Below, one piece after another: positions 1 through 64,000 of a stretch of 64,000 bases of DNA. The position numbers and the translations under genes were made by a program. The notes beneath the pieces are model-generated. The model had not been told where the DNA came from, did no database searches, and worked only from the letters and a program-made list of their open reading frames with translations. Source of the stretch: Roseomonas sp. OT10 (GTDB lineage Bacteria > Pseudomonadota > Alphaproteobacteria > Acetobacterales > Acetobacteraceae); contig NZ_CP087719.1 in assembly GCF_020991085.1 (NCBI RefSeq), positions 4,856,001-4,920,000 of the forward strand. The letters run 5' to 3'. How positions within the stretch are numbered: the first letter of the stretch is position 1; each line of letters opens with the position of its first letter.

Positions 1-718
1 GCCGCCGGTGCAGACGGCGGAGCCGCCCCCCATGCAGCGGACCGAGCCGCCGCCCCCCGTCCAGACGGCGGAGCCCCCGCCCCCGGTGCAGCCGGTCGAA
101 CCGCCCCCGCTGGCGCCGCCCCCGCCGCCCGACACGGTTGCCGCGGTCGAGCCGCCGCCGCCGGAGCCCACCCCGGAGCCCGAGCCGGAGATGGCCGAGG
201 CGCTGGAGCCGTTGCCCCCGCCGCCCCCCGCGCCCCCGCCACCCCCGCCGCCGCCGCGCCCGGCCCCCACGCCGCCGCCCCGCCCCGCGCCACCCCGGCC
301 GGCCCCGCCGCGCCCCGCCCCGCCGGTTGCCGCCGCACCAGAGGCGCCCGCCGCCTCGCCGGCACCCCAGGCCCCCGTCGCCGCGGCGCCGGCGCCGCGC
401 CGTGCCGCCTCGGGCAGCCTGGCCTCCGCCCCGCCCAGCTGGACCTCGGCCATCGCGGCCGCCCTGCGGCGGGCCCAGTTCTATCCGCTGAGCGCCCGCC
501 AGCGCCGGGCCGAGGGCATCGCCCAGGTCACCTTCGTGATGCGGCGCGACGGCGAGCTGGTCTCCGCCCGCCTGGCACGCTCCAGCGGCGACGAGGAACT
601 GGACAGCGCCGCGGTCAACACCGTGCAGCGCGCCTCGCTGCCCGGCGTCCCGGCCGAGGTGGATGGCGACCCGATCACCCTGACCGTGCCGATCCGCTTC
701 TCCCTGACCCAGCGCTGA
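1..718 (+). CDS. tonB: TonB-family energy transducer, 5' partial
   Basis: The reading frame is open to the left edge, so the N-terminal membrane anchor is missing and 238 codons remain. The first ~140 residues are an extreme proline/alanine-rich spacer, as expected for the periplasm-spanning rod of TonB. The last ~90 residues match the TonB C-terminal domain: a YPLSARQRRAEG segment, then VTFVMRRDGELVSARL, SSGDEELDSAAV and a closing beta strand. TonB passes proton-motive-force energy from ExbBD to outer-membrane TonB-dependent receptors. No exbB or exbD is visible; they would lie upstream. The family call is firm; the receptor served cannot be told. A multi-hairpin repeat follows the stop codon. 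Confidence 0.88.
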   Translation, partial: PPVQTAEPPPMQRTEPPPPVQTAEPPPPVQPVEPPPLAPPPPPDTVAAVEPPPPEPTPEPEPEMAEALEPLPPPPPAPPPPPPPPRPAPTPPPRPAPPRPAPPRPAPPVAAAPEAPAASPAPQAPVAAAPAPRRAASGSLASAPPSWTSAIAAALRRAQFYPLSARQRRAEGIAQVTFVMRRDGELVSARLARSSGDEELDSAAVNTVQRASLPGVPAEVDGDPITLTVPIRFSLTQR

Positions 719-885
719 CCCGGTCCGGAGCGCCGCGGAGGGTCGGCACCACGCCACTGCCGTATCCGCCAGGAGAGCGACGCCCCACGGCATGCCCCGC
801 CTTCATGAACGGGGGCGCAGGGACCCTGCTCCCGCCGGATGAGAGGGATCAGGGCAAGACAGAGCCTTTCCCCGGACACCCGAAC

Positions 886-1260
886 TGATACGGGCGGTGG
901 GATGCCGTGATCCGTGCCGGCGCGGGGTGTGCGCGTGGCCCGGGGGCAAGGCTCTGCCTCGCCCCCGTACCCCCACTCCGCCAGGACCCTGCGGGCCCTG
1001 GACCCGATCAGCGCTGCCGCGGGACAGCCTGACACGGGGTCGAGGCGCCGAGGAGCTTGGCTCCTCGGCGAGCACGGCCTCCGCACTCGCTGACGCCCTC
1101 TGAAGCTTCTTCAGAGTCCCACCTGTCCGCGCGCCGTCAGGGTTCAGCCCGCAGGCTGACGCCTACCGCGCAGCACCAGACTCCCAGCGGGGTCCGGGGC
1201 CCGCTTGTGGCCCCGGCAGGGGAGGGTCTGGGAGGGGACGGCGTCCCCTCCCGGTCCCCC
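886..1260 (+). repeat. Multi-hairpin intergenic repeat, copy A
   Basis: First of four related 350-375 bp intergenic elements (B 5054-5403, C 32661-33034, D 37020-37386). Copy A has the same orientation as C and is opposite to B and D. In order it contains a hairpin at 942-966 (stem GGGGGC/GCCCCC continued by AGGC/GCCT), an imperfect CCAGG/CCTGG hairpin near 987-1007, a perfect 11-bp stem with 3-nt loop at 1046-1070, a CTCTGAAG/CTTCAGAG hairpin near 1100-1120, a CCGGGGCC/GGCCCCGG hairpin near 1193-1216, and a 10-bp stem with 3-nt loop at 1230-1252. It fills the gap between the convergent tonB and binding-protein genes. No coding frame with normal codon use is visible. The stretch 719-885 before it holds nothing recognisable. 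Confidence 0.9.
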
Positions 1261-1331
1261 GCCGGACCATGACAGACAGGCCAGGTCATCCAGCCGCTGG
1301 TATGAGGCTGCGAAGGCGGTCGGCGTGCCCG

Positions 1332-2609
1332 TCAGCTCCGGATCAGCGGGCAGCCGCCCTGGTCGAGGGGGCGGAAGGCCTGGTCGGGGGCGATGGTTTC
1401 CAGCTTCTCGTAGTAGTCCCAGGCGCCACGGCTGTCGGCGGGCTTCTTCACCCGGAACAGGTGCATGGCGTGCACCGCGCGGCCGTCCTGGCGGATGGTG
1501 ACCTCACCGAACAGCGGATCGTCGATCGGCTTGGCGCGCATCGCCGTCACCACCGTCTCGCCGTCCAGGGTCTTCGCCTCGCGCACGCCGCGCAGGTAGG
1601 CCAGGGTCGCGGAGTAGACGCCGGCGTGGTTCATGGTGGGGCGTCGCCCGCCCATCTGGGCAGAGAAGCGGTCGCTCCAGGCACGGGTCTTCGCGTCCAG
1701 GTCCCAGTAGAACGCCTCGCACAGCAGCAGCCCCTGCGCCGCCTGCAACCCCAGCGCGTGGATGTCGGAGAGCTGGATGAACAGTGCCGCCAGCGAGCGG
1801 CCGCGGCGCAGCACGCCGAACTCCGCCGCCTGCTTGATGGCGTTGATGACGTCCGAGCCGGTATTGGCCAGGGCGAAGACCTTGGCGCCGGAGGACTGCG
1901 CCTGGAGCAGGAAGGCGGAGAGGTCGGCGGTGTTCAGCGGGTGCCGCACCTGGCCCATCACCTTGCCGCCCTGGCGCTTCACCGCCTCGGCCGCGTCGCG
2001 CTCCAGCGTGTGGCCCAGCGCGTAGTCCACGGTCAGGAAGAACCAGCTGTCGCCGCCCTGGCGCATGGTGCCGGTGACGACGCCGTTCGCCTGCGCCCAG
2101 GTGTCCGTCACCCACTGCACCGTGTTGGGCGAGCAGGCGCGGCCGGTCAGGTCCGAGGTGGCGGTCGAGGAGGCCAGCGCGACGCGCTTCTTCTCGCGCA
2201 TCAGGTCGGAGACGCCGAGCCCCACGGCGGAGTTGGCGAGGTCGACCACCGCGCCGACGCCCTCCGTGTCCACCCAGCGTCGCGCGGTGGCGACGCCGAT
2301 GTCCGGCTTGTTCTGGTGGTCGGCCGAGACGATCTCGACCTTCAGCCCCCCCGCCTCGGCGGCGAAGTCATCCGCCGCCAGCTTCGCCGAGACGACGGAG
2401 CCCGGCCCGGCCTGGTCGGCGAAGGGACCGGACATGTCGGAGAGCACGCCGACCTTCACCAGGTTGCCCGGCACCTCGGCGCGGACCAGGGCGGGCGCGG
2501 CCAGCAGGGTTCCGCCGGCGGCCAGCAGGCCCAGCGTCGCGCGGCGCGTCGTCGTCAGGCCATCCGGCCGGATGGAGGGGCGGGCCGGTTCTTCCGTCTG
2601 GCTGGACAT
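1332..2609 (-). CDS. ABC transporter substrate-binding protein, branched-chain amino-acid type
   Basis: A 425-residue exported binding protein of the Peripla_BP_6/LivK class, which delivers amino acids, amides or related small molecules to a Liv-type ABC importer. A twin-arginine signal (RRATLGLLAAGG, then a small-residue cleavage region ending LVRAE) lies near residues 20-46. The mature part opens with the family hallmark KVGVLSDMSGPFADQAG. The start chosen at 2609 is preceded by GAAGGAAA; an in-frame extension upstream lacks a good ribosome site. No permease or ATPase is adjacent, so it is an orphan binding protein in this window. The ligand is not predictable from sequence. Confidence 0.87.
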   Translation of the reverse strand: MSSQTEEPARPSIRPDGLTTTRRATLGLLAAGGTLLAAPALVRAEVPGNLVKVGVLSDMSGPFADQAGPGSVVSAKLAADDFAAEAGGLKVEIVSADHQNKPDIGVATARRWVDTEGVGAVVDLANSAVGLGVSDLMREKKRVALASSTATSDLTGRACSPNTVQWVTDTWAQANGVVTGTMRQGGDSWFFLTVDYALGHTLERDAAEAVKRQGGKVMGQVRHPLNTADLSAFLLQAQSSGAKVFALANTGSDVINAIKQAAEFGVLRRGRSLAALFIQLSDIHALGLQAAQGLLLCEAFYWDLDAKTRAWSDRFSAQMGGRRPTMNHAGVYSATLAYLRGVREAKTLDGETVVTAMRAKPIDDPLFGEVTIRQDGRAVHAMHLFRVKKPADSRGAWDYYEKLETIAPDQAFRPLDQGGCPLIRS

Positions 2610-2724
2610 GGCATTTCCTTCGCTCGGCGCGACCTCCGGCCCTGCCGGCCGGGGCGATCCTGGCCGCATCCTAGGCGAGCGGACGCCGCCCTGCCAGCAA
2701 GGGCGGGCGGCGGCGGTCCGGGCG

Positions 2725-3417
2725 TCAGTCCTTGCGGGCGGCGCGCACCGCGTTCAGCTCCGCCTTCAGCGCCGCGATCTCCTGGCGCAGCGCCGCGACC
2801 TCGCCCTCGGCCGCCTCGGCCGGCTCGTTCTCGCGCCGCGACACCGGGAAGGGGCTGAACAGGCTCATGGCCCGCTCCAGCATCGCCATGTTCTGCTTGC
2901 CCAGCTCCTCGAGATTGCCGAAGGGGCCGCTGAAGGGGTTCAGACCGCCCATCGGGCTGGTCATGGCGCCGGCCATCGGCGTGGTCATGGCGCGGCGCAT
3001 CTGCTCCTGCTGCTGGGCGAAGCCACCCATGGCGAATTCCAGGTAGCGCGGCACCAGCGATTGCAGGCTGTCGCCGTACAGGCCGATGAGCTGGCGCAGG
3101 AAGGGGGTGGGCAGCAGGTTGCGGCCCTTGGCCTCCTCCTCGACGATGATCTGCGTCAGCACGGAGCGGGTGATGTCCTCGCCCGACTTGGCGTCGTAGA
3201 CGACGAAGTCGCGCCCGCGCCGGACCATGCCGGCCAGATCCTCCAGCGTGACGTAGCTGCTGCTCTCGGTATTGTAGAGGCGGCGGTTGGCGTATTTCTT
3301 CACCACCACCGGCGGCATCGCCGGGGCGTCTGCCGCAACCTTCTCGGCTGGCTCGCCTTTGGCCCGCGACTTCGTATCCTCGACCATCGGAGCGGCTCCC
3401 AGCGTTTGCTGCGGCAT
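2725..3417 (-). CDS. phaR: Polyhydroxyalkanoate synthesis repressor PhaR
   Basis: A 230-residue DNA- and PHA-binding regulator that represses phasin and PHA genes until polymer granules titrate it. The PHB/PHA accumulation DNA-binding domain is clear at residues ~30-95: VVKKYANRRLYNT, the LEDLAGMVRRG helix and DFVVYDAKSGEDITRSVL. It is followed by the PHB_acc repeat region (PTPFLRQLIGLYGDSLQSLVPRYLE) and a Met/Gln/Gly-rich tail ending in a coiled-coil (LRQEIAALKAELNAV). The start at 3417 is one choice; an in-frame ATG at 3387 with GGGAG eight bases upstream is equally possible. It is divergent from the PHA-synthase-like pair, the usual alphaproteobacterial arrangement. Confidence 0.92.
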   Translation of the reverse strand: MPQQTLGAAPMVEDTKSRAKGEPAEKVAADAPAMPPVVVKKYANRRLYNTESSSYVTLEDLAGMVRRGRDFVVYDAKSGEDITRSVLTQIIVEEEAKGRNLLPTPFLRQLIGLYGDSLQSLVPRYLEFAMGGFAQQQEQMRRAMTTPMAGAMTSPMGGLNPFSGPFGNLEELGKQNMAMLERAMSLFSPFPVSRRENEPAEAAEGEVAALRQEIAALKAELNAVRAARKD

Positions 3418-3524
3418 GCTAGCCCCGCCTCGCCGCACTGCGAAAGGGTGCCGTTCCGGCAGGCCTGCGCCAGGGTGCCGGCGCCGGAAGCCAGCGTCGG
3501 ACGAAGGGGGGCAGGGAGAGAGGC

Positions 3525-3926
3525 ATGACCGGCTCGCGGGAAGGGGACGCGCCGCTGGAGCGCCTCGCCGAGGAATGGATCGCGTTGTGGCAGTCGGAGA
3601 TCACGGGCTGGGCGACTCGCATGGAACTGTCGCGGCTGATGGCGTCGCTGGGGGGCGCGGGGGTCCCGCCGATGCCGCGGGGGGCAGGTCTTGAGGCCCC
3701 GCCGCGCGCCGCTGCCGCTGCATCTGGGCCTGTCGACGCTGCGCAACTGGACGGCGCTGGGGACCCTGGCGCCGGGGCTGCTGCCGCCGGGCAGCCTGGC
3801 ATGGAACGGCGGATCGACGAGCTCCTCGGCCGCGTGGCAGAGCTGGAGCAGCGGCTGGCCCGTCTCGCCCCAGGGCCGGACGGAGGCGCGGCGCCTGCTC
3901 GACGCCCTGGACGCGGCGGGACATAG
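3525..3926 (+). CDS. Small hypothetical protein preceding and overlapping the PHA synthase gene
   Basis: Not assignable to a named family. The first ~50 residues (EEWIALWQSEITGWATRME and nearby helix) have the GC-rich codon endings typical of this genome and look coding. After about 3690 the same frame uses many A/T-ending codons while the frame beginning at 3691 shows the genomic pattern, so the C-terminal third is overlapped by, or overwritten by, the downstream gene. That tail still reads as an amphipathic coil (ERRIDELLGRVAELEQRLARL). It may be an accessory subunit for the synthase, or the two frames may belong to one protein split by a frameshift. It is divergent from phaR. Confidence 0.5.
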   Translation: MTGSREGDAPLERLAEEWIALWQSEITGWATRMELSRLMASLGGAGVPPMPRGAGLEAPPRAAAAASGPVDAAQLDGAGDPGAGAAAAGQPGMERRIDELLGRVAELEQRLARLAPGPDGGAAPARRPGRGGT

Positions 3927-5046
3927 CGTCGCCGAGCTGCAGGCCGCGGTGGCGCAGCGGCTTGCCGCGCAGGATGCGGCGCTGTTCCAGGGCCTCGCTG
4001 CCTACCAGCGCCACCCCTATCGCCGTGCCGCGCCGGAGCGGCCGGTGCTGTGGCATGAGGGCGCCAGCCGCCTGCTGGATCACGGCCCCCCGGGCGCCCT
4101 CCCCGGTGGCGGGCCCCAGCGCGGCCGGCCCGCGCTGCTGGTCGTGCCGTCCCTCGTCAACCGCGCGGAGGTGCTGGACCTGATGCCCGGCCATTCCCTG
4201 CTCGGCTGGCTGTCGGAGGCCGGCATCCATCCGCTGCTGCTCGATTGGGGCGAGCCGGGCGAGGTCGAGCGCGGGCTGGACCTGACCGGCTGGATCGCCG
4301 GCCGGCTGGAACAGGCCATCGCCGCCGCCGTGGCGGCGACAGGCGGCCCGGTGGTCCTGGCCGGCTACTGCATGGGCGGGATGCTGGCCCTGGCCGCGGC
4401 GCTGCGGCAGCCACGGCAGGTGCGCGGCCTGGCCCTGCTCGCCACGCCCTGGGATTTCTGGGCCGGCGGGGCGGAGGAGCGGGCGCGCCTCGCCGCGGCG
4501 CTGCTGCCGGTTCTGGAGCCGGTGCTGCGCGCCACCGGCGCCCTGCCGGACGCGATGCTGCAGGCGATGTTCGCCAGCCTCGACCCCTTCGGCATCGCCG
4601 CAAAGTTCCGCGCCTTCGCCGCTTTCGACCCGCAGAGCGAGGCAGCCCGGCACTTCGTGGCACTGGAGGACTGGCTGAACGACGGCGTGCCGCTGCCGGC
4701 TCCCGTGGCGCGGGAGGCGCTGGGCGGCTGGTACGGCGCCAATACCCCGGCACGGGGGCAATGGCGGGTGGCCGGCGCGACGGTGGATCCCGCCGGCTGG
4801 CACGGCCCCACCTTCGTGGCCATCCCCCACCGCGACCGGCTGGTGCCGCCGGAAAGCGCCCGCGCCCTGGCCGACCGCCTGCCCCAGGCCGTGCGCCACG
4901 AGGCGGAGGCCGGCCATATCGGCATGGTCGCCGGCCGCAACGCCGAGGCGGCGCTGTGGCGCCCGCTGGCCGCCTGGCTCGGCTCACTCAACACCCCGTC
5001 GCGCCCTGCGGCCCGCCGCACGCGGCGCCGCGTTGGCGGAACGTAG
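3691..5046 (+). CDS. phaC: PHA synthase-like alpha/beta hydrolase (PhaC family)
   Basis: A 451-residue alpha/beta hydrolase related to poly(3-hydroxyalkanoate) synthases, which polymerise hydroxyacyl-CoA into storage granules. It carries the synthase form of the lipase box, GYCMGG (Cys nucleophile), then the WDFW segment, a catalytic Asp in HRDRLVPPES and His in EAGHIGMVAG. The N-terminal PLPLHLGLS and YQRHPYRR segments fit this family. The start is a TTG at 3691 after GGGGCAGG; it is uncertain because the frame overlaps the previous ORF by 236 bases. The divergent phaR supports the role. It is shorter than class I synthases (~600 residues), so it could be a class III-like synthase or a related acyltransferase. 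Confidence 0.78.
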   Translation: MRPRRAPLPLHLGLSTLRNWTALGTLAPGLLPPGSLAWNGGSTSSSAAWQSWSSGWPVSPQGRTEARRLLDALDAAGHSVAELQAAVAQRLAAQDAALFQGLAAYQRHPYRRAAPERPVLWHEGASRLLDHGPPGALPGGGPQRGRPALLVVPSLVNRAEVLDLMPGHSLLGWLSEAGIHPLLLDWGEPGEVERGLDLTGWIAGRLEQAIAAAVAATGGPVVLAGYCMGGMLALAAALRQPRQVRGLALLATPWDFWAGGAEERARLAAALLPVLEPVLRATGALPDAMLQAMFASLDPFGIAAKFRAFAAFDPQSEAARHFVALEDWLNDGVPLPAPVAREALGGWYGANTPARGQWRVAGATVDPAGWHGPTFVAIPHRDRLVPPESARALADRLPQAVRHEAEAGHIGMVAGRNAEAALWRPLAAWLGSLNTPSRPAARRTRRRVGGT

Positions 5047-5053
5047 CGGCCGT

Positions 5054-5403
5054 GGCCCGGGGGAGGCGTTGCCTCCCCCGTAGCCCCCTCCACCGGGGCC
5101 ACAAGCGGGCCCCGGACCCCGCTGGGAGTTGGCTCTTCGCGGTGGGTGTCAGCCTGCGGGCTGAACCCTGACGGAGCGCGGACAGGCGGGACTCTGAAGA
5201 AAGCTTTCAGAGGGCGTCAGCGAATGCTGCGGCCGTACCCGCCGAGGAGCATGGCTCCTCGGCGCCTCGACCCCGTCGCAGTCATCCGCGCGGCAGCGCC
5301 CACCGGGTCCAGGGCCCGCAGGGTCCTGGCGGAGTGGGGGACCGGGGGCGAGGCAGCGCCTTGCCCCCGGGGAACGGGTCCCACGCCGGCAGACGGCGAT
5401 GCA
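5054..5403 (-). repeat. Multi-hairpin intergenic repeat, copy B
   Basis: Reverse-oriented copy of the dispersed element, filling the gap between the convergent phaC-like gene and ecsC-like gene. The terminal hairpin at 5059-5079 has stem GGGGGAGGC/GCCTCCCCC and loop GTT, while copies A and C carry a different but also perfect stem at this place. The central 11-bp stem is at 5240-5264 with loop ATG. The CTCTGAA/TTTCAGAG arm pair, the CAGCC/GGCTG hairpin and the final GGGGGC-type hairpin are all present. No coding pattern is seen. It is the most diverged copy near its right end. Confidence 0.88.
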
Positions 5404-5504
5404 TTACGCCACGCGCAATGAATATAAGGTATGGGGTAGACGACACACCGCGTGGATGGCGGAGCGTTCCGGTCGGCCGCGCCGGCCGGGGGTCCTGGCC
5501 TGGA

Positions 5505-6308
5505 TCAGGCTGCCATGCGGGCGTCCTGCAGGCTGTCGTAGGCGGCGCGGATGGTGTCGCTCCCGTAGGTTGCCTCCAGCCGACGCACGGTGAAGTGGGC
5601 CCGCGCGATGCTGCGGAAGTGTTCGAGGAAGGCGAGGTTGATGGCGGCCCCGGCCGCGGCGCCGATCACCGGCACGGACTGGGCCGAGAGCTTCAGTCCC
5701 ACCGCGCCCATGAAGCGTCCGGCGATGCTGGCCAGGAAGCCGGGCAGCACGGTGGCGGTCAGGTTGGCCGCCGCGTTGGGCAGCAACTGCGCGAGCGCGA
5801 GGCGCGAGGCGAAGTAGCCCACCTTGGCCATGTCGTCGGCCGAGGATTCCCCACCCAGGGCGAAGACCTTCAGGCATTCGGCCCGCACCGCCGGGGTGGA
5901 GGGGTCCTCCCCCTGGTCGGCCGCCTCGGACGCGATCTGGCGCAGCAGGATCGTGGTGGAGATCGGCAGCTCGGTCAGGGTGCCGGGCAGGCCGAAGGCG
6001 CCACCGGCCGCGCCGGCGGCCGCTGCCAGGCCGCGATGCAGCCAGTCCGGCGTCAGGCCATGCGGCGCGCGGCCGGGATGGCTGCGCACCGCCGCGCTCC
6101 AGGCCGCCTCGACGGCGCGCTGGACCGCTCCCTCCACGCCGCGCTGCAGGAAGTCCGGCAGGCGGGACTTCAGCGCCTCGACCGGCGTGCCGGCCAGCGC
6201 CGCCAGACGGGCCGCGAGGGAGGGGTTCTCCAGGACACGGACGGCCTCGGCGAGTTCCGCGCGCGCCTCCGCGGTCAATGGCAGGGGGGTGGGCAGGGTC
6301 TGGCTCAT
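5505..6308 (-). CDS. EcsC family protein
   Basis: A 267-residue protein matching the EcsC domain, a widespread family with no firmly established biochemical role. Features are an alpha-helical N-terminus, Gly/Ala-rich hydrophobic helices (GLAAAAGAAGGAFGLPGTLTELPISTTILLRQIA), the ALGGESSADDMAKVGYFASR segment, and a second hydrophobic helical stretch near the C-terminus (SVPVIGAAAGAAINLAFLEHF). These suggest membrane association. The frame extends much further upstream through lnt on the opposite strand; the ATG at 6308 is chosen because family similarity and normal codon use begin there. It is divergent from lnt. No function is inferred beyond the family name. Confidence 0.82.
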   Translation of the reverse strand: MSQTLPTPLPLTAEARAELAEAVRVLENPSLAARLAALAGTPVEALKSRLPDFLQRGVEGAVQRAVEAAWSAAVRSHPGRAPHGLTPDWLHRGLAAAAGAAGGAFGLPGTLTELPISTTILLRQIASEAADQGEDPSTPAVRAECLKVFALGGESSADDMAKVGYFASRLALAQLLPNAAANLTATVLPGFLASIAGRFMGAVGLKLSAQSVPVIGAAAGAAINLAFLEHFRSIARAHFTVRRLEATYGSDTIRAAYDSLQDARMAA

Positions 6309-6476
6309 GGCCAGCAGAAATGGTGACGGGGCGGACGGGTTGCAGGGCCCGCGCGCCACCTGTCCGCCATGCGCGCGGTGGCGGGGGCCGGCCCGCCATG
6401 GCTTGCCGCTCTCGCCACCCACCGGTAGGTGCGACCCCACCATTCCCGGCCCATCCAATCCCGGCAGGTGCGGCGC

Positions 6477-8012
6477 GTGTTCTCCCGAATCCTTCGACAT
6501 CTCGAGGGGCGGCGCGGCTGGCGCGCCCCGGCCACCGCGGTCGGCCTGGGGGCGCTGAGCGCGCTCGCCATGCCGCCGGTGCATCTGCTGCCGGTGCTCT
6601 GGCTGACGCTGCCGGGCTTCCTGTGGCTGGCGGCGCATGCCCCGGACCGGAAGCGGGCGGCGCTGGTCGGGCTGGCCTGGGGCTGGGGTTTCCAGCTCGC
6701 CGGCCTCTACTGGATCACCGAGGCGATCCTGACGGAGGCCGACCGGCTCTGGTGGCTGGTGCCCCTGGCCGTCCCGGCGCTGGCGCTGCCGATGGGCGCC
6801 TTCTCCGTGCTGCCCGCGCTGGCCGCCTGGGGGGCGCCGGCCGGCTGGCGGCGGGTGACGGGCTTCGCGGCGGCCTGGGTCGGGGCGGAAATGCTGCGCG
6901 GCTGGGCCTTCACGGGCTTCCCCTGGAACCTGCTGGGCACCGCCTGGGCCTTTGATGCGCTGCCGCTGCAGGGCGCGGCCTGGATCGGGGTGCATGGCCT
7001 GTCCCTGGTCACCGTGCTGCTGGCCTGCGCGCCGCTGGGGGGGAGGCGGGGCTGGCTGGGGGCCGCGGCGGGGCTGGTGGCCTTCGGCCTGTTCGGCCTG
7101 GCGCGGCTGTGGCCCGAGGAGCCGGCGCCCCACCCGATCTCCCTGGTGCTGGTGCAGGGCAACATCGGCCAGGAGATGAAGTGGCGGCCGGAGACGCGCT
7201 GGCCGATCTTCCGCCGCTATCTGGAGCTGACGCGTGACGGGGTGGCCGAGGCGGCGGCGCAGGCCCCGGGCACGCGGGCGGTGGCGATCTGGCCGGAGAC
7301 GGCCAGCCCCTTCCTGCTGAACGAGGATGCGGAGGCACGGCGATTCGCCGCCGCCGCCCTGCCGGCGGACGGCGTGCTGCTCGCCGGGTCGGTGCGGGCG
7401 GAACTGGAGCCGGATGGCCGGGCTCGCGCAGTGTTCAACAGCCTGGTGGCCCTCGATGCGACGGGGGATATTCTCGGGCGCTACGACAAGAGCCATCTTG
7501 TCCCGTTCGGCGAGTACATGCCGCTCTCCGGATTGTTACCTCTCCGTGTCATTCGTGGTGGCATGGATTTCACGGCCGGTGCGGGACCGGTCACTGTCGA
7601 CGTGGGAGGGCTACCAGGCTTTTCGCCGCTGATTTGTTACGAAGTGATCTTTCCCGGCGCGGTCGTGTCCGCCAGTCGCCCAGAGTGGCTCACCAACATC
7701 ACGAACGATGCCTGGTTCGGTACCTCGGCTGGCCCCTACCAGCACTTGGCTGCAGCGCGGCTGCGGAGTGTCGAGGAGGGATTGCCAATGGCCCGGGTGG
7801 CCCAGACCGGCATCTCGGCCGTGATGGACGGTCGGGGACGTTTCGTGGGCCGGCTTGGGCTGGGCCAGACCGGGGTGCTGGTAGCACCATTGCCACGGGC
7901 AATGCCGGCTACCCCTTTCTCGCGATACGGGCTTTGGCTGCCCGGGGCACTCGTCCTTCTGATGACGGCCCTGTCTTTCGCGCCAGGGTTGCGGCGCCAC
8001 CCCGATACCTGA
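6477..8012 (+). CDS. lnt: Apolipoprotein N-acyltransferase
   Basis: A 511-residue inner-membrane enzyme that adds the third acyl chain to the N-terminal cysteine of lipoproteins. About eight hydrophobic segments flank a periplasmic nitrilase-like domain with its Glu-Lys-Cys triad: Glu in WPETASPF, Lys in YDKSHLVPFGEY and Cys in PLICYEVIFP. Other family marks are FTGFPWNLLGTAW and LVQGNIGQEMKW. A GTG at 6477, seven bases after AGGTG, is taken as start; GTG 6468 is an alternative. From about 7537 to the stop many codons end in A or T, unlike the first half, which suggests the 3' part was acquired by recombination. The XRE gene follows in the same direction. Confidence 0.93.
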   Translation: MFSRILRHLEGRRGWRAPATAVGLGALSALAMPPVHLLPVLWLTLPGFLWLAAHAPDRKRAALVGLAWGWGFQLAGLYWITEAILTEADRLWWLVPLAVPALALPMGAFSVLPALAAWGAPAGWRRVTGFAAAWVGAEMLRGWAFTGFPWNLLGTAWAFDALPLQGAAWIGVHGLSLVTVLLACAPLGGRRGWLGAAAGLVAFGLFGLARLWPEEPAPHPISLVLVQGNIGQEMKWRPETRWPIFRRYLELTRDGVAEAAAQAPGTRAVAIWPETASPFLLNEDAEARRFAAAALPADGVLLAGSVRAELEPDGRARAVFNSLVALDATGDILGRYDKSHLVPFGEYMPLSGLLPLRVIRGGMDFTAGAGPVTVDVGGLPGFSPLICYEVIFPGAVVSASRPEWLTNITNDAWFGTSAGPYQHLAAARLRSVEEGLPMARVAQTGISAVMDGRGRFVGRLGLGQTGVLVAPLPRAMPATPFSRYGLWLPGALVLLMTALSFAPGLRRHPDT

Positions 8013-8049
8013 GCCCTTTTCGGATCATTATTTAGATTTCTCGAAAGAG

Positions 8050-8078
8050 TTGACAAAGAGTTTGCGCGGTTGCAGATT
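8050..8078 (+). promoter_or_regulatory. Candidate sigma70-type promoter before the XRE gene
   Basis: A perfect TTGACA at 8050-8055 is followed, after 17 bases, by CAGATT at 8073-8078, a weak match to the -10 consensus. It sits in an unusually AT-rich stretch between lnt and the XRE regulator, 132 bases before the chosen ATG. The -35 match and spacing are good; the -10 is poor. Confidence 0.45.
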
Positions 8079-8209
8079 CCGTGCACGACGAAGGGAAGGA
8101 ATGCGGCGTGACAACATCCGTTGCGTTCAGCCGCGGCACGAAGGACACGCGTCGGCCGGAGCTGGCCCGATCCGGGAATGGTCTTGCCGCTGGAGTAGAG
8201 GAGAGGCGG

Positions 8210-8662
8210 ATGCCGAGCGACACCGGAGCCGAGCGCACCGAGCGGGAGCACCGCCCCAGCCCGATTGACGTCCATGTCGGCGGCCGGGTGCGCCTGCGCC
8301 GCACGCTGCTCGGGATGAGCCAGGAGAAGCTGGGCGAGGCGCTGGGCCTCACCTTCCAGCAGGTGCAGAAGTACGAGCGTGGCGTGAACCGGATCGGCGC
8401 CTCGCGCCTCTTCGATCTGGCCCGTGTCCTCGACGTCCCGATCGGCTTCTTCTTCGACGACATGCCCAACAGCATGGGCGGCAGCGGCGGCGCGCTGCGC
8501 AGCCGCGCCCTGGGCTTCGCCGAGGCGCAGGAAGGCTTCGAGGATGACGCGCTGAACCGGCGGGAGACGCTGGAGCTGGTGCGTGCCTACTACCGCATCA
8601 CCGACCCGTCGGTGCGCAAGCGGGTCTTCGACCTGATCAAGAGCCTCACCCCGACGGATTAG
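8210..8662 (+). CDS. XRE-family transcriptional regulator
   Basis: A 150-residue single-domain Cro/C1-type helix-turn-helix protein. Residues ~18-80 form the HTH: GGRVRLRRTLLGMSQEKLGEALGL, then FQQVQKYERGVNRI, and SRLFDLARVLDVPIGFFFDD. The C-terminal helix (LVRAYYRITDPSVRKRVFDLIKSL) is typical of a regulator common in Rhodospirillales and Rhizobiales. The ATG at 8210 is chosen for its strong GGAG/GAGG-rich leader; the longer frame upstream has atypical codons. Placement directly after lnt is, from general knowledge, a recurrent order in this group, usually with metK next, but metK does not follow here. The targets are unknown. Confidence 0.86.
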   Translation: MPSDTGAERTEREHRPSPIDVHVGGRVRLRRTLLGMSQEKLGEALGLTFQQVQKYERGVNRIGASRLFDLARVLDVPIGFFFDDMPNSMGGSGGALRSRALGFAEAQEGFEDDALNRRETLELVRAYYRITDPSVRKRVFDLIKSLTPTD

Positions 8663-8876
8663 CCGAGGCGGCCCGATCCACGCCCCTGGGCGCCTTCGCC
8701 CGGCGAGCGAGGGGTGGGCGTGAAGGCTTCGTCCCCGTGGGACGGGGCAGGTGGGACGCGGCAAACAGGATGGCGCAGCACGCGACGCGCCAGCCAGACC
8801 GCCACGAGCCGCATGACCGCATCGTCATGCCCCGCAGCACGGTGGGCCGCCCGGCGGCGGAACGGCTGCCCGGTCC

Positions 8877-9407
8877 CTATCCCTCCAGCTGCGGATTGTG
8901 GAAGCGGGGCTCGCGATAGAGCCGTAGCGCCGCGACCAGCGCCTGGGCCAGATCCTGCTTCTCCGGCTGCGACAGGCAGCGCCCCACCTCGATCGCCCGC
9001 CCGCGGCAGGTGAGGCGCAGCCGCCCGGCCGTGCCGCCCTGCTCCCGCAGCTCGACCCGCGTCCAGTACGGCTCCAGGCTCGCCTCCTCGCGCCGTCCCC
9101 GCGGGTCCGTGCGGCTGATCCGCAGCCGGCCGCCGCTCAGCCGCAGCACCTCCGAGACGCGGCCGGAACGGCGGTGATGCAGGGCGACCAGCGCGAGTAC
9201 CAGCGGCACCTCCAGCCCGAGGAAGCCGAGCACCGGCCAGGCGCCCAGCAGGGCGAAGACGGTCGCCGCGCTGCCCGAGGCGCCGAGCAGCAGCCCGGAC
9301 AGGATCGCGAAGCCGCGCGGCGTCCAGGAGCGCTGCGGCACGCAGATGGCCTCGAACAGGACCGGCTCGAAACTGGCCGCCTCCTCGGTCGTCGCATCGA
9401 CGGGCAT
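8877..9407 (-). CDS. DUF2244 domain membrane protein
   Basis: A 176-residue protein of the DUF2244 family, which has no established function. It has an N-terminal acidic segment with FEAICVPQRSWTPRGF, two closely spaced transmembrane helices (about residues 38-58 and 64-82), then a cytoplasmic-type beta-rich domain with RLRISRTDPRG, EPYWTRVELRE and LAQALVAALR motifs. The family is common in alphaproteobacteria and is often found next to nth, as here, divergently. The start at 9407 is preferred over longer in-frame starts that would run through the nth leader on the other strand. Confidence 0.82.
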   Translation of the reverse strand: MPVDATTEEAASFEPVLFEAICVPQRSWTPRGFAILSGLLLGASGSAATVFALLGAWPVLGFLGLEVPLVLALVALHHRRSGRVSEVLRLSGGRLRISRTDPRGRREEASLEPYWTRVELREQGGTAGRLRLTCRGRAIEVGRCLSQPEKQDLAQALVAALRLYREPRFHNPQLEG

Positions 9408-9471
9408 GACGCCGCCATGATAGGGTGCCCGCCGCACCGTGCCAGCGAAAACCCCGAAGACCGCGCCCGCC

Positions 9472-10350
9472 ATGGCATCCCGGACCGCCGCCCCGCCCGC
9501 GGAGGCGCCCTCCGGAGAAGCGCCCCCCGCGGAGAGGCCCAGCCCGGTGCAGGCCCCGCCCGGCCGGCGCCGGGCCGGCGCGGCCCCCGATGGCACCGCC
9601 GGACCCGCCGCGCGCCCCCGCAAGCCCGTGCCCGCATTGCACGGCAGCGCCCTGGCGCCGCGACGTGCCCGGCGCATGTCCGCTGCACAGGCCGTCGAGT
9701 TCCTCGGCGCGCTGCGGGCGGCCAATCCCGCGCCGCAGACGGAGCTGCACTACACCAGCCCCTATACGCTGCTCGTGGCCGTGGTGCTCTCCGCCCAGAC
9801 GACGGATGCCGCCGTGAACCGGGCGACCGATCCTAGCCGTGGCGGCCTCTTCGCCGCGGCGGGCGATCCGGCCGCCATGGTGGCCCTGGGGGTGGAGGGG
9901 GTGGGCCGGCACATCCGCAGCATCGGGCTGTGGCAGGGCAAGGCGCGCAACGTGGTCGCCCTGTCGCAGATGCTGCTCGACCGCCATGGCGGCCAGGTGC
10001 CCGACGACCGCGAGGCGCTGGAGGCGCTGCCGGGGGTGGGGCGCAAGACGGCCTCGGTGGTGCTCAGCGTCGCCTTCGGCGAGGCGGCGATGGCCGTGGA
10101 CACCCACATCTTCCGGCTGGGCAACCGCACCGGCCTTGCCCCCGGCCGCAACGTGCGGGAGGTGGAGGACCTGCTGGTGAAGCGTTGCCCGCCGGACTGG
10201 CTGCGCGACGCGCACCACTGGCTGATCCTGCACGGGCGCTACGTCTGCAAGGCGCGCCTGCCCGAATGCTGGCGCTGCGTCGCCCGGGCCTTCTGCAACT
10301 ACACCGACAAGGTGCTGGTCCCGCCCGCCGGGCGCGCGGCGAAGGGCTGA
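9472..10350 (+). CDS. nth: Endonuclease III (DNA glycosylase/AP lyase)
   Basis: A 292-residue base-excision-repair enzyme that removes oxidised pyrimidines and cleaves the abasic site. The helix-hairpin-helix is at LPGVGRKTA, with the catalytic Lys, and the catalytic Asp is in VDTHIFRLGNR. The C-terminal iron-sulfur ligands follow the C-x6-C-x2-C-x5-C pattern in CKARLPECWRCVARAFC. The first ~68 residues are a Pro/Ala/Arg-rich extension with normal codon use, so it is kept; a shorter protein starting at the ATG at 9676 is possible, as is GTG 9439. It converges on the metallophosphoesterase with only ten bases between stops. Confidence 0.93.
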   Translation: MASRTAAPPAEAPSGEAPPAERPSPVQAPPGRRRAGAAPDGTAGPAARPRKPVPALHGSALAPRRARRMSAAQAVEFLGALRAANPAPQTELHYTSPYTLLVAVVLSAQTTDAAVNRATDPSRGGLFAAAGDPAAMVALGVEGVGRHIRSIGLWQGKARNVVALSQMLLDRHGGQVPDDREALEALPGVGRKTASVVLSVAFGEAAMAVDTHIFRLGNRTGLAPGRNVREVEDLLVKRCPPDWLRDAHHWLILHGRYVCKARLPECWRCVARAFCNYTDKVLVPPAGRAAKG

Positions 10351-10360
10351 GCGGCGGCGG

Positions 10361-11212
10361 TCAGCCCGCCTCCAGCCCGTAATGCGCCTGCGGCCCGTAC
10401 ACCTCGGGCATCAGCCCCAGGTCGTGGGCCGCCAGCCCCGCCGGTTGCACCAGCCGGCATTCGTGCCGGCCATCGGGGTGCAGATCGTGCTCGACATAGC
10501 CCAGCACCTTGTCCCCGACCCGCTGCTGCCAGGGGTCGCCGACCAGGAAGGCGGTGGCGGGCGCCCAGATCTGGCGGAGCCCGTCGAACACGCCGCGGTC
10601 CCACCACTGGTGCACATGGCCGGAGGCGACGAAGGCCGGCGGGTGGCCGCGGAGCAGCTCCAGGATGCGGCGGCGCGGGGCAGGGGGGACGGACCAGGGA
10701 TTGGCCGGGACCTCGTCCAGGCTCCGGTAGCAGAGCGGCTTGTGCAGGAAGAGCGCCAGCGCCCGGTCCCCCGCGCCCGCCAGCGCATCGGCCAGGGTCG
10801 CGAACTGCGCCTCCGCCTCCGGCGCCGCGGCGCCGGAGATCAGGCTGTCGAGCCCGACCAGGCGCCAGCCGGGCACGTCGCGCACGAAGAGATCGGGGCC
10901 GAAGGCCGACCGCCAGCGGGTGACCTGCGCCGATTCCGCCGGGTCCCGCACGGCGATCGCCGGATCGTCGCCGACATCGTGGTTCCCCGGCACGGCCAGC
11001 CAGTCGAGGCCCAGCCCGTCCATCCGCGCGCGGGCGAAGTCCAGATCCTCGCCGCGCTCGCCATGGGCGGACACGTCGCCGGTATGGACCACCAGATCGG
11101 GCCGGGCGTCGCGGAGCCGCGTGGCGACGACGTCGAAATTCGCGTTGAACCCCGCATGGCGTGGGGAGAGATGGGTGTCGCTGACCTGGATCAGCCGGAA
11201 GGGTCCTGCCAT
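10361..11212 (-). CDS. Calcineurin-like metallophosphoesterase
   Basis: A 283-residue dinuclear-metal phosphoesterase. All the metallophosphoesterase motifs are present in order: VSDTHLS (D-x-H), HTGDVS, PGNHDVG, LHKPL and SGHVHQW. It resembles the CpdA/phosphodiesterase class III group (cAMP or other cyclic-nucleotide phosphodiesterases), but substrate cannot be set from sequence. There is no signal peptide, so it is cytoplasmic. The ATG at 11212 starts the domain (MAGPFRLIQVSDTHL); the frame upstream is a shadow. Confidence 0.86.
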   Translation of the reverse strand: MAGPFRLIQVSDTHLSPRHAGFNANFDVVATRLRDARPDLVVHTGDVSAHGERGEDLDFARARMDGLGLDWLAVPGNHDVGDDPAIAVRDPAESAQVTRWRSAFGPDLFVRDVPGWRLVGLDSLISGAAAPEAEAQFATLADALAGAGDRALALFLHKPLCYRSLDEVPANPWSVPPAPRRRILELLRGHPPAFVASGHVHQWWDRGVFDGLRQIWAPATAFLVGDPWQQRVGDKVLGYVEHDLHPDGRHECRLVQPAGLAAHDLGLMPEVYGPQAHYGLEAG

Positions 11213-11363
11213 GCCCGTCAGCCCCGCCGCCCCGCCTGGATGCCGGTCATCCGCCCCGTCCCCTCCGCTGCGCCCGCGCCGGGCACGGCAGCATGGCGCG
11301 GGCCGAGGCGGTTGGCGATGGGACGCGCGCGGATCGCCCGGCCGCGGACGCGGGCCCCGCCGC

Positions 11364-11990
11364 CTATTCCTGGAAGAAGCGCAGCAGGCGCCCCAGCAGG
11401 TCGCGCAGGTCGAAGCCCGGGGCGGGCGGCGGGGTGGCGACACCCTGCGGCAGGCGGGCGCGCAGCCGCGACAGGGCGTCCCCGGTGCGGGAGAGGCGAA
11501 GCTCCACCGGCTCCGCCCGCGCCTGCTCGCCGGGCAGCAGCCCGGTCATCCGCACCAGGGCACGGTCGGCGGCGGCCAGCTCCGCCGCGGCGCGCGCGGC
11601 ATCCTCGGCCTTCGGGGCACAGACCACCGAGCGGCCTTCCAGGGCGCAGGGCATCTCGAACAGGCGATTCGGCGGGAAGCGGAGCTGGGCCGTGCCGGTG
11701 AAGGCCAGCAGCCCGCGCGCCGCGCCTTCCAGCGTCAGATCGCGGGCGGCGACCACCGGCACCAGCGTACCCGACCGCTCCATCACCTCCAGCGTCAGCG
11801 CCGCCTGGCCGGCCGAGGCCGGCTCCACCGGCTGGCGGTGCAGCATCCGGCACTCCGCGCGGTCGGTCATGCGGTCGGTCGAGCAGCCGGTGAGCCAGGA
11901 GCCGACCTCCTCCAGCGCGGGTTGCGCCCGCGCGCCGGGGGGCAGGGCGGCAAGGCCCAGGGCGAGGAGGGCGGTGACAGGCGCGCGCAT
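11364..11990 (-). CDS. Exported hypothetical protein
   Basis: 208 residues with a clear Sec signal peptide (residues 1-22, ending ARAQ). The mature protein has two cysteine-containing segments (WLTGCSTDRMTDRAECRML and MPCALEGRSVVCA) likely to form disulfides in the periplasm. The arrangement loosely recalls invasion-associated locus B (IalB)-like proteins, but the match is too weak to name. The C-terminus is an amphipathic helix (LRDLLGRLLRFFQE). It is divergent from the aldo/keto reductase. Function unknown. Confidence 0.68.
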   Translation of the reverse strand: MRAPVTALLALGLAALPPGARAQPALEEVGSWLTGCSTDRMTDRAECRMLHRQPVEPASAGQAALTLEVMERSGTLVPVVAARDLTLEGAARGLLAFTGTAQLRFPPNRLFEMPCALEGRSVVCAPKAEDAARAAAELAAADRALVRMTGLLPGEQARAEPVELRLSRTGDALSRLRARLPQGVATPPPAPGFDLRDLLGRLLRFFQE

Positions 11991-12025
11991 GTGCCCCCAT
12001 GTGGGGAGCGGAAGGGGAGTTCGCC

Positions 12026-12856
12026 ATGCGACACGTCACGCTGCCGGACGGGACGAAGGTCCCGGCGCTGGGGCAGGGGAGCTGGAAGATGGGTGAGCGC
12101 GGGGCCGATCGCCGCGCCGAGGCCGCCACGCTGCGGCTGGGGCTCGACCTTGGCCTGACGCTGATCGACACGGCGGAGATGTACGCGGATGGCGGCGCCG
12201 AGGAGGTGGTGGCCGAGGCGATCGCCGGCCGCCGCGACGAGGTCTTCCTGGTCAGCAAGGTCTACCCGCACAATGCCGGCGGCGCCCGGCTGACGCAGGC
12301 CTGCGAGGCCAGCCTGAGGCGGCTGCGCGTGACGGTGCTGGACCTCTACCTGCTGCACTGGCGCGGCGGCATCCCGCTGGCGGACACGGTCGCCGGCTTC
12401 GAGCGGCTGCGCGAGCGCGGGCTGATCCGCCGCTGGGGCGTCAGCAATCTGGATGCCGACGAGCTGGAGGAGCTGGGCGCCGCCCTGCCGGACTGCGCCA
12501 CCGACCAGGTGCTCTACAACCTGCAGGCCCGCGGCCCGGAATTCGACCTGCTGCCCTTCTGCGAGGGGCGCGGCATGCCCGTCATGGCGTATTCGCCCGT
12601 CGGCCAGGGCGGTGCGCTGTTGCGCGACGCGGCGCTGCGCCGCGTCGCGGCACGCCATGGCTGCTCCGCCGCCCGCATCGCCCTCGCCTGGGTGCTGCGC
12701 CGGCCGGGGGTGATCGCCATTCCCAAGGCCAGCGATCCCGCCCACCTGCGCGACAATGCCGCGGCGCCGGCGGTCGCGCTGACCGAGGCCGATCTGCGTG
12801 AACTGGACACCGCCTTCCCGCCGCCGAGGCGCAAGCAGGCCCTGGCGATGCTGTGA
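12026..12856 (+). CDS. Aldo/keto reductase
   Basis: A 276-residue NADPH-dependent aldo/keto reductase. The catalytic tetrad is visible as Asp and Tyr in IDTAEMYADGG, Lys in LVSKVYPHN and His in YLLHWRG. The cofactor-binding C-terminal region reads VIAIPKASDPAHLRDN. The start at 12026 follows GGAAGGGGAG at good spacing. It is close to the YvgN/DkgA-like group that reduces small aldehydes and ketones. It converges on the dehydratase operon, so it need not belong to that pathway, although sugar-derived carbonyls are plausible substrates. Confidence 0.9.
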   Translation: MRHVTLPDGTKVPALGQGSWKMGERGADRRAEAATLRLGLDLGLTLIDTAEMYADGGAEEVVAEAIAGRRDEVFLVSKVYPHNAGGARLTQACEASLRRLRVTVLDLYLLHWRGGIPLADTVAGFERLRERGLIRRWGVSNLDADELEELGAALPDCATDQVLYNLQARGPEFDLLPFCEGRGMPVMAYSPVGQGGALLRDAALRRVAARHGCSAARIALAWVLRRPGVIAIPKASDPAHLRDNAAAPAVALTEADLRELDTAFPPPRRKQALAML

Positions 12857-12868
12857 CCGATGCGCGGC

Positions 12869-12898
12869 GGCCGCCTGATTCCCGCCAGGGAGGCGGCC
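12869..12898. terminator. Hairpin between convergent genes
   Basis: Perfect 8-bp stem GGCCGCCT/AGGCGGCC with a 14-base loop, lying 13 bases after the reductase stop and 54 bases before the stop of the opposing gene. There is no T-tract, so it is a GC-rich candidate bidirectional terminator only. Confidence 0.4.
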
Positions 12899-12951
12899 GG
12901 GGCGGGCGGCTGTGTCCCGGCAACGCCGCCCCGGGGGATGGCGCGGTACCG

Positions 12952-14091
12952 CTACGCGTAGCCGGTGGAACCGTCCGGGCGCAGTGGCACCTTGCGCTGC
13001 CAGTGGATGTAGTCGTCGCGTGCCAGCACCGCCTCGTCCATCTCCACGCCCCAGCCCGGGCGGTCGTGGCGCAGCTCCAGATAGCCGCCGACCGGCAGGT
13101 AGGGATCGCGCACATAGGGCGCGCCCTCCGGCAGCCGGTATTCCAGGAAGCGGAAGCCCGGCTGGCTGGCGCAGAAATGCAGGTTCACCGCCGTCGCCAG
13201 CGGCCCCATCGGGTTGTGCGGCGCGATGGAGACGTAGTGCGCGTCGGCCAGGGCGGCGATGCGGCGCATCTCCGTGATGCCGCCGACGACGCAGATGTCG
13301 GGCTGGATGATGTCGCAGCCGCGCACCTGCAACAGCCGCAGGAACTCGAAGCGGCTGTAGAGGGATTCGCCGGTCGCCAGCGTGCAGGTCAGCGCCCGCT
13401 TCAGCTCGCCCCAGGCCTCGAAGTTCTCCGGCCGGATCGGCTCCTCGAAGAAGAGCGGGTCGTAGGGGGCGAGCGCGTTGCCGAGCTGGGCCGCCTGTAC
13501 CGGCTCGTAGATCTTGGCATGCGCGTCGAAGGCGATCTCCGTGTCCGACGGCACCGCCTCGCGCAGGGCACGGAAGTACTCGGCGCTGGTGCGGACCACC
13601 TCGCCCCAGCGGGTGGCGTGGATGTCGTTGCGGTAGGGGCTGAGCTTGAAGGCGGTGAAGCCGTGCGCCTCGCGCAGCCGCGCCAGCTCGTCGCGGGCCA
13701 GCAGCGGGTCCGGCGCGGTATAGACCCCGGCATAGACCTTCACCCGGTCGCGCACATGCCCGCCGAGGAGCTGGAACACCGGCATGCCCAGCGCCTTGGC
13801 CGAGATGTCCCACAGCGCGTGGTCGATGGCGGAGATGGCCGCCAGCCCCAGCGCCCCCGGCGGGAAGCGCGCCTGCTGCAACAGGTGGTGCGTCAGGAAC
13901 TCCACCCGCCGCGGGTCCTGCCCGGCCAGGAAGCCGGAGAGGTAGTCCAGCAGCGGGATCAGCGCCTTGTCCGGCCCATGGTTGTAGCACTCGCCCCAGC
14001 CGGTGAGGCCCTGGTCGGTGTCGATGGCGAGAATGACGCGCGGCCGGTCCTTGTCGCGCGTCATGAAGGTGCGGAGACGGTCGATGCGCAT
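12952..14091 (-). CDS. Enolase-superfamily sugar-acid dehydratase (mandelate racemase/galactonate dehydratase type)
   Basis: 379 residues, last gene of the leftward operon. The N-terminal cap domain opens MRIDRLRTFMTRD and the barrel carries three metal ligands: Asp in FDAHAKIYEP, Glu in FFEEPIRPEN and Glu in ATGESLYSRFEF. The DAH pair plus His in SIAPHNPMGP resemble D-galactonate and mannonate dehydratases, which remove water from hexonic acids to give 2-keto-3-deoxy acids. The frame continues far upstream as a shadow of the ATPase gene; the ATG at 14091, five bases after the ATPase stop, is the real start. Exact stereochemistry of the substrate is not predictable. Confidence 0.85.
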   Translation of the reverse strand: MRIDRLRTFMTRDKDRPRVILAIDTDQGLTGWGECYNHGPDKALIPLLDYLSGFLAGQDPRRVEFLTHHLLQQARFPPGALGLAAISAIDHALWDISAKALGMPVFQLLGGHVRDRVKVYAGVYTAPDPLLARDELARLREAHGFTAFKLSPYRNDIHATRWGEVVRTSAEYFRALREAVPSDTEIAFDAHAKIYEPVQAAQLGNALAPYDPLFFEEPIRPENFEAWGELKRALTCTLATGESLYSRFEFLRLLQVRGCDIIQPDICVVGGITEMRRIAALADAHYVSIAPHNPMGPLATAVNLHFCASQPGFRFLEYRLPEGAPYVRDPYLPVGGYLELRHDRPGWGVEMDEAVLARDDYIHWQRKVPLRPDGSTGYA

Positions 14092-14096
14092 GGGCG

Positions 14097-15824
14097 TCAG
14101 GCCGCGTAGCGGAAGCGCTGGTGCATCCGCCGCTCGCGCGGGTCGGGGCGCGGGATGGCGGAGAGCAACGCCTGGGTATAGGCGTGCTCGGGCGTGTTGC
14201 AGACCTTCTCGGTCGCCCCGTACTCCACGACCTTGCCGCGGTACATGACGGCCACGTAGTCGCACATGTAGCGGATCACGCCCAGGTCGTGGCTGATGAA
14301 GACGTAGCTCAGCTTCATGCGGTCCTGCAGCCCGATCATCAGGTCCAGCATCTGCGAGCGCAGCGAGACGTCGAGCGCGGAGGTCGCCTCGTCCGCCACG
14401 ATCACCCGCGGGTCGAGGGCGATGGCGCGGGCGATGCAGATGCGCTGGCGCTGCCCGCCGGAGAAGGCGTGCGGATAGCGTTCCCGCCACTCCGGCTTCA
14501 GCCCCACCTGCTCCAGCAGGGCGGAGACGCGCTCGTCCAGCTCCCGCCCCTTGGCGATGCCGTTGACCAGCAGCGGCTCGCCCACGATCTGCGCCACGGT
14601 CATGCGCGGGTTCAGCGAGGACATCGGGTCCTGGAAGATCATGCGGATCTCCCGGCGCATCTGCTTCAGCGTGCCCTGGCCCGCGGTGACCAGGTCCACC
14701 ACCGAGCCGTCGGCGCGGCGGTATTCGATGGACCCGCCCGTCGGGTCGTACATGCGCAGCAGGCAACGGCCCATGGTCGTCTTGCCGGAGCCGGATTCGC
14801 CGACGATCCCCAGCGTCTCGCCGGGGCGCAGGTCGAAGGAGACGCCGTCCACCGCCAGCACGGGCGACTTCACCGGGCCGAAGACCATGCGCAGGTCCTT
14901 CACCCGGATCACGGGCAACTGCGCGTCGTCCACCGGCGGCCGGTTGGCCCGCAGCGCCGCCTTGTGCTCCAGCTTGAGGACGGAGCCGATCAGCATCTTC
15001 GTGTAGTCGTGCCGCGCATCGTGGAAGATCTGGTCCACCGGCCCGCTCTCCACGACCTTGCCGTGGTACATGACCAGCACCTCGTCGGCGATCTCCGCCA
15101 CCACGCCCATGTCGTGGGTGATGAACATCACCGCCATGCCGTGCGTGGTCTGGAGCCGCTTGATGAGGTCCAGGATCTCCGCCTGGGTGGTCACGTCCAG
15201 CGCCGTCGTCGGCTCGTCGGCGATGAGCAGGTCCGGGTTGCAGGCCAGCGCCATGGCGATCATCGCGCGCTGGCGCATGCCGCCGGAGAACTCGAAGGTG
15301 TAGCGGTCCACCGCCCGTTCGGGGTTGGGAATCTCCACCTGGCGCAGCAGCTCGACGCAGCGGGCGCGCGCCTCCTTCTTGCCCAGGCCGAGATGCAGGC
15401 GCAGCACCTCGATGATCTGGTCGCCCACCGTGTGGATGGGCGAGAGGGAGGACATCGGCTCCTGGAAGATCATCGCGATCTCCTTGCCCCGCACCGCGCG
15501 GATCGCGCGGGAGCGGGGGTCGAGCTTCGCGAGGTCCACCGATGTCCCGTCCGGCCGGTGCAGCACCATGGACCCGCCGACGATCTTCCCCGGCTGGTCC
15601 ACGATCTGGAGGATGGAGCGCGCGGTGACGCTCTTGCCCGAGCCGGATTCCCCCACCACGCAGAGCGTCTGCCCGCGCCGCAGGGTGAAGCTGACCCCGT
15701 CCACCGCCTTCACCACGCCGTTGCGGACGGGGAAGTGGGTGACGAGGTCGCGCACCTCCAGCACCACCTTGGGGCCGGAGGCGGGCAGCACGTCGGGACG
15801 CGGGTCGAGGGCGATGCTGCTCAT
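14097..15824 (-). CDS. Dipeptide/oligopeptide-type ABC transporter, fused ATP-binding subunits
   Basis: A 575-residue tandem of two ATPase halves (a DppD-DppF type fusion) powering the adjacent permeases. The first half has Walker A GESGSGKS, signature FSGGMRQR and [12 protein letters not shown]. The second has [16 protein letters not shown] and [12 protein letters not shown]. Each half ends with the oligopeptide-transporter C-terminal extension. The start overlaps the stop of the permease gene by four bases, indicating translational coupling. The family also imports sugars and opines, and context here favours a sugar acid or oligosaccharide. Confidence 0.93.
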
Positions 15825-16936
15825 TTGTTGTACGGGTCGGCGGCATCCCGCAGCCCGTCCCCCAGGAAGTTGAGCGCGATGACGGCCAGCACCACCGCGG
15901 CGCCGGGCGCGAAGAGCCAGGGCGCGGTGACGATGGAGCGGATGTTCTGCGCCTCGCGCAGCAGCACGCCCCAGGAGATGGTGGGCGGTTGCAGGCCGAG
16001 GCCGAGGAAGGAGAGCGAGGTCTCCGCCAGGATCATCGCGGGGATGGCGAGCGTCACGGAGGCGATGATGTGCGAGGCGAAGGAGGGCAGCATGTGGCGG
16101 AAGATGATCCGCCCCTCCGACGCCCCGTCGAGCCGGGCGGCCGCCACGAAATCCTCCGTCCGCAGCGACAGGAAGCGGCCGCGCACCACGCGGGCGAGCT
16201 GGGCCCAGCCGGTCAGCGAAAGGATCACCGTGATCATGAAGTAGTTCAGCGTCGCCGGCCAGTCATGCGGCAGGGCGGCCGAGGCCGCGAGCCAGATGGG
16301 GATGGAGGGCAGCGCGATGACGAACTCGATCGCCTTCTGGATCGCCGTGTCCACCCGCCCGCCATAGTAGCCGGAGATGCCGCCGAGCAGGATGCCCAGC
16401 GTCAGCGACAGGAACACGCCGACGAGGCCGACGGAAAGCGAGATCTGCGCCCCCTGCATGATGCGCGAGTAGACGCAGCGCCCGAGCCGGTCGGCCCCCA
16501 GCGGCAGCACCACCTGCCCGGGCTCGGCGGGGGCGAAGAGGTGGATGTTGGTGCTGAACAGGCCGAGCACGCTGTATTCATAGCCGCGGCCGAGGAAGAC
16601 CAGCGGTACCTTGCGCGTCGTGTCGGGCACGTAGCCCATCTCCAGCGTCTCCGGGTCGCGCTTGAGCGTGGAGGGGTAGACGAAGGGCCCGAAGCTGCCC
16701 GCGTTGTCGATGAAGTGGATGCGCTGCGGCGGATGGAAGGCGGCGCGGGTGTTCTGCGCCGAGGGGTCGTTGATGGCGAAGAAGCCGGGGATGATGGCGA
16801 TGATGTAGAAGATCACCGTCACCACCAGCCCGACCATGGCGAGCTTGTGCTTGCGGAAGGCCCACCACAGCAGCTGCCACTGCGAGGCGACGGCGAGGCG
16901 TTCGGGCCTCGCGGTATCCAGGACGGCGTCGGACAT
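15821..16936 (-). CDS. ABC transporter permease, DppC/OppC type
   Basis: A 371-residue inner-membrane subunit. An N-terminal hydrophobic helix (about residues 32-52) is followed by a long ~85-residue periplasmic loop ([14 protein letters not shown] onward), which is typical of OppC variants with extended loops. Then come five membrane helices with the conserved cytoplasmic EAA-type loop, [20 protein letters not shown]. It starts seven bases after the partner permease stop. It forms a heterodimer with the DppB-type protein upstream. Confidence 0.9.
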
Positions 16937-16943
16937 GGCGGCG

Positions 16944-17930
16944 CTACTCCAGCCGGATGCGCGGGTCGGCCAGCGCGAGGAGGATGTCGCTGAGCAGCGA
17001 GCCCAGCAGGGTCAGGGCGCAGATCAGCAGCACGAAGGCGCCGGCGAGGTACATGTCCTGGCTCATCAGCGACTGCAGCAGCATCGGCCCGGCGGTGGGC
17101 AGGTTCAGCACGATCGCCACGATGATGGAGCCCGAGACGAGGTTGGGCAGCAGCCAGGCGATGGTGGAGATGAAGGGGTTGAGCGCGAGGCGCATCGGGT
17201 ACTTCACCAGCAGGTGGAACTCCGACAGCCCCTTGGCCCGGGCGGTGGTCACGTAGGGCCGGTGCAGCTCGTCCAGCATGTTCGCCCGCATCACGCGCAC
17301 GAGGCTCGCCGTGCCGGAGACCGCCAGGATGATGACGGGAATCCACAGGTGGGTCATCAGGTCCCAGACCTTGGCGAGGCTCCAGGGCTCGTTGACATAG
17401 GCCTCGGAGAACAGCCCGCCGACCTCCTGCCCCCATTCGACCGCCGCGAAGTACATCAGCACCACGGCGAGCAGGAAGGACGGCACCGCCAGCCCCACGA
17501 AGCTGATGAAGGTCAGCACGTAGTCGGCGATGGAGTACTTCTTCACCGCCGAGAAGACGCCCAGCGGCAGCGCGATCGCCCAGGTGACGAGGAGGGAGGC
17601 GAAGGTCAGAACCAGGGTCAGCGCCATGCGCTCCCAGATCAGCCCGCTCACCGGCTGCTGCCATTCGAAGGACAGGCCGAAATCGCCGCGGAAGACGATG
17701 TTGCTGATCCACTTCCAGTACTGGACGATCATCGGCTGGTCGAGCCCGAAGCGGGTGCGCAGCTCGGCGGCGGTATTCTGGTCCACCACCTCGTTGGAGG
17801 CGGCGAGCGTCGCGATATAGGTCGTGACGTAGTCGCCGGGCGGAAGCTGGATCAGCACGAAGGCCAGGAAGGACACCACCAGCAGCGATGGGATCATCCA
17901 GGCGAGGCGCTTGAGCGTGAAGCGGAGCAT
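16944..17930 (-). CDS. ABC transporter permease, DppB/OppB type
   Basis: A 328-residue inner-membrane permease. The first helix (MLRFTLKRLAWMIPSLLVVSFLAF) and the segment FVLIQLPPGDY are hallmarks of the DppB family. The EAA loop reads TTARAKGLSEFHLLVKYPMRLALNP. The start lies 47 bases after the binding-protein gene stop, in the order binding protein-DppB-DppC-ATPase normal for this transporter class. Confidence 0.92.
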   Translation of the reverse strand: MLRFTLKRLAWMIPSLLVVSFLAFVLIQLPPGDYVTTYIATLAASNEVVDQNTAAELRTRFGLDQPMIVQYWKWISNIVFRGDFGLSFEWQQPVSGLIWERMALTLVLTFASLLVTWAIALPLGVFSAVKKYSIADYVLTFISFVGLAVPSFLLAVVLMYFAAVEWGQEVGGLFSEAYVNEPWSLAKVWDLMTHLWIPVIILAVSGTASLVRVMRANMLDELHRPYVTTARAKGLSEFHLLVKYPMRLALNPFISTIAWLLPNLVSGSIIVAIVLNLPTAGPMLLQSLMSQDMYLAGAFVLLICALTLLGSLLSDILLALADPRIRLE

Positions 17931-17977
17931 GGCGTGCCGCCCGGCCGGCGCTCACCGCGCCGGCCGGGCGTCCCTCG

Positions 17978-19948
17978 TCAGGAGAAGAAGAACTGCTGCG
18001 GCAGGGACGGGCCGGGATTCGGCCAGGCCCAGGAGTTGGGGTACTTCGCCGGCACGTTCTGGAGGTTGTTGCGGACGACGCCGAAGGTGTTGACGGCGAG
18101 GCAGATCCCGATCGGCTCGAACTGCTCGGCCGCGATGTCGAAGATCTGCTTCATGATCGCGCCGCGCTTCTCCATGTCCGCGGTGCCGCGCGCCTGGTCG
18201 AACAGCCGCATGCGCTGCTTCTGGTGCTCCGGCGGCTCCTGCCCCTCGCGGCCGCCCGAGACGTACCACTGCGCCCAGGGGATGGCGTAGCGCGTGCCCT
18301 GGGTGTGCTGGGCGAAGGCGTCGCGCGGGTCGAGCATGGGGTCGAGCCCGCCCGGCCCCGGCCAGACCGCCGCGTCGTGGTCGTTGTTGTCGCCGCGCGT
18401 GTAGTAGAGCGCGCGCTCGATGGTGTTGACCTTGATGTCCACCCCGATCGCGGCCCAGTGGCGCTTCACCAGCTCCAGCGCGTCCACCTGGTCGGGGTAA
18501 AGCACGGGGATCACGTCGATGGCGAAGAACACCTTCTGCCCGTCCGGGCGCAGGCGGAAGTTCTGCCCGTCGCGGCGGTTGTAGCCCAGCCGGTCGAGGA
18601 TGGCGTTGGCCTGGGCCTGGTCGAACTGGGTGAACTGCCGCGCCAGCTTCTCGTGGTACCACGGGTGCCCCGGGCGCGGGCCCATCTGGTAGGGCTCGGA
18701 CTGGCCGAGGTAGATCAGCTCGATCAGCTCCGCCCGGTTGATGCCCAGCGACAGCGCCTGGCGGAAGTCCTTGTTCGCGAACATCGCCCGCATGGCGGGG
18801 TCCTTGTGGGTGATGTTCAGGTAGATCTGCATCTGCTGCGCGCCGGAGGCGACCAGCTCCACCAGCCGGTAGCCGCCGCGCTGCATGGAGCGCGACAGGG
18901 TCGGCTTGTTCTGCAGCGAATCGATGTGCCGGTCCTGGAGGTCGAGCCGGCCGGAGACGGCGTCGATCATCAGGCTCTCCACGTCCTGGGAGATGCCCAG
19001 CGTGAGGCGGTCGATGTAGGGAAGCTGGTTGCCCGCCTGGTCGACCTGCCAGAAGTACGGGTTGCGCTCCATCACCACGCGGGTGGCGCCGCCGGTATAG
19101 GGCTCCTTGATCACCCAGGGATCGAGCACGGGCTTGTCCGGGTTGCCCCAGCGCGAGGGGATCTCCACGTCGCCCAGCTTGATCCGGAACAGCGAGGGCC
19201 AGTCGGACAGGTTGGCCTGCTGCACCAGCTTCGCCACCTCCGGGTTGAACTTCGGATGGAACTGCGAGGCGTAGTGCTTGGGGAACAGCGTCGGGTACTG
19301 GCCCAGCGGCGTCGCCAGCGTCTCCAGGAACAGCGCATAGGGGGCGGCGAAGGTGAACTTCACCGTCGCGTCGTCGATCTTGGTCGCCGTGCCCGGCTTG
19401 TTGTCGATGACGATGGCGCTGGGGGGCGAGCGGAACAGCTCCGTGTTCTTGCAGCAATCCTCGATGGCGAAGACCACGTCGTCGGCGGTGAAGGGGTGCC
19501 CGTCCGACCAGCGCATGCCGGGGCGCAGGTGGAAGGTGAATTCGGTGGCGTCGGGGTTCACCTCCCAACGCTCGGCGACGCCGGGAAGCACCTGGGTGAA
19601 GGCCAGGTTCCAGCGCACCAGCCCCTGGTTGCCGACGATGCGCAGGATGCCGTTGTGGTCGGCCGAGCCGCGCAGGCCGCGGCGCAGCGCGCCGCCGTAC
19701 TTGCCGACCTTCTCCACCTGGACGACCAGCGGGCTGGAGGGCAGGCGCTCGGCGAGCGGCGGCAGCTTGCGGTCGGCGACCAGCTTGGCGAGGTCGGGGG
19801 CTTCCTTGCCGGCCCCCTGCGCCCGCAGGACGCCGGGGAAGCCCAGCGCCAGCGCCACGGCGCCGGCACCGCCCTGCAGCAGGCGGCGGCGGTCGAGCGC
19901 ACCGGACGCGTCACGAGCCGCCCCGGGGCGGCGATCAGACTCGGACAT
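17978..19948 (-). CDS. ABC transporter substrate-binding protein, family 5
   Basis: A 656-residue periplasmic solute receptor of the oligopeptide/nickel/opine family (SBP_bac_5). A twin-arginine signal is visible: RRRLLQGGAGAVALAL, then cleavage near VLRAQ. The mature part has the family segments VLPGVAERWEVNPDATEFTFHLRPGMRWSDG and GHPFTADDVVFAIED. It is longer than DppA (~530), like receptors used for oligosaccharides in plant-associated alphaproteobacteria. The start at 19948 follows GGAGGGAAAG. The neighbouring dehydratases suggest a sugar-acid-containing ligand (inference). Confidence 0.9.
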   Translation of the reverse strand: MSESDRRPGAARDASGALDRRRLLQGGAGAVALALGFPGVLRAQGAGKEAPDLAKLVADRKLPPLAERLPSSPLVVQVEKVGKYGGALRRGLRGSADHNGILRIVGNQGLVRWNLAFTQVLPGVAERWEVNPDATEFTFHLRPGMRWSDGHPFTADDVVFAIEDCCKNTELFRSPPSAIVIDNKPGTATKIDDATVKFTFAAPYALFLETLATPLGQYPTLFPKHYASQFHPKFNPEVAKLVQQANLSDWPSLFRIKLGDVEIPSRWGNPDKPVLDPWVIKEPYTGGATRVVMERNPYFWQVDQAGNQLPYIDRLTLGISQDVESLMIDAVSGRLDLQDRHIDSLQNKPTLSRSMQRGGYRLVELVASGAQQMQIYLNITHKDPAMRAMFANKDFRQALSLGINRAELIELIYLGQSEPYQMGPRPGHPWYHEKLARQFTQFDQAQANAILDRLGYNRRDGQNFRLRPDGQKVFFAIDVIPVLYPDQVDALELVKRHWAAIGVDIKVNTIERALYYTRGDNNDHDAAVWPGPGGLDPMLDPRDAFAQHTQGTRYAIPWAQWYVSGGREGQEPPEHQKQRMRLFDQARGTADMEKRGAIMKQIFDIAAEQFEPIGICLAVNTFGVVRNNLQNVPAKYPNSWAWPNPGPSLPQQFFFS

Positions 19949-20026
19949 CTTTCCCTCCAGGCCCTGGGCCAGGGCCCCGGGCTTCGTGATGTGGCCCGGT
20001 TTCCGGTGCCCTTTAAACTGCAATAT

Positions 20027-20039
20027 CACATATCTTGTG
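20027..20039. promoter_or_regulatory. Candidate operator in AT-rich operon gap
   Basis: An inverted repeat CACA-TATCT-TGTG in a short AT-rich island (about 20008-20060) between the mannonate-dehydratase-like gene and the binding-protein gene. The island stands out in this GC-rich region and could hold an internal promoter and a regulator site for the transporter genes. No regulator gene is adjacent. Confidence 0.3.
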
Positions 20040-20111
20040 GCAGTACGCGAGATTCTGTCGTCCCAGGCAAAGGTGAAAATGCCGTAGCCTGGCGCCAGCC
20101 CTGCGCTGTCC

Positions 20112-21119
20112 TCAGGCCGTCGCCACGGCCGCCGGGCCCGGCTCCGGCGGCCGTCCCAGCGCCTGCAGCAGCGCGGCGATGTAGCCGTAGCAGAAGGCGA
20201 AGGCGGTGCCCTTGGGATCGCGGCCGCTGATCGTCGGCACGTGGTCCGGCATGATCATGTAGCGGTAGCCGACCGCCTCGTAGAGCTTCAGCGCCGCCCA
20301 CATGTCCATGTCGCCCTCCTCCGGGAAGGTCTCGCGGAAGCTGAGCCGCCCGCCCGCGATGTTGCGGAAATGGACGTTGAAGATCTTCCCGCGCTCGCCG
20401 AACCAGCGGATGACGTCGCCGATCTCCTCGCGCGGGTTCTCCAGCATCTCGCCGAGCGTGCCCTGGCAGAAGTTCAGCCCGTGATACGGGCTCTCCCGCA
20501 TCTGCACGAAGCGCTTCAGCCCCTCCACCGTGCCGAGGGCGCGCGTGACGCCGCGATAGCCCGGCGGCGTGTAGGGGTCGTGCGGATGGCAGGCGAGGCG
20601 GACGCGGCTGCTCTCCGCCACCGGCACCACGCGTTCCAGGAAGTAGTCGATGCGCGCCCAGTTCTCCTCTTCCGGCAGGATGCCGGCGAGCCCGGGCGGC
20701 GCGTCGTGATCCGCCTTGTCCCAGCGGAACGCCTCGGCCATTGCGCCGCCACGCCCCGCCTCCATCGGCGTGCGCGGGATGCCGATGATGTTCAGGTTGT
20801 ATTTCGCCGCCGGGATGCCCGCGGCGGCGAGGCGTTCGATCAACCGGCAGATGCTGTCGATCTGCCGGTCGCGGTCCGGCCCGGCGGTCAGGATGTCGGG
20901 ACTCCGCGATTCCTCGATCGGCCGGGAGGAGAGCGGGAGCTGCACCATGTCGAGCGACAGGCCGAAGCCTTCGATCTTCTCGCGGAAGCGCAGCAGCTCG
21001 TCGAGCGACCAGTCATGCGGGTTGCCCGGCGGGTCGGCGCAGACGTGGCGTACCCCCAGCTGCGCGAACATCCGGTAGTCGTCGTCGTCGCGCGCCGGAA
21101 CCTGCGTGCCCAGCAGCAT
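20112..21119 (-). CDS. Mannonate dehydratase-like protein (UxuA family)
   Basis: A 335-residue TIM-barrel protein of the UxuA/xylose-isomerase-like group. UxuA converts D-mannonate to 2-keto-3-deoxygluconate in hexuronate breakdown. Barrel-end motifs typical of the family are seen: RLACHPHDPY (metal His), LNFCQGTLGEM, NVHFRNI and IMPDHVP. It is shorter than E. coli UxuA (~394), so it may be a divergent subfamily. It is the first gene of the leftward operon, 163 bases before the transporter genes. With the enolase-type dehydratase at the far end, it suggests a sugar-acid catabolic role. Confidence 0.8.
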   Translation of the reverse strand: MLLGTQVPARDDDDYRMFAQLGVRHVCADPPGNPHDWSLDELLRFREKIEGFGLSLDMVQLPLSSRPIEESRSPDILTAGPDRDRQIDSICRLIERLAAAGIPAAKYNLNIIGIPRTPMEAGRGGAMAEAFRWDKADHDAPPGLAGILPEEENWARIDYFLERVVPVAESSRVRLACHPHDPYTPPGYRGVTRALGTVEGLKRFVQMRESPYHGLNFCQGTLGEMLENPREEIGDVIRWFGERGKIFNVHFRNIAGGRLSFRETFPEEGDMDMWAALKLYEAVGYRYMIMPDHVPTISGRDPKGTAFAFCYGYIAALLQALGRPPEPGPAAVATA

Positions 21120-21252
21120 CGGACCGTCTCCATCCCCCCGTCGGCCGGCCCGTTCCGGTCGCCCTTTGCGGCAGGATCATCCGCGCCCGTGCGGCCGTCA
21201 AACGGCCCGTCGCCGGGAACGCGGCGATCGGCGGAAGACGGCTTCGGACCTG

Positions 21253-23043
21253 TCAGCGCCGGCCCGAGAGGCGGGCCAGCCAGCGGCGCAGCGCCCCCTC
21301 CACGCCGCGGTGCCAGGTGCGCGGCGCCACGGGCCAGGCCGTGGGGTCGTCCAGCCGGTCCAGCACCACCTCGGCCGGGCAGGGCAGCAGCGTCAACGGA
21401 TCGAGGTAGCGCGGATAGGCCAGCAGCGTCGCGGCCACCAGCTCGTCCAGGCTGCGCCGCACGCCGCGCCGCCCCGGCGGGAAGCCGTCGGGCGAGCGGT
21501 CCTCGGTGAGTCCCCAGCCGGCATAGAAGGGCCGCCCCCAGACGGTGACCGGCACGCCGCGCAGCAGCGCCTCGAAGCCCGAGAGCGAGGTCAGGGTGTG
21601 CAGCCCGTCGATCTGCGGGAAGAGGCCGGAAAGCGGCGCGCCCGCCACCACCTCGTCCGCCACCTCGGCCAGGGCGGCGCGCGGGATGCGGCCGCGCCGG
21701 AAGCCCGCCTCCAGGTCGGGGTGCGGCTTGTAGACCAGCCACGCCCCGGGATGCGCCGCACGGACCTGGCGCAGCAAGGCGAGGTTGGAGCGGATCGGGC
21801 CGCCGCCCAGCCGGACGGAGGCATCGTCCTCCACCTGCCCCGGCACCAGCAGGACGGGCCGGCCGGCCGGGGCATGCAGGGCGGGCGCCTCGCCCGGCAG
21901 ATGGTACTTGCCGATCCCGCGCCCGACGACCGCCTCCCGCATCCGGGCCGCGCGGGCCAGCAGCGCGGGGTCGTCGATCCCCGCCTGCAGCAGCGCCTCC
22001 AGGTCGGAGGGCTCCGAGGGGTCGTAATAGGCGCGCCGAGAATCCAGGCAGTAGGAGGCCCCCGGCCGGAACCGTGCGCCGATCCCGCGCGAGCGCAGGA
22101 AGCCGTCCTCCAGCGCCAGCACCGGCACGCCCTGTCCGCGCAGCCCGGGACGCTCGCGGGAGGCCCAGACGGCGACGCCGCCGCCCTCCCGCCTCGCCAG
22201 GCGCAGCGCCGCGGCGGCCGAGCCGGCGAAGGCCGGCGCCGCTGCCTCCCGCCCCAGCAGCGCGCCCACCTGCGGGCGCTTCCAGCGGGCGACGCCGAGG
22301 CAGGCGACGACCCGCCGGTTCTCCTCCGCCCGGTCGCGCCAGAGCCGCAGCAGGTCGAGCGCCTCGCCAGGGTCGCAGGGGCGCCGACGGAAGGGGTCGG
22401 CCCAGCGCAGCATGGACAGGGTGGCCAGCGGCGCCCCCGGGCAGGGCCGACCCGCCACCCCGGCCAGCAGGGCCATGTTCCAGCCCGCCCCCCGGACCTC
22501 CGCGGCCAGGTCCAGCAGGGTCCAGGGCGACCAGTGGCCAGGGAGGAGGCGGGCCCCGGGGAGGCCTTCCGGTGCCACCTGGGCCCAGGGATCGCGGGCC
22601 AGCAGGACCCGCCGGCCCTCCGCCAGGGCTTCCTGCGCCGCCGCGGTGGTCAGCGCCAGGACCGCGCCCGGCTCCGCTCCCCCTGCCCCGCCCAGCGCGG
22701 CCCCGCCGGGATCGGGCAGGCCAGGCGGGCCGCCCAGCCGCCCGGCCCGGATGCGCTCCGCCATTCCGGGCGGCACGGCCATGGCGCCGGGATCGGGCAG
22801 GTCGGGTTCGCACAGAATGGGCGGCAGGCTGCGGCCGGCGAAGGCGGGCGGCGCGAAGGGACCGGTCGTGACGCGGCGGACGGGGCCGGCCCAGCCCGCC
22901 GGCGGCACGTCGTCCTCGGCCAGCAGCAGCGCCGCGGCCGGGGCGGGCCAGGGCACCAGCCGGGCCTCCGGCCAGAAGGCCGGCAGGTGCGGCCATTGCC
23001 GCAGGCGCGGGGCCAGGACGGCGAGGCCTCGCAAATCCTTCAT
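21253..23043 (-). CDS. Capsule polysaccharide biosynthesis protein, KpsC-like
   Basis: A 596-residue protein with the capsule-synthesis (KpsC/LpsZ) domain in its C-terminal half. Visible are LALEDGFLRSRGIGARFRPG, the DSRRAYYDPSEPSDLE segment, YKPHPDLEAGFR and the nucleotide-sugar site VTVWGRPFYAGWGLTED. KpsC adds Kdo to the lipid anchor of group 2 capsules. Classical KpsC has two complete transferase halves (~675 residues); here only the C-terminal half keeps all these motifs while the first half is eroded and Ala/Gly/Pro-rich. It is divergent from the export genes, 47 bases away. Confidence 0.83.
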   Translation of the reverse strand: MKDLRGLAVLAPRLRQWPHLPAFWPEARLVPWPAPAAALLLAEDDVPPAGWAGPVRRVTTGPFAPPAFAGRSLPPILCEPDLPDPGAMAVPPGMAERIRAGRLGGPPGLPDPGGAALGGAGGAEPGAVLALTTAAAQEALAEGRRVLLARDPWAQVAPEGLPGARLLPGHWSPWTLLDLAAEVRGAGWNMALLAGVAGRPCPGAPLATLSMLRWADPFRRRPCDPGEALDLLRLWRDRAEENRRVVACLGVARWKRPQVGALLGREAAAPAFAGSAAAALRLARREGGGVAVWASRERPGLRGQGVPVLALEDGFLRSRGIGARFRPGASYCLDSRRAYYDPSEPSDLEALLQAGIDDPALLARAARMREAVVGRGIGKYHLPGEAPALHAPAGRPVLLVPGQVEDDASVRLGGGPIRSNLALLRQVRAAHPGAWLVYKPHPDLEAGFRRGRIPRAALAEVADEVVAGAPLSGLFPQIDGLHTLTSLSGFEALLRGVPVTVWGRPFYAGWGLTEDRSPDGFPPGRRGVRRSLDELVAATLLAYPRYLDPLTLLPCPAEVVLDRLDDPTAWPVAPRTWHRGVEGALRRWLARLSGRR

Positions 23044-23090
23044 GTCGCAATCATTTTGTCGGACGGAGCGGATTGGGCTAGCGTGCCCCG

Positions 23091-23534
23091 ATGGACCACC
23101 ATGACCGCCCCTGCAACCCCCGCGGGCAGCGTGCCGGAACGATCCGGCTGCTGACCCTTCTGGCCCCGCTCGGCCTGGCGGCCTGCAGCGGGCAGAACAA
23201 CGTGGTCATGCCCTGGGACGCCTTCCGCAGCACCCCCGCCGCGGCGGCGCCGGCCCCCGTGGCGGCGACGCCCGCCCGTCCCGCTGATTCGCTGGCGGCC
23301 TTCGCGGGTCGCGCCGCCCCGGGCCAGCAGGAGAGCGTGACCCTGCCCGACAGCGGCCGGGCCGCGGTGGTGCGGCTGGTGCGGGCCTACAGCGCCGCCT
23401 CGGGGCGGGAGTGCCGGGAGCTGCAGATCGGCGGCGCCGCGGAAGGGCGCGGCGCGCTCTATTGCCAGGACCCGGTCGCCGGCTGGGTGCCGGCGCGGCC
23501 GCTGCTGCGCGGCGGGGCCTTGGGCCGCTCCTGA
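23091..23534 (+). CDS. Putative lipoprotein at the head of the capsule export operon
   Basis: 147 residues. The signal peptide has a lipobox at LAAC (Cys near residue 32), followed by a Pro/Ala linker. A small C-terminal domain of ~80 residues has two Cys (GRECRELQI and ALYCQDPVAGWVPARPL) and resembles a compact surface-assembly or SH3-like fold only in general look. I do not recognise the family. It lies seven bases before kpsM, so it is probably co-transcribed with capsule export and acts at the periplasmic or outer-membrane side. Confidence 0.7.
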   Translation: MDHHDRPCNPRGQRAGTIRLLTLLAPLGLAACSGQNNVVMPWDAFRSTPAAAAPAPVAATPARPADSLAAFAGRAAPGQQESVTLPDSGRAAVVRLVRAYSAASGRECRELQIGGAAEGRGALYCQDPVAGWVPARPLLRGGALGRS

Positions 23535-23540
23535 GCCCGG

Positions 23541-24347
23541 ATGAGCGCCAGCCTCCAGCCGGTCGGCCGCCCGGCACAACGCTCGCCCCTGGTCGTGCAG
23601 GTCCGGGTGATCGGCGCGCTGATCATGCGCGAGATGCAGACGCGCTTCGGGCGGCACAACCTCGGCTTCCTCTGGCTGTTCCTGGAGCCGCTGATGCTGG
23701 GGACCGTGCTGGGGACGATCCATGCCCTCCGCGGCCACAGCCTGCCGGGGGGGTTGAACCCCTTCATGTTCAGCATCGTGGGCTACGTGCCCTTCTTCGT
23801 CTTCCGGGCCATCGTCAACCGCGCTCCCAGCGCCGTGCATTCCAACCTGACCCTGCTGTTCCACCGGCAGGTGACGCTGTTCGACATCGTCACGGCGCGC
23901 AACCTGCTGGAAGCCGCCTCCATCACCATGGTGATCATGCTGGTCCTCGGCTTCGCAGGGCTGGTATGGGACGAGTGGCCGGAAGATGTCCGGCTGATAA
24001 TCATGGGCGTGCTCTGCATGCTGCTGCTGAGCCACGGGCTGGCCATGCTGTTGGCGGCCGGTGGCATACGCTGGGAGAGCTTCGACCGGCTCATCCATCC
24101 CGTCACCTACCTGACGATGCCGATCTCCGGTGCGTTCTTCGCCTTGCACTGGTTTTCGCCGGACGTGCGCGAGGCGCTGCTCTGGGTGCCGCTGGTGAAC
24201 ATCCATGAGATGATCCGGGACGGCTACTTCGGCTCTCGGCTGCCGGCCTATTACAGTGTCGGATACATCATCGCGTGGATCGCCGCCACCAACCTGCTGG
24301 GCATGGCCGCGCTGCGGTCGGCCCGGCGCCAGCTGACGCTGTTCTGA
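23541..24347 (+). CDS. kpsM: Capsular polysaccharide export ABC transporter permease
   Basis: A 268-residue ABC-2 type inner-membrane permease that moves lipid-linked capsule polymer across the inner membrane. About six membrane helices are seen, with the family motif REMQTRFGRHNLGFLWLFLEP in the N-terminal amphipathic segment and the FRAIVNRAPSAVHSN loop. It starts seven bases after the lipoprotein stop and is followed nine bases later by the ATPase gene. It belongs to the KpsM/BexB/CtrC group. Confidence 0.92.
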   Translation: MSASLQPVGRPAQRSPLVVQVRVIGALIMREMQTRFGRHNLGFLWLFLEPLMLGTVLGTIHALRGHSLPGGLNPFMFSIVGYVPFFVFRAIVNRAPSAVHSNLTLLFHRQVTLFDIVTARNLLEAASITMVIMLVLGFAGLVWDEWPEDVRLIIMGVLCMLLLSHGLAMLLAAGGIRWESFDRLIHPVTYLTMPISGAFFALHWFSPDVREALLWVPLVNIHEMIRDGYFGSRLPAYYSVGYIIAWIAATNLLGMAALRSARRQLTLF

Positions 24348-24356
24348 GTTCGCCCG

Positions 24357-25004
24357 GTGCTGGTCTTGGACAATGTCTGGAAGAGCTATCCGACACGCTC
24401 CGGCCTGCGCTCGGTGCTGGAAGGGGTGAATGCGGTCATTCGCCCCGGCGACGCGGTCGGTATCCTCGGGCGCAACGGCGCTGGCAAGTCCACCCTGCTG
24501 CGGATCCTGTCGGGGGTCGAGGTGCCCAGCGCAGGGCGCGTCATACGGCAAATGAGCGTCTCCTGGCCGCTGGCCTCGGGCTTCGGCATCCAGGCCAGCC
24601 TGAGCGGCGCCGACAACGCCCGCTTCATCGCCCGCATCTACGGCCTGCCGGTGCCGGAGGTGCTGGAGGCGGTGGAGAGCTTCGCCGAGCTGGGCCCGTA
24701 TTTCCGCGAGCCGGCACGCACCTATTCGGCCGGCATGATGGGGCGGCTGCTGCTGGGCCTGTCCTTCGCGGTCGACTTCGACTGCTACCTGATCGACGAG
24801 GCCGTCTCCGCCGGCGATGCCCGCTTCGTCGAGCGCACCCACCGCATGCTGCAGGAACGGCTGAGCCGCGCGGCGATGCTGATGGTCTCCCACAGCGCCG
24901 AGCATCTCCGCCAGTACTGCCGCACCGCCGCCGTGCTCCACCAGGGACGGCTGGAGTTCCACGAGGATCTCGATGAAGCTATCGCCGTCTATAACACCCT
25001 TTGA
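24357..25004 (+). CDS. kpsT: Capsular polysaccharide export ABC transporter ATPase
   Basis: 215 residues, the ATPase partner of KpsM. Walker A is GRNGAGKST, the signature is the polysaccharide-exporter variant YSAGMMGRLLLGLS, and Walker B is CYLIDEAVSAGD. The GTG at 24357 is the start (family N-terminus VLVLDNVWKSYPT). Its 3' end overlaps the kpsE start by 32 bases, so translation is coupled. The length matches KpsT/CtrD (~215-220). Confidence 0.93.
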   Translation: MLVLDNVWKSYPTRSGLRSVLEGVNAVIRPGDAVGILGRNGAGKSTLLRILSGVEVPSAGRVIRQMSVSWPLASGFGIQASLSGADNARFIARIYGLPVPEVLEAVESFAELGPYFREPARTYSAGMMGRLLLGLSFAVDFDCYLIDEAVSAGDARFVERTHRMLQERLSRAAMLMVSHSAEHLRQYCRTAAVLHQGRLEFHEDLDEAIAVYNTL

Positions 25005-26169
25005 CGCGCAGGCCGACCTCGAGGTGTCGAGCCGTGCCGGCCCGCTGCCCAGGCGGCCGTCACGGCTGGGGCGTCTGATCCGGCGCTACCGCGGCTTCCT
25101 CCTCATCGTGGTGCTGCCGATGCTCCTGGCCAGCGGCTACCTGCTGGGCGTCGCCGCCCCGCAGTACGAGAGCGAGACGCGCTTCCTGATCCGCTCGCGC
25201 GGCGGCAGCGGCACCGCGCCGAGCGGCGCGCTGGGCGAGATGCTGGGGGCGGCCGGCTTCAGGGCGAGCCAGGAGGACGCGATGGCGGTGCGCGAATTCC
25301 TGCAGTCCCGGGACGCGCTGCGCGGGCTGGAGGGCACGGTGGACGTGGTGGCGATCTGGCGCCGCCCGGAGGCGGACCGGCTGGCCCGCCTCTGGGAGGA
25401 GGACCCGCCGATGGAGAAGCTGCTGCGCTACTACCGGCGCATGGTGACGATCGGCTACGACAGCTCCTCCGGCGCGCTGACGGTGGCGACGCGCGCCTTC
25501 CGGCCCGAGGACGCGCAGGAGCTGACAGAGGCCCTGCTGCGCCAGTCCGAGAACCTGGTGAACCGGCTGAGCGAACGGGCCCGCGGCGACACGCTGCGCG
25601 TCGCCCGCGAGGAGGTCGCCCTGGCCGAGCAGCGCGTCCTCGCCTCCCGCGAGGCGCTGACGAACTTCCGGGTGCGCGAGCGCGCCGTCGATCCGGGGCG
25701 GGAGGCGGAGGCGAGCCAGGCCATCGTCGCCCGGCTGGAGAACGCGCTGACCGAGGCGCGGGCCGAGCATGCGGAGAAGTCCGCCTTCCTGCGCGCCGAC
25801 AACCCGGCGCTGCGCAACGTGCAGAACCGGATCAACGCGCTGGAGCGGCAGATCGCCGCGGACCGGGCCAAGATGACATCCGATGCGCGCCAGGCGCTGC
25901 CCGCGCAGATCGCGGGCTACGAGCGGCTGATGCTGGAGCGGGACTTCGCGGACAAGCAGCTCGCCTCCGCCACGGCCTCGCTGGAGCAGGCGCGCATCGA
26001 GTCGCAGCGCCAGCAGCTCTTCGTCTCCCGCGTGGTCCAGCCCAACCTGGCCGAGTATGCCGAGTACCCGCGGGTGCTGTTCCTGCTGGGCAGCCTGTTC
26101 GCGGTGCTGTGCGTCGTCTACGGTATCGGCTGGCTGCTGCTGGCCGGCGTGCGCGAGCACGCCGCCTGA
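24973..26169 (+). CDS. kpsE: Capsule polysaccharide export inner-membrane protein, KpsE type
   Basis: A 398-residue polysaccharide co-polymerase/export protein. It has an N-terminal membrane helix (residues ~36-58), a large periplasmic domain with long heptad coils (about 190-350), including RVLASREALTNFRVRER and NRINALERQIAADRAKM, and a C-terminal membrane helix (about 372-392). This is the layout of KpsE/BexC/CtrB, which bridges the inner-membrane transporter to the outer-membrane channel. It overlaps kpsT. Confidence 0.91.
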   Translation: MKLSPSITPFDAQADLEVSSRAGPLPRRPSRLGRLIRRYRGFLLIVVLPMLLASGYLLGVAAPQYESETRFLIRSRGGSGTAPSGALGEMLGAAGFRASQEDAMAVREFLQSRDALRGLEGTVDVVAIWRRPEADRLARLWEEDPPMEKLLRYYRRMVTIGYDSSSGALTVATRAFRPEDAQELTEALLRQSENLVNRLSERARGDTLRVAREEVALAEQRVLASREALTNFRVRERAVDPGREAEASQAIVARLENALTEARAEHAEKSAFLRADNPALRNVQNRINALERQIAADRAKMTSDARQALPAQIAGYERLMLERDFADKQLASATASLEQARIESQRQQLFVSRVVQPNLAEYAEYPRVLFLLGSLFAVLCVVYGIGWLLLAGVREHAA

Positions 26170-26275
26170 CGCCGCGGAGGGGGGATCCGGGCCACGCCGC
26201 GATGGGGCCGCGGCGGCCCAACGCATAGGGTCCGGTGCCGGGGGGGCGCCGGGCCTGGAGGGGAAGGGGGTTCAC

Positions 26276-28030
26276 ATGCGTGCGCTGATCCACGCTGCGG
26301 CGCTGGCCATCCTGGCCGGCCTGCCGGCCGCGCTGCCGCTGGCCCTGCCGGCCGCGGCGCAGGGCACGGGGCAGCAGCAGGTGCAGCCCGGCACCCCGGG
26401 GCGCCTCACCCCCATGGTGAACGTGGACGACCCCGCCAGCACCATCCTGCAGCAGGACGTCCCGATCACCCGCCAGGGCACGACGACGGAGGCCGAGGGC
26501 GGCCCGGTCGTCCCCGGCCCGCTGGGCGAGCCGGACCGCATCGCAGGCCCCTCGCGCGCCGTCTTCGGCGCGGCGCTGTTCAACCGCCCCGCCCCGGCGC
26601 CGACCGATGCGCCCAACGCGAACTACCGGCTCGGCCCCGGCGACCGCGTCTCCGTCCGGGTCTGGGGCGCGGTGGAGGCGGAGGCGGTCGGGCAGGTGGA
26701 CCCCGACGGCAACCTCTTCCTGCCCTCCATCGGCCCGATCCGCGTGGCCGGGACCCGCGCCGGCGACCTGCAGCGGGTGGTCGAGAGCGAGGTGCGGCGG
26801 ATCTACACCCAGCAGGTGCAGGTCTATGCCGTGCTGCTGAACACCAACCGCATCGGCGTCTTCGTCACCGGCTTCGTGCGCTCCCCCGGCCGCCACACCG
26901 GCTCCGCCTCGGAGAGCGTGCTGGACTACCTGCTGCGGGCCGGCGGCGTGGATCCCGCGCGCGGCTCCTTCCGCGACATCCAGCTTCGCCGCGGCGGGCG
27001 GACGGTGACCACGATCGACCTCTATGCCTTCCTGCTGCGCGGCACCCTGCCCAACATGCTGCTGCAGGAGGGCGACACGCTGGTCGTCGCCAGGCAGGGC
27101 GCGCTGGTCGGCGTCGACGGCGCCGTGCGCAACAACTACCTGTTCGAGGTGCCCGGCCGCGCCATGTCGGGCGAGGAGCTGATCCAGCTCGCCGCCCCGC
27201 TGCCGGCGGCGACCAACGCCGTGGTGCGCGGCACCCGCGGCGGCCAGCCCTATTCGCGCTACGTCACCACGGCGCAGCTGCGCAGCGTCTCCCTGCTCGA
27301 CCAGGACGTGGTCAGCTTCATCACCGACGCGCCCGCCCAGACGGTGCGCGTGACCATCGAGGGCAGCCGCATCGGCCCCTCCGTGCTGGTGACGGATCGC
27401 GACATGGGGCTGTGCCAGCTCCTCGACCACGTGGCGGTGGACCCGCTGCTGGCCGACACCGCCTCCGTCTACCTGCTGCGGCCGCGCATCGCCGCGCAGC
27501 AGCGCCGCACCATCAACGAGGCGATGGACCGGCTGGAGCGGCAGCTGTTCATGGCCGTCTCCTCCACCACCGGCGTGGCGCAGATCCGGGCGACCGAGGC
27601 GCAGCTCGTCTCCTCCTACATCCAGCGCGCCCGGCGCACCCAGCCGGAGGGGCGGCTGGTCGTCTCCGACCGCACCGGCCGCTGCGCCGACGTCCGGCTG
27701 GAGGACAACGACACCATCGTCATCCCCGACCGGGTGCAGACGGTGCTGGTGGCGGGCGAGGTGCTCTCCCCCACCGCCGTCGTCTGGCGCCAGGACATGA
27801 CCATCGCGGACTACGTCCGCTCCGCCGGCGGCTTCGCCGAGCGTGGCGACCTGTCCACCATGATGATCCGCAAGGCGAGCGGGGAGCTGATCCTGGAGCC
27901 GCGCAACGCCCCCTCCCCGGGGGACGAGCTGATCGCCCTGCCCAAGCTGGACGCCAAGAGCTTCCAGATCGCCCGCGACCTGCTGAGCCTGATCTACCAG
28001 ACGGCCCTTTCTGCCCGCGTCTTCTGGTAG
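26276..28030 (+). CDS. kpsD: Polysaccharide export outer-membrane protein, KpsD-like
   Basis: 584 residues. A signal peptide (cleavage near PAAAQ) is followed by a Pro/Gly-rich linker and a polysaccharide-export (Wza-type) domain starting at YRLGPGDRVSVRVWG with VDPDGNLFLPSIGPIRVAG. Several SLBB-like beta-grasp repeats follow (NRIGVFVTGFVRSPG; TVLVAGEVLSPTAVVWRQDMTIADYVRSAGG). It would form the periplasmic and outer-membrane conduit with KpsE. ATG 26276 follows GGAGGGGAAGGGGG; the frame upstream is a shadow of kpsE. It is the last gene of the rightward operon. Confidence 0.9.
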   Translation: MRALIHAAALAILAGLPAALPLALPAAAQGTGQQQVQPGTPGRLTPMVNVDDPASTILQQDVPITRQGTTTEAEGGPVVPGPLGEPDRIAGPSRAVFGAALFNRPAPAPTDAPNANYRLGPGDRVSVRVWGAVEAEAVGQVDPDGNLFLPSIGPIRVAGTRAGDLQRVVESEVRRIYTQQVQVYAVLLNTNRIGVFVTGFVRSPGRHTGSASESVLDYLLRAGGVDPARGSFRDIQLRRGGRTVTTIDLYAFLLRGTLPNMLLQEGDTLVVARQGALVGVDGAVRNNYLFEVPGRAMSGEELIQLAAPLPAATNAVVRGTRGGQPYSRYVTTAQLRSVSLLDQDVVSFITDAPAQTVRVTIEGSRIGPSVLVTDRDMGLCQLLDHVAVDPLLADTASVYLLRPRIAAQQRRTINEAMDRLERQLFMAVSSTTGVAQIRATEAQLVSSYIQRARRTQPEGRLVVSDRTGRCADVRLEDNDTIVIPDRVQTVLVAGEVLSPTAVVWRQDMTIADYVRSAGGFAERGDLSTMMIRKASGELILEPRNAPSPGDELIALPKLDAKSFQIARDLLSLIYQTALSARVFW

Positions 28031-28037
28031 GACGCGC

Positions 28038-28061
28038 GGGGGGGCCGCAGGGCCCGCCCCC
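28038..28061. terminator. GC-rich hairpin between convergent kpsD and iclR-like genes
   Basis: GGGCC/GGCCC stem around a GCAG loop extended by a GGGG/CCCC pairing with one bulged G. It starts seven bases after the kpsD stop and ends just before the opposing stop codon. No T-tract. Candidate bidirectional terminator. Confidence 0.35.
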
Positions 28062-28063
28062 GG

Positions 28064-28840
28064 TCAGAGCTGGCAGGCGGCCGCGATCTCCTGGGCGGTA
28101 CGCCGCATCTCGCGCACCAGGGACTCCGGCCGGCGGGGATCGACATCCGGCCCGGCCAGGCCCAGCGACAGCTCCGGGACGCCGGCCGACACGGGAATCA
28201 CCAGGCCGAGCGCGTTCACCCCGGGGTGGCGGAAGCTCTCGGTCACGGCGAAGCCATCCTCCCGGGCCCGGCTCAGCCGGCGGCGCAGCAGGTCCGGCGC
28301 GTGGCGGTCATAGCGGCGGTAGCGGCCGTCATTCGCGCGCAGGAGTTCCTCCGCCTCGTCCTCGCCCATGCTGGCGAGCAGGGCGACGCCGCCCGCGCCG
28401 ATGCCGATGGGCAGGCGCATCCCGACCGTGCCGCCGACGGCCAGGCGTGGCGCCGCGCACTGCACCCGCTTGAGGTAGATGGTCTCCCGGGCGCTGCGGC
28501 GGTTCAGGGCGGCGACGGCGCCGACGCGCGCGGCGAGCCGGCGCAGGGGCTCCTCGGCCGGGGCGAAGCGGTCCATGCGGGCGCCGGCCACAAGGCCGAG
28601 CTCGAAGAGCTGGGCCCCCAGCATGTAGCGCTTGCCGGCCGACTTCTGCAGGAAGCCCTCCTCGACCAGGCAGGCGAGCAGGCGATGGACGGTGGAGGGC
28701 TCCAGCCCCGTGCGGCCGACAAGCTCGGTCAGCCGCAGCCCCGCCTCGTCCGCGGTGCCGAGTTCCTGCAGGAGGTGGAGCGCGCGACGGAGGCTTCCCG
28801 TCCCTTCCTGGCGATGCCGGTACGATGGGTTCATGGACAT
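28064..28840 (-). CDS. IclR-family transcriptional regulator
   Basis: 258 residues. The winged-helix domain lies at ~15-75 (SLRRALHLLQEL, TELVGRTGLEPSTVHRLLACLVEEGFLQKS, YMLGAQLFELG). The C-terminal IclR effector domain follows, with RRSARETIYLKRV, GMRLPIGIGAGGVALLA and ALGLVIPVSAG. IclR proteins usually control aromatic or organic-acid catabolism and respond to a small carboxylate. ATG 28840 or 28834 may be the start. Upstream and in the same direction is the HMG-CoA-lyase-like gene, which may be a target (inference). Confidence 0.88.
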   Translation of the reverse strand: MSMNPSYRHRQEGTGSLRRALHLLQELGTADEAGLRLTELVGRTGLEPSTVHRLLACLVEEGFLQKSAGKRYMLGAQLFELGLVAGARMDRFAPAEEPLRRLAARVGAVAALNRRSARETIYLKRVQCAAPRLAVGGTVGMRLPIGIGAGGVALLASMGEDEAEELLRANDGRYRRYDRHAPDLLRRRLSRAREDGFAVTESFRHPGVNALGLVIPVSAGVPELSLGLAGPDVDPRRPESLVREMRRTAQEIAAACQL

Positions 28841-29059
28841 GACCGCGACCGTGAAGCGTTCTGGACCACCGGGCCGAAGGCTCGCGGCCCTGCCGCCACA
28901 GGCGCACCGCGGACGCGCGGCCGCAAGGGCCATTGGGCGTTCCTGTGCCAGGCCCGTGCGGCGCACTGAGCAAAAACCGGGCCCGCAGCCGCCCGCGTCG
29001 CCGGTCCTGACCCGTCCTTGGGCGGATCGGGCGGCGCGGGCATCCGGCCCGGGCTGCCC

Positions 29060-29971
29060 CTACGCCGCGATCCGCCGCGCCGCCGGCACGCCGCGCAGCC
29101 GCCCGCCCGGCTGGCCGCCCGGCACGGCGGCGGCGAGGTCGGCGGCGGCGAGGAGGCGGTTCCAGTCCAGCCCCGTCTCCACGCCCAGGCGGCGGAACAG
29201 CCAGGCGAGGTCCTCGGTGGCCACGTTGCCGGTGGCGCCGGGGGCGAAGGGGCAGCCGCCCAGCCCGCCGGCGGCGCTGTCGAAGACGCGGCAGCCCGCC
29301 TCGAAGGCGGCGGCCGCATTGGCCACGCCCATGCCGTAGGTGTCATGGCCGTGGAAGGCGAAGCGCTCGCCCCAGCCGGCGCGGACCCGGTGGAACAGCC
29401 GCGCCACCTGGTCGGGGGCGGCGTTGCCGGTGGTGTCGGCGAGCGCGATCTCCATCTCCGGGTCCAGCGCCACGGCGCGCTCGATCCAGTCCAGCGCCTC
29501 CGCCTCCGGCACCACGCCCTCGAAGGGGCAGTGGAAGACGCAGGAGAGGTTGAAGCGCAGCGCCACCCCGGCCGCGCGGGCATCGCGCACGATGGCGGCG
29601 AGGTCCTCGAAGCTCGCCGCGCGCGAGCGGTTCAGGTTGGCCTGGTTGTGGCTCTCGGTGACGGACATGAAGAGGCCGAGCCGGTCGGCGCCATGGCGGA
29701 TCGCGTCGTCGAAGCCGCGCCGGTTGGGGACGAGGGTGGTGCATTCCAGCCCGGGGAGGCGCTTCGCCTCGGCCAGCACCTCCGCCGTGTCGGCCATCTG
29801 CGGCACGGCCTTCGGCGAGACGAAGGAGCCGATCTCCATCCGCCGCACCCCCGCCGCGTACAGCGCCTGGACCAGCGCGACCTTGGTCCGCGTCGGCACG
29901 AAGGGCCCGATGGACTGCAGCCCGTCGCGGGGGGCGACGTCGCTGATGGTGACACGCTCTGCCCCGGCCAT
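29060..29971 (-). CDS. Hydroxymethylglutaryl-CoA lyase-like enzyme
   Basis: 303 residues of the HMGL-like TIM-barrel family, which cleaves 3-hydroxy-3-methylglutaryl-CoA to acetyl-CoA and acetoacetate; relatives act on citramalyl-CoA-type substrates. Seen are the catalytic Arg/Asp segment SDVAPRDGLQS, the metal-binding His pair in FAFHGHDTYGMG, and the C-terminal signature GGCPFAPGATGN carrying the catalytic Cys. It is the final step of leucine catabolism if it acts as HMG-CoA lyase, but no leucine-pathway partners are nearby. It starts at 29971. Confidence 0.86.
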   Translation of the reverse strand: MAGAERVTISDVAPRDGLQSIGPFVPTRTKVALVQALYAAGVRRMEIGSFVSPKAVPQMADTAEVLAEAKRLPGLECTTLVPNRRGFDDAIRHGADRLGLFMSVTESHNQANLNRSRAASFEDLAAIVRDARAAGVALRFNLSCVFHCPFEGVVPEAEALDWIERAVALDPEMEIALADTTGNAAPDQVARLFHRVRAGWGERFAFHGHDTYGMGVANAAAAFEAGCRVFDSAAGGLGGCPFAPGATGNVATEDLAWLFRRLGVETGLDWNRLLAAADLAAAVPGGQPGGRLRGVPAARRIAA

Positions 29972-30067
29972 GGATCGTCTCCCCGCTTGTCTCCGGGACA
30001 GGCATAGAGCGGATCGGCCGCGCCTGGAAACCGCCTGGGCCCGCTGCCTGCCGGAAAGGACACCCGC

Positions 30068-30730
30068 ATGACCAAGGCCCCGCGCGGCACCCCGGAGGCC
30101 CTGCCCCCGGCCACCCTGTCCCTGGAGGCGATGCTGCCGGGTGAGGGCGGCCTGCTCCTGCTCTCCGCCCGTCCGGGCGACGAGATCCGGGGCTGCGGCG
30201 GGCTGCTCGCGGCGATGGCTGCCGCGGGGCGGCCGGTGCGGGTGGTCATCGCCACCGATGGCCAGGGCCAGCCCGCATTGCGGCGCCGCCAGGCGGTGGA
30301 GGGGCTGGCGGCGCTGGGGCTGGGCGCGGGCATGCTGGTGCTGCTGGGGCAGCCGGCCGGCGGCGTGCCGGAGGCCGGGCCGGGCTTCGCGGCCATGGTC
30401 ACCGTCGTCGCCGGGCTGCTGCGCCGGGAGGCGGCGCTGGACACGCTGCTGCTGCCGCCGGGGGAGGCCGGCGACCGGGCCGCCCTGCGCGCCATGGGGC
30501 TGGCCGCGGCGGCGGGGCTCGGCCTGCGGCGGCTCGGCTACGCCCTGCCCGGGGAGGGGCCGCCGGGCGGCGGGGAGCCCGGCGCGCGGCGGCTGGACCT
30601 GACCGGCTGGCGGGCCGCCCGGGACCGGGCCATGGCCGCCCACGGGGGCCGGGGGAAGGGGCCCGCCTGGGACAGCGCCACCTGGGAACCCCCCGCCTGG
30701 GAAAGCTACATCGAGCTGCCGCCAGGATGA
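30068..30730 (+). CDS. PIG-L family protein lacking catalytic metal ligands
   Basis: 220 residues with the fold signature of PIG-L/LmbE zinc deacetylases: a hydrophobic strand LLLLSARPGDEIRGCGG, then GRPVRVVIATDGQG. The normal metal motif HPDDE is here RPGDE, so the zinc His is Arg and the catalytic Asp is Gly. The usual second His motif (HPDH-type) corresponds to PPGEAGDRAALRAMG and has no His. The protein is therefore probably not a zinc deacetylase. The C-terminus ends in an unusual WDSATWEPPAWESY segment. Codon use is normal, so it is not an obviously decaying pseudogene. Role unknown. Confidence 0.75.
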   Translation: MTKAPRGTPEALPPATLSLEAMLPGEGGLLLLSARPGDEIRGCGGLLAAMAAAGRPVRVVIATDGQGQPALRRRQAVEGLAALGLGAGMLVLLGQPAGGVPEAGPGFAAMVTVVAGLLRREAALDTLLLPPGEAGDRAALRAMGLAAAAGLGLRRLGYALPGEGPPGGGEPGARRLDLTGWRAARDRAMAAHGGRGKGPAWDSATWEPPAWESYIELPPG

Positions 30731-30740
30731 TGCCATCCTG
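30723..30740. terminator. Perfect hairpin overlapping the PIG-L stop codon
   Basis: CAGGATG-ATGC-CATCCTG, a 7-bp stem with a 4-base loop. It spans the TGA of the PIG-L-like gene and lies in the 40-bp gap to the convergent hydrolase gene. Possible bidirectional terminator; there is no T-tract. Confidence 0.4.
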
Positions 30741-30770
30741 CCGGGGGCGGGGCGCCCTGCGGAACGGGCC

Positions 30771-31427
30771 CTAGCGTGCCGCCTCGCCGGCATAGGGGTT
30801 GGTCCGGCGCTCCTCGCCCAGCGTGCCGCCGGGGCCGTGGCCGCAGTGGAACTGCACGTCGTCGCCCAGCGGGAAGAGCTTGCCGCGGATGCCCTCGATC
30901 AGGCCGGGGCCGTCGCCATAGGGGAAGTCGCTGCGGCCGACGGAGCCGCGGAACAGCACGTCGCCCACCAGCGCCAGGCGCTGGGCCGCGTCGAAGAAGA
31001 CCAGGTGGCCGGGGGTATGGCCGGGGACGTGCAGCACCGCGAAGGGCCGGCCCGCGATCTCCACCGTGTCGCCCTCGGACAGCCAGCGGTCCGGCGTGAC
31101 CGCCCGGGCGGGAAAGCCGTACTTCGCCGCCGCCTCCGGCAGGCCGTCGAGCAGGAAGCGGTCCGCCTCGTGCGGCCCCTCGACCGGGATGCCGAGCCGC
31201 TCCGCCAGCTCGGCCGCGCCCGAGGCGTGGTCCAGGTGGCCATGGGTCAGCACCACCTTCTCCGCCGTCACGCCCAGCTGCTCCAGCGCGGCCAGGACGG
31301 GGGCCGCCTCGCCGGGATCGATGACGGCGCCGCGCTTCGTCGCCTCGTCCCAGAGGATCAGGCAGTTCTGGTGGAAGGGGGTGACGGGCACGACTGCCCC
31401 TCGCAGGCCGCTGGCATCCGACGTCAT
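30771..31427 (-). CDS. Metallo-beta-lactamase-fold hydrolase (glyoxalase II-like)
   Basis: 218 residues with all zinc motifs: THGHLDHASG (HxHxDH), VPGHTPGHLVFF, VGDVLF and a C-terminal CGHGPGGT. It is shorter than GloB and lacks its C-terminal helical domain, so it fits the YcbL-type glyoxalase II/persulfide-dioxygenase-like hydrolases; a true GloB lies at 46322. The substrate is probably a glutathione thioester or related thioester. The start at 31427 begins just before the conserved PVTPFHQNC segment. Confidence 0.87.
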   Translation of the reverse strand: MTSDASGLRGAVVPVTPFHQNCLILWDEATKRGAVIDPGEAAPVLAALEQLGVTAEKVVLTHGHLDHASGAAELAERLGIPVEGPHEADRFLLDGLPEAAAKYGFPARAVTPDRWLSEGDTVEIAGRPFAVLHVPGHTPGHLVFFDAAQRLALVGDVLFRGSVGRSDFPYGDGPGLIEGIRGKLFPLGDDVQFHCGHGPGGTLGEERRTNPYAGEAAR

Positions 31428-31627
31428 GGCTGGGGGGTCTCCGTCTGCGGTGTCCGGCACGCTCCCTAGCACCCTCCGGCCGCGCCGGCGCCACCCCGCG
31501 GCAGGGGGCGGGGCGGCGAGGTGGCGCCGGCCGGGCCGCGGGGAGCCGGGCCATCGGCCGGGGCGGGCAACCCTTCCGGGCCCCGGGCGTCGAACGGAGG
31601 CAACCCGTGCCACGACAGGAGCCGCCC

Positions 31628-32629
31628 ATGCTGAACCGACGGACCACCCTGGCCGGCGCGGCGGCCGCCATGGCCTCCGCGACCACTGCCCGGGCGCAGG
31701 GCGACGCCCCGGCGCTGCTGGTGATGGAGAAGAACGCCGGCACGCTGGGCTTCCTGGATCCTGAATCCGGCCGTCGCCTCGGCGAGGTGGCGCTGGCCGA
31801 GTACCCGCACGAGTTCGTGGTCGATCCGCAGTCCCGCCTCGCCTTCGTCGGGCACTACGGGGTGGAGACCTCCGCCGCCACCGCCGAGGGCGGGCATGCC
31901 GTGCTGGTCGTGGATCTGCGCGAACGCAAAATCGCGCACCGCATCGACATCGCGCCCTTCAACCGGCCGCACGGCATGGCGATCGACGCGCGCGGGCGGC
32001 TCTCCGTGCTCAGCGAGGGGCGCAATACCCTGCTGACCTTCGACGAGCCGGCGGAGGCGCGGCAGCCCTCCATCGCCGTCGCCGCGGGCGGCATCAAGAC
32101 GCATCTCTTCGCGCTGACGCGCGACGGGGAGCGCGCCTACGTCACCGGCCTGCTCTCCAACACCGCGAGCCTCGTCCGGCCCCGTGACGCCGCCATCGCG
32201 CCGGTCACGGTCACCACCGGGCGCATGCCGGAGGGGCTGTGCCTGAGCCCGGACGAGCGGACGCTCTACGTGGCCAACCGGCGCAGCGGCACGGTGGCCG
32301 CCATCGCGGCGGACAGCATGCGCGTCACCGAGACCAGGCCGGTGAGCGGCGACCCGCTGCGCCTCTATGCCCTGCCGGACGGGCGGCTGTTGCTGGCCGA
32401 CCTGGAACGCGCCCGCATGGTGCTGCTGGGCCCGCGGCTGGAGGAGATCGCCGCCATCCCGCTGGACGCCAAGCCCAGCGCGGCCTCGCTGCACCCGTCG
32501 CGGCCCCTGGCCTTCGTCTCCCTGGCCAATGACCGCATCGCCCTGCTGGACCTGGAAACCCACCGGATCGAGGGACACTTCGCGACCCGGGCCGGGGCGG
32601 ACGTCACACGCCTGGTGACGCCAGGATAG
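31628..32629 (+). CDS. Exported YncE-like beta-propeller protein
   Basis: 333 residues. A Tat-type signal (LNRRTTLAGAAAAMASATTARAQ region) is followed by repeating beta-propeller blades, each with a D/PDGR-like turn: VDPQSRLAFVGHYG, IDARGRLSVLSEG, LSPDERTLYVANRRSG, HPSRPLAFVSLANDR. It resembles YVTN/YncE periplasmic propeller proteins, whose function is generally unknown. The start at 31628 follows AGGAGCC. It is divergent from the hydrolase gene; repeat copy C follows its stop. Confidence 0.83.
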   Translation: MLNRRTTLAGAAAAMASATTARAQGDAPALLVMEKNAGTLGFLDPESGRRLGEVALAEYPHEFVVDPQSRLAFVGHYGVETSAATAEGGHAVLVVDLRERKIAHRIDIAPFNRPHGMAIDARGRLSVLSEGRNTLLTFDEPAEARQPSIAVAAGGIKTHLFALTRDGERAYVTGLLSNTASLVRPRDAAIAPVTVTTGRMPEGLCLSPDERTLYVANRRSGTVAAIAADSMRVTETRPVSGDPLRLYALPDGRLLLADLERARMVLLGPRLEEIAAIPLDAKPSAASLHPSRPLAFVSLANDRIALLDLETHRIEGHFATRAGADVTRLVTPG

Positions 32630-32660
32630 GTGCCGGCCCCAGGGCCGCGCCCCGCGGCGC

Positions 32661-33034
32661 CATACGGATGGCGGGAGGCGCTGATCCGTGCCGGCGCGGG
32701 GTGCGCCCGTGACCCGGGGGCAAGGCTCTGCCTCGCCCCCGTACCCCCACTCCGCCAGGACCCTGCGGGCCCTGGACCCGATCAGCGCTGCCGCGGGACA
32801 GCCTGATACGGGGTCGAGGCGCCGAGGAGCCATGCTCCTCGGCGGGACCGGCCTCAGCCCTCGCTGACACCTTCTGGATTTCTTCTGGAGTCCCGCCTGT
32901 CCGCGCGCCGTCAGGGTTCAGCCCGGAGGCTAACACCCACCACGGAGCACCAGACTCCCAGCGGGGTCCGGGGCCCGCTTGTGGCCCCGGCAGGGGAGGG
33001 TCTGGGAGGGGACGGCGTCCCCTCCCGGTCCCCG
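32661..33034 (+). repeat. Multi-hairpin intergenic repeat, copy C
   Basis: The closest match to copy A, in the same orientation, between the convergent YncE-like gene and the pcaF-type gene. The entry GGGGGC hairpin is identical in plan to that of A. The central 11-bp stem is at 32820-32844 with loop CAT (TTG in A). The terminal 10-bp stem is at 33004-33026, with the same sequence as in A. One internal hairpin (CTCTGAAG in A) has decayed here to an unpaired TTCTGGA duplication. No coding signal. Confidence 0.9.
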
Positions 33035-33079
33035 CTGGAACACCACAGCACAACGGGTCAGCTCATCCCGCCATCGGGA

Positions 33080-34282
33080 TCAGACCCGTTCGATCAGCGC
33101 CGCGATGCCCTGGCCGACGCCGATGCACATGGTGGCGATGGCACGCTTGCCGCCCAGCGTTTCCAGGGCGTTCACCGAGGTCAGGGCGATGCGCGCCCCG
33201 GAGGCGCCCAGCGGGTGTCCCAGCGCGATGGCGCCGCCATGCGGGTTCACCTGCGGCGCGTCGTCGGGCAGGCCGAGGTCGCGCGTCACCGCCAGCGCCT
33301 GGCTGGCGAAGGCCTCGTTCAGCTCGATCACGTCGATCTCGCCGATCGACAGCCCGGTGCGGGCCAGCAGCTTCTTGGTCGCGGGCGCCGGGCCGAAGCC
33401 CATGATGCGCGGCTCGACGCCGGCGGTGGCCATGCTCACCACCCGGGCGCGCGGGGTGAGGCCGTATTTCCGGGCCGCCGCCTCGCTGGCGATGATCAGC
33501 GCCGCGGCACCGTCGTTCACGCCCGAGGCATTGCCCGCCGTGACCGTGCCGGGGTTGCGGAAGGGGGTCTTGAGCTTGGCCAGGCCCTCCAGCGTCGTCT
33601 CGGGGCGCGGGTGCTCGTCCAGCTCCACCACCGTGTCGCCCTTGCGGCCGGGGATGGTGACGGGGACGATCTCACGGGCGAAGAAGCCCGCCTCCTGCGC
33701 CGCCTTGGCCTTCTGCTGCGAGCGGTAGGCGAAGACGTCCTGGTCCTCGCGCGAGATGCCGAACTGCTCCGCCACGTTCTCGCCCGTCTCGGGCATGGAA
33801 TCCGTGCCGTAGGTCTTCTTCATCATCGGGTTGACGAAGCGCCAGCCGATGGTGGTGTCCTCGACCTTCGCGTCGCGCGAGAAGGCCGTTGCCGCCTTGC
33901 CCATGACGAAGGGCGCGCGGGTCATGCTCTCCACGCCGCCGGCGATCACCAGCTCCGCGTCGCCGGAGCGGATCATGCGCGCCGCCGTGCCCACGGCATC
34001 GAGGCCCGAGCCGCAGAGCCGGTTCAGCGTCGATCCCGGCACCACCACGGGCAGGCCGGCGAGCAGCACCGCCATGCGGGCCACGTCGCGGTTGTCCTCG
34101 CCCGCCTGGTTGGCGCAGCCGACATAGCAGTCGTCCACCGCCGCCCAGTCCACGCCCGTGTTGCGCTCCACCAGGGCGCGGAAGGTATGGGCCAGCAGGT
34201 CGTCCGGGCGCACATCCTTCAGCGCGCCGGCATAGCGGCCGATCGGGGTGCGGACGAAGTCGCAGATGTAAGCGTCAGCCAT
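33080..34282 (-). CDS. pcaF: Acetyl-CoA acyltransferase, 3-oxoadipyl-CoA thiolase type
   Basis: 400 residues of the thiolase family. The nucleophilic Cys is in NRLCGSGLD, His in NPHGGAIALGHPLG and the second Cys in CIGVGQG; the SMTRAPFVM and GFGPAPATKK segments are also typical. Placed directly after two CoA-transferase subunits, it fits PcaF, which cleaves 3-oxoadipyl-CoA to succinyl-CoA and acetyl-CoA at the end of the beta-ketoadipate pathway. A general acetyl-CoA acetyltransferase is the alternative. ATG 34282 follows GAGAGGGGAG. Confidence 0.88.
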   Translation of the reverse strand: MADAYICDFVRTPIGRYAGALKDVRPDDLLAHTFRALVERNTGVDWAAVDDCYVGCANQAGEDNRDVARMAVLLAGLPVVVPGSTLNRLCGSGLDAVGTAARMIRSGDAELVIAGGVESMTRAPFVMGKAATAFSRDAKVEDTTIGWRFVNPMMKKTYGTDSMPETGENVAEQFGISREDQDVFAYRSQQKAKAAQEAGFFAREIVPVTIPGRKGDTVVELDEHPRPETTLEGLAKLKTPFRNPGTVTAGNASGVNDGAAALIIASEAAARKYGLTPRARVVSMATAGVEPRIMGFGPAPATKKLLARTGLSIGEIDVIELNEAFASQALAVTRDLGLPDDAPQVNPHGGAIALGHPLGASGARIALTSVNALETLGGKRAIATMCIGVGQGIAALIERV

Positions 34283-34296
34283 GGTTCGCTCCCCTC

Positions 34297-34956
34297 TCAG
34301 CCTGCCTTGTGCAGCGTCGCGCCGGTCCTGGCCTGCAGCGTCTCGAAATCCAGCCCTGGCACCATCTCGCGCACCACGAAGCCCTGCTCCGTGATGTCGA
34401 TCACCGCGAGGTTGGTGTAGACCCGCGTCACCGCGCGCCCGGCGGTCAGCGGATAGGAGCATTCCTCCACCAGGCGGGGCCGCCCGTCCTTGGTGGTGTG
34501 CTCCATCACCACCCAGAGGCGCTTGGCGCCCACCGAGAGGTCCATGGCCCCGCCCACGGCGGGGGCGCTGTCGTTGGCCGAGGTCGCCCAGTTGGCGATG
34601 TCGCCGTTCTGCGCCACCTCGAAGGCGCCGAGCACGCAGAGGTCCAGGTGCCCGCCGCGGATCATCGAGAAGCTGTCGGCATGGTGGAAGAAGCTGCCGC
34701 CCGGGCGCAGCGTCACCTGCTGCTTGCCCGCGTTGATCAGCCAGGGATCGGCCTTGCCCTCCTCCGGCGCCGGGCCCATGCCCAGAAGCCCGTTCTCGGA
34801 ATGGATGATCACCTCGCGTTCGGCGGGGATCTGGTCGGCCACCAGGGTCGGCACGCCGATGCCCAGGTTCACGTACCAGCCCTCGGGGATGTCCCGCGCC
34901 ACGCGCGCCGCCATCTGCGGCCGGCTCAGCGGCTTGAAGCCCAGGGTCTCGGACAT
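34297..34956 (-). CDS. pcaJ: 3-oxoacid CoA-transferase subunit B
   Basis: 219 residues. The beta subunit carries the catalytic Glu in the motif SENGLLGMGP, preceded by YVNLGIGVPTL and followed by GGHLDLCVLGAFEV and VGGAMDLSVGAKR. With subunit A it moves CoA from succinyl-CoA to 3-oxoadipate (PcaIJ) or acetoacetate. It is separated from the A gene by 23 bases and from the thiolase gene by 14. ATG 34956 is chosen; an extended frame upstream lacks family similarity. Confidence 0.88.
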   Translation of the reverse strand: MSETLGFKPLSRPQMAARVARDIPEGWYVNLGIGVPTLVADQIPAEREVIIHSENGLLGMGPAPEEGKADPWLINAGKQQVTLRPGGSFFHHADSFSMIRGGHLDLCVLGAFEVAQNGDIANWATSANDSAPAVGGAMDLSVGAKRLWVVMEHTTKDGRPRLVEECSYPLTAGRAVTRVYTNLAVIDITEQGFVVREMVPGLDFETLQARTGATLHKAG

Positions 34957-34979
34957 GTCTCGCTCCTCCGCTTGCCGGC

Positions 34980-35663
34980 TCAACCCTGCGGGTCGCCGTA
35001 GGGGACGTGCACCACGCGGTCGACGAAGATGCCGGGCGTGACCACGACCTCCGGGTCGATGCCGTCCACGGCCTCGCAGACATGCTGGGTCTGCACGATG
35101 GTGCGCCGCCCGGCGGCGGCCATCACCGGGTTGAAGTTCCGCCCGGATTCCCGGTAGGTCAGGTTGCCCCAGCGGTCCGCCCGCCAGGCCTCCACCAGCG
35201 CCACGTCGCCGGGCAGCGCCTCCTCCAGGATGCAGGGGCGGCCGCCATACTCCCGCACCTCCTTGCCCTGGGCCAGCAGCGTGCCGGCGCCCGTGGGGGT
35301 GAAGAAGGCGGGGACGCCCGCGCCCGCCGCGCGCATCCGCTCCGCCAGCGTGCCCTGCGGCACGATCTCCAGCTCGATCCTCCCGGCCTTGTACAGCTCC
35401 TCGAAGACCACCGAGCCGGCCGAGCGCGGGAAGGAGCAGATGATCTTGCGCACCCGTCCCAGCTCCATCAGCCGGGCCAAGCCCGTGTGTCCCGTGCCGG
35501 CGTTGTTGGCGACGACGGTGAGGTCCTTCGCGCCCTGCTCGGCCAGCCCCTCGATCAGCGCGTTGGGCTGCCCCACGGACCCGAAGCCGCCGACCAGCAC
35601 GGTGGCACCGTCCTGGATCCCGTCCAGCGCCTCGGCCACCGAGCGGACGAATTTATCGATCAT
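34980..35663 (-). CDS. pcaI: 3-oxoacid CoA-transferase subunit A
   Basis: 227 residues. The alpha subunit has the glycine-rich CoA-binding loop GGFGSVGQPNALIEGL, then the VVANNAGTGHTGL and GNLTYRESGRNFNPVMA segments. It is the first gene of the leftward pcaIJF-type operon. No ring-cleavage genes (pcaHG, catA) are in the window, so a role in 3-oxoadipate use is inferred from the trio only. ATG 35663 follows AGGACAC. Confidence 0.87.
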   Translation of the reverse strand: MIDKFVRSVAEALDGIQDGATVLVGGFGSVGQPNALIEGLAEQGAKDLTVVANNAGTGHTGLARLMELGRVRKIICSFPRSAGSVVFEELYKAGRIELEIVPQGTLAERMRAAGAGVPAFFTPTGAGTLLAQGKEVREYGGRPCILEEALPGDVALVEAWRADRWGNLTYRESGRNFNPVMAAAGRRTIVQTQHVCEAVDGIDPEVVVTPGIFVDRVVHVPYGDPQG

Positions 35664-35918
35664 GGAGTGTCCTCGACTGTGGATGGCGTCCCGTGCGGCA
35701 GGCTCCCGGGCCCGTGCCGCCGGGGGAGGCGGTCCGGAGCCACCGGGCCGTGCATCCTCGGGGGCGGCCCGCCGCGGCGGGCGGCCTGCCACGGCTGCGG
35801 CGCCCGGGTCCCGCCGCAGGGGCCAACTGAGGGCGGCAAGATGCCGAAGCCGGGCGCGGGTGACCAGACCCCGGCCGGCGCCCCGGCATGGCCGGGCGGC
35901 ATCGCGCCCATGCGCCGG

Positions 35919-36848
35919 TCAGCGATGTGCCCAGGGGCGCAGGATGCGGTGCCCGATCGCCCGCAGGTGCCGCCCGCCCGCCCGGGACAACAGGCCGCGC
36001 AGGGGCGAGCGCCGCGGGGGCAGGGCAGGGACGTAGGGCGCGGGGAAGTAGGTGCTGGGCACGTCGGCGTGGCGCCGGGCCAGGGCCTGCAGCTCCGGCA
36101 GGGTCATGGTCGGGCGCGAGGCCAGCAGCGCCGGCATGGCGAGCGAGACGTAGCCGCGGCGCCGCGCCACCACGGGGAAGAGCCGCTCCATCGCATGGGC
36201 GGTGGTGCCGTCGAGCTGCCCGGCCTCCGCCTCGAACAGCGCCGTCACCCGCTCGTCCACCAGCCCGGCCAGGGCTTCGTGGCGGAACCAGAACATGGAG
36301 CCGGCGGCGAAATAGGCGTCCTCCAGGTCGTCCTCCGTCATCTCGCCGCCCAGGGTGGTGAGGACACGGTCCATGCCCTCGGCATTGACCAGGATCCAGG
36401 GCTTCACGCTGAGGCAGAAGGCGGCCGGGGTGACGAAGCCGATGCGCCGGTCGGCGCGCAGGCGCTCGATGATCGCCCGGCCGCCACCCTGGCCCGGCAG
36501 CAGGGAGTCGAGCAGCGCGGCGCGCCACTGCGCCCCGTCCTCGCGCTGCGGCGACTTCTTGGTGTGCAGCTTCAGGCCGAAGGTGAAGTCCGGCAGCACC
36601 TCCAGGGCCCGCAGGAAGGGCAGGATGTCCCGACCCCGGTTCTCGACCGGCAGCACCCGCGCCGAGAGCAGGGCGGGGGTCTGCGGCAGAACGATCTCCT
36701 CCACCGGGGCGGAGGTCGTGACGACCAGATGGAAAGGCAGGGTGAGGCGCCGGGCCAGCACCTTGCTCATCTCCCGCCAGATGTCCGGGTAGTGGGCATG
36801 GACGAACACCGCGATCGATGCCTTCACATCGGCCGGCGTATCAATCAT
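35919..36848 (-). CDS. Rhamnan synthesis protein F-like (cell-surface polysaccharide)
   Basis: 309 residues matching the RgpF family associated with rhamnose-rich polysaccharide assembly. Diagnostic segments are IAVFVHAHYPDIW near the N-terminus, VENRGRDILPFLRAL, FGLKLHTKKSPQ and FWFRHEALAGL. The biochemical role of the family is not settled; it is usually found in O-antigen or capsule loci. It stands alone here, ~8 kb from the kps genes. It ends with a basic Arg-rich tail. ATG 36848 is chosen over an upstream in-frame start. Confidence 0.8.
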   Translation of the reverse strand: MIDTPADVKASIAVFVHAHYPDIWREMSKVLARRLTLPFHLVVTTSAPVEEIVLPQTPALLSARVLPVENRGRDILPFLRALEVLPDFTFGLKLHTKKSPQREDGAQWRAALLDSLLPGQGGGRAIIERLRADRRIGFVTPAAFCLSVKPWILVNAEGMDRVLTTLGGEMTEDDLEDAYFAAGSMFWFRHEALAGLVDERVTALFEAEAGQLDGTTAHAMERLFPVVARRRGYVSLAMPALLASRPTMTLPELQALARRHADVPSTYFPAPYVPALPPRRSPLRGLLSRAGGRHLRAIGHRILRPWAHR

Positions 36849-37019
36849 CGCGGTTGCAACCTGGAGACAGGGGAAGATCGATCTCTTTGCCCACGGGGCG
36901 AGCAAGCGTCAACGTCACCCCCGGCCGTATCCCCCCGGCCCGCCGGAATCCGGCCGGGCGTGCCCGGGGCGCCGCAACCGGCACGGTGCGGCCCCGATCC
37001 GTGGCGAAGGCGGACCCGT

Positions 37020-37386
37020 CCCCCGGGGGAGGCGCCGCCTCCCCCAGACCCCCTCCACCGGGGCCACAAGCGGGCCCCGGTCCCCGCTGGGAGTCTGGTG
37101 CTGGCTGCTGCCGTCAGCCTGCGGGCTGAACCCTGACGGAGCGCGGACAGGCGGGACCCTGGAAAAGATTCAGAGGCGTCAGCGAGTGCGGCGGCCGGTC
37201 CCGCCGAGGAGCATGGCTCCTCGGCGCTGTGACCCCGTATCAGGTTGTCCCGCGGCAGCGCTGATCGGGTCCAGGGCCCGCAGGGTCCTGGCGGAGTGGG
37301 GTACGGGGGCGAGGCAGAGCCTTGCCCCCGGGCCACGGGCGCCCCCATGCCGGCACGGATCAAGGCATCGCCCCGTCCGTATCAGA
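37020..37386 (-). repeat. Multi-hairpin intergenic repeat, copy D
   Basis: Same orientation as copy B and opposite to A and C. The terminal hairpin at 37025-37045 has the B-type stem GGGGGAGGC/GCCTCCCCC with loop GCC. The central 11-bp stem at 37202-37226 has loop ATG. The exit GGGGGC hairpin at about 37300-37330 is the exact complement of that in A. Unlike A-C, it lies between two genes in the same direction, upstream of the RgpF-like gene. The stretch 36849-37019 holds nothing recognisable. Confidence 0.9.
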
Positions 37387-37425
37387 CGCCGCATGGGCCG
37401 CGGCGGCTGTCGCCGACGGCGGGGT

Positions 37426-37719
37426 TCAGCGGCGGTTCTGGCGACCCTGCCGGTAGCCCTGCTCGAAGGCGCGGTCCTGGGCGCGCTGCGACTGGTCCCA
37501 CAGGTAGCCGCCGGCGGCGCCGGCCCCCGCCCCGATCAGCGCGCCCCAGCCGGCATTGCCGCTGAAGGAACCGGCGATGCCGCCGATGGCGGCGCCCCCC
37601 AGGGCGCCCGTGCCGACCCGGCGCTGGCTGTCGTTCATGCCCTCGCAGGCCCCCAGCGACAGGGCCGCCAGCAGCGGCAGGGCAAGGCGGGTGGTGCGGA
37701 TGCTCATCATGCTCCTCAT
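37426..37719 (-). CDS. Glycine-zipper lipoprotein (17 kDa antigen-like)
   Basis: A 97-residue small protein with a lipobox (LSLGAC, Cys about residue 25), then a Gly-zipper helical hairpin: GTGALGGAAIGGIAGSFSG and WGALIGAGAGAAGGYLWDQ. The C-terminal tail is Gln/Arg-rich (FEQGYRQGRQNRR). It belongs to the outer-membrane glycine-zipper (Gly-zipper_2TM/OmpA-linked) class, often envelope-stress associated. The start could be any of three closely spaced ATGs; the first is used. It is the last gene of a possible three-gene leftward set. Confidence 0.78.
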   Translation of the reverse strand: MRSMMSIRTTRLALPLLAALSLGACEGMNDSQRRVGTGALGGAAIGGIAGSFSGNAGWGALIGAGAGAAGGYLWDQSQRAQDRAFEQGYRQGRQNRR

Positions 37720-37731
37720 CTCGGCCCCCCC

Positions 37732-38145
37732 TCAACGGCCACGGCGCGACGGCGCGGCCGCCGCGGGGCAGGGATAGGTGGCCTGGGCCCAGCGCAGCAG
37801 CCCGTCCAGCGGCGCTTCCGAGCCGTATTGCGGGTTCTGTCGCATCCACTGCCCGAAGGCGACGCCCGACTGCGCCACCGTCGGCGGCGGGTTGGGCAGG
37901 CAGAACAGCGGCGCCTGCCGCCCCCCCGCCGGGTGCAGCGCCGCATGGTACTGGCCCATCGCCGTCAGGTAGCCCTGGCAATAGGCAATGGCCTCCAGCC
38001 GGGGCACGCCCGTCGTCTCCGCCAGGCAGATGGCCCCAAGCTCCCCCGCCGTGGTCGCGGCGGTGGGCACCGGCGTCTGGGCCGAGGCAGCCCCTGACAG
38101 GCCGAGCAGGGCTGCCGCCGCGGCCACCCCGAAGATCTTCTGCAT
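37732..38145 (-). CDS. Rap1a/Tai-like exported protein
   Basis: 137 residues with a signal peptide (cleavage ASAQ, residue ~23). The mature domain has the four-Cys helical layout of the Rap1a/Tai family: ICLAE, AYCQGYLTAMGQY, FCLPNP followed by VAFGQWMRQNPQ, and YPC at the end. Family members include immunity proteins to type VI amidase effectors, but many homologues in alphaproteobacteria are orphans of unknown role. No amidase effector or T6SS gene is in the window, so immunity is not claimed. It is twelve bases from the lipoprotein gene. Confidence 0.75.
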   Translation of the reverse strand: MQKIFGVAAAAALLGLSGAASAQTPVPTAATTAGELGAICLAETTGVPRLEAIAYCQGYLTAMGQYHAALHPAGGRQAPLFCLPNPPPTVAQSGVAFGQWMRQNPQYGSEAPLDGLLRWAQATYPCPAAAAPSRRGR

Positions 38146-38273
38146 CGTGTCGCACTCTCTCCGTCAAGCGGGCGCTGCCCGGGCGCCACCGCTCCCGCCC
38201 GCAGGCGGAGAGCCGGGTCGCGCCGGGTCATCCATGTCGCGGACGGGCGCGGGTGGCGCCCGTCCGCCGCGTG

Positions 38274-38609
38274 TCAGCCCTGGATCTCCAGGGTGCTCTT
38301 GTTGAAGGTGACGATGCGCATCGCATTCCCCTCCGGAAGCTCCACCACGGCGGTGCCGCGGCCGAAGTCGAGGGCGACGATGCGGTTGGCGGGATAGCGC
38401 AGCTTGATGTTGTTCAGCAGGATCACCTCCAGCACCTCCTGCACGGAGTTGCCCTGGGTGGCGCGGCCCTGCACCTCGGCCCGCTTCTCCGGGCTCAGCT
38501 CCGCCAGCAGGGCCTGGTTGTAGGCCGCGGAGCCCTGGGCCATCGCGCCCTGGCCGAATGCGGCGGTGGCGAGCAGGGCTGCGGCGAGGATCTTGTGACG
38601 CAGTGTCAT
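38274..38609 (-). CDS. Small exported hypothetical protein
   Basis: 111 residues with a Sec signal peptide (residues 1-24, cleavage AMAQ). The mature part begins with a helical segment (LLAELSPEKRAEVQGRA) and ends in a predicted beta-rich stretch (ALDFGRGTAVVELPEGNAMRIVTFNKSTLEI). I do not recognise the family. Codon usage is normal and a ribosome site (GAAGGAAC) precedes the ATG. It is probably periplasmic. Confidence 0.65.
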   Translation of the reverse strand: MTLRHKILAAALLATAAFGQGAMAQGSAAYNQALLAELSPEKRAEVQGRATQGNSVQEVLEVILLNNIKLRYPANRIVALDFGRGTAVVELPEGNAMRIVTFNKSTLEIQG

Positions 38610-38805
38610 GGCATGCCGTTCCTTCGATGCTCCGCCTCTGGTGCTTCCACCGGCGGCTGGAGCGAGACTTAACAGCGCCCGGCGCGTGTCCTCATCGAAG
38701 GGACCCGGCAGAAGTGTTGCAGGCGCCCGTCCGTGGAGCGGCGGCTTCGCGATATCGAAGTCGCCTGGCCGAAGGGAAGGCCGGCTGTAACAGATTGCCG
38801 TAACA

Positions 38806-40824
38806 CTACTGCCGTGCCGCGACCGCCGGGGCGGCCGCCGGCGTGCCGCAGCGGATCGCCGTGCGGCAGGCCTGGTCGAGGTGCTCGAGCAGGATGCGCC
38901 GCACCTCGGCCACGGTATGCGGGTCCGACTGGGTGGAATGGCCGGAGCGGACGACCTTCGTCGACTCCATGCCGGGCAGGTAGGCGCTCTCGAAGCGCAC
39001 CACGCCGTCGCTGCCGCGCTCCGGCGGGCCGTTGCCGGTCACGGCGATGATGGAATGGCCGGTGACGCCGGGCGCTAGCGGCGTCGCCCGCAGGGCTTCC
39101 AGGAAGGGGCTGCCGGGCAGCATGCCGTGCAGGCTGCCGATGCGCATGCCGTTGGGCACCAGCGCGGCGGCCTCGGGGTCGCCGGACAGGACCTCGCCGC
39201 TGACCTGGAGGATGGCGGCCGGCAGGGTGACGAGGCGCGAGAGCAGGCGCGTGACGCCGAACTCCGTCAGGAAGCTGCCGCCATGCGGCGTCGCGATGAA
39301 GACCACCCGCCGCACCCCGGGCACCGGCCGGAAGAAGAAGGCGCGCCGGACCAGGTCCAGCGAGTCCGCGCTCAGCCGCAGCGCCTCCGGCGGGCGGTGG
39401 CTCACCGACTGCCAGAGCCGGTCGCCGGGGTCGATCGCCATCATCTTCGTCAGCAGCCCGCCCTGGCTATGGCCGATCACCACCATCTGCGACAGGCCCG
39501 GGTCGGCCTCGGGGCTGTTCAGCGTGCGGATCGACGCCGTCAGCGCCTCGCGCAGCTGCAGCGCGGAGTACGCCACCGGATTGCCGGTGGCATAGGTGAA
39601 GAACCAGAACTCGTAGTTCGACTCGATGCGGGGATCGGAGACAAGGTCGTTCACCAGGTCGGACCAGCGGCTGGAGCTGGAGGCGGTGCCGTGCACCAGC
39701 ACCACGGGGATCCGCCCCGGCCGGTGCGGCGCCAGCGCGATCAGGTTCGAACGCTGCCGGTCCAGCAGGTCTCCGAACAGGAAGGCGCGGAACTCCTGCG
39801 ACCAGAGGTTCGACTCCTGCAGCCCCAGCGCGAAGGCGGCGCTGGGACGGTACTCCAGGGGCACGCGGCGCCCGGCGATGCGAACCGCGTCGGTGTCGAA
39901 CATCATGTGCAGGCTCAGCGTGCCGCGCAGCGCCGTGCCGCGCAGCTGCTGCGTGGGGTTCTCCATCGCCAGCACCGCCGTGCCGGGGATGCGGAAGCGG
40001 CCGGCCAGCTGCACGGCGCGCGCCTCGTCCGACGCATCGGGCGGCGGTGGCGGGGCGCGACCGGAATCGGCTTGCGCCTCGGGCACGTCGCCGCCGGCGG
40101 GGGCGGTGTCCGTCCGGGCGGAGGGGGCGGGGGTGGCGACCGCCAGCGGCGCCCCCAGCCCGGCGCGGCGGTACAGGTTCTGCAGGCCGCTGACACGCAG
40201 CCGGGTGGCGGGCAGGAAGTTCGTCAGCCGGCCGCTGCCCCATTCCAGGCTGGCCTCGTCCACGGCGATGTCGATGCTGCCGAAGGGGAGGGGATAGCGC
40301 CCCGCGGCGAGGGCGACATGCTCGCCATCGGGGCTCGTCAGCGCCTCGGAGAGGGCAAGGTTGTAGAGGTCGAGGGCCTGGCGGAAGCGCGGGTCGAAGG
40401 CGTCGGTGGCGTCGGAGGCGATGGCCGGGAAGATGTGCCCGTAGGCGTAGAGCGCCGCGGCCAGCAGGTGCGGCGCCCCGCCCCGGCCGCGCCCATGGAG
40501 ATAGGACATCTCCGCCAGGGCGAAGAGTTCGCCCGGCTCGTCGCGGCCGGCCGCGACCAGGGCGTGCATCTGCGCGATGCCGGCATCGGGGAAGAACTCG
40601 AAGGTCTCCAGCAGGGCGCGGCGCCGCAGGACGTTGCGCGTCTCCTCGCTGATCGACCACGAGGACATGGCGTTGCGCGCCAGCCGCCGGTACTCCGAGC
40701 GCTGGTCCACCAGCTCGACCGACACCGGCAGCGCGCAGCCCGCCAGCGCGCCCAGGAGGAGCGGCAGGGAAAGGGCTCCCCGGAGCAGGAAAGAGCAGAG
40801 GCCCGAGGCGTGGCGGCGATCCAT
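38806..40824 (-). CDS. Alpha/beta hydrolase lipoprotein (lipase-like)
   Basis: 672 residues. The lipobox LAGC (Cys about residue 30) anchors it to a membrane. An N-terminal helical region (residues ~45-250, with FALAEMSYLHGRG) precedes a Pro-rich linker and a C-terminal alpha/beta hydrolase domain. That domain has PVVLVHGTASSSSRW (oxyanion region), the nucleophile elbow IGHSQGG and VFIATPHGGS. Likely an esterase or lipase acting in the periplasm or on the cell surface, with unknown substrate. The Met at 40824 (MDRRHASG) gives a proper signal peptide. Confidence 0.82.
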   Translation of the reverse strand: MDRRHASGLCSFLLRGALSLPLLLGALAGCALPVSVELVDQRSEYRRLARNAMSSWSISEETRNVLRRRALLETFEFFPDAGIAQMHALVAAGRDEPGELFALAEMSYLHGRGRGGAPHLLAAALYAYGHIFPAIASDATDAFDPRFRQALDLYNLALSEALTSPDGEHVALAAGRYPLPFGSIDIAVDEASLEWGSGRLTNFLPATRLRVSGLQNLYRRAGLGAPLAVATPAPSARTDTAPAGGDVPEAQADSGRAPPPPPDASDEARAVQLAGRFRIPGTAVLAMENPTQQLRGTALRGTLSLHMMFDTDAVRIAGRRVPLEYRPSAAFALGLQESNLWSQEFRAFLFGDLLDRQRSNLIALAPHRPGRIPVVLVHGTASSSSRWSDLVNDLVSDPRIESNYEFWFFTYATGNPVAYSALQLREALTASIRTLNSPEADPGLSQMVVIGHSQGGLLTKMMAIDPGDRLWQSVSHRPPEALRLSADSLDLVRRAFFFRPVPGVRRVVFIATPHGGSFLTEFGVTRLLSRLVTLPAAILQVSGEVLSGDPEAAALVPNGMRIGSLHGMLPGSPFLEALRATPLAPGVTGHSIIAVTGNGPPERGSDGVVRFESAYLPGMESTKVVRSGHSTQSDPHTVAEVRRILLEHLDQACRTAIRCGTPAAAPAVAARQ

Positions 40825-40937
40825 GTGGCGGCCCGAGGATGTTCCGCCCCTGCTTAAGACCGGGCGTCGGCCTTCATGCAAGCGGTCCGGCGCCCCGGGA
40901 CGCCCCGGGGCGCGGCGGGCCACGCGGCCGTGCGGCA

Positions 40938-41948
40938 TCACGCGGCGCGCAACAGGTCGTCGAGGGAATGGACCGCCGGAGGGTTCCCCCGGTCGGTCAT
41001 CGGGACCGCGGTACCGGCCAGGGCCGCCGTCCGCACGTCGCGCGGGGAGACGCCGAACTCGCGCCGGAAGGCGCGGCTGAAGGTCGCCGCGTCGGCGAAG
41101 CCGAACTCGTAGGCGATGGCGCTGATGGTGCCGGTCTGGCTGACGTCGCTCAGCAGCGCATGGCTGGCGAGCAGGCGCTGGCGCCGGATCCAGCGCGACA
41201 CCCCGCCCTCGCGCTCCAGCAGGCGATAGAGATGCGAGCGGGAGACGCCGACCAGGCGGCAGAGCAGGTCCGGGCTCAGATCGGGCGAGCGCAGGTGGGC
41301 GCGTGCGACCCGCCGGATCTTCTCCATCCTGGTGAAGTCGATCTGCCCCGCCGATGCGCCGAGACGGCCCTTCGAGGGCTCGATGCAGGCCGCGACCATG
41401 GCGCTGATGGCCTGGGTGAGCCGGGGCAGGTCCGATTCCGCCAGTTCCGGCAGCCGGCCTTCCAGGGCCAGGATGAAGTCGGCCAGCATGCCCCGCATGG
41501 GCGAGCCGAGGGCATCGGCGGTCGAGGAATCCAGCAGCGGGGCCAGCTCCCGGAAGCGGTCGCGCGGCAGATAGAGCTGCACGCGGTCATCCTGCGCGCG
41601 TTCGCTGACCATCTCCTCGCCCAGGGAGACGACGAAGGGGATGCGCGGCGGCACGATGATGGCGCCGCTCCGGTAGGTGAGCTGCGTCGCGGCGCCCAGG
41701 CCGATGCAGATGTTCCAGTGGTCGTAGGGATCGCGCCGGATATGGTCCCTGGACCGCACCACCCGCAGGGGCGGCGCGCTGACCCGGGCCAGGCCGAAGT
41801 CACCCAGGTGCCACGTCCGCCTGGAGGCACGGAAGCCCTTGTCGGTGGCGACGGGTGTCTGCGCGGTGAAGCCCGACCACCATTCCATCCAGTCTTCGAA
41901 TTGCTGCTCCGGCGCAAGTTGCGCGGTGTCGAAGATCTCGGGAGTCAT
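40938..41948 (-). CDS. AraC-family transcriptional regulator
   Basis: 336 residues. The N-terminal ~200 residues match the AraC-binding-like (AraC_binding_2) effector domain seen in NphR/FeaR-type regulators: FEDWMEWWSGFTAQTPV and SGAIIVPPRIPFVVSLGEEMV. The C-terminal double HTH includes LLCRLVGVSRSHLYRLLE and ISAIAYEFGFADAATFSRAFRREFGVSPRDVR. It probably activates a catabolic operon; no clear target is adjacent. The start at 41948 is supported by family similarity from the first residues. Confidence 0.87.
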   Translation of the reverse strand: MTPEIFDTAQLAPEQQFEDWMEWWSGFTAQTPVATDKGFRASRRTWHLGDFGLARVSAPPLRVVRSRDHIRRDPYDHWNICIGLGAATQLTYRSGAIIVPPRIPFVVSLGEEMVSERAQDDRVQLYLPRDRFRELAPLLDSSTADALGSPMRGMLADFILALEGRLPELAESDLPRLTQAISAMVAACIEPSKGRLGASAGQIDFTRMEKIRRVARAHLRSPDLSPDLLCRLVGVSRSHLYRLLEREGGVSRWIRRQRLLASHALLSDVSQTGTISAIAYEFGFADAATFSRAFRREFGVSPRDVRTAALAGTAVPMTDRGNPPAVHSLDDLLRAA

Positions 41949-42342
41949 GGGTGGCGGAGTGGCGGCGTCCAGCAGAATTGTTTCATTCCGACGCCGTCCT
42001 AACAGAAGCGGCAGGTCAGGGCCAGCGCCGTCTCCGACAGGCTGCGCCCCCCCGGCGTCGCCCGCGCCACCGCCGGCACGCCGGGGTGGGAGTTTGGGAC
42101 GCAGGAGCAAGCCGGCTGGGACAGGGTGCAAAGACGCCGCGTGCCCCGGGCCGCTAGGCTGCCGCCTGTCCCGTCGAGGATCCGGTCCCCCCTGCTGCGG
42201 CCGGGTCGACGGGGCAGCCGGCGTGCCGGTGGTCCCGCGCGTCGCGCCGGACGGGATGCCGCACAGGGCGTGGCCCGGGTGCGGTGAGCGGGCGCATCCG
42301 GTGTCCCACGGCCGCCGTCGACACCGAAAGGGAGTGACGAAC
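41949..42342. other. Gene-free stretch between AraC regulator and unknown gene
   Basis: 394 bases between divergent genes with no frame showing the genomic codon pattern. A mildly AT-richer zone near 41975-42010 and a ribosome site GGGAG just before 42343 are the only visible signals. No repeat, tRNA or hairpin of note. Confidence 0.6.
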
Positions 42343-42903
42343 GTGTTTTTGCATGAGCCGGTTCCTGCGCCGCAGCGGCGCTCCAGGACGGAGCTGCGGA
42401 TCACGACGGCGCTCGACCGGACCACGTTGCCCGAGACCGGGCTGCGTCCGGGCAGCGTCTTCTTCGTGGACGCCTGCGTGCGCAACATCACGGCCAGGAC
42501 CATCCCGATCACGCTCTGGCGGCAGGAGGCATGGGCCTGGCTGTCGGACAACAGCCAGGTGCAGCCCATCGTCTCGGAGGAGGGGCGGGTGCCCTACGAG
42601 AGGCTGCTGCGCCCCGGGCACAGCCATCACGCCAGGGTCGCCATGCTGCTGTACAAGGAGAGCGGCGCATGGCCCCTGTCGTTCCGGCTCGGCTTCGCCT
42701 GCAAGTACCAGGACGAGGAGACCGACGGCCAGCGCTGGGGACGGCTGTACTGGGGCAACAGGCTGCTGCTGGAATCGCCCGAGGCGGAACGCCTGGTCGC
42801 GCCGGCCCCGTCCCGCGCCGGCCGGGCGCCGGTGCCGCAGGGGCTGCCGCGCGCCTCGCCCGATCGTTTCGTGTGGCGGCATGGAGCGACCGGCCTGACG
42901 TGA
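42343..42903 (+). CDS. Hypothetical protein, unrecognised
   Basis: 186 residues, GTG start eight bases after GGGAG. No signal peptide and no recognised family. It looks like a mainly beta domain: LRITTALDRTTLPETGLRPG, FFVDACVRNITARTIPITLWR, LSFRLGFACKYQDE and GRLYWGNRLLLE. A His-rich turn (RPGHSHHARV) could bind metal or turn. The last ~30 residues are Pro/Ala-rich and probably disordered. Third-position GC is normal from 42343 onward but not upstream, which fixes the start. It lies between the AraC regulator and an esterase. Confidence 0.6.
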   Translation: MFLHEPVPAPQRRSRTELRITTALDRTTLPETGLRPGSVFFVDACVRNITARTIPITLWRQEAWAWLSDNSQVQPIVSEEGRVPYERLLRPGHSHHARVAMLLYKESGAWPLSFRLGFACKYQDEETDGQRWGRLYWGNRLLLESPEAERLVAPAPSRAGRAPVPQGLPRASPDRFVWRHGATGLT

Positions 42904-43086
42904 CGCCGCCCGCCACCGCACCCGCCGGCCGATGGACTTGATCGCCCTCGCCGCGGGCGCCATCCCTGTCCTCCGCCGCGCCAGGGCAGGGGGCCGTCCC
43001 CGGGCGGCAACGCCCCGGTCCGCGACCGGCAGGGAGACGAGGATGCCACCTGACCCGCCCCCGGCCCGCGGGCCGGGTTGAGCCGG

Positions 43087-43770
43087 ATGCCGGATGCGGT
43101 GCCGCCGGGGGGCGGGCGCGTGCTGCTGCTGCACGGCATCGCGCGCCGCGCCGCCTCGATGGGCCGGATGGAGCGTGCGCTGCGCGCGGCCGGCTACGGG
43201 ACGCTGAACCTGGACTACGCCGCCCGGCACCGGCCGCTGGAGGCCCTGGCCGAGGAGGTGGCGCGGGAGGCGCGGGACTTCCTGGCGCGGCCGGACGGGG
43301 CGCTGCACATCGTGGCGCATTCGATGGGCGGCCTGCTGGCCCGCATCCTCGCCACCCGGCACCGGCCGCCGGCCCTGGGCCGCGTGGTGATGCTGGGCAC
43401 GCCCAATGGCGGCAGCGAGGTCGCGGACCTGCTGAGCCGCAACCTGCTGTACCGGCGCTTCTTCGGCCCGGCCGGGGCGCAACTGGTCACCTGCCCGGAG
43501 GCGAGCCTGCGCGCCGCCCTGGGTCCGGTGGACTACCCGCTGGGGGTGATCGCGGGCGACCGCTCGCTGGACCCGATCGCCTCCTGGCTGCTGCTGCCGG
43601 GGCCCAATGACGGCCGGGTCTGCGTGGCGCGCACGCGGGTGGAGGGCATGGCCGACCACCTGGTGCTGCACGTCACGCACACGCTGATGATGCGCCATCC
43701 GGAGGTGATCCGGCAGACGCTGCACTTCCTCCGCCACGGGCGCTTCGACCCGGCGGCGGCAGGCCGGTAG
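43087..43770 (+). CDS. Alpha/beta hydrolase, lipase/esterase type
   Basis: 227 residues. The oxyanion region is LLLHGIARRAASM; the nucleophile elbow is IVAHSMGGLLAR; VVMLGTPNGGSEVAD follows, and a late Asp/His pair (GPNDGRV; VTHTLMMRHPEV) is consistent with the triad. It resembles PGAP1-like/triacylglycerol-lipase cytoplasmic hydrolases. No signal peptide is seen. The start is the ATG at 43087; a TTG three codons earlier is possible. Confidence 0.8.
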   Translation: MPDAVPPGGGRVLLLHGIARRAASMGRMERALRAAGYGTLNLDYAARHRPLEALAEEVAREARDFLARPDGALHIVAHSMGGLLARILATRHRPPALGRVVMLGTPNGGSEVADLLSRNLLYRRFFGPAGAQLVTCPEASLRAALGPVDYPLGVIAGDRSLDPIASWLLLPGPNDGRVCVARTRVEGMADHLVLHVTHTLMMRHPEVIRQTLHFLRHGRFDPAAAGR

Positions 43771-43791
43771 GCCCCCCGCGACGCGGGGGGC
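43771..43791 (+). terminator. Strong GC hairpin immediately after the hydrolase stop
   Basis: GCCCCCCGC-GAC-GCGGGGGGC: a perfect 9-bp stem with a 3-base loop starting at the first base after the TAG stop and lying between convergent genes. It lacks a following T-run but is the best stem-loop terminator candidate in the window. Confidence 0.6.
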
Positions 43792-43845
43792 TCCGGCGCC
43801 GCTCCGGCCGTGGCGCGGCGGGCCGGGGCCGGAGGATGCGGCCCG

Positions 43846-45336
43846 TCAGCCCTGGGCGGCGGCGTCGAACCCGTCCGGCACCACCCCGCGCGGCCGGGCG
43901 AGGTCGTAGGGGCCGCGGGCCAGGAAGCGGCCGCTGCCGGGCTGCGCCAGCACCTCGCCGCCGCGGGCCGCCACCTCCCCCCGGCGCAGCGTGACCTCGG
44001 GCCAGCCCTTCACCGCCATGCCCTCCCAGGGCGTGTAGTCGATGGCGTGGTGCAGCCCGGCGTTGCGGATGGTGCGCTCGGCATCCGGGTCCCACAGCAC
44101 CAGGTCGGCATCCGCCCCCGGCGCCAGGCTGCCCTTGCGCCCGGCCAGCCCGAACAGCCGCGCCGCATTGGCCGAGCTGAGCCGCACGAAGGTGGGCAGG
44201 TCGATGCGCCCCTTCGACACGCCTTCGGAGAAGAGCACGGGCAGCCGCGTCTCGATCCCCGGCACCCCGTTGGGGATGGCGTTGAACATCGGCGTGCCGT
44301 CGGGCCGCGCCGCGGCCGCCCCGGTGCCGTAGGCGCTGCTGCCGGCGACCCGCTTCTGGGTGGCGAAGGAGAAGCCGCAATGGTCAGAGGTGACGACGTC
44401 CAGCGTGCCGTCCTGGATGCGCCGCCACACCCGCTCGTTCTCCGCCCTCTCGCGCAGGGCAGGGGAGCAGACGGCCTTGGCGCCGGCGAAGTCCGGACCC
44501 TGCAGGTCGTCATGGGAGAGGGTGAGGTACTGCGGGCAGGTCTCTCCCCAGACCTTCAGCCCGCGCGCCTTGGCCGCGGCGATCTCGGCCGCCGCCGCCT
44601 CGCAGGAGACGTGGAAGACCTGGATCGGCTGGTCCACCAGCTCGGCCAGCGCGATGGCGCGGTGCGTCGCCTCGCGCTCCACCACCGGCGGGCGGGACCA
44701 GGCGTGCTGCAGCGGGTCGGTCAGCCCGGCCTTCAGCAGCGCCTCGATCCGCCAGCCGATCGCGTCGTAGTTCTCGCAATGGACGGTGACGAAGGCGCCC
44801 AGCCGCCGCGCCGCCGCCAGCACCTGCAGGAACTGCCGGTCGGTCAGCATCAGCGGGTCGTAGGTCAGGAAGACCTTGAGGCTGCGGATGCCGCGCGCGA
44901 CGAGCGCGGGCACCTCCCGCTCCATCACCTCCGGCGTCGGGTCGGTGATGATCTGATGGAAGCCGTAGTCGGCGCGCGAGGCCCGGGCCCGCGCCTCGTA
45001 GCCCGGCGCGCTGTCCGCCAGGCTGCGGCCCTTCCACTGCGGCAGGAAGCACAGGAAGGAGGTGGTGCCCCCCGCCAGGGCGGCGGCGGAGCCGGAGGCG
45101 AAGCTCTCCTCCTGCGCCGAGCCGTCCTGGCCCAGCTCCTCCAGGTGGCAATGGGAATCGAGGCCCCCGGGGGTGACGACCATCCCCTTGGCGGAGATCT
45201 CCTCCGTGCCGCGTCCCAGCCCCCGGCCCAGCGCGGCGATCAGGCCGTCGCGGATGCCGATATCCGCCTCGAAGACCTCGGCCGCGGTCGCCAGCGTGCC
45301 GCCGCGCACCACCAGATCGTAGTCGGCGCCCATCAT
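43846..45336 (-). CDS. Dihydropyrimidinase / hydantoinase-type amidohydrolase
   Basis: 496 residues of the cyclic amidohydrolase family. Metal-site motifs are GLDSHCHLEELGQ (HxH), the carbamylated-Lys strand SLKVFLTYD, VHCENYDA, VFHVSCEA and VTSDHCGF (Asp). It opens the ring of dihydropyrimidines or 5-substituted hydantoins. No other reductive pyrimidine catabolism genes are near. Two adjacent ATGs (45336, 45333) follow AGGGAGC. It converges on the esterase gene across a strong hairpin. Confidence 0.87.
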   Translation of the reverse strand: MMGADYDLVVRGGTLATAAEVFEADIGIRDGLIAALGRGLGRGTEEISAKGMVVTPGGLDSHCHLEELGQDGSAQEESFASGSAAALAGGTTSFLCFLPQWKGRSLADSAPGYEARARASRADYGFHQIITDPTPEVMEREVPALVARGIRSLKVFLTYDPLMLTDRQFLQVLAAARRLGAFVTVHCENYDAIGWRIEALLKAGLTDPLQHAWSRPPVVEREATHRAIALAELVDQPIQVFHVSCEAAAAEIAAAKARGLKVWGETCPQYLTLSHDDLQGPDFAGAKAVCSPALRERAENERVWRRIQDGTLDVVTSDHCGFSFATQKRVAGSSAYGTGAAAARPDGTPMFNAIPNGVPGIETRLPVLFSEGVSKGRIDLPTFVRLSSANAARLFGLAGRKGSLAPGADADLVLWDPDAERTIRNAGLHHAIDYTPWEGMAVKGWPEVTLRRGEVAARGGEVLAQPGSGRFLARGPYDLARPRGVVPDGFDAAAQG

Positions 45337-45423
45337 CGTGCTCCCTGGATCATCGCCTGGACATCGGCATCCAGGGTGGCCCGCGCCCCGTCAACCTGTC
45401 GCGCACCCTGGGGCCGCCCGCCG

Positions 45424-46239
45424 TCACGCCAGGGAGTCCCGGTCCTCCCCCTCGAACGTCCCCACCCCGTCCCGGGCGGCCGCGCGGGCGCCGCGGGCCG
45501 CGGGCAGGCGGGCGGGATGCGGCAGCAGCACGCGGCGCCGCGCCTCCACGGCCGCGGGCTGGGCGGGGATGGCGCCGAGCACGGCCTTGCGCGCCTCGAT
45601 GATGGCCAGGCCGGCGAGGTTGGGAACCAGGGCCTGGCCGGCGCGCTCCCAGATCCGCGCCCCGCGCAGCAGGGCACGGGCGCGGAAGGGGGGGATGAAC
45701 AGGGCCCCGTCGCGGCGCTCCACCTCGAACAGCGCCGCCTCCAGCAGGTGCGCGAGCTGGCCGGGGGTATAGGGCTGGCCGAAGCCCAGCGGCGTCCGTT
45801 CCAGATGCGCCCAGATGCTGCGCCGGTTCGGGACCACCACCAGCAGCTGCCCGTCGTCGCGCAGCACGCGCCAGACCTCGCGCAGCAGGCGCCGCGCGTG
45901 GTCCGCATGCTCCAGACCGTGCACCATCAGCACGTTGTCGAAGGACAGGTCGGCGAAGGGCAGGCGCTCGCCCTCGACCAGCGTGGCGGCGCAGGGGCCG
46001 TCCGCGGGCCAGGGCAGGATCCCGGCCGGCCCCGTCCCGGCCCGCGGCAGGGCGGCCACCAGCCGGGCGGCGCGGCGCCGCCACAGCCGCAGGTAGGGCC
46101 CGGCATGGCCGATTCCCAGCACCTCCCGCCCCGCCAGCTCGGGCCAGAGGGCACGCAGGCGGGTCCGCAGCAGGCGGCGCACCATCTGCCCGGTGGCGGT
46201 GGCGTAGAAGGCGTCCGGTCCGTGGACCTCGGAACTCAT
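45424..46239 (-). CDS. SAM-dependent methyltransferase
   Basis: A 271-residue class I methyltransferase-like protein. The SAM-binding region is EVLGIGHAGPYLRLW, an altered glycine motif, with the acidic/post-motif LPFADLSFDNVLMVHGLEH and LLREVWRVLRDDGQLLVVVPNRRS. It is a conserved alphaproteobacterial gene that, from general knowledge, is commonly beside gloB, as here (divergent). The substrate is unknown. The C-terminal ~70 residues are Ala/Arg-rich. Confidence 0.83.
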   Translation of the reverse strand: MSSEVHGPDAFYATATGQMVRRLLRTRLRALWPELAGREVLGIGHAGPYLRLWRRRAARLVAALPRAGTGPAGILPWPADGPCAATLVEGERLPFADLSFDNVLMVHGLEHADHARRLLREVWRVLRDDGQLLVVVPNRRSIWAHLERTPLGFGQPYTPGQLAHLLEAALFEVERRDGALFIPPFRARALLRGARIWERAGQALVPNLAGLAIIEARKAVLGAIPAQPAAVEARRRVLLPHPARLPAARGARAAARDGVGTFEGEDRDSLA

Positions 46240-46321
46240 GGGGTGGATATAGAGCATTCCGCCCGGCATTTCCCCCCGCCCCGCCGGCCGGGGGAACCGG
46301 GGGCCGCGCGAGGAGACGCCG

Positions 46322-47068
46322 ATGGCGATCGAGGTACAGGCCGTGCCGTGCCGGGAGGACAACTACGCCTGGCTGCTGCTCGACCGGGCGACGGGGACGG
46401 TGGCGCTCTGCGATCCCGGCGAGGCGTCGCCCTGCCTGGCGGCCCTGCCGGAGGGCCGCTGCGACCTGGTGCTGCTGACCCACCATCACGGCGACCATGT
46501 GGAAGGGGTGGCGGCGGTGGTGGCGGCCACCGGGGCGAAGGTGGTGGGCAACCCCGCCGATGCGCGCCGCCTGCCGCCGCTGGACATCGCCGTCGGCCCG
46601 GGCGAGGGCTTCGCCCTGGGCGCCGGACGGGCGGTGGTGATCGACACGCCGGGCCACACCCGCGGCCACGTCGCGTTCCACGTGCAACAGCCGCGCGGGC
46701 CGGGCGCGGCCGAGCCGGGCCTCCTGCTCTGCGGCGACACGCTGTTCAGCCTGGGCTGCGGCCGGCTGCTGGAGGGGACGGCGGAGGAGATGTTCCTCTC
46801 CCTCCAGCGGCTGCGTGCCCTGCCGCCCGAGACGCTGGTCTGCTGCGGGCACGAGTACACCATCAGCAACGGCCGCTTCGCCCTGACGGTGGAGCCGGAC
46901 AATGCCGCCCTGCGCGCCCGCTTCGCGCAGGCCGAGGCGCAGCGCGCCCGGGGCGAGCCGACCGTGCCCACCACCCTGGCGGAGGAGCTGGCGACCAACC
47001 CCTTCCTCCGCGCGCCCGACGTGGCGACGCTGGCGGAGCGCCGGGCGGCCAAGGACCGCTTCCGGTGA
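46322..47068 (+). CDS. gloB: Hydroxyacylglutathione hydrolase (glyoxalase II)
   Basis: A 248-residue enzyme that hydrolyses S-lactoylglutathione to lactate and glutathione in methylglyoxal detoxification. It has the full metallo-beta-lactamase motif THHHGDHVEG, DTPGHTRGHVAFH, CGDTLFSLGCGRLLEG and VCCGHEYTISN, plus the C-terminal glyoxalase II domain ending ATNPFLRAPD. Its length is normal for GloB (~250). The stop overlaps the next gene's GTG start. Confidence 0.94.
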   Translation: MAIEVQAVPCREDNYAWLLLDRATGTVALCDPGEASPCLAALPEGRCDLVLLTHHHGDHVEGVAAVVAATGAKVVGNPADARRLPPLDIAVGPGEGFALGAGRAVVIDTPGHTRGHVAFHVQQPRGPGAAEPGLLLCGDTLFSLGCGRLLEGTAEEMFLSLQRLRALPPETLVCCGHEYTISNGRFALTVEPDNAALRARFAQAEAQRARGEPTVPTTLAEELATNPFLRAPDVATLAERRAAKDRFR

Positions 47069-47523
47069 GCCTCGACCTCCGCGACGCCGCCCAGCCCGCC
47101 GCGGCGGTGGCGGCGGCGCTGGAGCTGCGGCCGCATCCGGAGGGCGGGCGCTACCGCGAGATCTGGCGCGACGCCCCGGCGGACGGGTCGCGCGGGGCCT
47201 CCACCACCATCCTCTTCCTGCTGGAGGCGGGCGAGCGCAGCCACTGGCACCGGGTGGATGCGGACGAGATCTGGCACTGGCAGGCGGGGGTGCCGCTCTC
47301 CCTCGTCATGTCGCCGGACGGGCATGACGAGCTGCCGCTGCTGCTGGGGCCGGACCTCTCCGCCGGGCAGCGGCTGGTCGCCACCGTGCCGAAGGGCTGG
47401 TGGCAGGCGGCGGCGCCGGTGAAGGGCGGCTGGTCGCTCGCGGCCTGCACCGTCGCGCCGGCCTTCTCCTTCGCCGGCTTCGAGCTGGCGCCGCCGGGCT
47501 GGCGCCCCGCGCCCACCCGATGA
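47065..47523 (+). CDS. Cupin-fold protein, DUF985 family
   Basis: 152 residues with the DUF985/cupin_5 layout: LELRPHPEGGRYREIWRD, STTILFLLEAGERSHWHRVDADEIWHWQAG (metal-binding His cluster), VPKGWWQAA and AACTVAPAFSFAGFELA. Homologues are small cupins of unknown or sugar-epimerase-like role. The GTG start at 47065 overlaps the gloB stop (GTGA) and its stop overlaps the next ATG (ATGA), so the three are translationally coupled. A much longer open frame upstream is a shadow. Confidence 0.87.
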   Translation: MSLDLRDAAQPAAAVAAALELRPHPEGGRYREIWRDAPADGSRGASTTILFLLEAGERSHWHRVDADEIWHWQAGVPLSLVMSPDGHDELPLLLGPDLSAGQRLVATVPKGWWQAAAPVKGGWSLAACTVAPAFSFAGFELAPPGWRPAPTR

Positions 47524-48143
47524 GCGACGCGGCCGCCTGGGACGCGCGCTATGCCGGGGGCGGCTTCGCCTTCGGCGAGGCGCCGAACCGCTACCTGGAA
47601 AGCCTCGCGCCGCGGCTGCGGCCGGGGATGCGTGCCCTGGCGCTGGGCGATGGCGAGGGCCGCAACGGCACCTGGCTGGCGGAGCGCGGGCTGGCGGTGA
47701 CGTCGGTGGACTGGTCCGCCGCCGGGCTCGCCAAGGCCGCGGCGCTGGCGGGGCGGCGTGGCGTGGCGCTGCGGACCGTGGTGGCGGATCTGGCCGCCTG
47801 GGACTGGCCCCGGGGGGATGCGGCGGCGGGCGACTTCGACCTGGTGGCCTGGATCTTCGTCCACCTGCCGCCCGCCGACCGGGCGCTGGTGGCGGGGCGG
47901 GCGGCCGCGGCCCTGGCCCCGGGCGGGCTGCTGGCGCTGGAGGGCTTCTCGCCGGCGCAGGAGGGGCGGCGCTCGGGCGGGCCGCGCGATCCGGCGCTGC
48001 TCTGGACGGGGGCGGAGGCGCGGCGGCTCTTCGCCGGGCTGGAGCTGCTGGAATGCCTGGAAGGCACCGTGCGGCTGGACGAGGGTCCGAGGCATCAGGG
48101 CGAGGCGGAGGTGGTCCGCGGCCTGTGGCGGCGGCCGGGGTGA
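47520..48143 (+). CDS. Class I SAM-dependent methyltransferase
   Basis: 207 residues, similar to the TehB/thiopurine-methyltransferase-like group. The N-terminal AAWDARYAGGGFAFGEAPNRYL and motif I RALALGDGEGRNGTWLAE are characteristic, followed by VTSVDWSAAGLAKA and FDLVAWIFVHLPP. Family members methylate tellurite/selenite or small metabolites; the true substrate is not predictable. The start overlaps the cupin stop by four bases. Confidence 0.85.
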   Translation: MSDAAAWDARYAGGGFAFGEAPNRYLESLAPRLRPGMRALALGDGEGRNGTWLAERGLAVTSVDWSAAGLAKAAALAGRRGVALRTVVADLAAWDWPRGDAAAGDFDLVAWIFVHLPPADRALVAGRAAAALAPGGLLALEGFSPAQEGRRSGGPRDPALLWTGAEARRLFAGLELLECLEGTVRLDEGPRHQGEAEVVRGLWRRPG

Positions 48144-48244
48144 GGGCCGCCGGCCCCTGTTGCGACTTGCGAACGAGCCGGGGCTGCACGGATGCGGCGC
48201 TTGACGGTCGCGGGCGGTCGGGGGCCAATCATCCCGGAACGCCC

Positions 48245-48709
48245 ATGCCCCAGCTCTCCCTCCACACGCCCCTGGGCGAGATCACCCTCTCCGAGGAGGA
48301 CGATGCCCTGGTCGCCCTCGACTGGGGGCGTGGGCGCGACCAGGCCGTCACGCCGCTGCTGGCCGAGGCGCGGGAGCAGCTGCACGACTGGTTCGACGGC
48401 CGGCGGGCGGGCTTCCGCCTGCCCCTGAACCCGCATGGCAGCGCCTTCCAGCAGCGGGTCTGGGCGGCCATGTCCGCCATCCCGCGCGGGCAGACCCGGA
48501 CCTATGGCGAGATCGCCCGCGAGCTGGGCAGCTCGCCCCGGGCGGTGGGGATGGCCTGCGGCGCCAACCCGCTGCCCATCCTGATCCCCTGCCACCGCGT
48601 CCTCGCCAGCGACGGAGGGCTGGGAGGCTATTCGGGCGGGGATGGCCCCGCGACCAAGCGCCACCTGCTGCGGCTCGAAGCCGCGGCCTTCCGGGACAGC
48701 TTCCTATGA
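48245..48709 (+). CDS. ogt: Methylated-DNA--protein-cysteine methyltransferase
   Basis: A 154-residue suicide DNA-repair protein that takes alkyl groups from O6-alkylguanine. The active site is LIPCHRVL, with the preceding HTH/recognition region TRTYGEIARELGSSPRAVGMACGANPLP and the following GLGGYSGG and KRHLL. The size matches Ogt (~155-170). Its stop overlaps the start of the quinone oxidoreductase gene by four bases. Confidence 0.93.
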   Translation: MPQLSLHTPLGEITLSEEDDALVALDWGRGRDQAVTPLLAEAREQLHDWFDGRRAGFRLPLNPHGSAFQQRVWAAMSAIPRGQTRTYGEIARELGSSPRAVGMACGANPLPILIPCHRVLASDGGLGGYSGGDGPATKRHLLRLEAAAFRDSFL

Positions 48710-49680
48710 ACCATGCGCTGCGCATCCACGAATACGGCGGCCCGGAGAAGATGCTCTGGGAGGAGGTTCCGCTCCCCGCGCCCAAGCCCGGCGAGGCGCT
48801 GGTGCGCCACTCGGCCGTCGGGCTGAACTACATCGACGTCTACTTCCGCAACGGGCTCTACAAGGCCCCCGCCCTGCCGGCCGTGATCGGCATGGAGGCG
48901 GCGGGCGTGGTCGAGGCGGTGGGCGAGGGCGTCAAGGAGGTCGCCCCCGGCGACCACGTCGCCTATGCCGGCGGCCCGATCGGCGCCTATGCCGAGGCGC
49001 GGGTGATGAAGGCGGACCGGCTGGTGAGGATCCCCGCCGGCATCACCGACGACACCGCCGCCGCCATGATGCTCCAGGGCATGACGGCGCAGTACCTGAT
49101 CCGCCGCACCTTCCGGGTGCAGCCGGGCCAGACCATCCTGGTCCATGCCGCGGCCGGCGGGGTGGGGCTGATCCTCTGCCAGTGGGCCAAGGCCCTGGGC
49201 GCCACCGTGATCGGCACCGTCAGCACGGAGGAGAAGGCGGCGCTGGCGCGGGCGAACGGCGCCGCCCACGTCGTCCTGACCCATGAGGACCTGCCCGCCC
49301 GGGTGAAGGAGATCACCGGCGGCGCCATGGTGCCCGTGGTCTATGACAGCGTCGGCAAGGACACCTTCATGGCCTCGCTCGACTGCCTGGCGCCGCTGGG
49401 GATGATGGTGACCTTCGGCAACGCCTCCGGCCCGGTGCCGCCGGTCGATCCGGGGCTGCTCTCGGCCAAGGGCTCGCTCTTCCTCACCCGCCCGACCATG
49501 GCGACCTATACCGCCAAGCGCGAGGACCTGATGGCCAGCGCCGAGGATCTCTTCGCCGCCGTGGCCTCGGGCCAGGTGAAGATCAGCATCAACCAGGAAT
49601 GGTCCCTGCGCGACGCCGCCGACGCCCACCGCGCGCTGGAGGCGCGGCTGACCACCGGCAGCACCATCCTGCGGCCCTGA
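48706..49680 (+). CDS. qor: NADPH:quinone oxidoreductase
   Basis: A 324-residue zinc-free medium-chain dehydrogenase of the quinone oxidoreductase family, which performs one-electron reduction of quinones. It has the N-terminal RIHEYGGPEKMLWEEVPLP, LNYIDVYFRNGLYK, the Rossmann motif VHAAAGGVGLILCQWAKALGA and a C-terminal STILRP. The coupling to ogt (ATGA overlap) suggests a shared stress-response transcript. Confidence 0.92.
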   Translation: MNHALRIHEYGGPEKMLWEEVPLPAPKPGEALVRHSAVGLNYIDVYFRNGLYKAPALPAVIGMEAAGVVEAVGEGVKEVAPGDHVAYAGGPIGAYAEARVMKADRLVRIPAGITDDTAAAMMLQGMTAQYLIRRTFRVQPGQTILVHAAAGGVGLILCQWAKALGATVIGTVSTEEKAALARANGAAHVVLTHEDLPARVKEITGGAMVPVVYDSVGKDTFMASLDCLAPLGMMVTFGNASGPVPPVDPGLLSAKGSLFLTRPTMATYTAKREDLMASAEDLFAAVASGQVKISINQEWSLRDAADAHRALEARLTTGSTILRP

Positions 49681-49745
49681 GCGGCCGGCCTCCTGGGGCA
49701 CGGCCCGGGCTGGTTGCCCCGGGGGCTTTGCCGATCCGGGGCCGA

Positions 49746-49776
49746 ACGTTATTATTGCTAAGTCGAATTGATTAGG
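49746..49776 (+). promoter_or_regulatory. AT-rich island before the first RTX gene
   Basis: A short run with many A/T bases (TTATTATTGCTAAG and GAATTGATTAG) about 70-100 bases upstream of the RTX start, in a region otherwise almost all G/C. A promoter is likely here, but no -35/-10 pair of good spacing can be fixed. Confidence 0.3.
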
Positions 49777-49841
49777 CGCAGGGTCCCCGCCCGGCCGCAT
49801 CAGGACACCCCTGCGTGCCGGCCCCAGGACGGGAGGTCTCC

Positions 49842-51770
49842 GTGGCGACCTATGTCGGCGGCAGCGGCAACGACACCATCACGCCTACGGCCGTATCGGG
49901 CGGCGTCCTGCGCCTCCCCCTCGGCAGCGGCCCGCCGGGGGCGGGGTCCGATACCATCTTCGCGGGCGGCGGGAACGATACCGTCGATGGCGGCCAGGGC
50001 AGCTCCAACATCCTCCATGGCGGCAGCGGCAACGACAGCCTCACCGCCTGGTCGGGCGACACGGCCTTCGGCGAGGATGGCGACGACGTCTTCCGCGTGC
50101 GCACGGACGGGTTCAACAACACGGGGCCGGCCGCCCCCGGCGCCCATCTCGACGGCGGCGCCGGGCGGGACACGCTGGTCGGCCCGGTGCCGTCCTTCGT
50201 CCCCGGCGCCTTCACGCCCCTGGTGGGCGACATCACCGAGATCAGCTTCACCGGCATCGAGCATCTCCAGCTCCTGCCACGCCATGCGCTGCGCCTGACC
50301 GCGGCCCAGCTCGACGCCTTCGACACCGTGGATGCGCCGGCCAGCCTCATCAGCGCCGTGCGCGTCTTCCTGGTCACGGCGGGCACCGCCACGGTGGAGG
50401 TCACCGGCACCGGGGCGCCGGAGTTCCACGGCTCCTCCGGCAACGACACGCTGACCCTGACCTCCGCCGATGCGGCGCCCGTCGATCTCGTCCTGCTCGG
50501 CCATGAGGGCCATGACAGCCTCACCACGGGGGCGGGCGCCAACCTCCTCGACGGCGGCACGGGCAACGACACGCTCGACGGGGGCGCCGGGGCGGACACG
50601 CTGCGCGGCGGGGTGGGCAACGACACCCTGCGCGTGGGCGCGGGCGACCAGGCCTTCGGCGAGGCGGACAACGACACCTTCCTCCTGCTGCGCGCGCCCA
50701 ACGACCCGCTCGGCGTCCTGCCCGCCGCCCCGGGTGCGTCCATCGACGGCGGCAGCGGGGTGGACACGCTGGTCGCCCCGGCCTCGATCGCGATACGCCC
50801 GACCTCCCAGCGCGTCGGCAGCATCACGGAGGTGAGCATCACCGGGGTGGAGCGCCTGGAGCTGGCGGGCAACGCCAACCTGCGCCTGACCGCGGCCCAG
50901 CTCGACGGCTTCACGACCGTGGTGACCAATGCCGCGCAGGGCTTCGGCAACACCAACTCCCTCACCCTCGCCACCAGCGGCACGGCCACGGCCGATTTCA
51001 TCGGGCCGACCCGGCTGCGGATCGACGCCGCCGACGGCGACGACAGCCTGACCCTCACCTCCGGGGGAGGCACCCCCGTGAGCCTGCAGGTCCATGCCGG
51101 CGGCGGCGCGGACCGCGTCACCACGGGCGGCGGCAACGACCTGCTCGACGGCGGCGCGGGCAACGACACGCTGGATGGCGGCACCGGCGCGGACACGCTG
51201 CGCGGCGGGACGGGCAACGACACCTATGTCGTCGACCAGGCGGGGGACAGCGTGGTCGAGGCGGCGAATGCCGGCATCGACACGGTGCGGAGCGGCATCG
51301 GCCTCACCCTGGGCGCCGGGCTGGAGAACCTCGTGCTCACCGGCACGGCGGTGCATGGCGGCGGCAACGGGCTGGCGAACCGGCTGGACGGCAACGCCTC
51401 GGCCAATACCCTGCACGGCGAGGGCGGCAACGACACGCTGAGCGGCGGCGGCGGCAACGACACGCTGGCCGGCGGCGCGGGGGTCGACCGCATGGCCGGC
51501 GGGGCCGGCGAGGACAGCTTCGTCTTCGCGCCGGGCGACCTCGCCCTGGGCAACGCCACCGACCTGATCGTGGACTTCCAGGGCGCGGGGGCCGCGGGCG
51601 GCGACGTCCTGCGCTTCGTCGGCTTCGGGCCCGGGGCGAGCCTGCAGCAGGTGGGCAGCCTGCCCAACGCCTTGGCCTATGACGTCGAGAGCGGCGGGGT
51701 GGCGGTGGGACGGCTGCTGGTGAGCAGCGGCGGCATCGCCCTGGCCGCCGGGGACTACGTCTTCGCCTGA
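49842..51770 (+). CDS. RTX calcium-binding protein with two repeated inter-RTX modules
   Basis: 642 residues, no signal peptide, as expected for type I secretion. Calcium-binding GGxGNDT-type nonapeptides occur near the start, in the middle (about 232-268) and in a long C-terminal block (about 420-590), followed by the C-terminal unit TDLIVDFQGAGAAGGDVL common in type I substrates. Two homologous ~170-residue modules (72-238 and 268-438) each contain GDITEISFTGIEHLQL / GSITEVSITGVERLEL and LRLTAAQLDAF / LRLTAAQLDGF. GTG 49842, six bases after GGGAGG, is chosen. Secretion genes are not in the window. Probable surface or biofilm protein (inference). Confidence 0.85.
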   Translation: MATYVGGSGNDTITPTAVSGGVLRLPLGSGPPGAGSDTIFAGGGNDTVDGGQGSSNILHGGSGNDSLTAWSGDTAFGEDGDDVFRVRTDGFNNTGPAAPGAHLDGGAGRDTLVGPVPSFVPGAFTPLVGDITEISFTGIEHLQLLPRHALRLTAAQLDAFDTVDAPASLISAVRVFLVTAGTATVEVTGTGAPEFHGSSGNDTLTLTSADAAPVDLVLLGHEGHDSLTTGAGANLLDGGTGNDTLDGGAGADTLRGGVGNDTLRVGAGDQAFGEADNDTFLLLRAPNDPLGVLPAAPGASIDGGSGVDTLVAPASIAIRPTSQRVGSITEVSITGVERLELAGNANLRLTAAQLDGFTTVVTNAAQGFGNTNSLTLATSGTATADFIGPTRLRIDAADGDDSLTLTSGGGTPVSLQVHAGGGADRVTTGGGNDLLDGGAGNDTLDGGTGADTLRGGTGNDTYVVDQAGDSVVEAANAGIDTVRSGIGLTLGAGLENLVLTGTAVHGGGNGLANRLDGNASANTLHGEGGNDTLSGGGGNDTLAGGAGVDRMAGGAGEDSFVFAPGDLALGNATDLIVDFQGAGAAGGDVLRFVGFGPGASLQQVGSLPNALAYDVESGGVAVGRLLVSSGGIALAAGDYVFA

Positions 51771-51896
51771 TGCGGCATCCCGGCCGGGGTGGGGCGGCCA
51801 CGGGAAGGAGATGACAGGAGTTTAAGGGCGGGCCGAGCAGCCGCCCCGCTAGCCTGACCTCCGGGCCGGCCTGCCCGGATCCAGCGGAGGATTGCG

Positions 51897-52997
51897 ATGG
51901 CCCTCTTCCTCGGCACCGCTGCCGACGAGACGATCACCTCGGGAGGGGTCTCCGGCAGCGTGACGGTCCTCCCGGCGGGGGGGCCGCGCCTCCCCGGCCT
52001 CTCGTCGGACGTGATCTACGCGGGCGGCGGCAACGATACGATCGACGGCGGCGCCGGGAGCAATCCGGCCGAGGACTACCGGGGGATGCCGAACCTCCTC
52101 CTGGGCGGCCAGGGGGACGACAGCATCACCGTGCGGGCGGGCGACCGTGCCGAGGGCGGGACCGGCAACGACACCTTCGTGGTGCGGGCGAACAGCTTCC
52201 TCAACCTCGGCCCGGCCGCGCCCGGCGCGCGGATCGACGGCGGCGAGGGGGTGGACACCCTGCAGGCGCCGGTACAGCTGTTCCGCCGGCAGGGCGGCCT
52301 GGGCAACGGCGACATCAGCGAGCTGTCGCTGACGGGGGTGGAGCGGCTGGAGCTGCAGGTCCATTCCCGGCTGCTGCTCACCGCCGGGCAGCTCGACGGC
52401 TTCGACACCGTGAACGTCCCGACCAACCTCCTGCCCTTCTTTCCCGTCTCCCTCGTCCTGACCACCTCGGGCAAGGCCCAGGCGGACATCGCCGGGACCG
52501 GCGCGCTGATCGTCACTGCCGCCGATGGCGACGACACGCTGCTGCTGCGGGCGACGGGGCCATCCCCCATCTCCCTGCGGATCGACGGCGGCGCCGGCAA
52601 CGACCGGATCGTCACCGGGGCCGGCGACGACTCGCTGCAGGGCGGCGCGGGCGACGACATCCTCAACGCGGGCCATGGCAACGACACGCTGGTCGGCGGG
52701 GCGGGCCGGGACCGCATGGCGGGCGGCGCCGGCGACGACACCTTCGTCTTCGCGCCGGGCACGCTCGGCCTCGGCAACGCCACCGACCATATCGTGGACT
52801 TCCAGGGCGCGGGCCGTGCCGGGGGGGACGTGCTGCGCCTGGACGGCTTCGGCGAGGGCGCGACGCTGCGCCTGGCCGGCAGCCTGCCCCACAGCCTGGC
52901 CTATGAGGTGGTGGGCGGGGACGGCGTGGCGCTGGGGCGGCTGCTGGTGAGCAGCGGCGGCGTCGCCCTCGCCGCGGGCGACTACCTCTTCACCTGA
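51897..52997 (+). CDS. RTX calcium-binding protein, shorter paralogue
   Basis: 366 residues, paralogous to the preceding gene. It has the same N-terminal design (GTAADETITSGGVSGSVTVL, then YAGGGNDTIDGGAG), one copy of the inter-RTX module (residues ~82-250 with GDISELSLTGVERLEL and LLLTAGQLDGFDTV), a short RTX run, and the same C-terminal secretion-type unit (TDHIVDFQGAGRAGGDVL, ending AAGDYLFT). No signal peptide. ATG 51897 follows GGAGG. It is a tandem duplicate with one module fewer than its neighbour. Confidence 0.85.
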   Translation: MALFLGTAADETITSGGVSGSVTVLPAGGPRLPGLSSDVIYAGGGNDTIDGGAGSNPAEDYRGMPNLLLGGQGDDSITVRAGDRAEGGTGNDTFVVRANSFLNLGPAAPGARIDGGEGVDTLQAPVQLFRRQGGLGNGDISELSLTGVERLELQVHSRLLLTAGQLDGFDTVNVPTNLLPFFPVSLVLTTSGKAQADIAGTGALIVTAADGDDTLLLRATGPSPISLRIDGGAGNDRIVTGAGDDSLQGGAGDDILNAGHGNDTLVGGAGRDRMAGGAGDDTFVFAPGTLGLGNATDHIVDFQGAGRAGGDVLRLDGFGEGATLRLAGSLPHSLAYEVVGGDGVALGRLLVSSGGVALAAGDYLFT

Positions 52998-53031
52998 AGG
53001 GGGCCGGGCACCCCGGGCCCGCCCTCCCTCC

Positions 53032-53047
53032 GGCCCGTCCGGGCCGC
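53032..53047. terminator. Hairpin between convergent RTX and gshB genes
   Basis: CGGCCCG-TC-CGGGCCG, a 7-bp perfect stem with a minimal loop (six pairs with a 4-base loop is more likely), 35 bases after the RTX stop. Candidate bidirectional terminator without T-run. Confidence 0.35.
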
Positions 53048-53054
53048 GCCGCCC

Positions 53055-54008
53055 TCAGGGGGCCGGGACGCGCGCCTCGATGGCGTCCCAGATCATCTCC
53101 TCCAGGTGGATGCCGTCGAAGCGCGCCACCTCCTGCAGGCCGGTGGGGGAGGTCACGTTGATCTCCGTCAGGAAGCCGCCGATCACGTCGATGCCGACGA
53201 AGATCATCCCGCGCGCCTTCAGCTCGGGGCCGATGGCGGCGCAGATCTCGCGCTCGCGGTCGGTCAGCGTCGTCTGGGTCGCCTTGCCGCCGACATGCAT
53301 GTTGCTGCGCGCCTCGCCCTCGGCGGGGACGCGGTTGATGGCGCCGCCGATCTCGCCGTCCACCAGGATGATGCGCTTGTCGCCCTGGCGCACGGCGGGG
53401 ACGTATTTCTGCACCACCAGCGGCTCGCGCGAGCGTTCGGTGAACATCTCCAGCAGGGCGGCGATGTTGGGGTCGTCGGGGCGCAAGTGGAAGACGCCGG
53501 CGCCGCCGTTGCCGAACAGCGGCTTGACGATGATGTCGCCGTGCTTCTGGCGGAACGTCGCGATGCGGCGCTTGTCGGAGGTGACCAGCGTCTCCGGCAT
53601 CAGCTCGGGGAAATGGGTGACGAACAGCTTCTCCGGCGCGTTGCGCACGCTGGCCGGGTCGTTCACCACCAGGGTCTTCGGGTGGATGTGCTCCAGGATG
53701 TGGGTGGCCGTGATGTAGGCCATGTCGAAGGGCGGATCCTGGCGCATCAGCACCACGTCCACGGCGCCGAGGTCCAGCTCCTCCTCCGTGCCCAGGGTGA
53801 AGTGGTTGCCCGCCTCCCGCCGCACCTCGACCGGCTGGGCCCAGGCGGTCACGCGCCCGCCATGCAGCGCCAGGTCGCGCGGGTGGTAGTGCCACAGCGC
53901 GTGGCCGCGCTTCTGCGCCTCCAGCATCAGGGCGAAGGTGCTGTCGCCCTTGATGTCGATGGAGCCGATCGGGTCCATCTGCACCGCCACCCTCAGCGCG
54001 CGCGTCAT
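53055..54008 (-). CDS. gshB: Glutathione synthetase
   Basis: A 317-residue ATP-grasp enzyme joining gamma-glutamylcysteine and glycine. Family segments are [69 protein letters not shown] (ATP-grasp loop), [12 protein letters not shown] and a C-terminal amphipathic helix. The start at 54008 gives an AGGGG ribosome site at nine bases; the upstream ATG (54017) would sit against that site. Function in redox and thiol homeostasis fits the gloB and sulfur-assimilation genes in the same window. Confidence 0.95.
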
Positions 54009-54219
54009 GCCGGCCATCCCCTGTCCGTGTCGGCCGATGTGGTCGCATTCCCCGCGCCCGGGCGCCAGGGGGGAGATGGAAGGCGGCGGCGCGCCCCGGC
54101 CCGGCGGGCGCCGCGGGACCCCGGCCTCCGGCGGCCCGGCCGGGGCGGCGCCCGCCCTTGACGGGGCGGGGAGAAGGGGGCCCTACCCGCTCCCGGAACG
54201 GTACGGGAGGGCGGGGCGC

Positions 54220-55068
54220 ATGCGGCTGACGGGCAAGGGCAGGGTGGCGGGCGTGATCGGCTGGCCGGTCGCCCATTCGCGCTCGCCGCAGCTGCACGGC
54301 TTCTGGCTGGACCGGCACGGGATCGACGGCGCCTATGTTCCCCTGGCCGTGGCGCCGGAGGACATGCCGGCCGCCGTGCGCGGGCTGCTGCTGGCGGGCT
54401 TCGCCGGCTGCAACGTCACCATTCCCAACAAGGAGCACGCCTTCGCCTGCTGCGACGCGGTGGAGGACAGCGCCCGCCAGGCCGGGGCGGTGAACACGAT
54501 GGTCTTCCGCGACGGGCGCATCCACGGCTCCAACACCGATGGCTGGGGCTTCCTGGAAAGCATCCGGGAGCAGGCGCCGGGCTGGGCCGCGTCGGACGGC
54601 ACCGCCGTGCTGCTCGGCGCGGGCGGCGCGGCGCGGGCGATCGTGGCGGCGCTGCTGACCGAGGGCTGCCCGCGCGTGGTGCTCGCCAACCGTTCCGTCG
54701 GACGGGCGGAGCAGCTGGCGCAAGACCTGGACGGGCTGGCGCGGGGCCGCATCGCGGTGGCCGAGGCGCCGCCGCTGGAGGAGACGGCGCTGCTGGTCAA
54801 CACCACCTCGCTCGGCATGGCCGGGCAGCCGCCGCTGGAGATCGACCTCGCGCCGCTGCCGGCCGCCGCCGTGGTCGCCGACATCGTCTACGTGCCGCTG
54901 GAGACCCCGCTGCTGGCCGCGGCCCGGGCCCGCGGCCTGCGCGCCGTGGACGGGCTGGGCATGCTGCTGCACCAGGCGCGGCCCGGCTTCCACGCCTGGT
55001 TCGGGGTGATGCCGGCGGTGGACCCGGCGCTGCGGGCGCACGTCGCCGCCGACATCCCGCTGCGGTAG
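54220..55068 (+). CDS. aroE: Shikimate dehydrogenase
   Basis: A 282-residue NADP-dependent enzyme reducing 3-dehydroshikimate to shikimate in aromatic amino-acid synthesis. The N-terminal substrate site is GVIGWPVAHSRSPQLHGFWL, with the catalytic Lys in VTIPNKEHAF; DGWGF, the Rossmann GAGGAARAI, ANRSVGRAEQLA (NADP preference) and DGLGMLLHQA follow. The start at 54220 follows GGGAGGGCGGGGCGC. It is divergent from gshB. Confidence 0.94.
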   Translation: MRLTGKGRVAGVIGWPVAHSRSPQLHGFWLDRHGIDGAYVPLAVAPEDMPAAVRGLLLAGFAGCNVTIPNKEHAFACCDAVEDSARQAGAVNTMVFRDGRIHGSNTDGWGFLESIREQAPGWAASDGTAVLLGAGGAARAIVAALLTEGCPRVVLANRSVGRAEQLAQDLDGLARGRIAVAEAPPLEETALLVNTTSLGMAGQPPLEIDLAPLPAAAVVADIVYVPLETPLLAAARARGLRAVDGLGMLLHQARPGFHAWFGVMPAVDPALRAHVAADIPLR

Positions 55069-55080
55069 GGGCCGGCCCGC

Positions 55081-55263
55081 TCAGAACAGGGGCGAGAGCA
55101 GCACCATCACCAGCAGGATCGCGGCCGCCAGGGCGAGCTGGACGGGCGGCTCGTCCGGCTCGTCCACGTCCCACATCTCCGGCACGGCGGGGGCGCAGGG
55201 AGTCGCGGGAGCCGCCCGATACGCTTCCGGCCCGGTCGGGATGGCCTGACCCTGTCCGCTCAT
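55081..55263 (-). CDS. Small single-pass membrane protein
   Basis: 60 residues. An N-terminal polar, acidic segment (EMWDVDEPDEPPV) is followed by one hydrophobic helix at the C-terminus (LALAAAILLVMVLLSPLF). The start at 55263 has a strong ribosome site (GAGGGGAGAC). The family is not recognised. It shares the divergent intergenic region, with its palindromic site, with cysI. Confidence 0.65.
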   Translation of the reverse strand: MSGQGQAIPTGPEAYRAAPATPCAPAVPEMWDVDEPDEPPVQLALAAAILLVMVLLSPLF

Positions 55264-55298
55264 CGACCTGTCTCCCCTCAGCGCTGCCGCGGGCGATC

Positions 55299-55340
55299 CG
55301 CACATATCACTCATAAAAATCGCACTATTTGATATGTGCG
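55299..55340. promoter_or_regulatory. Perfect 11-bp inverted repeat between cysI and a small membrane protein gene
   Basis: CGCACATATCA at 55299-55309 and its exact complement TGATATGTGCG at 55330-55340, separated by 20 AT-rich bases. Centre-to-centre distance is 31 bp, about three helical turns, so two regulator subunits could bind the same face. A TTGACA lies just after it (55342-55347) without a clear -10. Likely an operator for the divergent cysI promoter region, although it could also form a hairpin. Confidence 0.6.
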
Positions 55341-55400
55341 TTTGACAAGTCGTAGATTGGCGCCGTACCTCCTGCAAGTGAATTCGTGGATGGTGCTTCC

Positions 55401-57131
55401 ATGGCGCAACCGCGCAAGCCCGCGGCCGGCCCCACCGGCGTCGAGACGGCCAAGGCCGGCAGCCACGGCCTGCGCGGCACCATCGCGGCCGAGCTGGCGG
55501 CGCCCGACGCGCGCGGCGGGATCAGCGAGGCGTCCTACAACCTCCTGAAGTTCCACGGCACCTACGAGCAGTTCGACCGTGACACGGCGACCCCGCGCAA
55601 GCAGGCCGGGCTGGACAAGGAATGGAGCTTCATGGCCCGCGTCCGCATCCCCGCCGGGGTGCTGACGGCGGAGCAGTACCTGGCCCTGGACGGGCTGACG
55701 GACCGGCTTTCCAACGCCACGCTGCGGGTGACGACGCGGCAGGCGCTGCAATTCCACGCCGTGTTGCGCGAGAACCTGAAGCCGCTGATCGGTGACATCA
55801 ACCGGATGCTGCTGACCACGCTGGCCGCCTGCGGCGACGTGGTGCGCAACGTCGTCACCACCCCGGCGCCCCGCCGCGACGCGATCCACCAGCGGCTGCG
55901 GGACGATGCGGTCCTGCTCTCCTCCCGCCTGCTGCCGCGCACGCGGGCGCATCACGAGATCTTCCTGGACGAGGAGCCCGTGGGGGAGCCGGCCGGCGCG
56001 GCGCCGGAGGCCGAGCCGCTCTACGGCGCCACCTACCTGCCGCGGAAGTTCAAGATCGCCCTCGCCCACCCGTCGGACAACACGCCGGACGTGCTGACCA
56101 ACGACCTGGGGATCATCGCGCTCGCCGAGGGCGACCGGATCACCCGCTACCAGCTCTGCATCGGCGGCGGGCTGGGCCTGACCCACAACCGCGCCGACAC
56201 GTTCCCGCGCCTCGCCACGCCCATCACGGTGGTCGCGGCGGACGACCTGCTGCGCGCCGTGGAGGCGGTGGTGCGCTTCACCCGCGACCATGGCGACCGC
56301 ACCGACCGCAAGCGCGCCCGGCTGAAATACGTGATCGAGGATAACGGCGTGGACTGGGTGCGCGAGCAGCTCGCGCGGCCCGAATATTTCGGCCATCCCC
56401 TCGCCGATCCCGGCCCGCTGCCGAGGCTGGAGGTGCCGGAGCTGCTGGGCTGGCACGAGCAGGGCGACGGCCGCTTCTGGCTGGGCGTGCCCGTGCCCTC
56501 GGGCCGCATCCAGGATGCGGGCGGCGTGCGCCTGCGCAGCGCGCTGCGCGAGATCGTCGCCCGCTGGGGCGCCAACCCGATCCTGACGCCGCAGCAGGAC
56601 GTGATCCTCTCCGACCTGCCGCGCAACGCGCGGGCGGCGGTGGAGGACGTGCTGCGCGCGCATGGCGTGGCGCTGAACGAGGACCTCTCGCCGCTCGCGC
56701 GCTGGGCCCTGGCCTGCCCCGCCCTGCCCACCTGCGGCCTGGCGCTGACCGAGGCGGAGCGCGTGCGCGACCCGCTGGTGGCGGAGATCGAGGCGGCGCT
56801 GGACCGGCACGACCTGCTGGACGAGCGGATCAGCCTGCGCATCACCGGCTGCCCGAACGGCTGTGCCCGTCCCTATGCCGGCGATATCGGGCTGGTCGGC
56901 CGCGTGCCGGGGCAGTTCGCCATCTTCGTCGGCGGCGACTTCGCGGGCACGCGCCTGTCCTTCAAGCTGCACGAGCGCGTGCCGCAGGCGCAGATCGCCG
57001 CCCGGCTGGAGCCGCTCCTCGCCGCCTTCGCCGGGGACCGGCGCGAGGGCGAGGGCTTCGGCGATTTCTGCCACCGGCTGGGGGTGGAGGCGCTGCTCGC
57101 CCTCGACGCCCCGGCCCACGCCGCCGCCTGA
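55401..57131 (+). CDS. cysI: Assimilatory sulfite reductase hemoprotein (nitrite/sulfite reductase family)
   Basis: 576 residues. Siroheme-[4Fe-4S] enzyme reducing sulfite to sulfide. Two ferredoxin-like half-domains alternate with siroheme domains. The cluster-ligating cysteines are in [12 protein letters not shown] (C-x5-C) and [10 protein letters not shown] (C-x3-C). Substrate/siroheme Arg-rich strands include [14 protein letters not shown] and RRDAIHQRL. Nitrite reductases share the fold, but the neighbouring sulfate transporter supports sulfite. ATG 55401 is used; a GTG at 55386 is an alternative. Confidence 0.9.
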
Positions 57132-57136
57132 CCGGA

Positions 57137-58117
57137 ATGCCTGGCCCCATGCCCCTCCTCTCCCGCCGCGCCGCGCTGCTGGCCGCCCCCGCCCTGCTGC
57201 TGGCCGGCCGCGCCGCCGCCTCGTCCCGGCCGCTCCGGCTGGTCGTGCCCTTCGAGGCGGGCGGCCTGCCCGACGTCTTCGCCCGCCTCCTGGCTCCCGC
57301 GCTGTCCGAGGTGCTGGGCCAGCCGGCGGTGGTGGAGAACCAGTCCGGCGCCGCCTCCCGCCTCGGCACGACGGCGGTGCTGCGCGCGGCGCCGGACGGG
57401 CAGACCCTGCTGGTCACCAACGACAGCCTGGCCGCCACCGAGGCGCTGCCGCCGCCGGGGGCGGAGCCGCTGCTGCCCGGGCTGCGGCCGGTGACGCTCG
57501 CCATCGCCGCGCCGAACATCCTGCTGACCCATCCGGATTCCGGCCTGCCGGACATCGCCGCCTATGCGGAGCGCATCCGCGCCCGCCCGGGGGAGGTCAA
57601 CGTCGCCATCCCCGGCTGGGGCACCGCGCACCACCTGACCAGCGAATCCCTCAACCGCGCCGTGGGCGGCAAGGTGGAGCACATCCCCTATCGCGGCGCG
57701 CCGCAGGTTCTGGCCGACCTGGCCGCGGGCCGGGTGCAGGCGGGGATGCTGACCCTGGGCGTGGCGCTGGAGCATCTGCGCGACGGGCGGCTGAAGGCCC
57801 TGGCCCTCACCTCGCGGGACGGCTCGCCCCTGGCGCCGGCCATCCCCACCCTGCACGGGACGGTGGCGCCGGGCTTCGACCACCTCTCCTTCATCGGGGT
57901 CCTGCTGCCCGCCGGCGTCCCGGCGGAGCAGGCGGAGCACCTGCACGCCACCATCGCCGCGGTGCTGGCGCGCCCGGCGCTGCGCGACCGGCTGACCGGG
58001 CTGGGCTTCGAGGTGCCGGCGGCACCCCCCGCCGCCTTCGCCGCCCGCCTGTCGGAGACGGTGGGGCGCTTCGCGGAGGCGGCCGGCGCCGCCGGGCTGC
58101 GGCTCGCCCGTGCCTGA
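57137..58117 (+). CDS. Tripartite tricarboxylate transporter (Bug/TctC) family binding protein
   Basis: A 326-residue periplasmic solute receptor. A Tat/Sec-type signal ([22 protein letters not shown]) is followed by the Bug-family features [62 protein letters not shown] and VLLPAGVP. No TctA/TctB membrane subunits are near. It begins five bases after cysI and so sits inside the sulfur-assimilation gene group. Bug proteins bind carboxylates and other small anions; a sulfur-containing ligand is possible but unproven. Confidence 0.86.
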
Positions 58118-58365
58118 GCGGGCGGTCCCCCGGCACCGGCCGGAGGCGGGCGGCGTCGGCGGCCGGGGCGGCCTGGCCGGGCGCGGCGCCGGGCGCACGG
58201 CGGCCTGTTGAGCCCCGCCCCCGGCGGCATCGCCGGGGCCCCGGAGCGCGCCCGCACGGCCGCGCGGCCCGGAGGATTGCTTCCCGCTTCCGCGAGCCCG
58301 GGCGGTTGCCCTTGCGCCGACCCGGCCCCGCCCGCCATCCTGAACCGTTCGCCGGAGACAGACCC

Positions 58366-59394
58366 ATGCTTGTCCAGACCCGACGCAACCTCCTCGCCGC
58401 CGCGGCCGCCGCGCCCCTGGCAGGAACCGTCGCCCGCCCCGCCGCCGCGCAGTCGTCCGTGCAGCTGCTCAACGTCTCCTACGATCCCACGCGGGAGCTG
58501 TACCGCGACTACAACGCCGTCTTCGCCCAGCACTGGGCGCAGCAGGGCGGCGGGCAGCGGGTCAGCGTGCGCATGTCGCACGGCGGCTCGGGTGCGCAGG
58601 CGCGCACCGTCGTCGACGGGCAGCAGGCGGACGTGGTGACGCTCGCCCTCGCCTACGACGTGGACGCCATCGCCGAGCGCGGGCTGATCGCGAAGGACTG
58701 GATCGCCCGCCTGCCGGACAACAGCGCGCCCTACACCAGCACCATCGTCTTCCTGGTGCGCAAGGGGAATCCCAAGGGCCTGCGCGACTGGGGCGACCTA
58801 GTGAGGGAGGGCGTGTCCATCATCACGCCCAACCCCAAGACCTCGGGCGGGGCGCGCTGGAACTACCTCGCCGGCTGGGCCTGGGCGCGGCGCCAGCCCG
58901 GCGGTTCCGACGCCACGGCCGAGCAGTACACGGCGAACCTGTTCCGCCGCGTCGCCGTGCTGGACACGGGCGCGCGCGGCTCCACCACCACCTTCGTCCA
59001 GCGCGAGCAGGGCGACGTGCTGCTGGCCTGGGAGAACGAGGCGCACCTGGCCCTGGCCGAGTTCGGCGCGGGCAAGTTCGACATCGTCTACCCCTCCCTC
59101 TCCATCCTGGCCGAGCCTTCCGTGGCGGTGGTGGACCAGATCGTGGACCGCAAGGGCACGCGGGCCGTCGCCGAGGCCTATCTGCGCCACCTCTACAGCC
59201 GCCAGGGACAGGAGATCGCGGCGAAGCACTTCTACCGCCCGCGCGACGCGGCGGCGCTGGCCGCGGCCGGCGAGCGCTTCCCGAAGCTGGAGCTGGTGAC
59301 GGTGGATGCCGAGTTCGGCGGCTGGGCCACGGCGCAGAAGACCCACTTCGCCGATGGCGGCAGCTTCGACCGGATCTACCGGCCCGGACGGTGA
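58366..59394 (+). CDS. sbp: Sulfate/thiosulfate-binding protein
   Basis: 342 residues. A signal peptide (cleavage PAAAQ, residue ~29) is followed by the Sbp family start [17 protein letters not shown], the sulfate-site segments [15 protein letters not shown] and [26 protein letters not shown] and [11 protein letters not shown]. It delivers sulfate or thiosulfate to CysTWA encoded immediately downstream. The start at 58366 follows GGAGACAGACCC. A 15-bp tandem duplication (59381-59395 and 59396-59410) covers its stop codon. The 248-base gap before it shows no signal. Confidence 0.93.
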
Positions 59395-59410
59395 AGGCCC
59401 GGACGGTGAA
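59381..59410 (+). repeat. 15-bp perfect tandem duplication across the sbp stop codon
   Basis: GGCCCGGACGGTGAA occurs twice back to back. The first copy contains the TGA of sbp at 59392-59394, and the second lies in the sbp-cysT gap. It looks like a recent slippage event and adds 15 bases of spacer. Confidence 0.9.
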
Positions 59411-59452
59411 GGCCCCGGCGATGGCGCCCCGTCCGGCGCGGCCACGCTCTCC

Positions 59453-60304
59453 TTGAACCGCCCCGCCGCCACGCCGGGCCGCCCCTGGCCGCGTCGGCGG
59501 GCGGTGCTGCCGGGCTTCGGCCTGTCGCTCGGCATCACCCTGGCCTGGCTGGTGCTGATCGTGCTGGTGCCGCTCTCGGCCCTGGTGCTGCGCCCCTGGG
59601 AGCTGGGCGCGGCCGGGGTCTGGAGCTCCGTCACCGAGCCGCGGGTGCTGGCCGCGCTGCGCCTCTCCTTCCTCGCCGCGCTGCTGGCGGCGGCGGTGAA
59701 CGTGCCCATCGGGCTGCTGCTGGCCTGGGTGCTGGTGCGGGTGCGCTTTCCCGGGCGGCGGCTGGCGGATGCGGCGGTGGACCTGCCCTTCGCGCTGCCC
59801 ACCGCCGTCGCCGGGCTGGCGCTGACCGCGCTCTTCGCCTCCAACGGCTGGCTCGGCGCGCCGCTCTCCTGGCTGGGGATCAAGGTCGCCTACACGCCGC
59901 TGGGCGTGCTCGTCGCCATGGTCTTCGTCGGCCTGCCCTTCGTGGTGCGCACGGTCGAGCCGGTGCTGCGCGACCTGCCGCCGGAGGCGGAGGAGGCGGC
60001 GGCCACGCTGGGGGCGACGCGGGCGCAGACGGTGTGGCGCGTCGTGCTGCCCGCCCTGGCGCCGGCCGCGCTGACCGGCTTCGGCCTGTCGCTGGCGCGC
60101 AGCGTGGGCGAGTACGGCAGCGTCATCTTCATCGCCGGCAACGTGCCGATGGTCAGCGAGATCGCGCCGCTGATCATCGTCTCCCGCCTGGAGGCCTTCG
60201 ACTATGCGGGCGCGGCGGCGGTGGGGCTGGCGATGCTGGCGATCTCCTTCGGCGTGCTGCTGGCGCTGAACCTGGCGCAGCGGCTGCTGCGGCGGGCCGC
60301 ATGA
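59453..60304 (+). CDS. cysT: Sulfate ABC transporter permease CysT
   Basis: A 283-residue inner-membrane permease with six helices; family segments are [48 protein letters not shown] and the EAA loop [22 protein letters not shown]. The start is uncertain: TTG 59453 (Leu-Asn-Arg) is the best position downstream of the sbp stop, without a clear ribosome site; the frame also runs back into sbp. The stop overlaps cysW by four bases. Confidence 0.88.
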
Positions 60305-61203
60305 CGGCCGCCCGCCCGGATGCCGCCCCGCAGGGGCCGCGCCTCGCGAAGGCCCGGCCGGCGGGCCGCCCCCCGGCCGCCACGGAGGACCCGCCCTGGG
60401 CGCGGCGCCTGCTGGTCGGGCTGGCGCTGCTGGTGCTGGCGGTCTTCCTGGTGCTGCCGCTGGCCGCCGTCTTCACCGAAGCGCTGCGCCGCGGCGTCCC
60501 GGCCGCCTGGGCGGTGCTGAGCGAGCCGGACACGCTCTCCGCCATGCGGCTGACGCTGCTGGTCGCGGCCATCGCCGTGCCGGTCAACACGCTGGGCGGG
60601 CTCGCCGCCTCCTGGTGCGTCGCCAAGTTCGACTTTCCCGGCAAGCGGCTGCTGGTGACGCTGATCGAGCTGCCCTTCTCCGTCTCGCCGGTGATCTCCG
60701 GCCTGGTCTACGTGCTGCTGTTCGGCGCGCATGGCTGGCTCGGCCCCTGGCTGCAGGCGCACGACATCCAGGTCATCTTCGCCCTGCCCGGCCTCGTGCT
60801 GGCCACCGTCTTCGTCACCTTCCCCTTCGTCGCCCGCACGGTGATCCCGCTGATGCAGGACCAGGGGCGCGAGGCGGAGGAGACGGCGGCGACGCTGGGC
60901 GCCACGGGCTGGCAGACCTTCCTGCGCGTCACCCTGCCCGACGTGAAATGGGCGCTGCTCTCGGGCATCCTGCTGTGCAACGCCCGCGCCATGGGCGAGT
61001 TCGGCGCGGTCGCCGTCGTCTCCGGCCACATCCGCGGGGAGACCAACACGCTGCCGCTGCACGTCGAGATCCTGTACAACGAGTACCAGTTCGCCGGCGC
61101 CTTCGCGGTGGCGGCGCTGCTCGCCCTGCTGGCGCTTTTCACCCTGGTGGCGAAGGCGGTGCTGGAACGTGTCTCCGGGCGCCGGGCGGAGATGGCGCAT
61201 TGA
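60301..61203 (+). CDS. cysW: Sulfate ABC transporter permease CysW
   Basis: 300 residues, partner of CysT. After a polar Pro/Arg-rich N-terminus of ~35 residues, six membrane helices follow, including [22 protein letters not shown] and [21 protein letters not shown]. The EAA loop is [22 protein letters not shown] and the CysW-specific [24 protein letters not shown] is present. ATG 60301 overlaps the cysT stop (ATGA). Confidence 0.92.
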
Positions 61204-61311
61204 GGGCGCGCGCGGCCCGGGGAGACGGCGTGCCCGCCCCGGCGCCTGCGGCTTCCGGCCGGCGCGAGGGCTGGCCGACCTTCGGCGGAGGCGAGTCCCT
61301 TGGACGGTAGC

Positions 61312-62397
61312 ATGGGCGGCCGGTCCGCGGCGGAGGCGCAGGGCGGGGTGGAGGTGACGGGCGTCAGCCGCCGCTTCGGCGAGGCGTTGGCGCTCGACAG
61401 GGTGGACCTGTCCGTCCGCCCCGGCGAGTTCGCCGCGCTGCTGGGCCCCTCCGGCTCGGGCAAGACCACGCTGCTGCGCATCCTGGCGGGGCTGGACTTC
61501 CCGGATTCCGGGGCGGTGCGGATCGGCGGGACGGACGTCGCCACCCTGCCGGCGCGCGAGCGCGGCATTGGTTTCGTGCCGCAGAACTACGCGCTGTTCC
61601 GGCACATGACGGTCTTCGAGAACGTGGCCTTCGGGCTGCGCGTGCGGCCGCGCGCCACCCGTCCCGCTGCCGCGGCGATCGCCGCGCGCGTCCGCCGCCT
61701 GCTGGAGTTGGTGGCGATCCCGCAGCTGGAGCGCCGCTACCCCGACCAGATCTCCGGCGGGCAGCGGCAGCGGGTGGCGCTGGCCCGGGCGCTGGCCATC
61801 GAGCCCGCCCTGCTGCTGCTCGACGAGCCCTTCAGCGCCCTGGACGCGCAGGTGCGCAAGGACCTGCGCCAGTGGCTGCGCGGGCTGCACGACCGGCTGG
61901 GCATCACCAGCGTCCTGGTCACCCACGACCAGGACGAGGCGATGGAGATCGCCGATCGGGTCGCCGTGCTGCGCGACGGGCGGGTGGCCCAGGTCGACAC
62001 CCCCGCCATGCTGCTGCGCCGCCCGGCCGATGCCTTCGTCGCGGGTTTCCTGGGCGAGGCCAACCGGCTGGACTGCACCCTGCGCGGTGGCCAGGCGCAT
62101 TTCGGCGCCCTGCCGCTGGCGCCCCTGGCCACGACGCTGCCGGATGGGCCCGGCATCGCCTTCGTGCGGCCGGGCGATCTGCTGGCCGCTCCCGCGGCGG
62201 CCGGGGGCTGGAGGGTGCGCGCGGCGCGGCCCGATGCGCGCGGCATCCGGCTGCAGGTGGAGGCCGGGGCGCAGGGCCCGGTCCTGGATGCCCTGCCGGA
62301 ACCGGCCTGGCGCGACCCGGCATCGGGCGACGCCTGCAGCCTCAGACTGCTTGCGGCCTCCGTGTTCCCGGTGGCAGATCGTATGACGCCAAGGTGA
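61312..62397 (+). CDS. cysA: Sulfate/thiosulfate ABC transporter ATPase
   Basis: 361 residues. Walker A is GPSGSGKT, the Q-loop [12 protein letters not shown], the signature [15 protein letters not shown], Walker [13 protein letters not shown] and the H-loop [10 protein letters not shown]-terminal TOBE-like regulatory domain follows (about 240-361). It energises CysTW. ATG 61312 is chosen; a TTG twelve bases upstream is possible. It is 108 bases after cysW, so transcription is likely continuous. Confidence 0.93.
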
Positions 62398-62435
62398 GCG
62401 CTTCCTCTCCCCCTTGCTCACAGGAGGGTGGAGAT

Positions 62436-62525
62436 ATGGGCGGCGTGGTGGCAGAACTGTTGAACGCGACACAACCGAGGATAGTATCCCTGGCCCGGAT
62501 GGCACGGGGGCAGCTGCAGGAATGA
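62436..62525 (+). CDS. 29-residue leader ORF coupled to the GGDEF gene
   Basis: A tiny ORF (MGGVVAELLNATQPRIV onward) with the strongest ribosome site seen in the window, ACAGGAGGGTGGAGAT, directly before its ATG. Its TGA overlaps the tandem ATG ATG of the next gene (62522 and 62525), so ribosomes finishing it could restart there. The AACGCGACACAACCGAGGATAGTATCC part is unusually AT-rich. Either a real micropeptide or a translational leader for the cyclic-di-GMP gene. Confidence 0.45.
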   Translation: MGGVVAELLNATQPRIVSLARMARGQLQE

Positions 62526-64000
62526 TGACGGACCCACCAGCCACCGAGGGCGTCGTCTTGCGCCAGCCCATCCGGTGGCTGGTCGGCAGCGGGATCGCCT
62601 TGGCCTTGCTGGTGGCGCTCGGCACCGCCTGGGTGATCCTGGACCTGCGCACGCGCACGGTCGCGACCGCCGGGCAGGACCTCGACCGCCTGTCCGTCGC
62701 CCTGGCCGAGCAGACGGACCAGGTCTTCCAGTCGCTCGATCTGGTCCAGGCCGGCTTGGTCGAACTGCTGCGCAAGACGGGGCTGGCGGCGCCCGGTGCC
62801 CTGCGGGAGGCCCGCAATTCCCCGGAGCTGCGCCGGACCCTGCAGGAGCGGATCTCCGGCCTGCCGCAGGTGGGCGCGCTGGCCATCTTCGACCAGGAGG
62901 GCCGGCCGGTGGCCTCGTCCAACCGCCACCCGGTGCCCGACGTCACCTTCGCCGACCGGGAGTACTTCGCGGCGATGCGCCAGAAGGGCGGGCCGGAGAC
63001 GCATGTAAGCGATCCGGTTTTGAGCCGAAGCTCGGGATTCTGGACGATCTACCTCGCCCGCCGGATCGCGGACCCGGACGGGGACTTCGCTGGCTTCGTC
63101 ATGGGCGCGATCCAGCTCCGCCACTTCGAGAGCTTCTACGGCAGGGTGGCCACCAGCCCCGGCGAGGCCATCGTCCTGCTCCGGCGCGACGGTACCCTCC
63201 TGGCCCGCCATCCCCCCCTCAGTTCCTCCAACAGCCGCGACGTCAGCCACCTGCCCGGGCTGTCGCGTATCCCCCCCTCCGACGAGGCGCGGATCACCTG
63301 GCTGCAGAGTCCCATCGACCAGCAGAACCGCCTCGTGGCCATGCGCGGCCTGAGGCTCCAGCCGCTGCTCCTCGCGGCCAGCCGCAACGAGGACGAGCTG
63401 CTGCGGGGCTGGCGGCAGCAGCGGCTGATCCTGGGCGGCGGGGCCCTGCTGGGCGAGCTGGGGCTGGCGGGCATCGTCCTGCTGGGGGTGCGGCAGCTCC
63501 GCAGCGGGCGGCGGCTGGCCCAGGCCATGGCGGCCGAGGCGGCGACGGAGCGCGCGCTGCAGCTGCAGGACATGCGCTTCGGGCACACGCTCGCCACCAT
63601 GCGGCAGGGCCTGTGCATGGTGGATGCCGCCGGCCGGGTGCAGGTGCTGAACCGGCACCTTGCCACGATGCTGCGCCTGCCATCCGAGGAGGCGGTGATC
63701 GGGCGGCCGCTGCGGGCGCTGGGGGTGCAGGCGGTGGCCGGCGGCGCCATCGCCGCCGCGGACCGGCGCCGCCTCACGCGCTGGCTCGGCCTGGCCATGA
63801 CGCGCCGCGAGCCGGCCTCCGACACATGGGAGGTGGACGACGGCCGGATCCTGTCCCTCGCGCTCTGGCCCATGGCCGATGGCGGCTGGATGGCGAACCT
63901 GGACGACGTGACGGAGCGGCAGCAGGCGGAGGAGCGGATCGCGCACCTGGCCTACCACGACCAGCTGACCGGCCTGCCCAACCGCATCATGTTCGGCGAG
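62522..64000 (+). CDS. Membrane-bound GGDEF-domain protein, 3' partial
   Basis: 493 codons are visible and the frame runs off the window. An N-terminal membrane helix (about residues 18-40, WLVGSGIALALLVALGTAWVI) is followed by a periplasmic dCache-like sensor (GALAIFDQEGRPVASS, FADREYFAAM, FWTIYLARRI). A second membrane helix (about 300-322) and a PAS-like domain follow (MRQGLCMVDAAGRVQVLN, then a WEVDDGRILSLAL strand). The last residues, IAHLAYHDQLTGLPNR, are the hallmark opening of a GGDEF diguanylate cyclase domain; an EAL domain may follow. It turns an extracellular signal into cyclic-di-GMP. Start at 62522 or 62525. Confidence 0.88.
   Translation, partial: MMTDPPATEGVVLRQPIRWLVGSGIALALLVALGTAWVILDLRTRTVATAGQDLDRLSVALAEQTDQVFQSLDLVQAGLVELLRKTGLAAPGALREARNSPELRRTLQERISGLPQVGALAIFDQEGRPVASSNRHPVPDVTFADREYFAAMRQKGGPETHVSDPVLSRSSGFWTIYLARRIADPDGDFAGFVMGAIQLRHFESFYGRVATSPGEAIVLLRRDGTLLARHPPLSSSNSRDVSHLPGLSRIPPSDEARITWLQSPIDQQNRLVAMRGLRLQPLLLAASRNEDELLRGWRQQRLILGGGALLGELGLAGIVLLGVRQLRSGRRLAQAMAAEAATERALQLQDMRFGHTLATMRQGLCMVDAAGRVQVLNRHLATMLRLPSEEAVIGRPLRALGVQAVAGGAIAAADRRRLTRWLGLAMTRREPASDTWEVDDGRILSLALWPMADGGWMANLDDVTERQQAEERIAHLAYHDQLTGLPNRIMFGE

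Follow-up and report, generated by a model that had tools for sequence, protein, structure and literature searches.

Background

Among the described bacterial repeats closest to the one reported here are MITEAba12 (PMC6382973) and the QMITEs of Coxiella (PMC5896051). The accessible sections of those reports present both as short elements with inverted tips and many copies. MITEAba12 is also described as making a target-site duplication, and one QMITE2 adds in-frame sequence to the 3′ end of a gene (PMC5896051). The accessible sections of a survey of REPs (PMC3733652) place these repeats at convergent or co-directional locations, with units in opposite orientation and with stop codons derived from their termini. 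GTAG REPs often provide the stop codon to flanking ORFs, and CGTC repeats are given there as missing in Acetobacteraceae (PMC3733652). Br-REP1 of Bradyrhizobium, according to an excerpt of its description (PMC5082802), consists of repeated stem-loops that were first seen in the overlapping 3′ UTRs of convergent genes and that occupy about 200 sites.

Where repeats occupy convergent gene ends, the usual view takes them either for tolerated parasites or for functional 3′ elements. The family described here, from Roseomonas sp. OT10, carries signatures of both.

A dispersed family of non-coding elements

A first-pass annotation of one 64-kb stretch of the genome (the window) had listed four hairpin-built repeats with a shared hairpin order and no coding pattern, and had expected many more per genome. 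The four repeats exist, with 85–90% mutual alignment identity over about 300–410 bp, and their common hairpin order is borne out. Two copies (A and C) lie on the plus strand and two (B and D) on the minus strand. The extents originally listed were, however, too short, and the full limits of A and C are those in Table 1. A genome-wide search with the core pattern (at most 3 mismatches) finds 174 copies (85 forward and 89 reverse), in line with that expectation of many more, and a reversed control gives 0, which excludes chance as the source of these matches.

The unit is about 425 bp long and non-coding, and its ends are imperfect terminal inverted repeats (TACSGACGGCGGGATG). Most profile hits (137 of 160) cover more than 350 of the 436 profile positions. 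Each element carries two double-hairpin modules, left and right, which are similar to each other and mutually inverted. There is no called gene of at least 50 codons inside any of 135 sampled copies, and the overlap of neighbouring genes with the element is below 25 bp in 130 of them and 25–49 bp in the other 5. No pair among 124 copies exceeds 91.3% identity, which gives no indication that the element still moves.

Table 1. Coordinates of the four copies in the window and of their parts
Feature	Position	Strand	Remarks
Copy A, full length	889..1302	+	414 bp between flanking repeats; tips TACGGGCGGTGGGATG ... CATCCAGCCGCTGGTA
A, left target-site duplication	886..888		TGA in CTGAT; no called gene has it as its stop
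A, right target-site duplication	1303..1305		TGA in ATGAG
A, left double-hairpin module	940..1005	+	read from sequence; hairpin 940-967, C-rich linker 968-980, hairpin 981-1001, then GGACCC
A, centre, perfect 11-bp hairpin	1046..1070	+	CGCCGAGGAGC TTG GCTCCTCGGCG; stem conserved
A, central hairpin	1098..1116	+	CTCTGAAGCTTCTTCAGAG; differs between copies
A, central block	1135..1161	+	CGTCAGGGTTCAGCCCGCAGGCTGACG; overlaps search core; conserved partly by choice, because part of it served as the core
A, right double-hairpin module	1190..1252	-	read from sequence; inverted relative to left; hairpins 1230-1252 and 1194-1216
Copy B	5047..5418	-	lacks right outer arm
B, left tip	5419..5421		TCA in element orientation, read from sequence; no partner, because right arm is missing
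Copy C, full length	32663..33079	+	
C, left flank	32660..32662		CCA, probably a decayed copy of the duplication
C, right duplication	33080..33082		TCA, the TGA stop codon of thiolase gene 33080-34282(-)
Copy D	37020..37381	-	left arm complete; right outer arm has diverged
D, left tip	37382..37384		TGA in element orientation

Eight genes neighbour the window copies; Pfam families are matched by all 7 that were scanned, the eighth starting outside the window. The thiolase gene beside copy C matches Thiolase_N (E 6.6e-81). The right module of copy B adjoins the TAG stop (5044-5046) of gene 3691-5046(+). No called gene uses the TGA at the left tip of copy D as its stop, and the closest called stop is at 37426.

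Location at gene ends

The 135 sampled copies comprise 104 between convergent genes, 31 between co-directional genes and none between divergent genes, against a background in the sampled DNA of 224 convergent, 908 co-directional and 198 divergent gene pairs. The median gap between sampled convergent genes is 487 bp where an element is present (n=111) versus 53 bp where there is none (n=113). For all of these position counts, the gene caller was trained on ORFs with GC3>GC1>GC2. An initial set of gene calls had given 74 co-directional, 39 divergent and 23 convergent copies (n=136); in this 73% GC genome it had been trained on antisense gene shadows, and it was rejected because the training set consisted of the longest ORFs, with codon positions left unchecked.

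The tips often coincide with stop codons. When convergent and co-directional sites are pooled, a tip lies within 1 bp of a gene's stop in 81 of 104 end-to-end copies (23 do not show this), and it does so at one end in 79 and at both ends in 2. Where gene ends face the element, the last base of the stop codon is tip position 4 (the A in CTGA) in 80 of 179 cases. Among the co-directional copies, the profile match starts at most 6 bp from the stop of the upstream gene in 22 of 31.

Target-site duplication and the search for a transposase

The first-pass annotation saw no obvious target-site duplication, which was wrong: copy A is flanked by TGA on both sides, and a 3-bp duplication is found family-wide. 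Its sequence is TSA, within the target word CTSAG. Both tips are clear (at most 4 of 16 positions mismatched) in 85 of the 104 end-to-end copies, and in 53 of these 85 the left and right 3-mers match, compared with a mean of 26.7 and a maximum of 37 in 500 shuffled pairings. The pairs TCA/TCA (29) and TGA/TGA (23) prevail, with TGA/TCA in 2 copies and TCA/TGA in none. The flanks match in excess at 3 bp, and there is no excess at lengths 1, 2 or 4–8. The element thus has the characters of a MITE, being short and non-coding, with terminal inverted repeats, a target-site duplication and a high dispersed copy number. Its inverted tips, 3-bp duplication, fixed length and dispersal support the earlier suggestion of a non-autonomous mobile element, and because the same three bases are repeated on its other side, it is likely a MITE-like insertion that spread by transposition.

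The search for a mover covered the families DDE_Tnp_1 and Y1_Tnp, and no partner with the element's tips was found. At the 30 loci examined, out of 34 DDE_Tnp_1 matches, there are only scattered tip-like words (at most 3 mismatches), and no defined IS end carries one. Outside the copies, the 1.63 Mb examined contain 21 tip-like words, none of which forms an inverted pair at IS distance. There are 0 matches in the genome to Y1_Tnp, the RAYT domain, and 5 of 14 control genomes are positive. A resident multi-copy IS of 954 bp, to which model NF033580 (IS5 family) applies, is flanked by a 3-bp TNA duplication whose two sides agree in 12/12 copies, with the full C-TNA-G in 7/12. Its target rule (TNA) is similar to that of the element (TSA), but its tips (GAGCCTGATCCGAAA) are different, and it was rejected as the mover. 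The IS1031 group makes 3-bp TNA duplications, and the form of the duplication leads us to infer an IS5/IS1031-type DDE transposase as the mover.

Conserved double-hairpin modules

There are 0.013 substitutions per site in the left module (taken over 124 copies), 0.034 in the right module, 0.111 in the centre and 0.204 and 0.201 in the outer arms, so that the modules are about 6–16 times less substituted than the arms, which drifted once the copies had dispersed. The left module is lower in every base class, by about 13–65 fold for CpG, C, G and A; in the T class, with 7 sites, the difference is only 0.080 versus 0.186. Linkage among variable sites (mean r2 0.0086) is barely above that of shuffled data (0.0082), with almost no subfamily structure, and the substitutions are therefore mostly private to each copy. 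This low divergence suggests that the modules serve neighbouring genes, probably through the ends of their messages. Gene conversion, as an alternative, could mimic the signal of constraint.

The two module hairpins show compensatory changes. Two-sided pair changes occupy 115 cells compared with 41 in shuffled data, and 0 of 500 shuffles reach as high a value. Pairing in the compensatory-change test is 89.9%, with 31–58% in slid controls. Further pair types in the same cross-module pair-change test fall below the shuffles (16 versus 18.2), and the 25 double pair changes within own copies (shuffled mean 15.5, maximum 25) are not above all shuffles. With no U-tract at the hairpins, simple intrinsic termination would not be expected. 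Position, sense orientation, constraint and covariation across modules and species lend indirect support to a role as a structured RNA.

Representatives in other genomes

Of 100 genomes from the family, 21, with the genome of origin among them, match a covariance model of the module (E<=1e-4). We selected 20 places in two other genera; there the module lies mostly in sense orientation just behind stop codons and sometimes forms an inverted pair. Of 25 hits in other genera that have a called upstream gene, 21 are in sense, -10 to 82 nt behind the stop, and 4 have an antisense upstream gene; none falls between divergent genes. The same architecture is found at gene ends in related species. In the genome designated G236, 3 of the 22 elements fall within gaps called as divergent.

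Among 298 other genomes from the family, including 7 from the same genus, none matches the core pattern. For six genomes of the genus that are more distant, stretches of 19–20 kb yield weak matches only and no full homologue, but the module model does find several modules in them. The tips and duplication are not seen in three related Roseomonas genomes, where TSA stands before tip-like words in 2 of 18, 1 of 15 and 0 of 6 cases, compared with 112 of 191 in the genome of origin, which limits the evidence for mobility to this species. Only 2 of 135 gene pairs were comparable with a relative; no element was detected at either, and the flanks at both are too diverged for a base-exact joint.

Rfam has 0 matches above the gathering score in the window, with only sub-threshold microRNA matches (E<=1) over copy A. 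There is no element match among plasmids and phages by blastn, and no match to the core pattern without mismatches in a named genome collection. Searches of open-licence PMC papers turned up no account of this repeat in Roseomonas, nor of a bacterial MITE that regenerates stop codons.

Possible function and origin

Our preferred reading, to which we give roughly two chances in three, is that the family is a non-autonomous MITE that likely inserted at CTSAG and that probably owes its retention at gene ends to an effect of its modules on the 3′ ends of neighbouring transcripts. An IS5/IS1031-type DDE transposase would have moved the element into CTSAG, duplicating TSA. Since CTSAG often includes a stop codon and TGA would be restored on both sides, insertion there would spare the gene, and insertions in genes and promoters would be lost. 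A gene reading into the element would transcribe its stop codon, the outer arm, hairpin 1, the C-rich linker and hairpin 2 in that order. The transcribed module is predicted to end, trim or protect the transcript, and to stop transcripts that run antisense into the converging neighbour.

Perhaps the family is instead a purely selfish MITE, for which convergent gaps and stop codons are the sole harmless CTSAG sites and whose conservation reflects the needs of a transposase or conversion between copies. Beside convergent genes, 64 unoccupied CTSAG words coincide with stops and 15 lie between genes. This proportion is roughly that of the end-to-end copies (81 to 23), so that active aiming at stop codons is unnecessary. 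We nevertheless consider a purely selfish MITE unlikely. Neutral decay should make all segments drift alike, but the drift of the outer arms, tips included, is about 15 times that of the left module. Moreover, substitutions are mostly private to copies, and the module also occurs in other genera, mostly sense-oriented behind stops.

It is considerably less probable that a RAYT, rather than a DDE transposase, spread a mosaic of REP-like hairpins as a BIME/REP system: the genome has no Y1_Tnp match where 5 of 14 controls do, and the repeat is mostly one long unit (137 of 160 hits) with tips and a 3-bp duplication, even though it matches REPs in its convergent and co-directional sites, opposite units and stop codons supplied by termini, as the accessible sections of the survey describe them (PMC3733652). 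Slightly less probable again are ancestral gene-end structures, inherited locus by locus and homogenised by conversion, in which the TSA match would be a by-product of the stop codons at the ends. Such an origin would fit the occurrence at gene ends of the architecture in related species and of the module in other genera. However, converging stops predict TGA on the left and TCA on the right, a pair found in 2 of 85 copies. The direct repeat of TSA is present although usually only one neighbour's stop is involved (79 of 104, with both in 2), and a relative has no detected element at two comparable gene pairs.

Beyond the preferred reading of a MITE kept for its modules, a wider proposal is more tentative, and we would put it at a little under even odds. 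The family of acetic acid bacteria may have its own gene-end RNA module, built as hairpin, C-rich linker and hairpin and lying in sense directly after stop codons, which in this Roseomonas would be packaged as an inverted pair within a mobile element that inserts harmlessly into stop codons. It would thereby provide two-way ends to well over 100 convergent gene pairs, with each copy still under selection.

The marks of a parasite and of a functional element are separable here within one unit, in which a precise TSA insertion mark, often a regenerated stop codon, and drifting arms stand beside unchanged modules. The question of whether such repeats are kept for function becomes testable copy by copy. 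The analysis also indicates a family-wide gene-end module that is absent from Rfam, and the conservation of its C-rich linker makes it worth looking for a protein that binds there or for a termination factor.

Comparison with known systems

The earlier proposal of a large REP/BIME-like element holds for the anatomy, which includes two inverted double-hairpin modules, but not for the RAYT, which is absent (0 Y1_Tnp matches). To judge from the accessible sections on the GTAG and CGTC superfamilies (PMC3733652), the element and REP/BIME have in common palindromes, units in opposite orientation and convergent or co-directional sites. The Roseomonas element differs in having no RAYT, a length of about 425 bp and transposon-like tips with a duplication. 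Its module measures about 66–78 nt, and no GTAG appears at the ends of the module consensus; REP units are defined as 20–40 bp with a GTAG or CGTC tag. Br-REP1 likewise forms repeated stem-loops at convergent gene ends; its sequence is different and much shorter, and transposon-like ends are not described in the accessible excerpt (PMC5082802).

With MITEAba12 (PMC6382973) and the QMITEs (PMC5896051), as far as the accessible sections describe them, the element shares short size, inverted tips and many copies. It differs from both in that its copies are diverged and restricted to gene ends and its partner IS was not found, in that its 3-bp TSA duplication within CTSAG regenerates a stop codon, and in that its two internal modules are far more conserved than its tips.

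A MITE-like family of gene-end hairpins

The four dispersed, hairpin-built repeats claimed for this window by the first-pass annotation are real, and match one another by BLAST with 85-90% identity over about 300-410 bp. All four belong to a MITE-like family, and the body of the element is made of two gene-end hairpin modules in inverted arrangement. Genome-wide, a pattern from the centre of the element has 174 matches, 85 of them forward and 89 reverse, when at most three mismatches are allowed in 30 bases of which one is free; the reversed control has none. The 100 places listed with a position are found exclusively on contig 1 (5.33 Mb), and the remaining 74 are known as a count alone. Only ten of the listed places fall within about 1.0-3.0 Mb (2 Mb) of this contig, and the GC skew, which is weak in the sampled DNA, switches sign there; copies may therefore be under-represented in the terminus half or in accessory regions.

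Copies of the element and sites discussed in the text; strands of A to D are those of the BLAST matches within the window
Feature	Coordinates	Strand	Left flank	Right flank	Remark
Copy A	window 889-1302	+	TGA	TGA	
Copy B	window 5047-5418	-			right outer arm lost
Copy C	window 32663-33079	+	CCA	TCA	
Copy D	window 37020-37381	-			right outer arm lost; outer right hairpin like relatives' type
Thiolase gene	window 33080-34282				adjoins copy C
Tandem copies	contig 1, 4170156-4170725				partial and full copy at one gene end
Divergent copies (two of three)	contig 1, 241513-241815 and 5219675-5219967				about 310 bp
Site with G236 orthologue	own genome, 290614-291043

The sample analysed comprises 1.63 Mb of contig 1 containing 126 of the 174 core copies; because it was chosen around known copies, densities within it are not genome averages. 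In the alignment of 124 of these (two are cut by stretch ends), the conserved stretch starts with CTSATACGGACGGCGGGATG and ends with CATCCCGCCGTCGGTATSAG, and 55 of 64 well-bounded copies measure 411-429 bp between the outer C and G. The sample contains 160 matches to a profile of the element, of which 137 cover more than 350 of the 436 profile positions. A partial and a full copy adjoin one gene end in tandem. Three divergent copies score higher with the model of the relatives' elements than with that of this genome, and are perhaps an older subfamily. Recombination between subfamilies is possible for copies B and D.

Insertion mark

Of 104 end-to-end copies, 85 have both tips within 4 of 16 bases of the consensus. 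In 53 of these 85, the same three bases flank the element on its left and on its right; 500 shuffled tip pairings give 26.7 matches on average and 37 at most. There is no excess of flank matches at lengths 1, 2 or 4-8 in the same copies. Left and right flanks are TCA/TCA in 29 cases, TGA/TGA in 23, TGA/TCA in two and TCA/TGA in none, with C preceding the duplication in 54 of the 85 and G following it in 57. Thus, the target is C-TSA-G and the duplicated part is TSA, and insertion of the element at its sites is well supported.

Location at gene ends

Genes were called with a home-made dicodon caller, whose training ORFs showed the codon-position pattern of genuine genes. The 135 full copies (of 137) with two called neighbours are never found between divergent genes: 104 lie between convergent and 31 between co-directional genes, and 239 of 270 element ends face a gene 3' end. 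Among all gene pairs in the sampled DNA, 224 are convergent, 908 co-directional and 198 divergent. The median gap of sampled convergent pairs is 487 bp with an element (n=111, partial copies included) vs 53 bp without (n=113).

A tip falls on a called stop codon, to within 1 bp, in 81 of the 104 end-to-end copies (one tip in 79, both in two); within the window this holds for copy C only, where the TCA on the right serves as stop codon of the thiolase gene. A gene with its stop at such a tip retains its end because the duplication restores TGA. Active aiming at stop codons is not needed to account for this placement, since unoccupied CTSAG words near convergent genes (64 on TGA stops, 15 between genes) split roughly like occupied ones.

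Module structure and constraint

Each module consists of hairpin 1, a C-rich linker (consensus RACCCCC..CTCCGCC), hairpin 2 and GGACCC, and two similar modules lie inverted inside the tips. The centre between them carries one perfect 11-bp hairpin and conserved blocks. The consensus fold is 8 standard deviations below 60 dinucleotide shuffles. For covariation, left and right modules of this genome and of three relatives were pooled (50 in total), with the structure read from the same sequences. Pairing in the hairpins is 89.9% vs 31-58% in slid controls; two-sided changes occupy 115 cells vs 41 expected by shuffling (0 of 500 as high), and 12 base pairs are altered on both sides vs 8.5 expected (4 of 500 as high). 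This set has no excess of further pair types (16 vs 18.2), and the copies of this genome alone show no clear excess of pair changes over shuffles.

Substitutions per site are 0.204 in the left outer arm, 0.013 in the left module, 0.111 in the centre, 0.034 in the right module and 0.201 in the right outer arm, indicating that copies drifted at the tips while the modules were kept. Copies were collected via the centre pattern, so they were chosen for part of the centre but not for the left module. The left-module contrast is present within CpG, other C, other G and A sites, and is smaller at T sites (0.080 vs 0.186, 7 sites). Pairwise identity among copies has a median of 83% and a maximum of 91%. 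Mean linkage of distant variable sites (0.0086; largest pair 0.24) is barely above that of shuffles (0.0082, standard deviation 0.0001), so changes are mostly private to copies. The simplest account is selection on every copy; the alternative is conversion limited to the modules. From place, orientation and constraint we infer a probable action of the modules on transcript ends. For the C-rich linker we can only guess at a role, for instance as a site for Rho or another RNA-binding protein.

Relatives

None of 298 other genomes of the family contains the core pattern. Within the genus, G102, G159 and G236 carry elements of the same order with about 70% identity, and up to 96% in the modules; the TSA mark was not seen in these relatives. 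The remaining 11 genomes of the genus have weaker matches (best E 8.6e-14). The 22 long elements in 400 kb of G236 lie in 13 convergent, 6 co-directional and 3 divergent gene pairs. At the orthologue of one site of our genome, the place of the element is taken in G236 by a short hairpin with runs of A and T that resembles a common two-way terminator.

A covariance model of the module matches at least 21 of 100 family genomes (own included) and at least 20 of 99 genera at E<=1e-4, these being lower bounds because filters were strict and at most 47 candidates per genome were scored. Ten of the best-listed places from each of two other genera hold 28 module matches, of which 27 were examined (one tandem match in stretch L269 was omitted), and an inverted second module is present in 7 of these 20 places. 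With genes called by the model of our own genome, 25 of the 27 have a called upstream gene, 21 in sense and 4 in antisense orientation, and none lies between divergent genes. For the 21 sense modules, the upstream stop is -10 to 82 nt away.

Candidate mover

There are 34 DDE_Tnp_1 matches in the genome. Twenty are on contig 2, where IS5-type transposases are concentrated, and all 100 listed repeat places lie outside contigs 2 and 3. One IS5-family element (NF033580) is present in 12 copies of 954 bp that are 99-100% identical, and looks recently active. TNA duplications match in all 12, with the full C-TNA-G in 7; elements of the IS1031 group make TNA duplications. Transposases of this type are our guess for the mover of the repeat. 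The tips of the 954-bp element differ from those of the repeat, but its target rule is similar.
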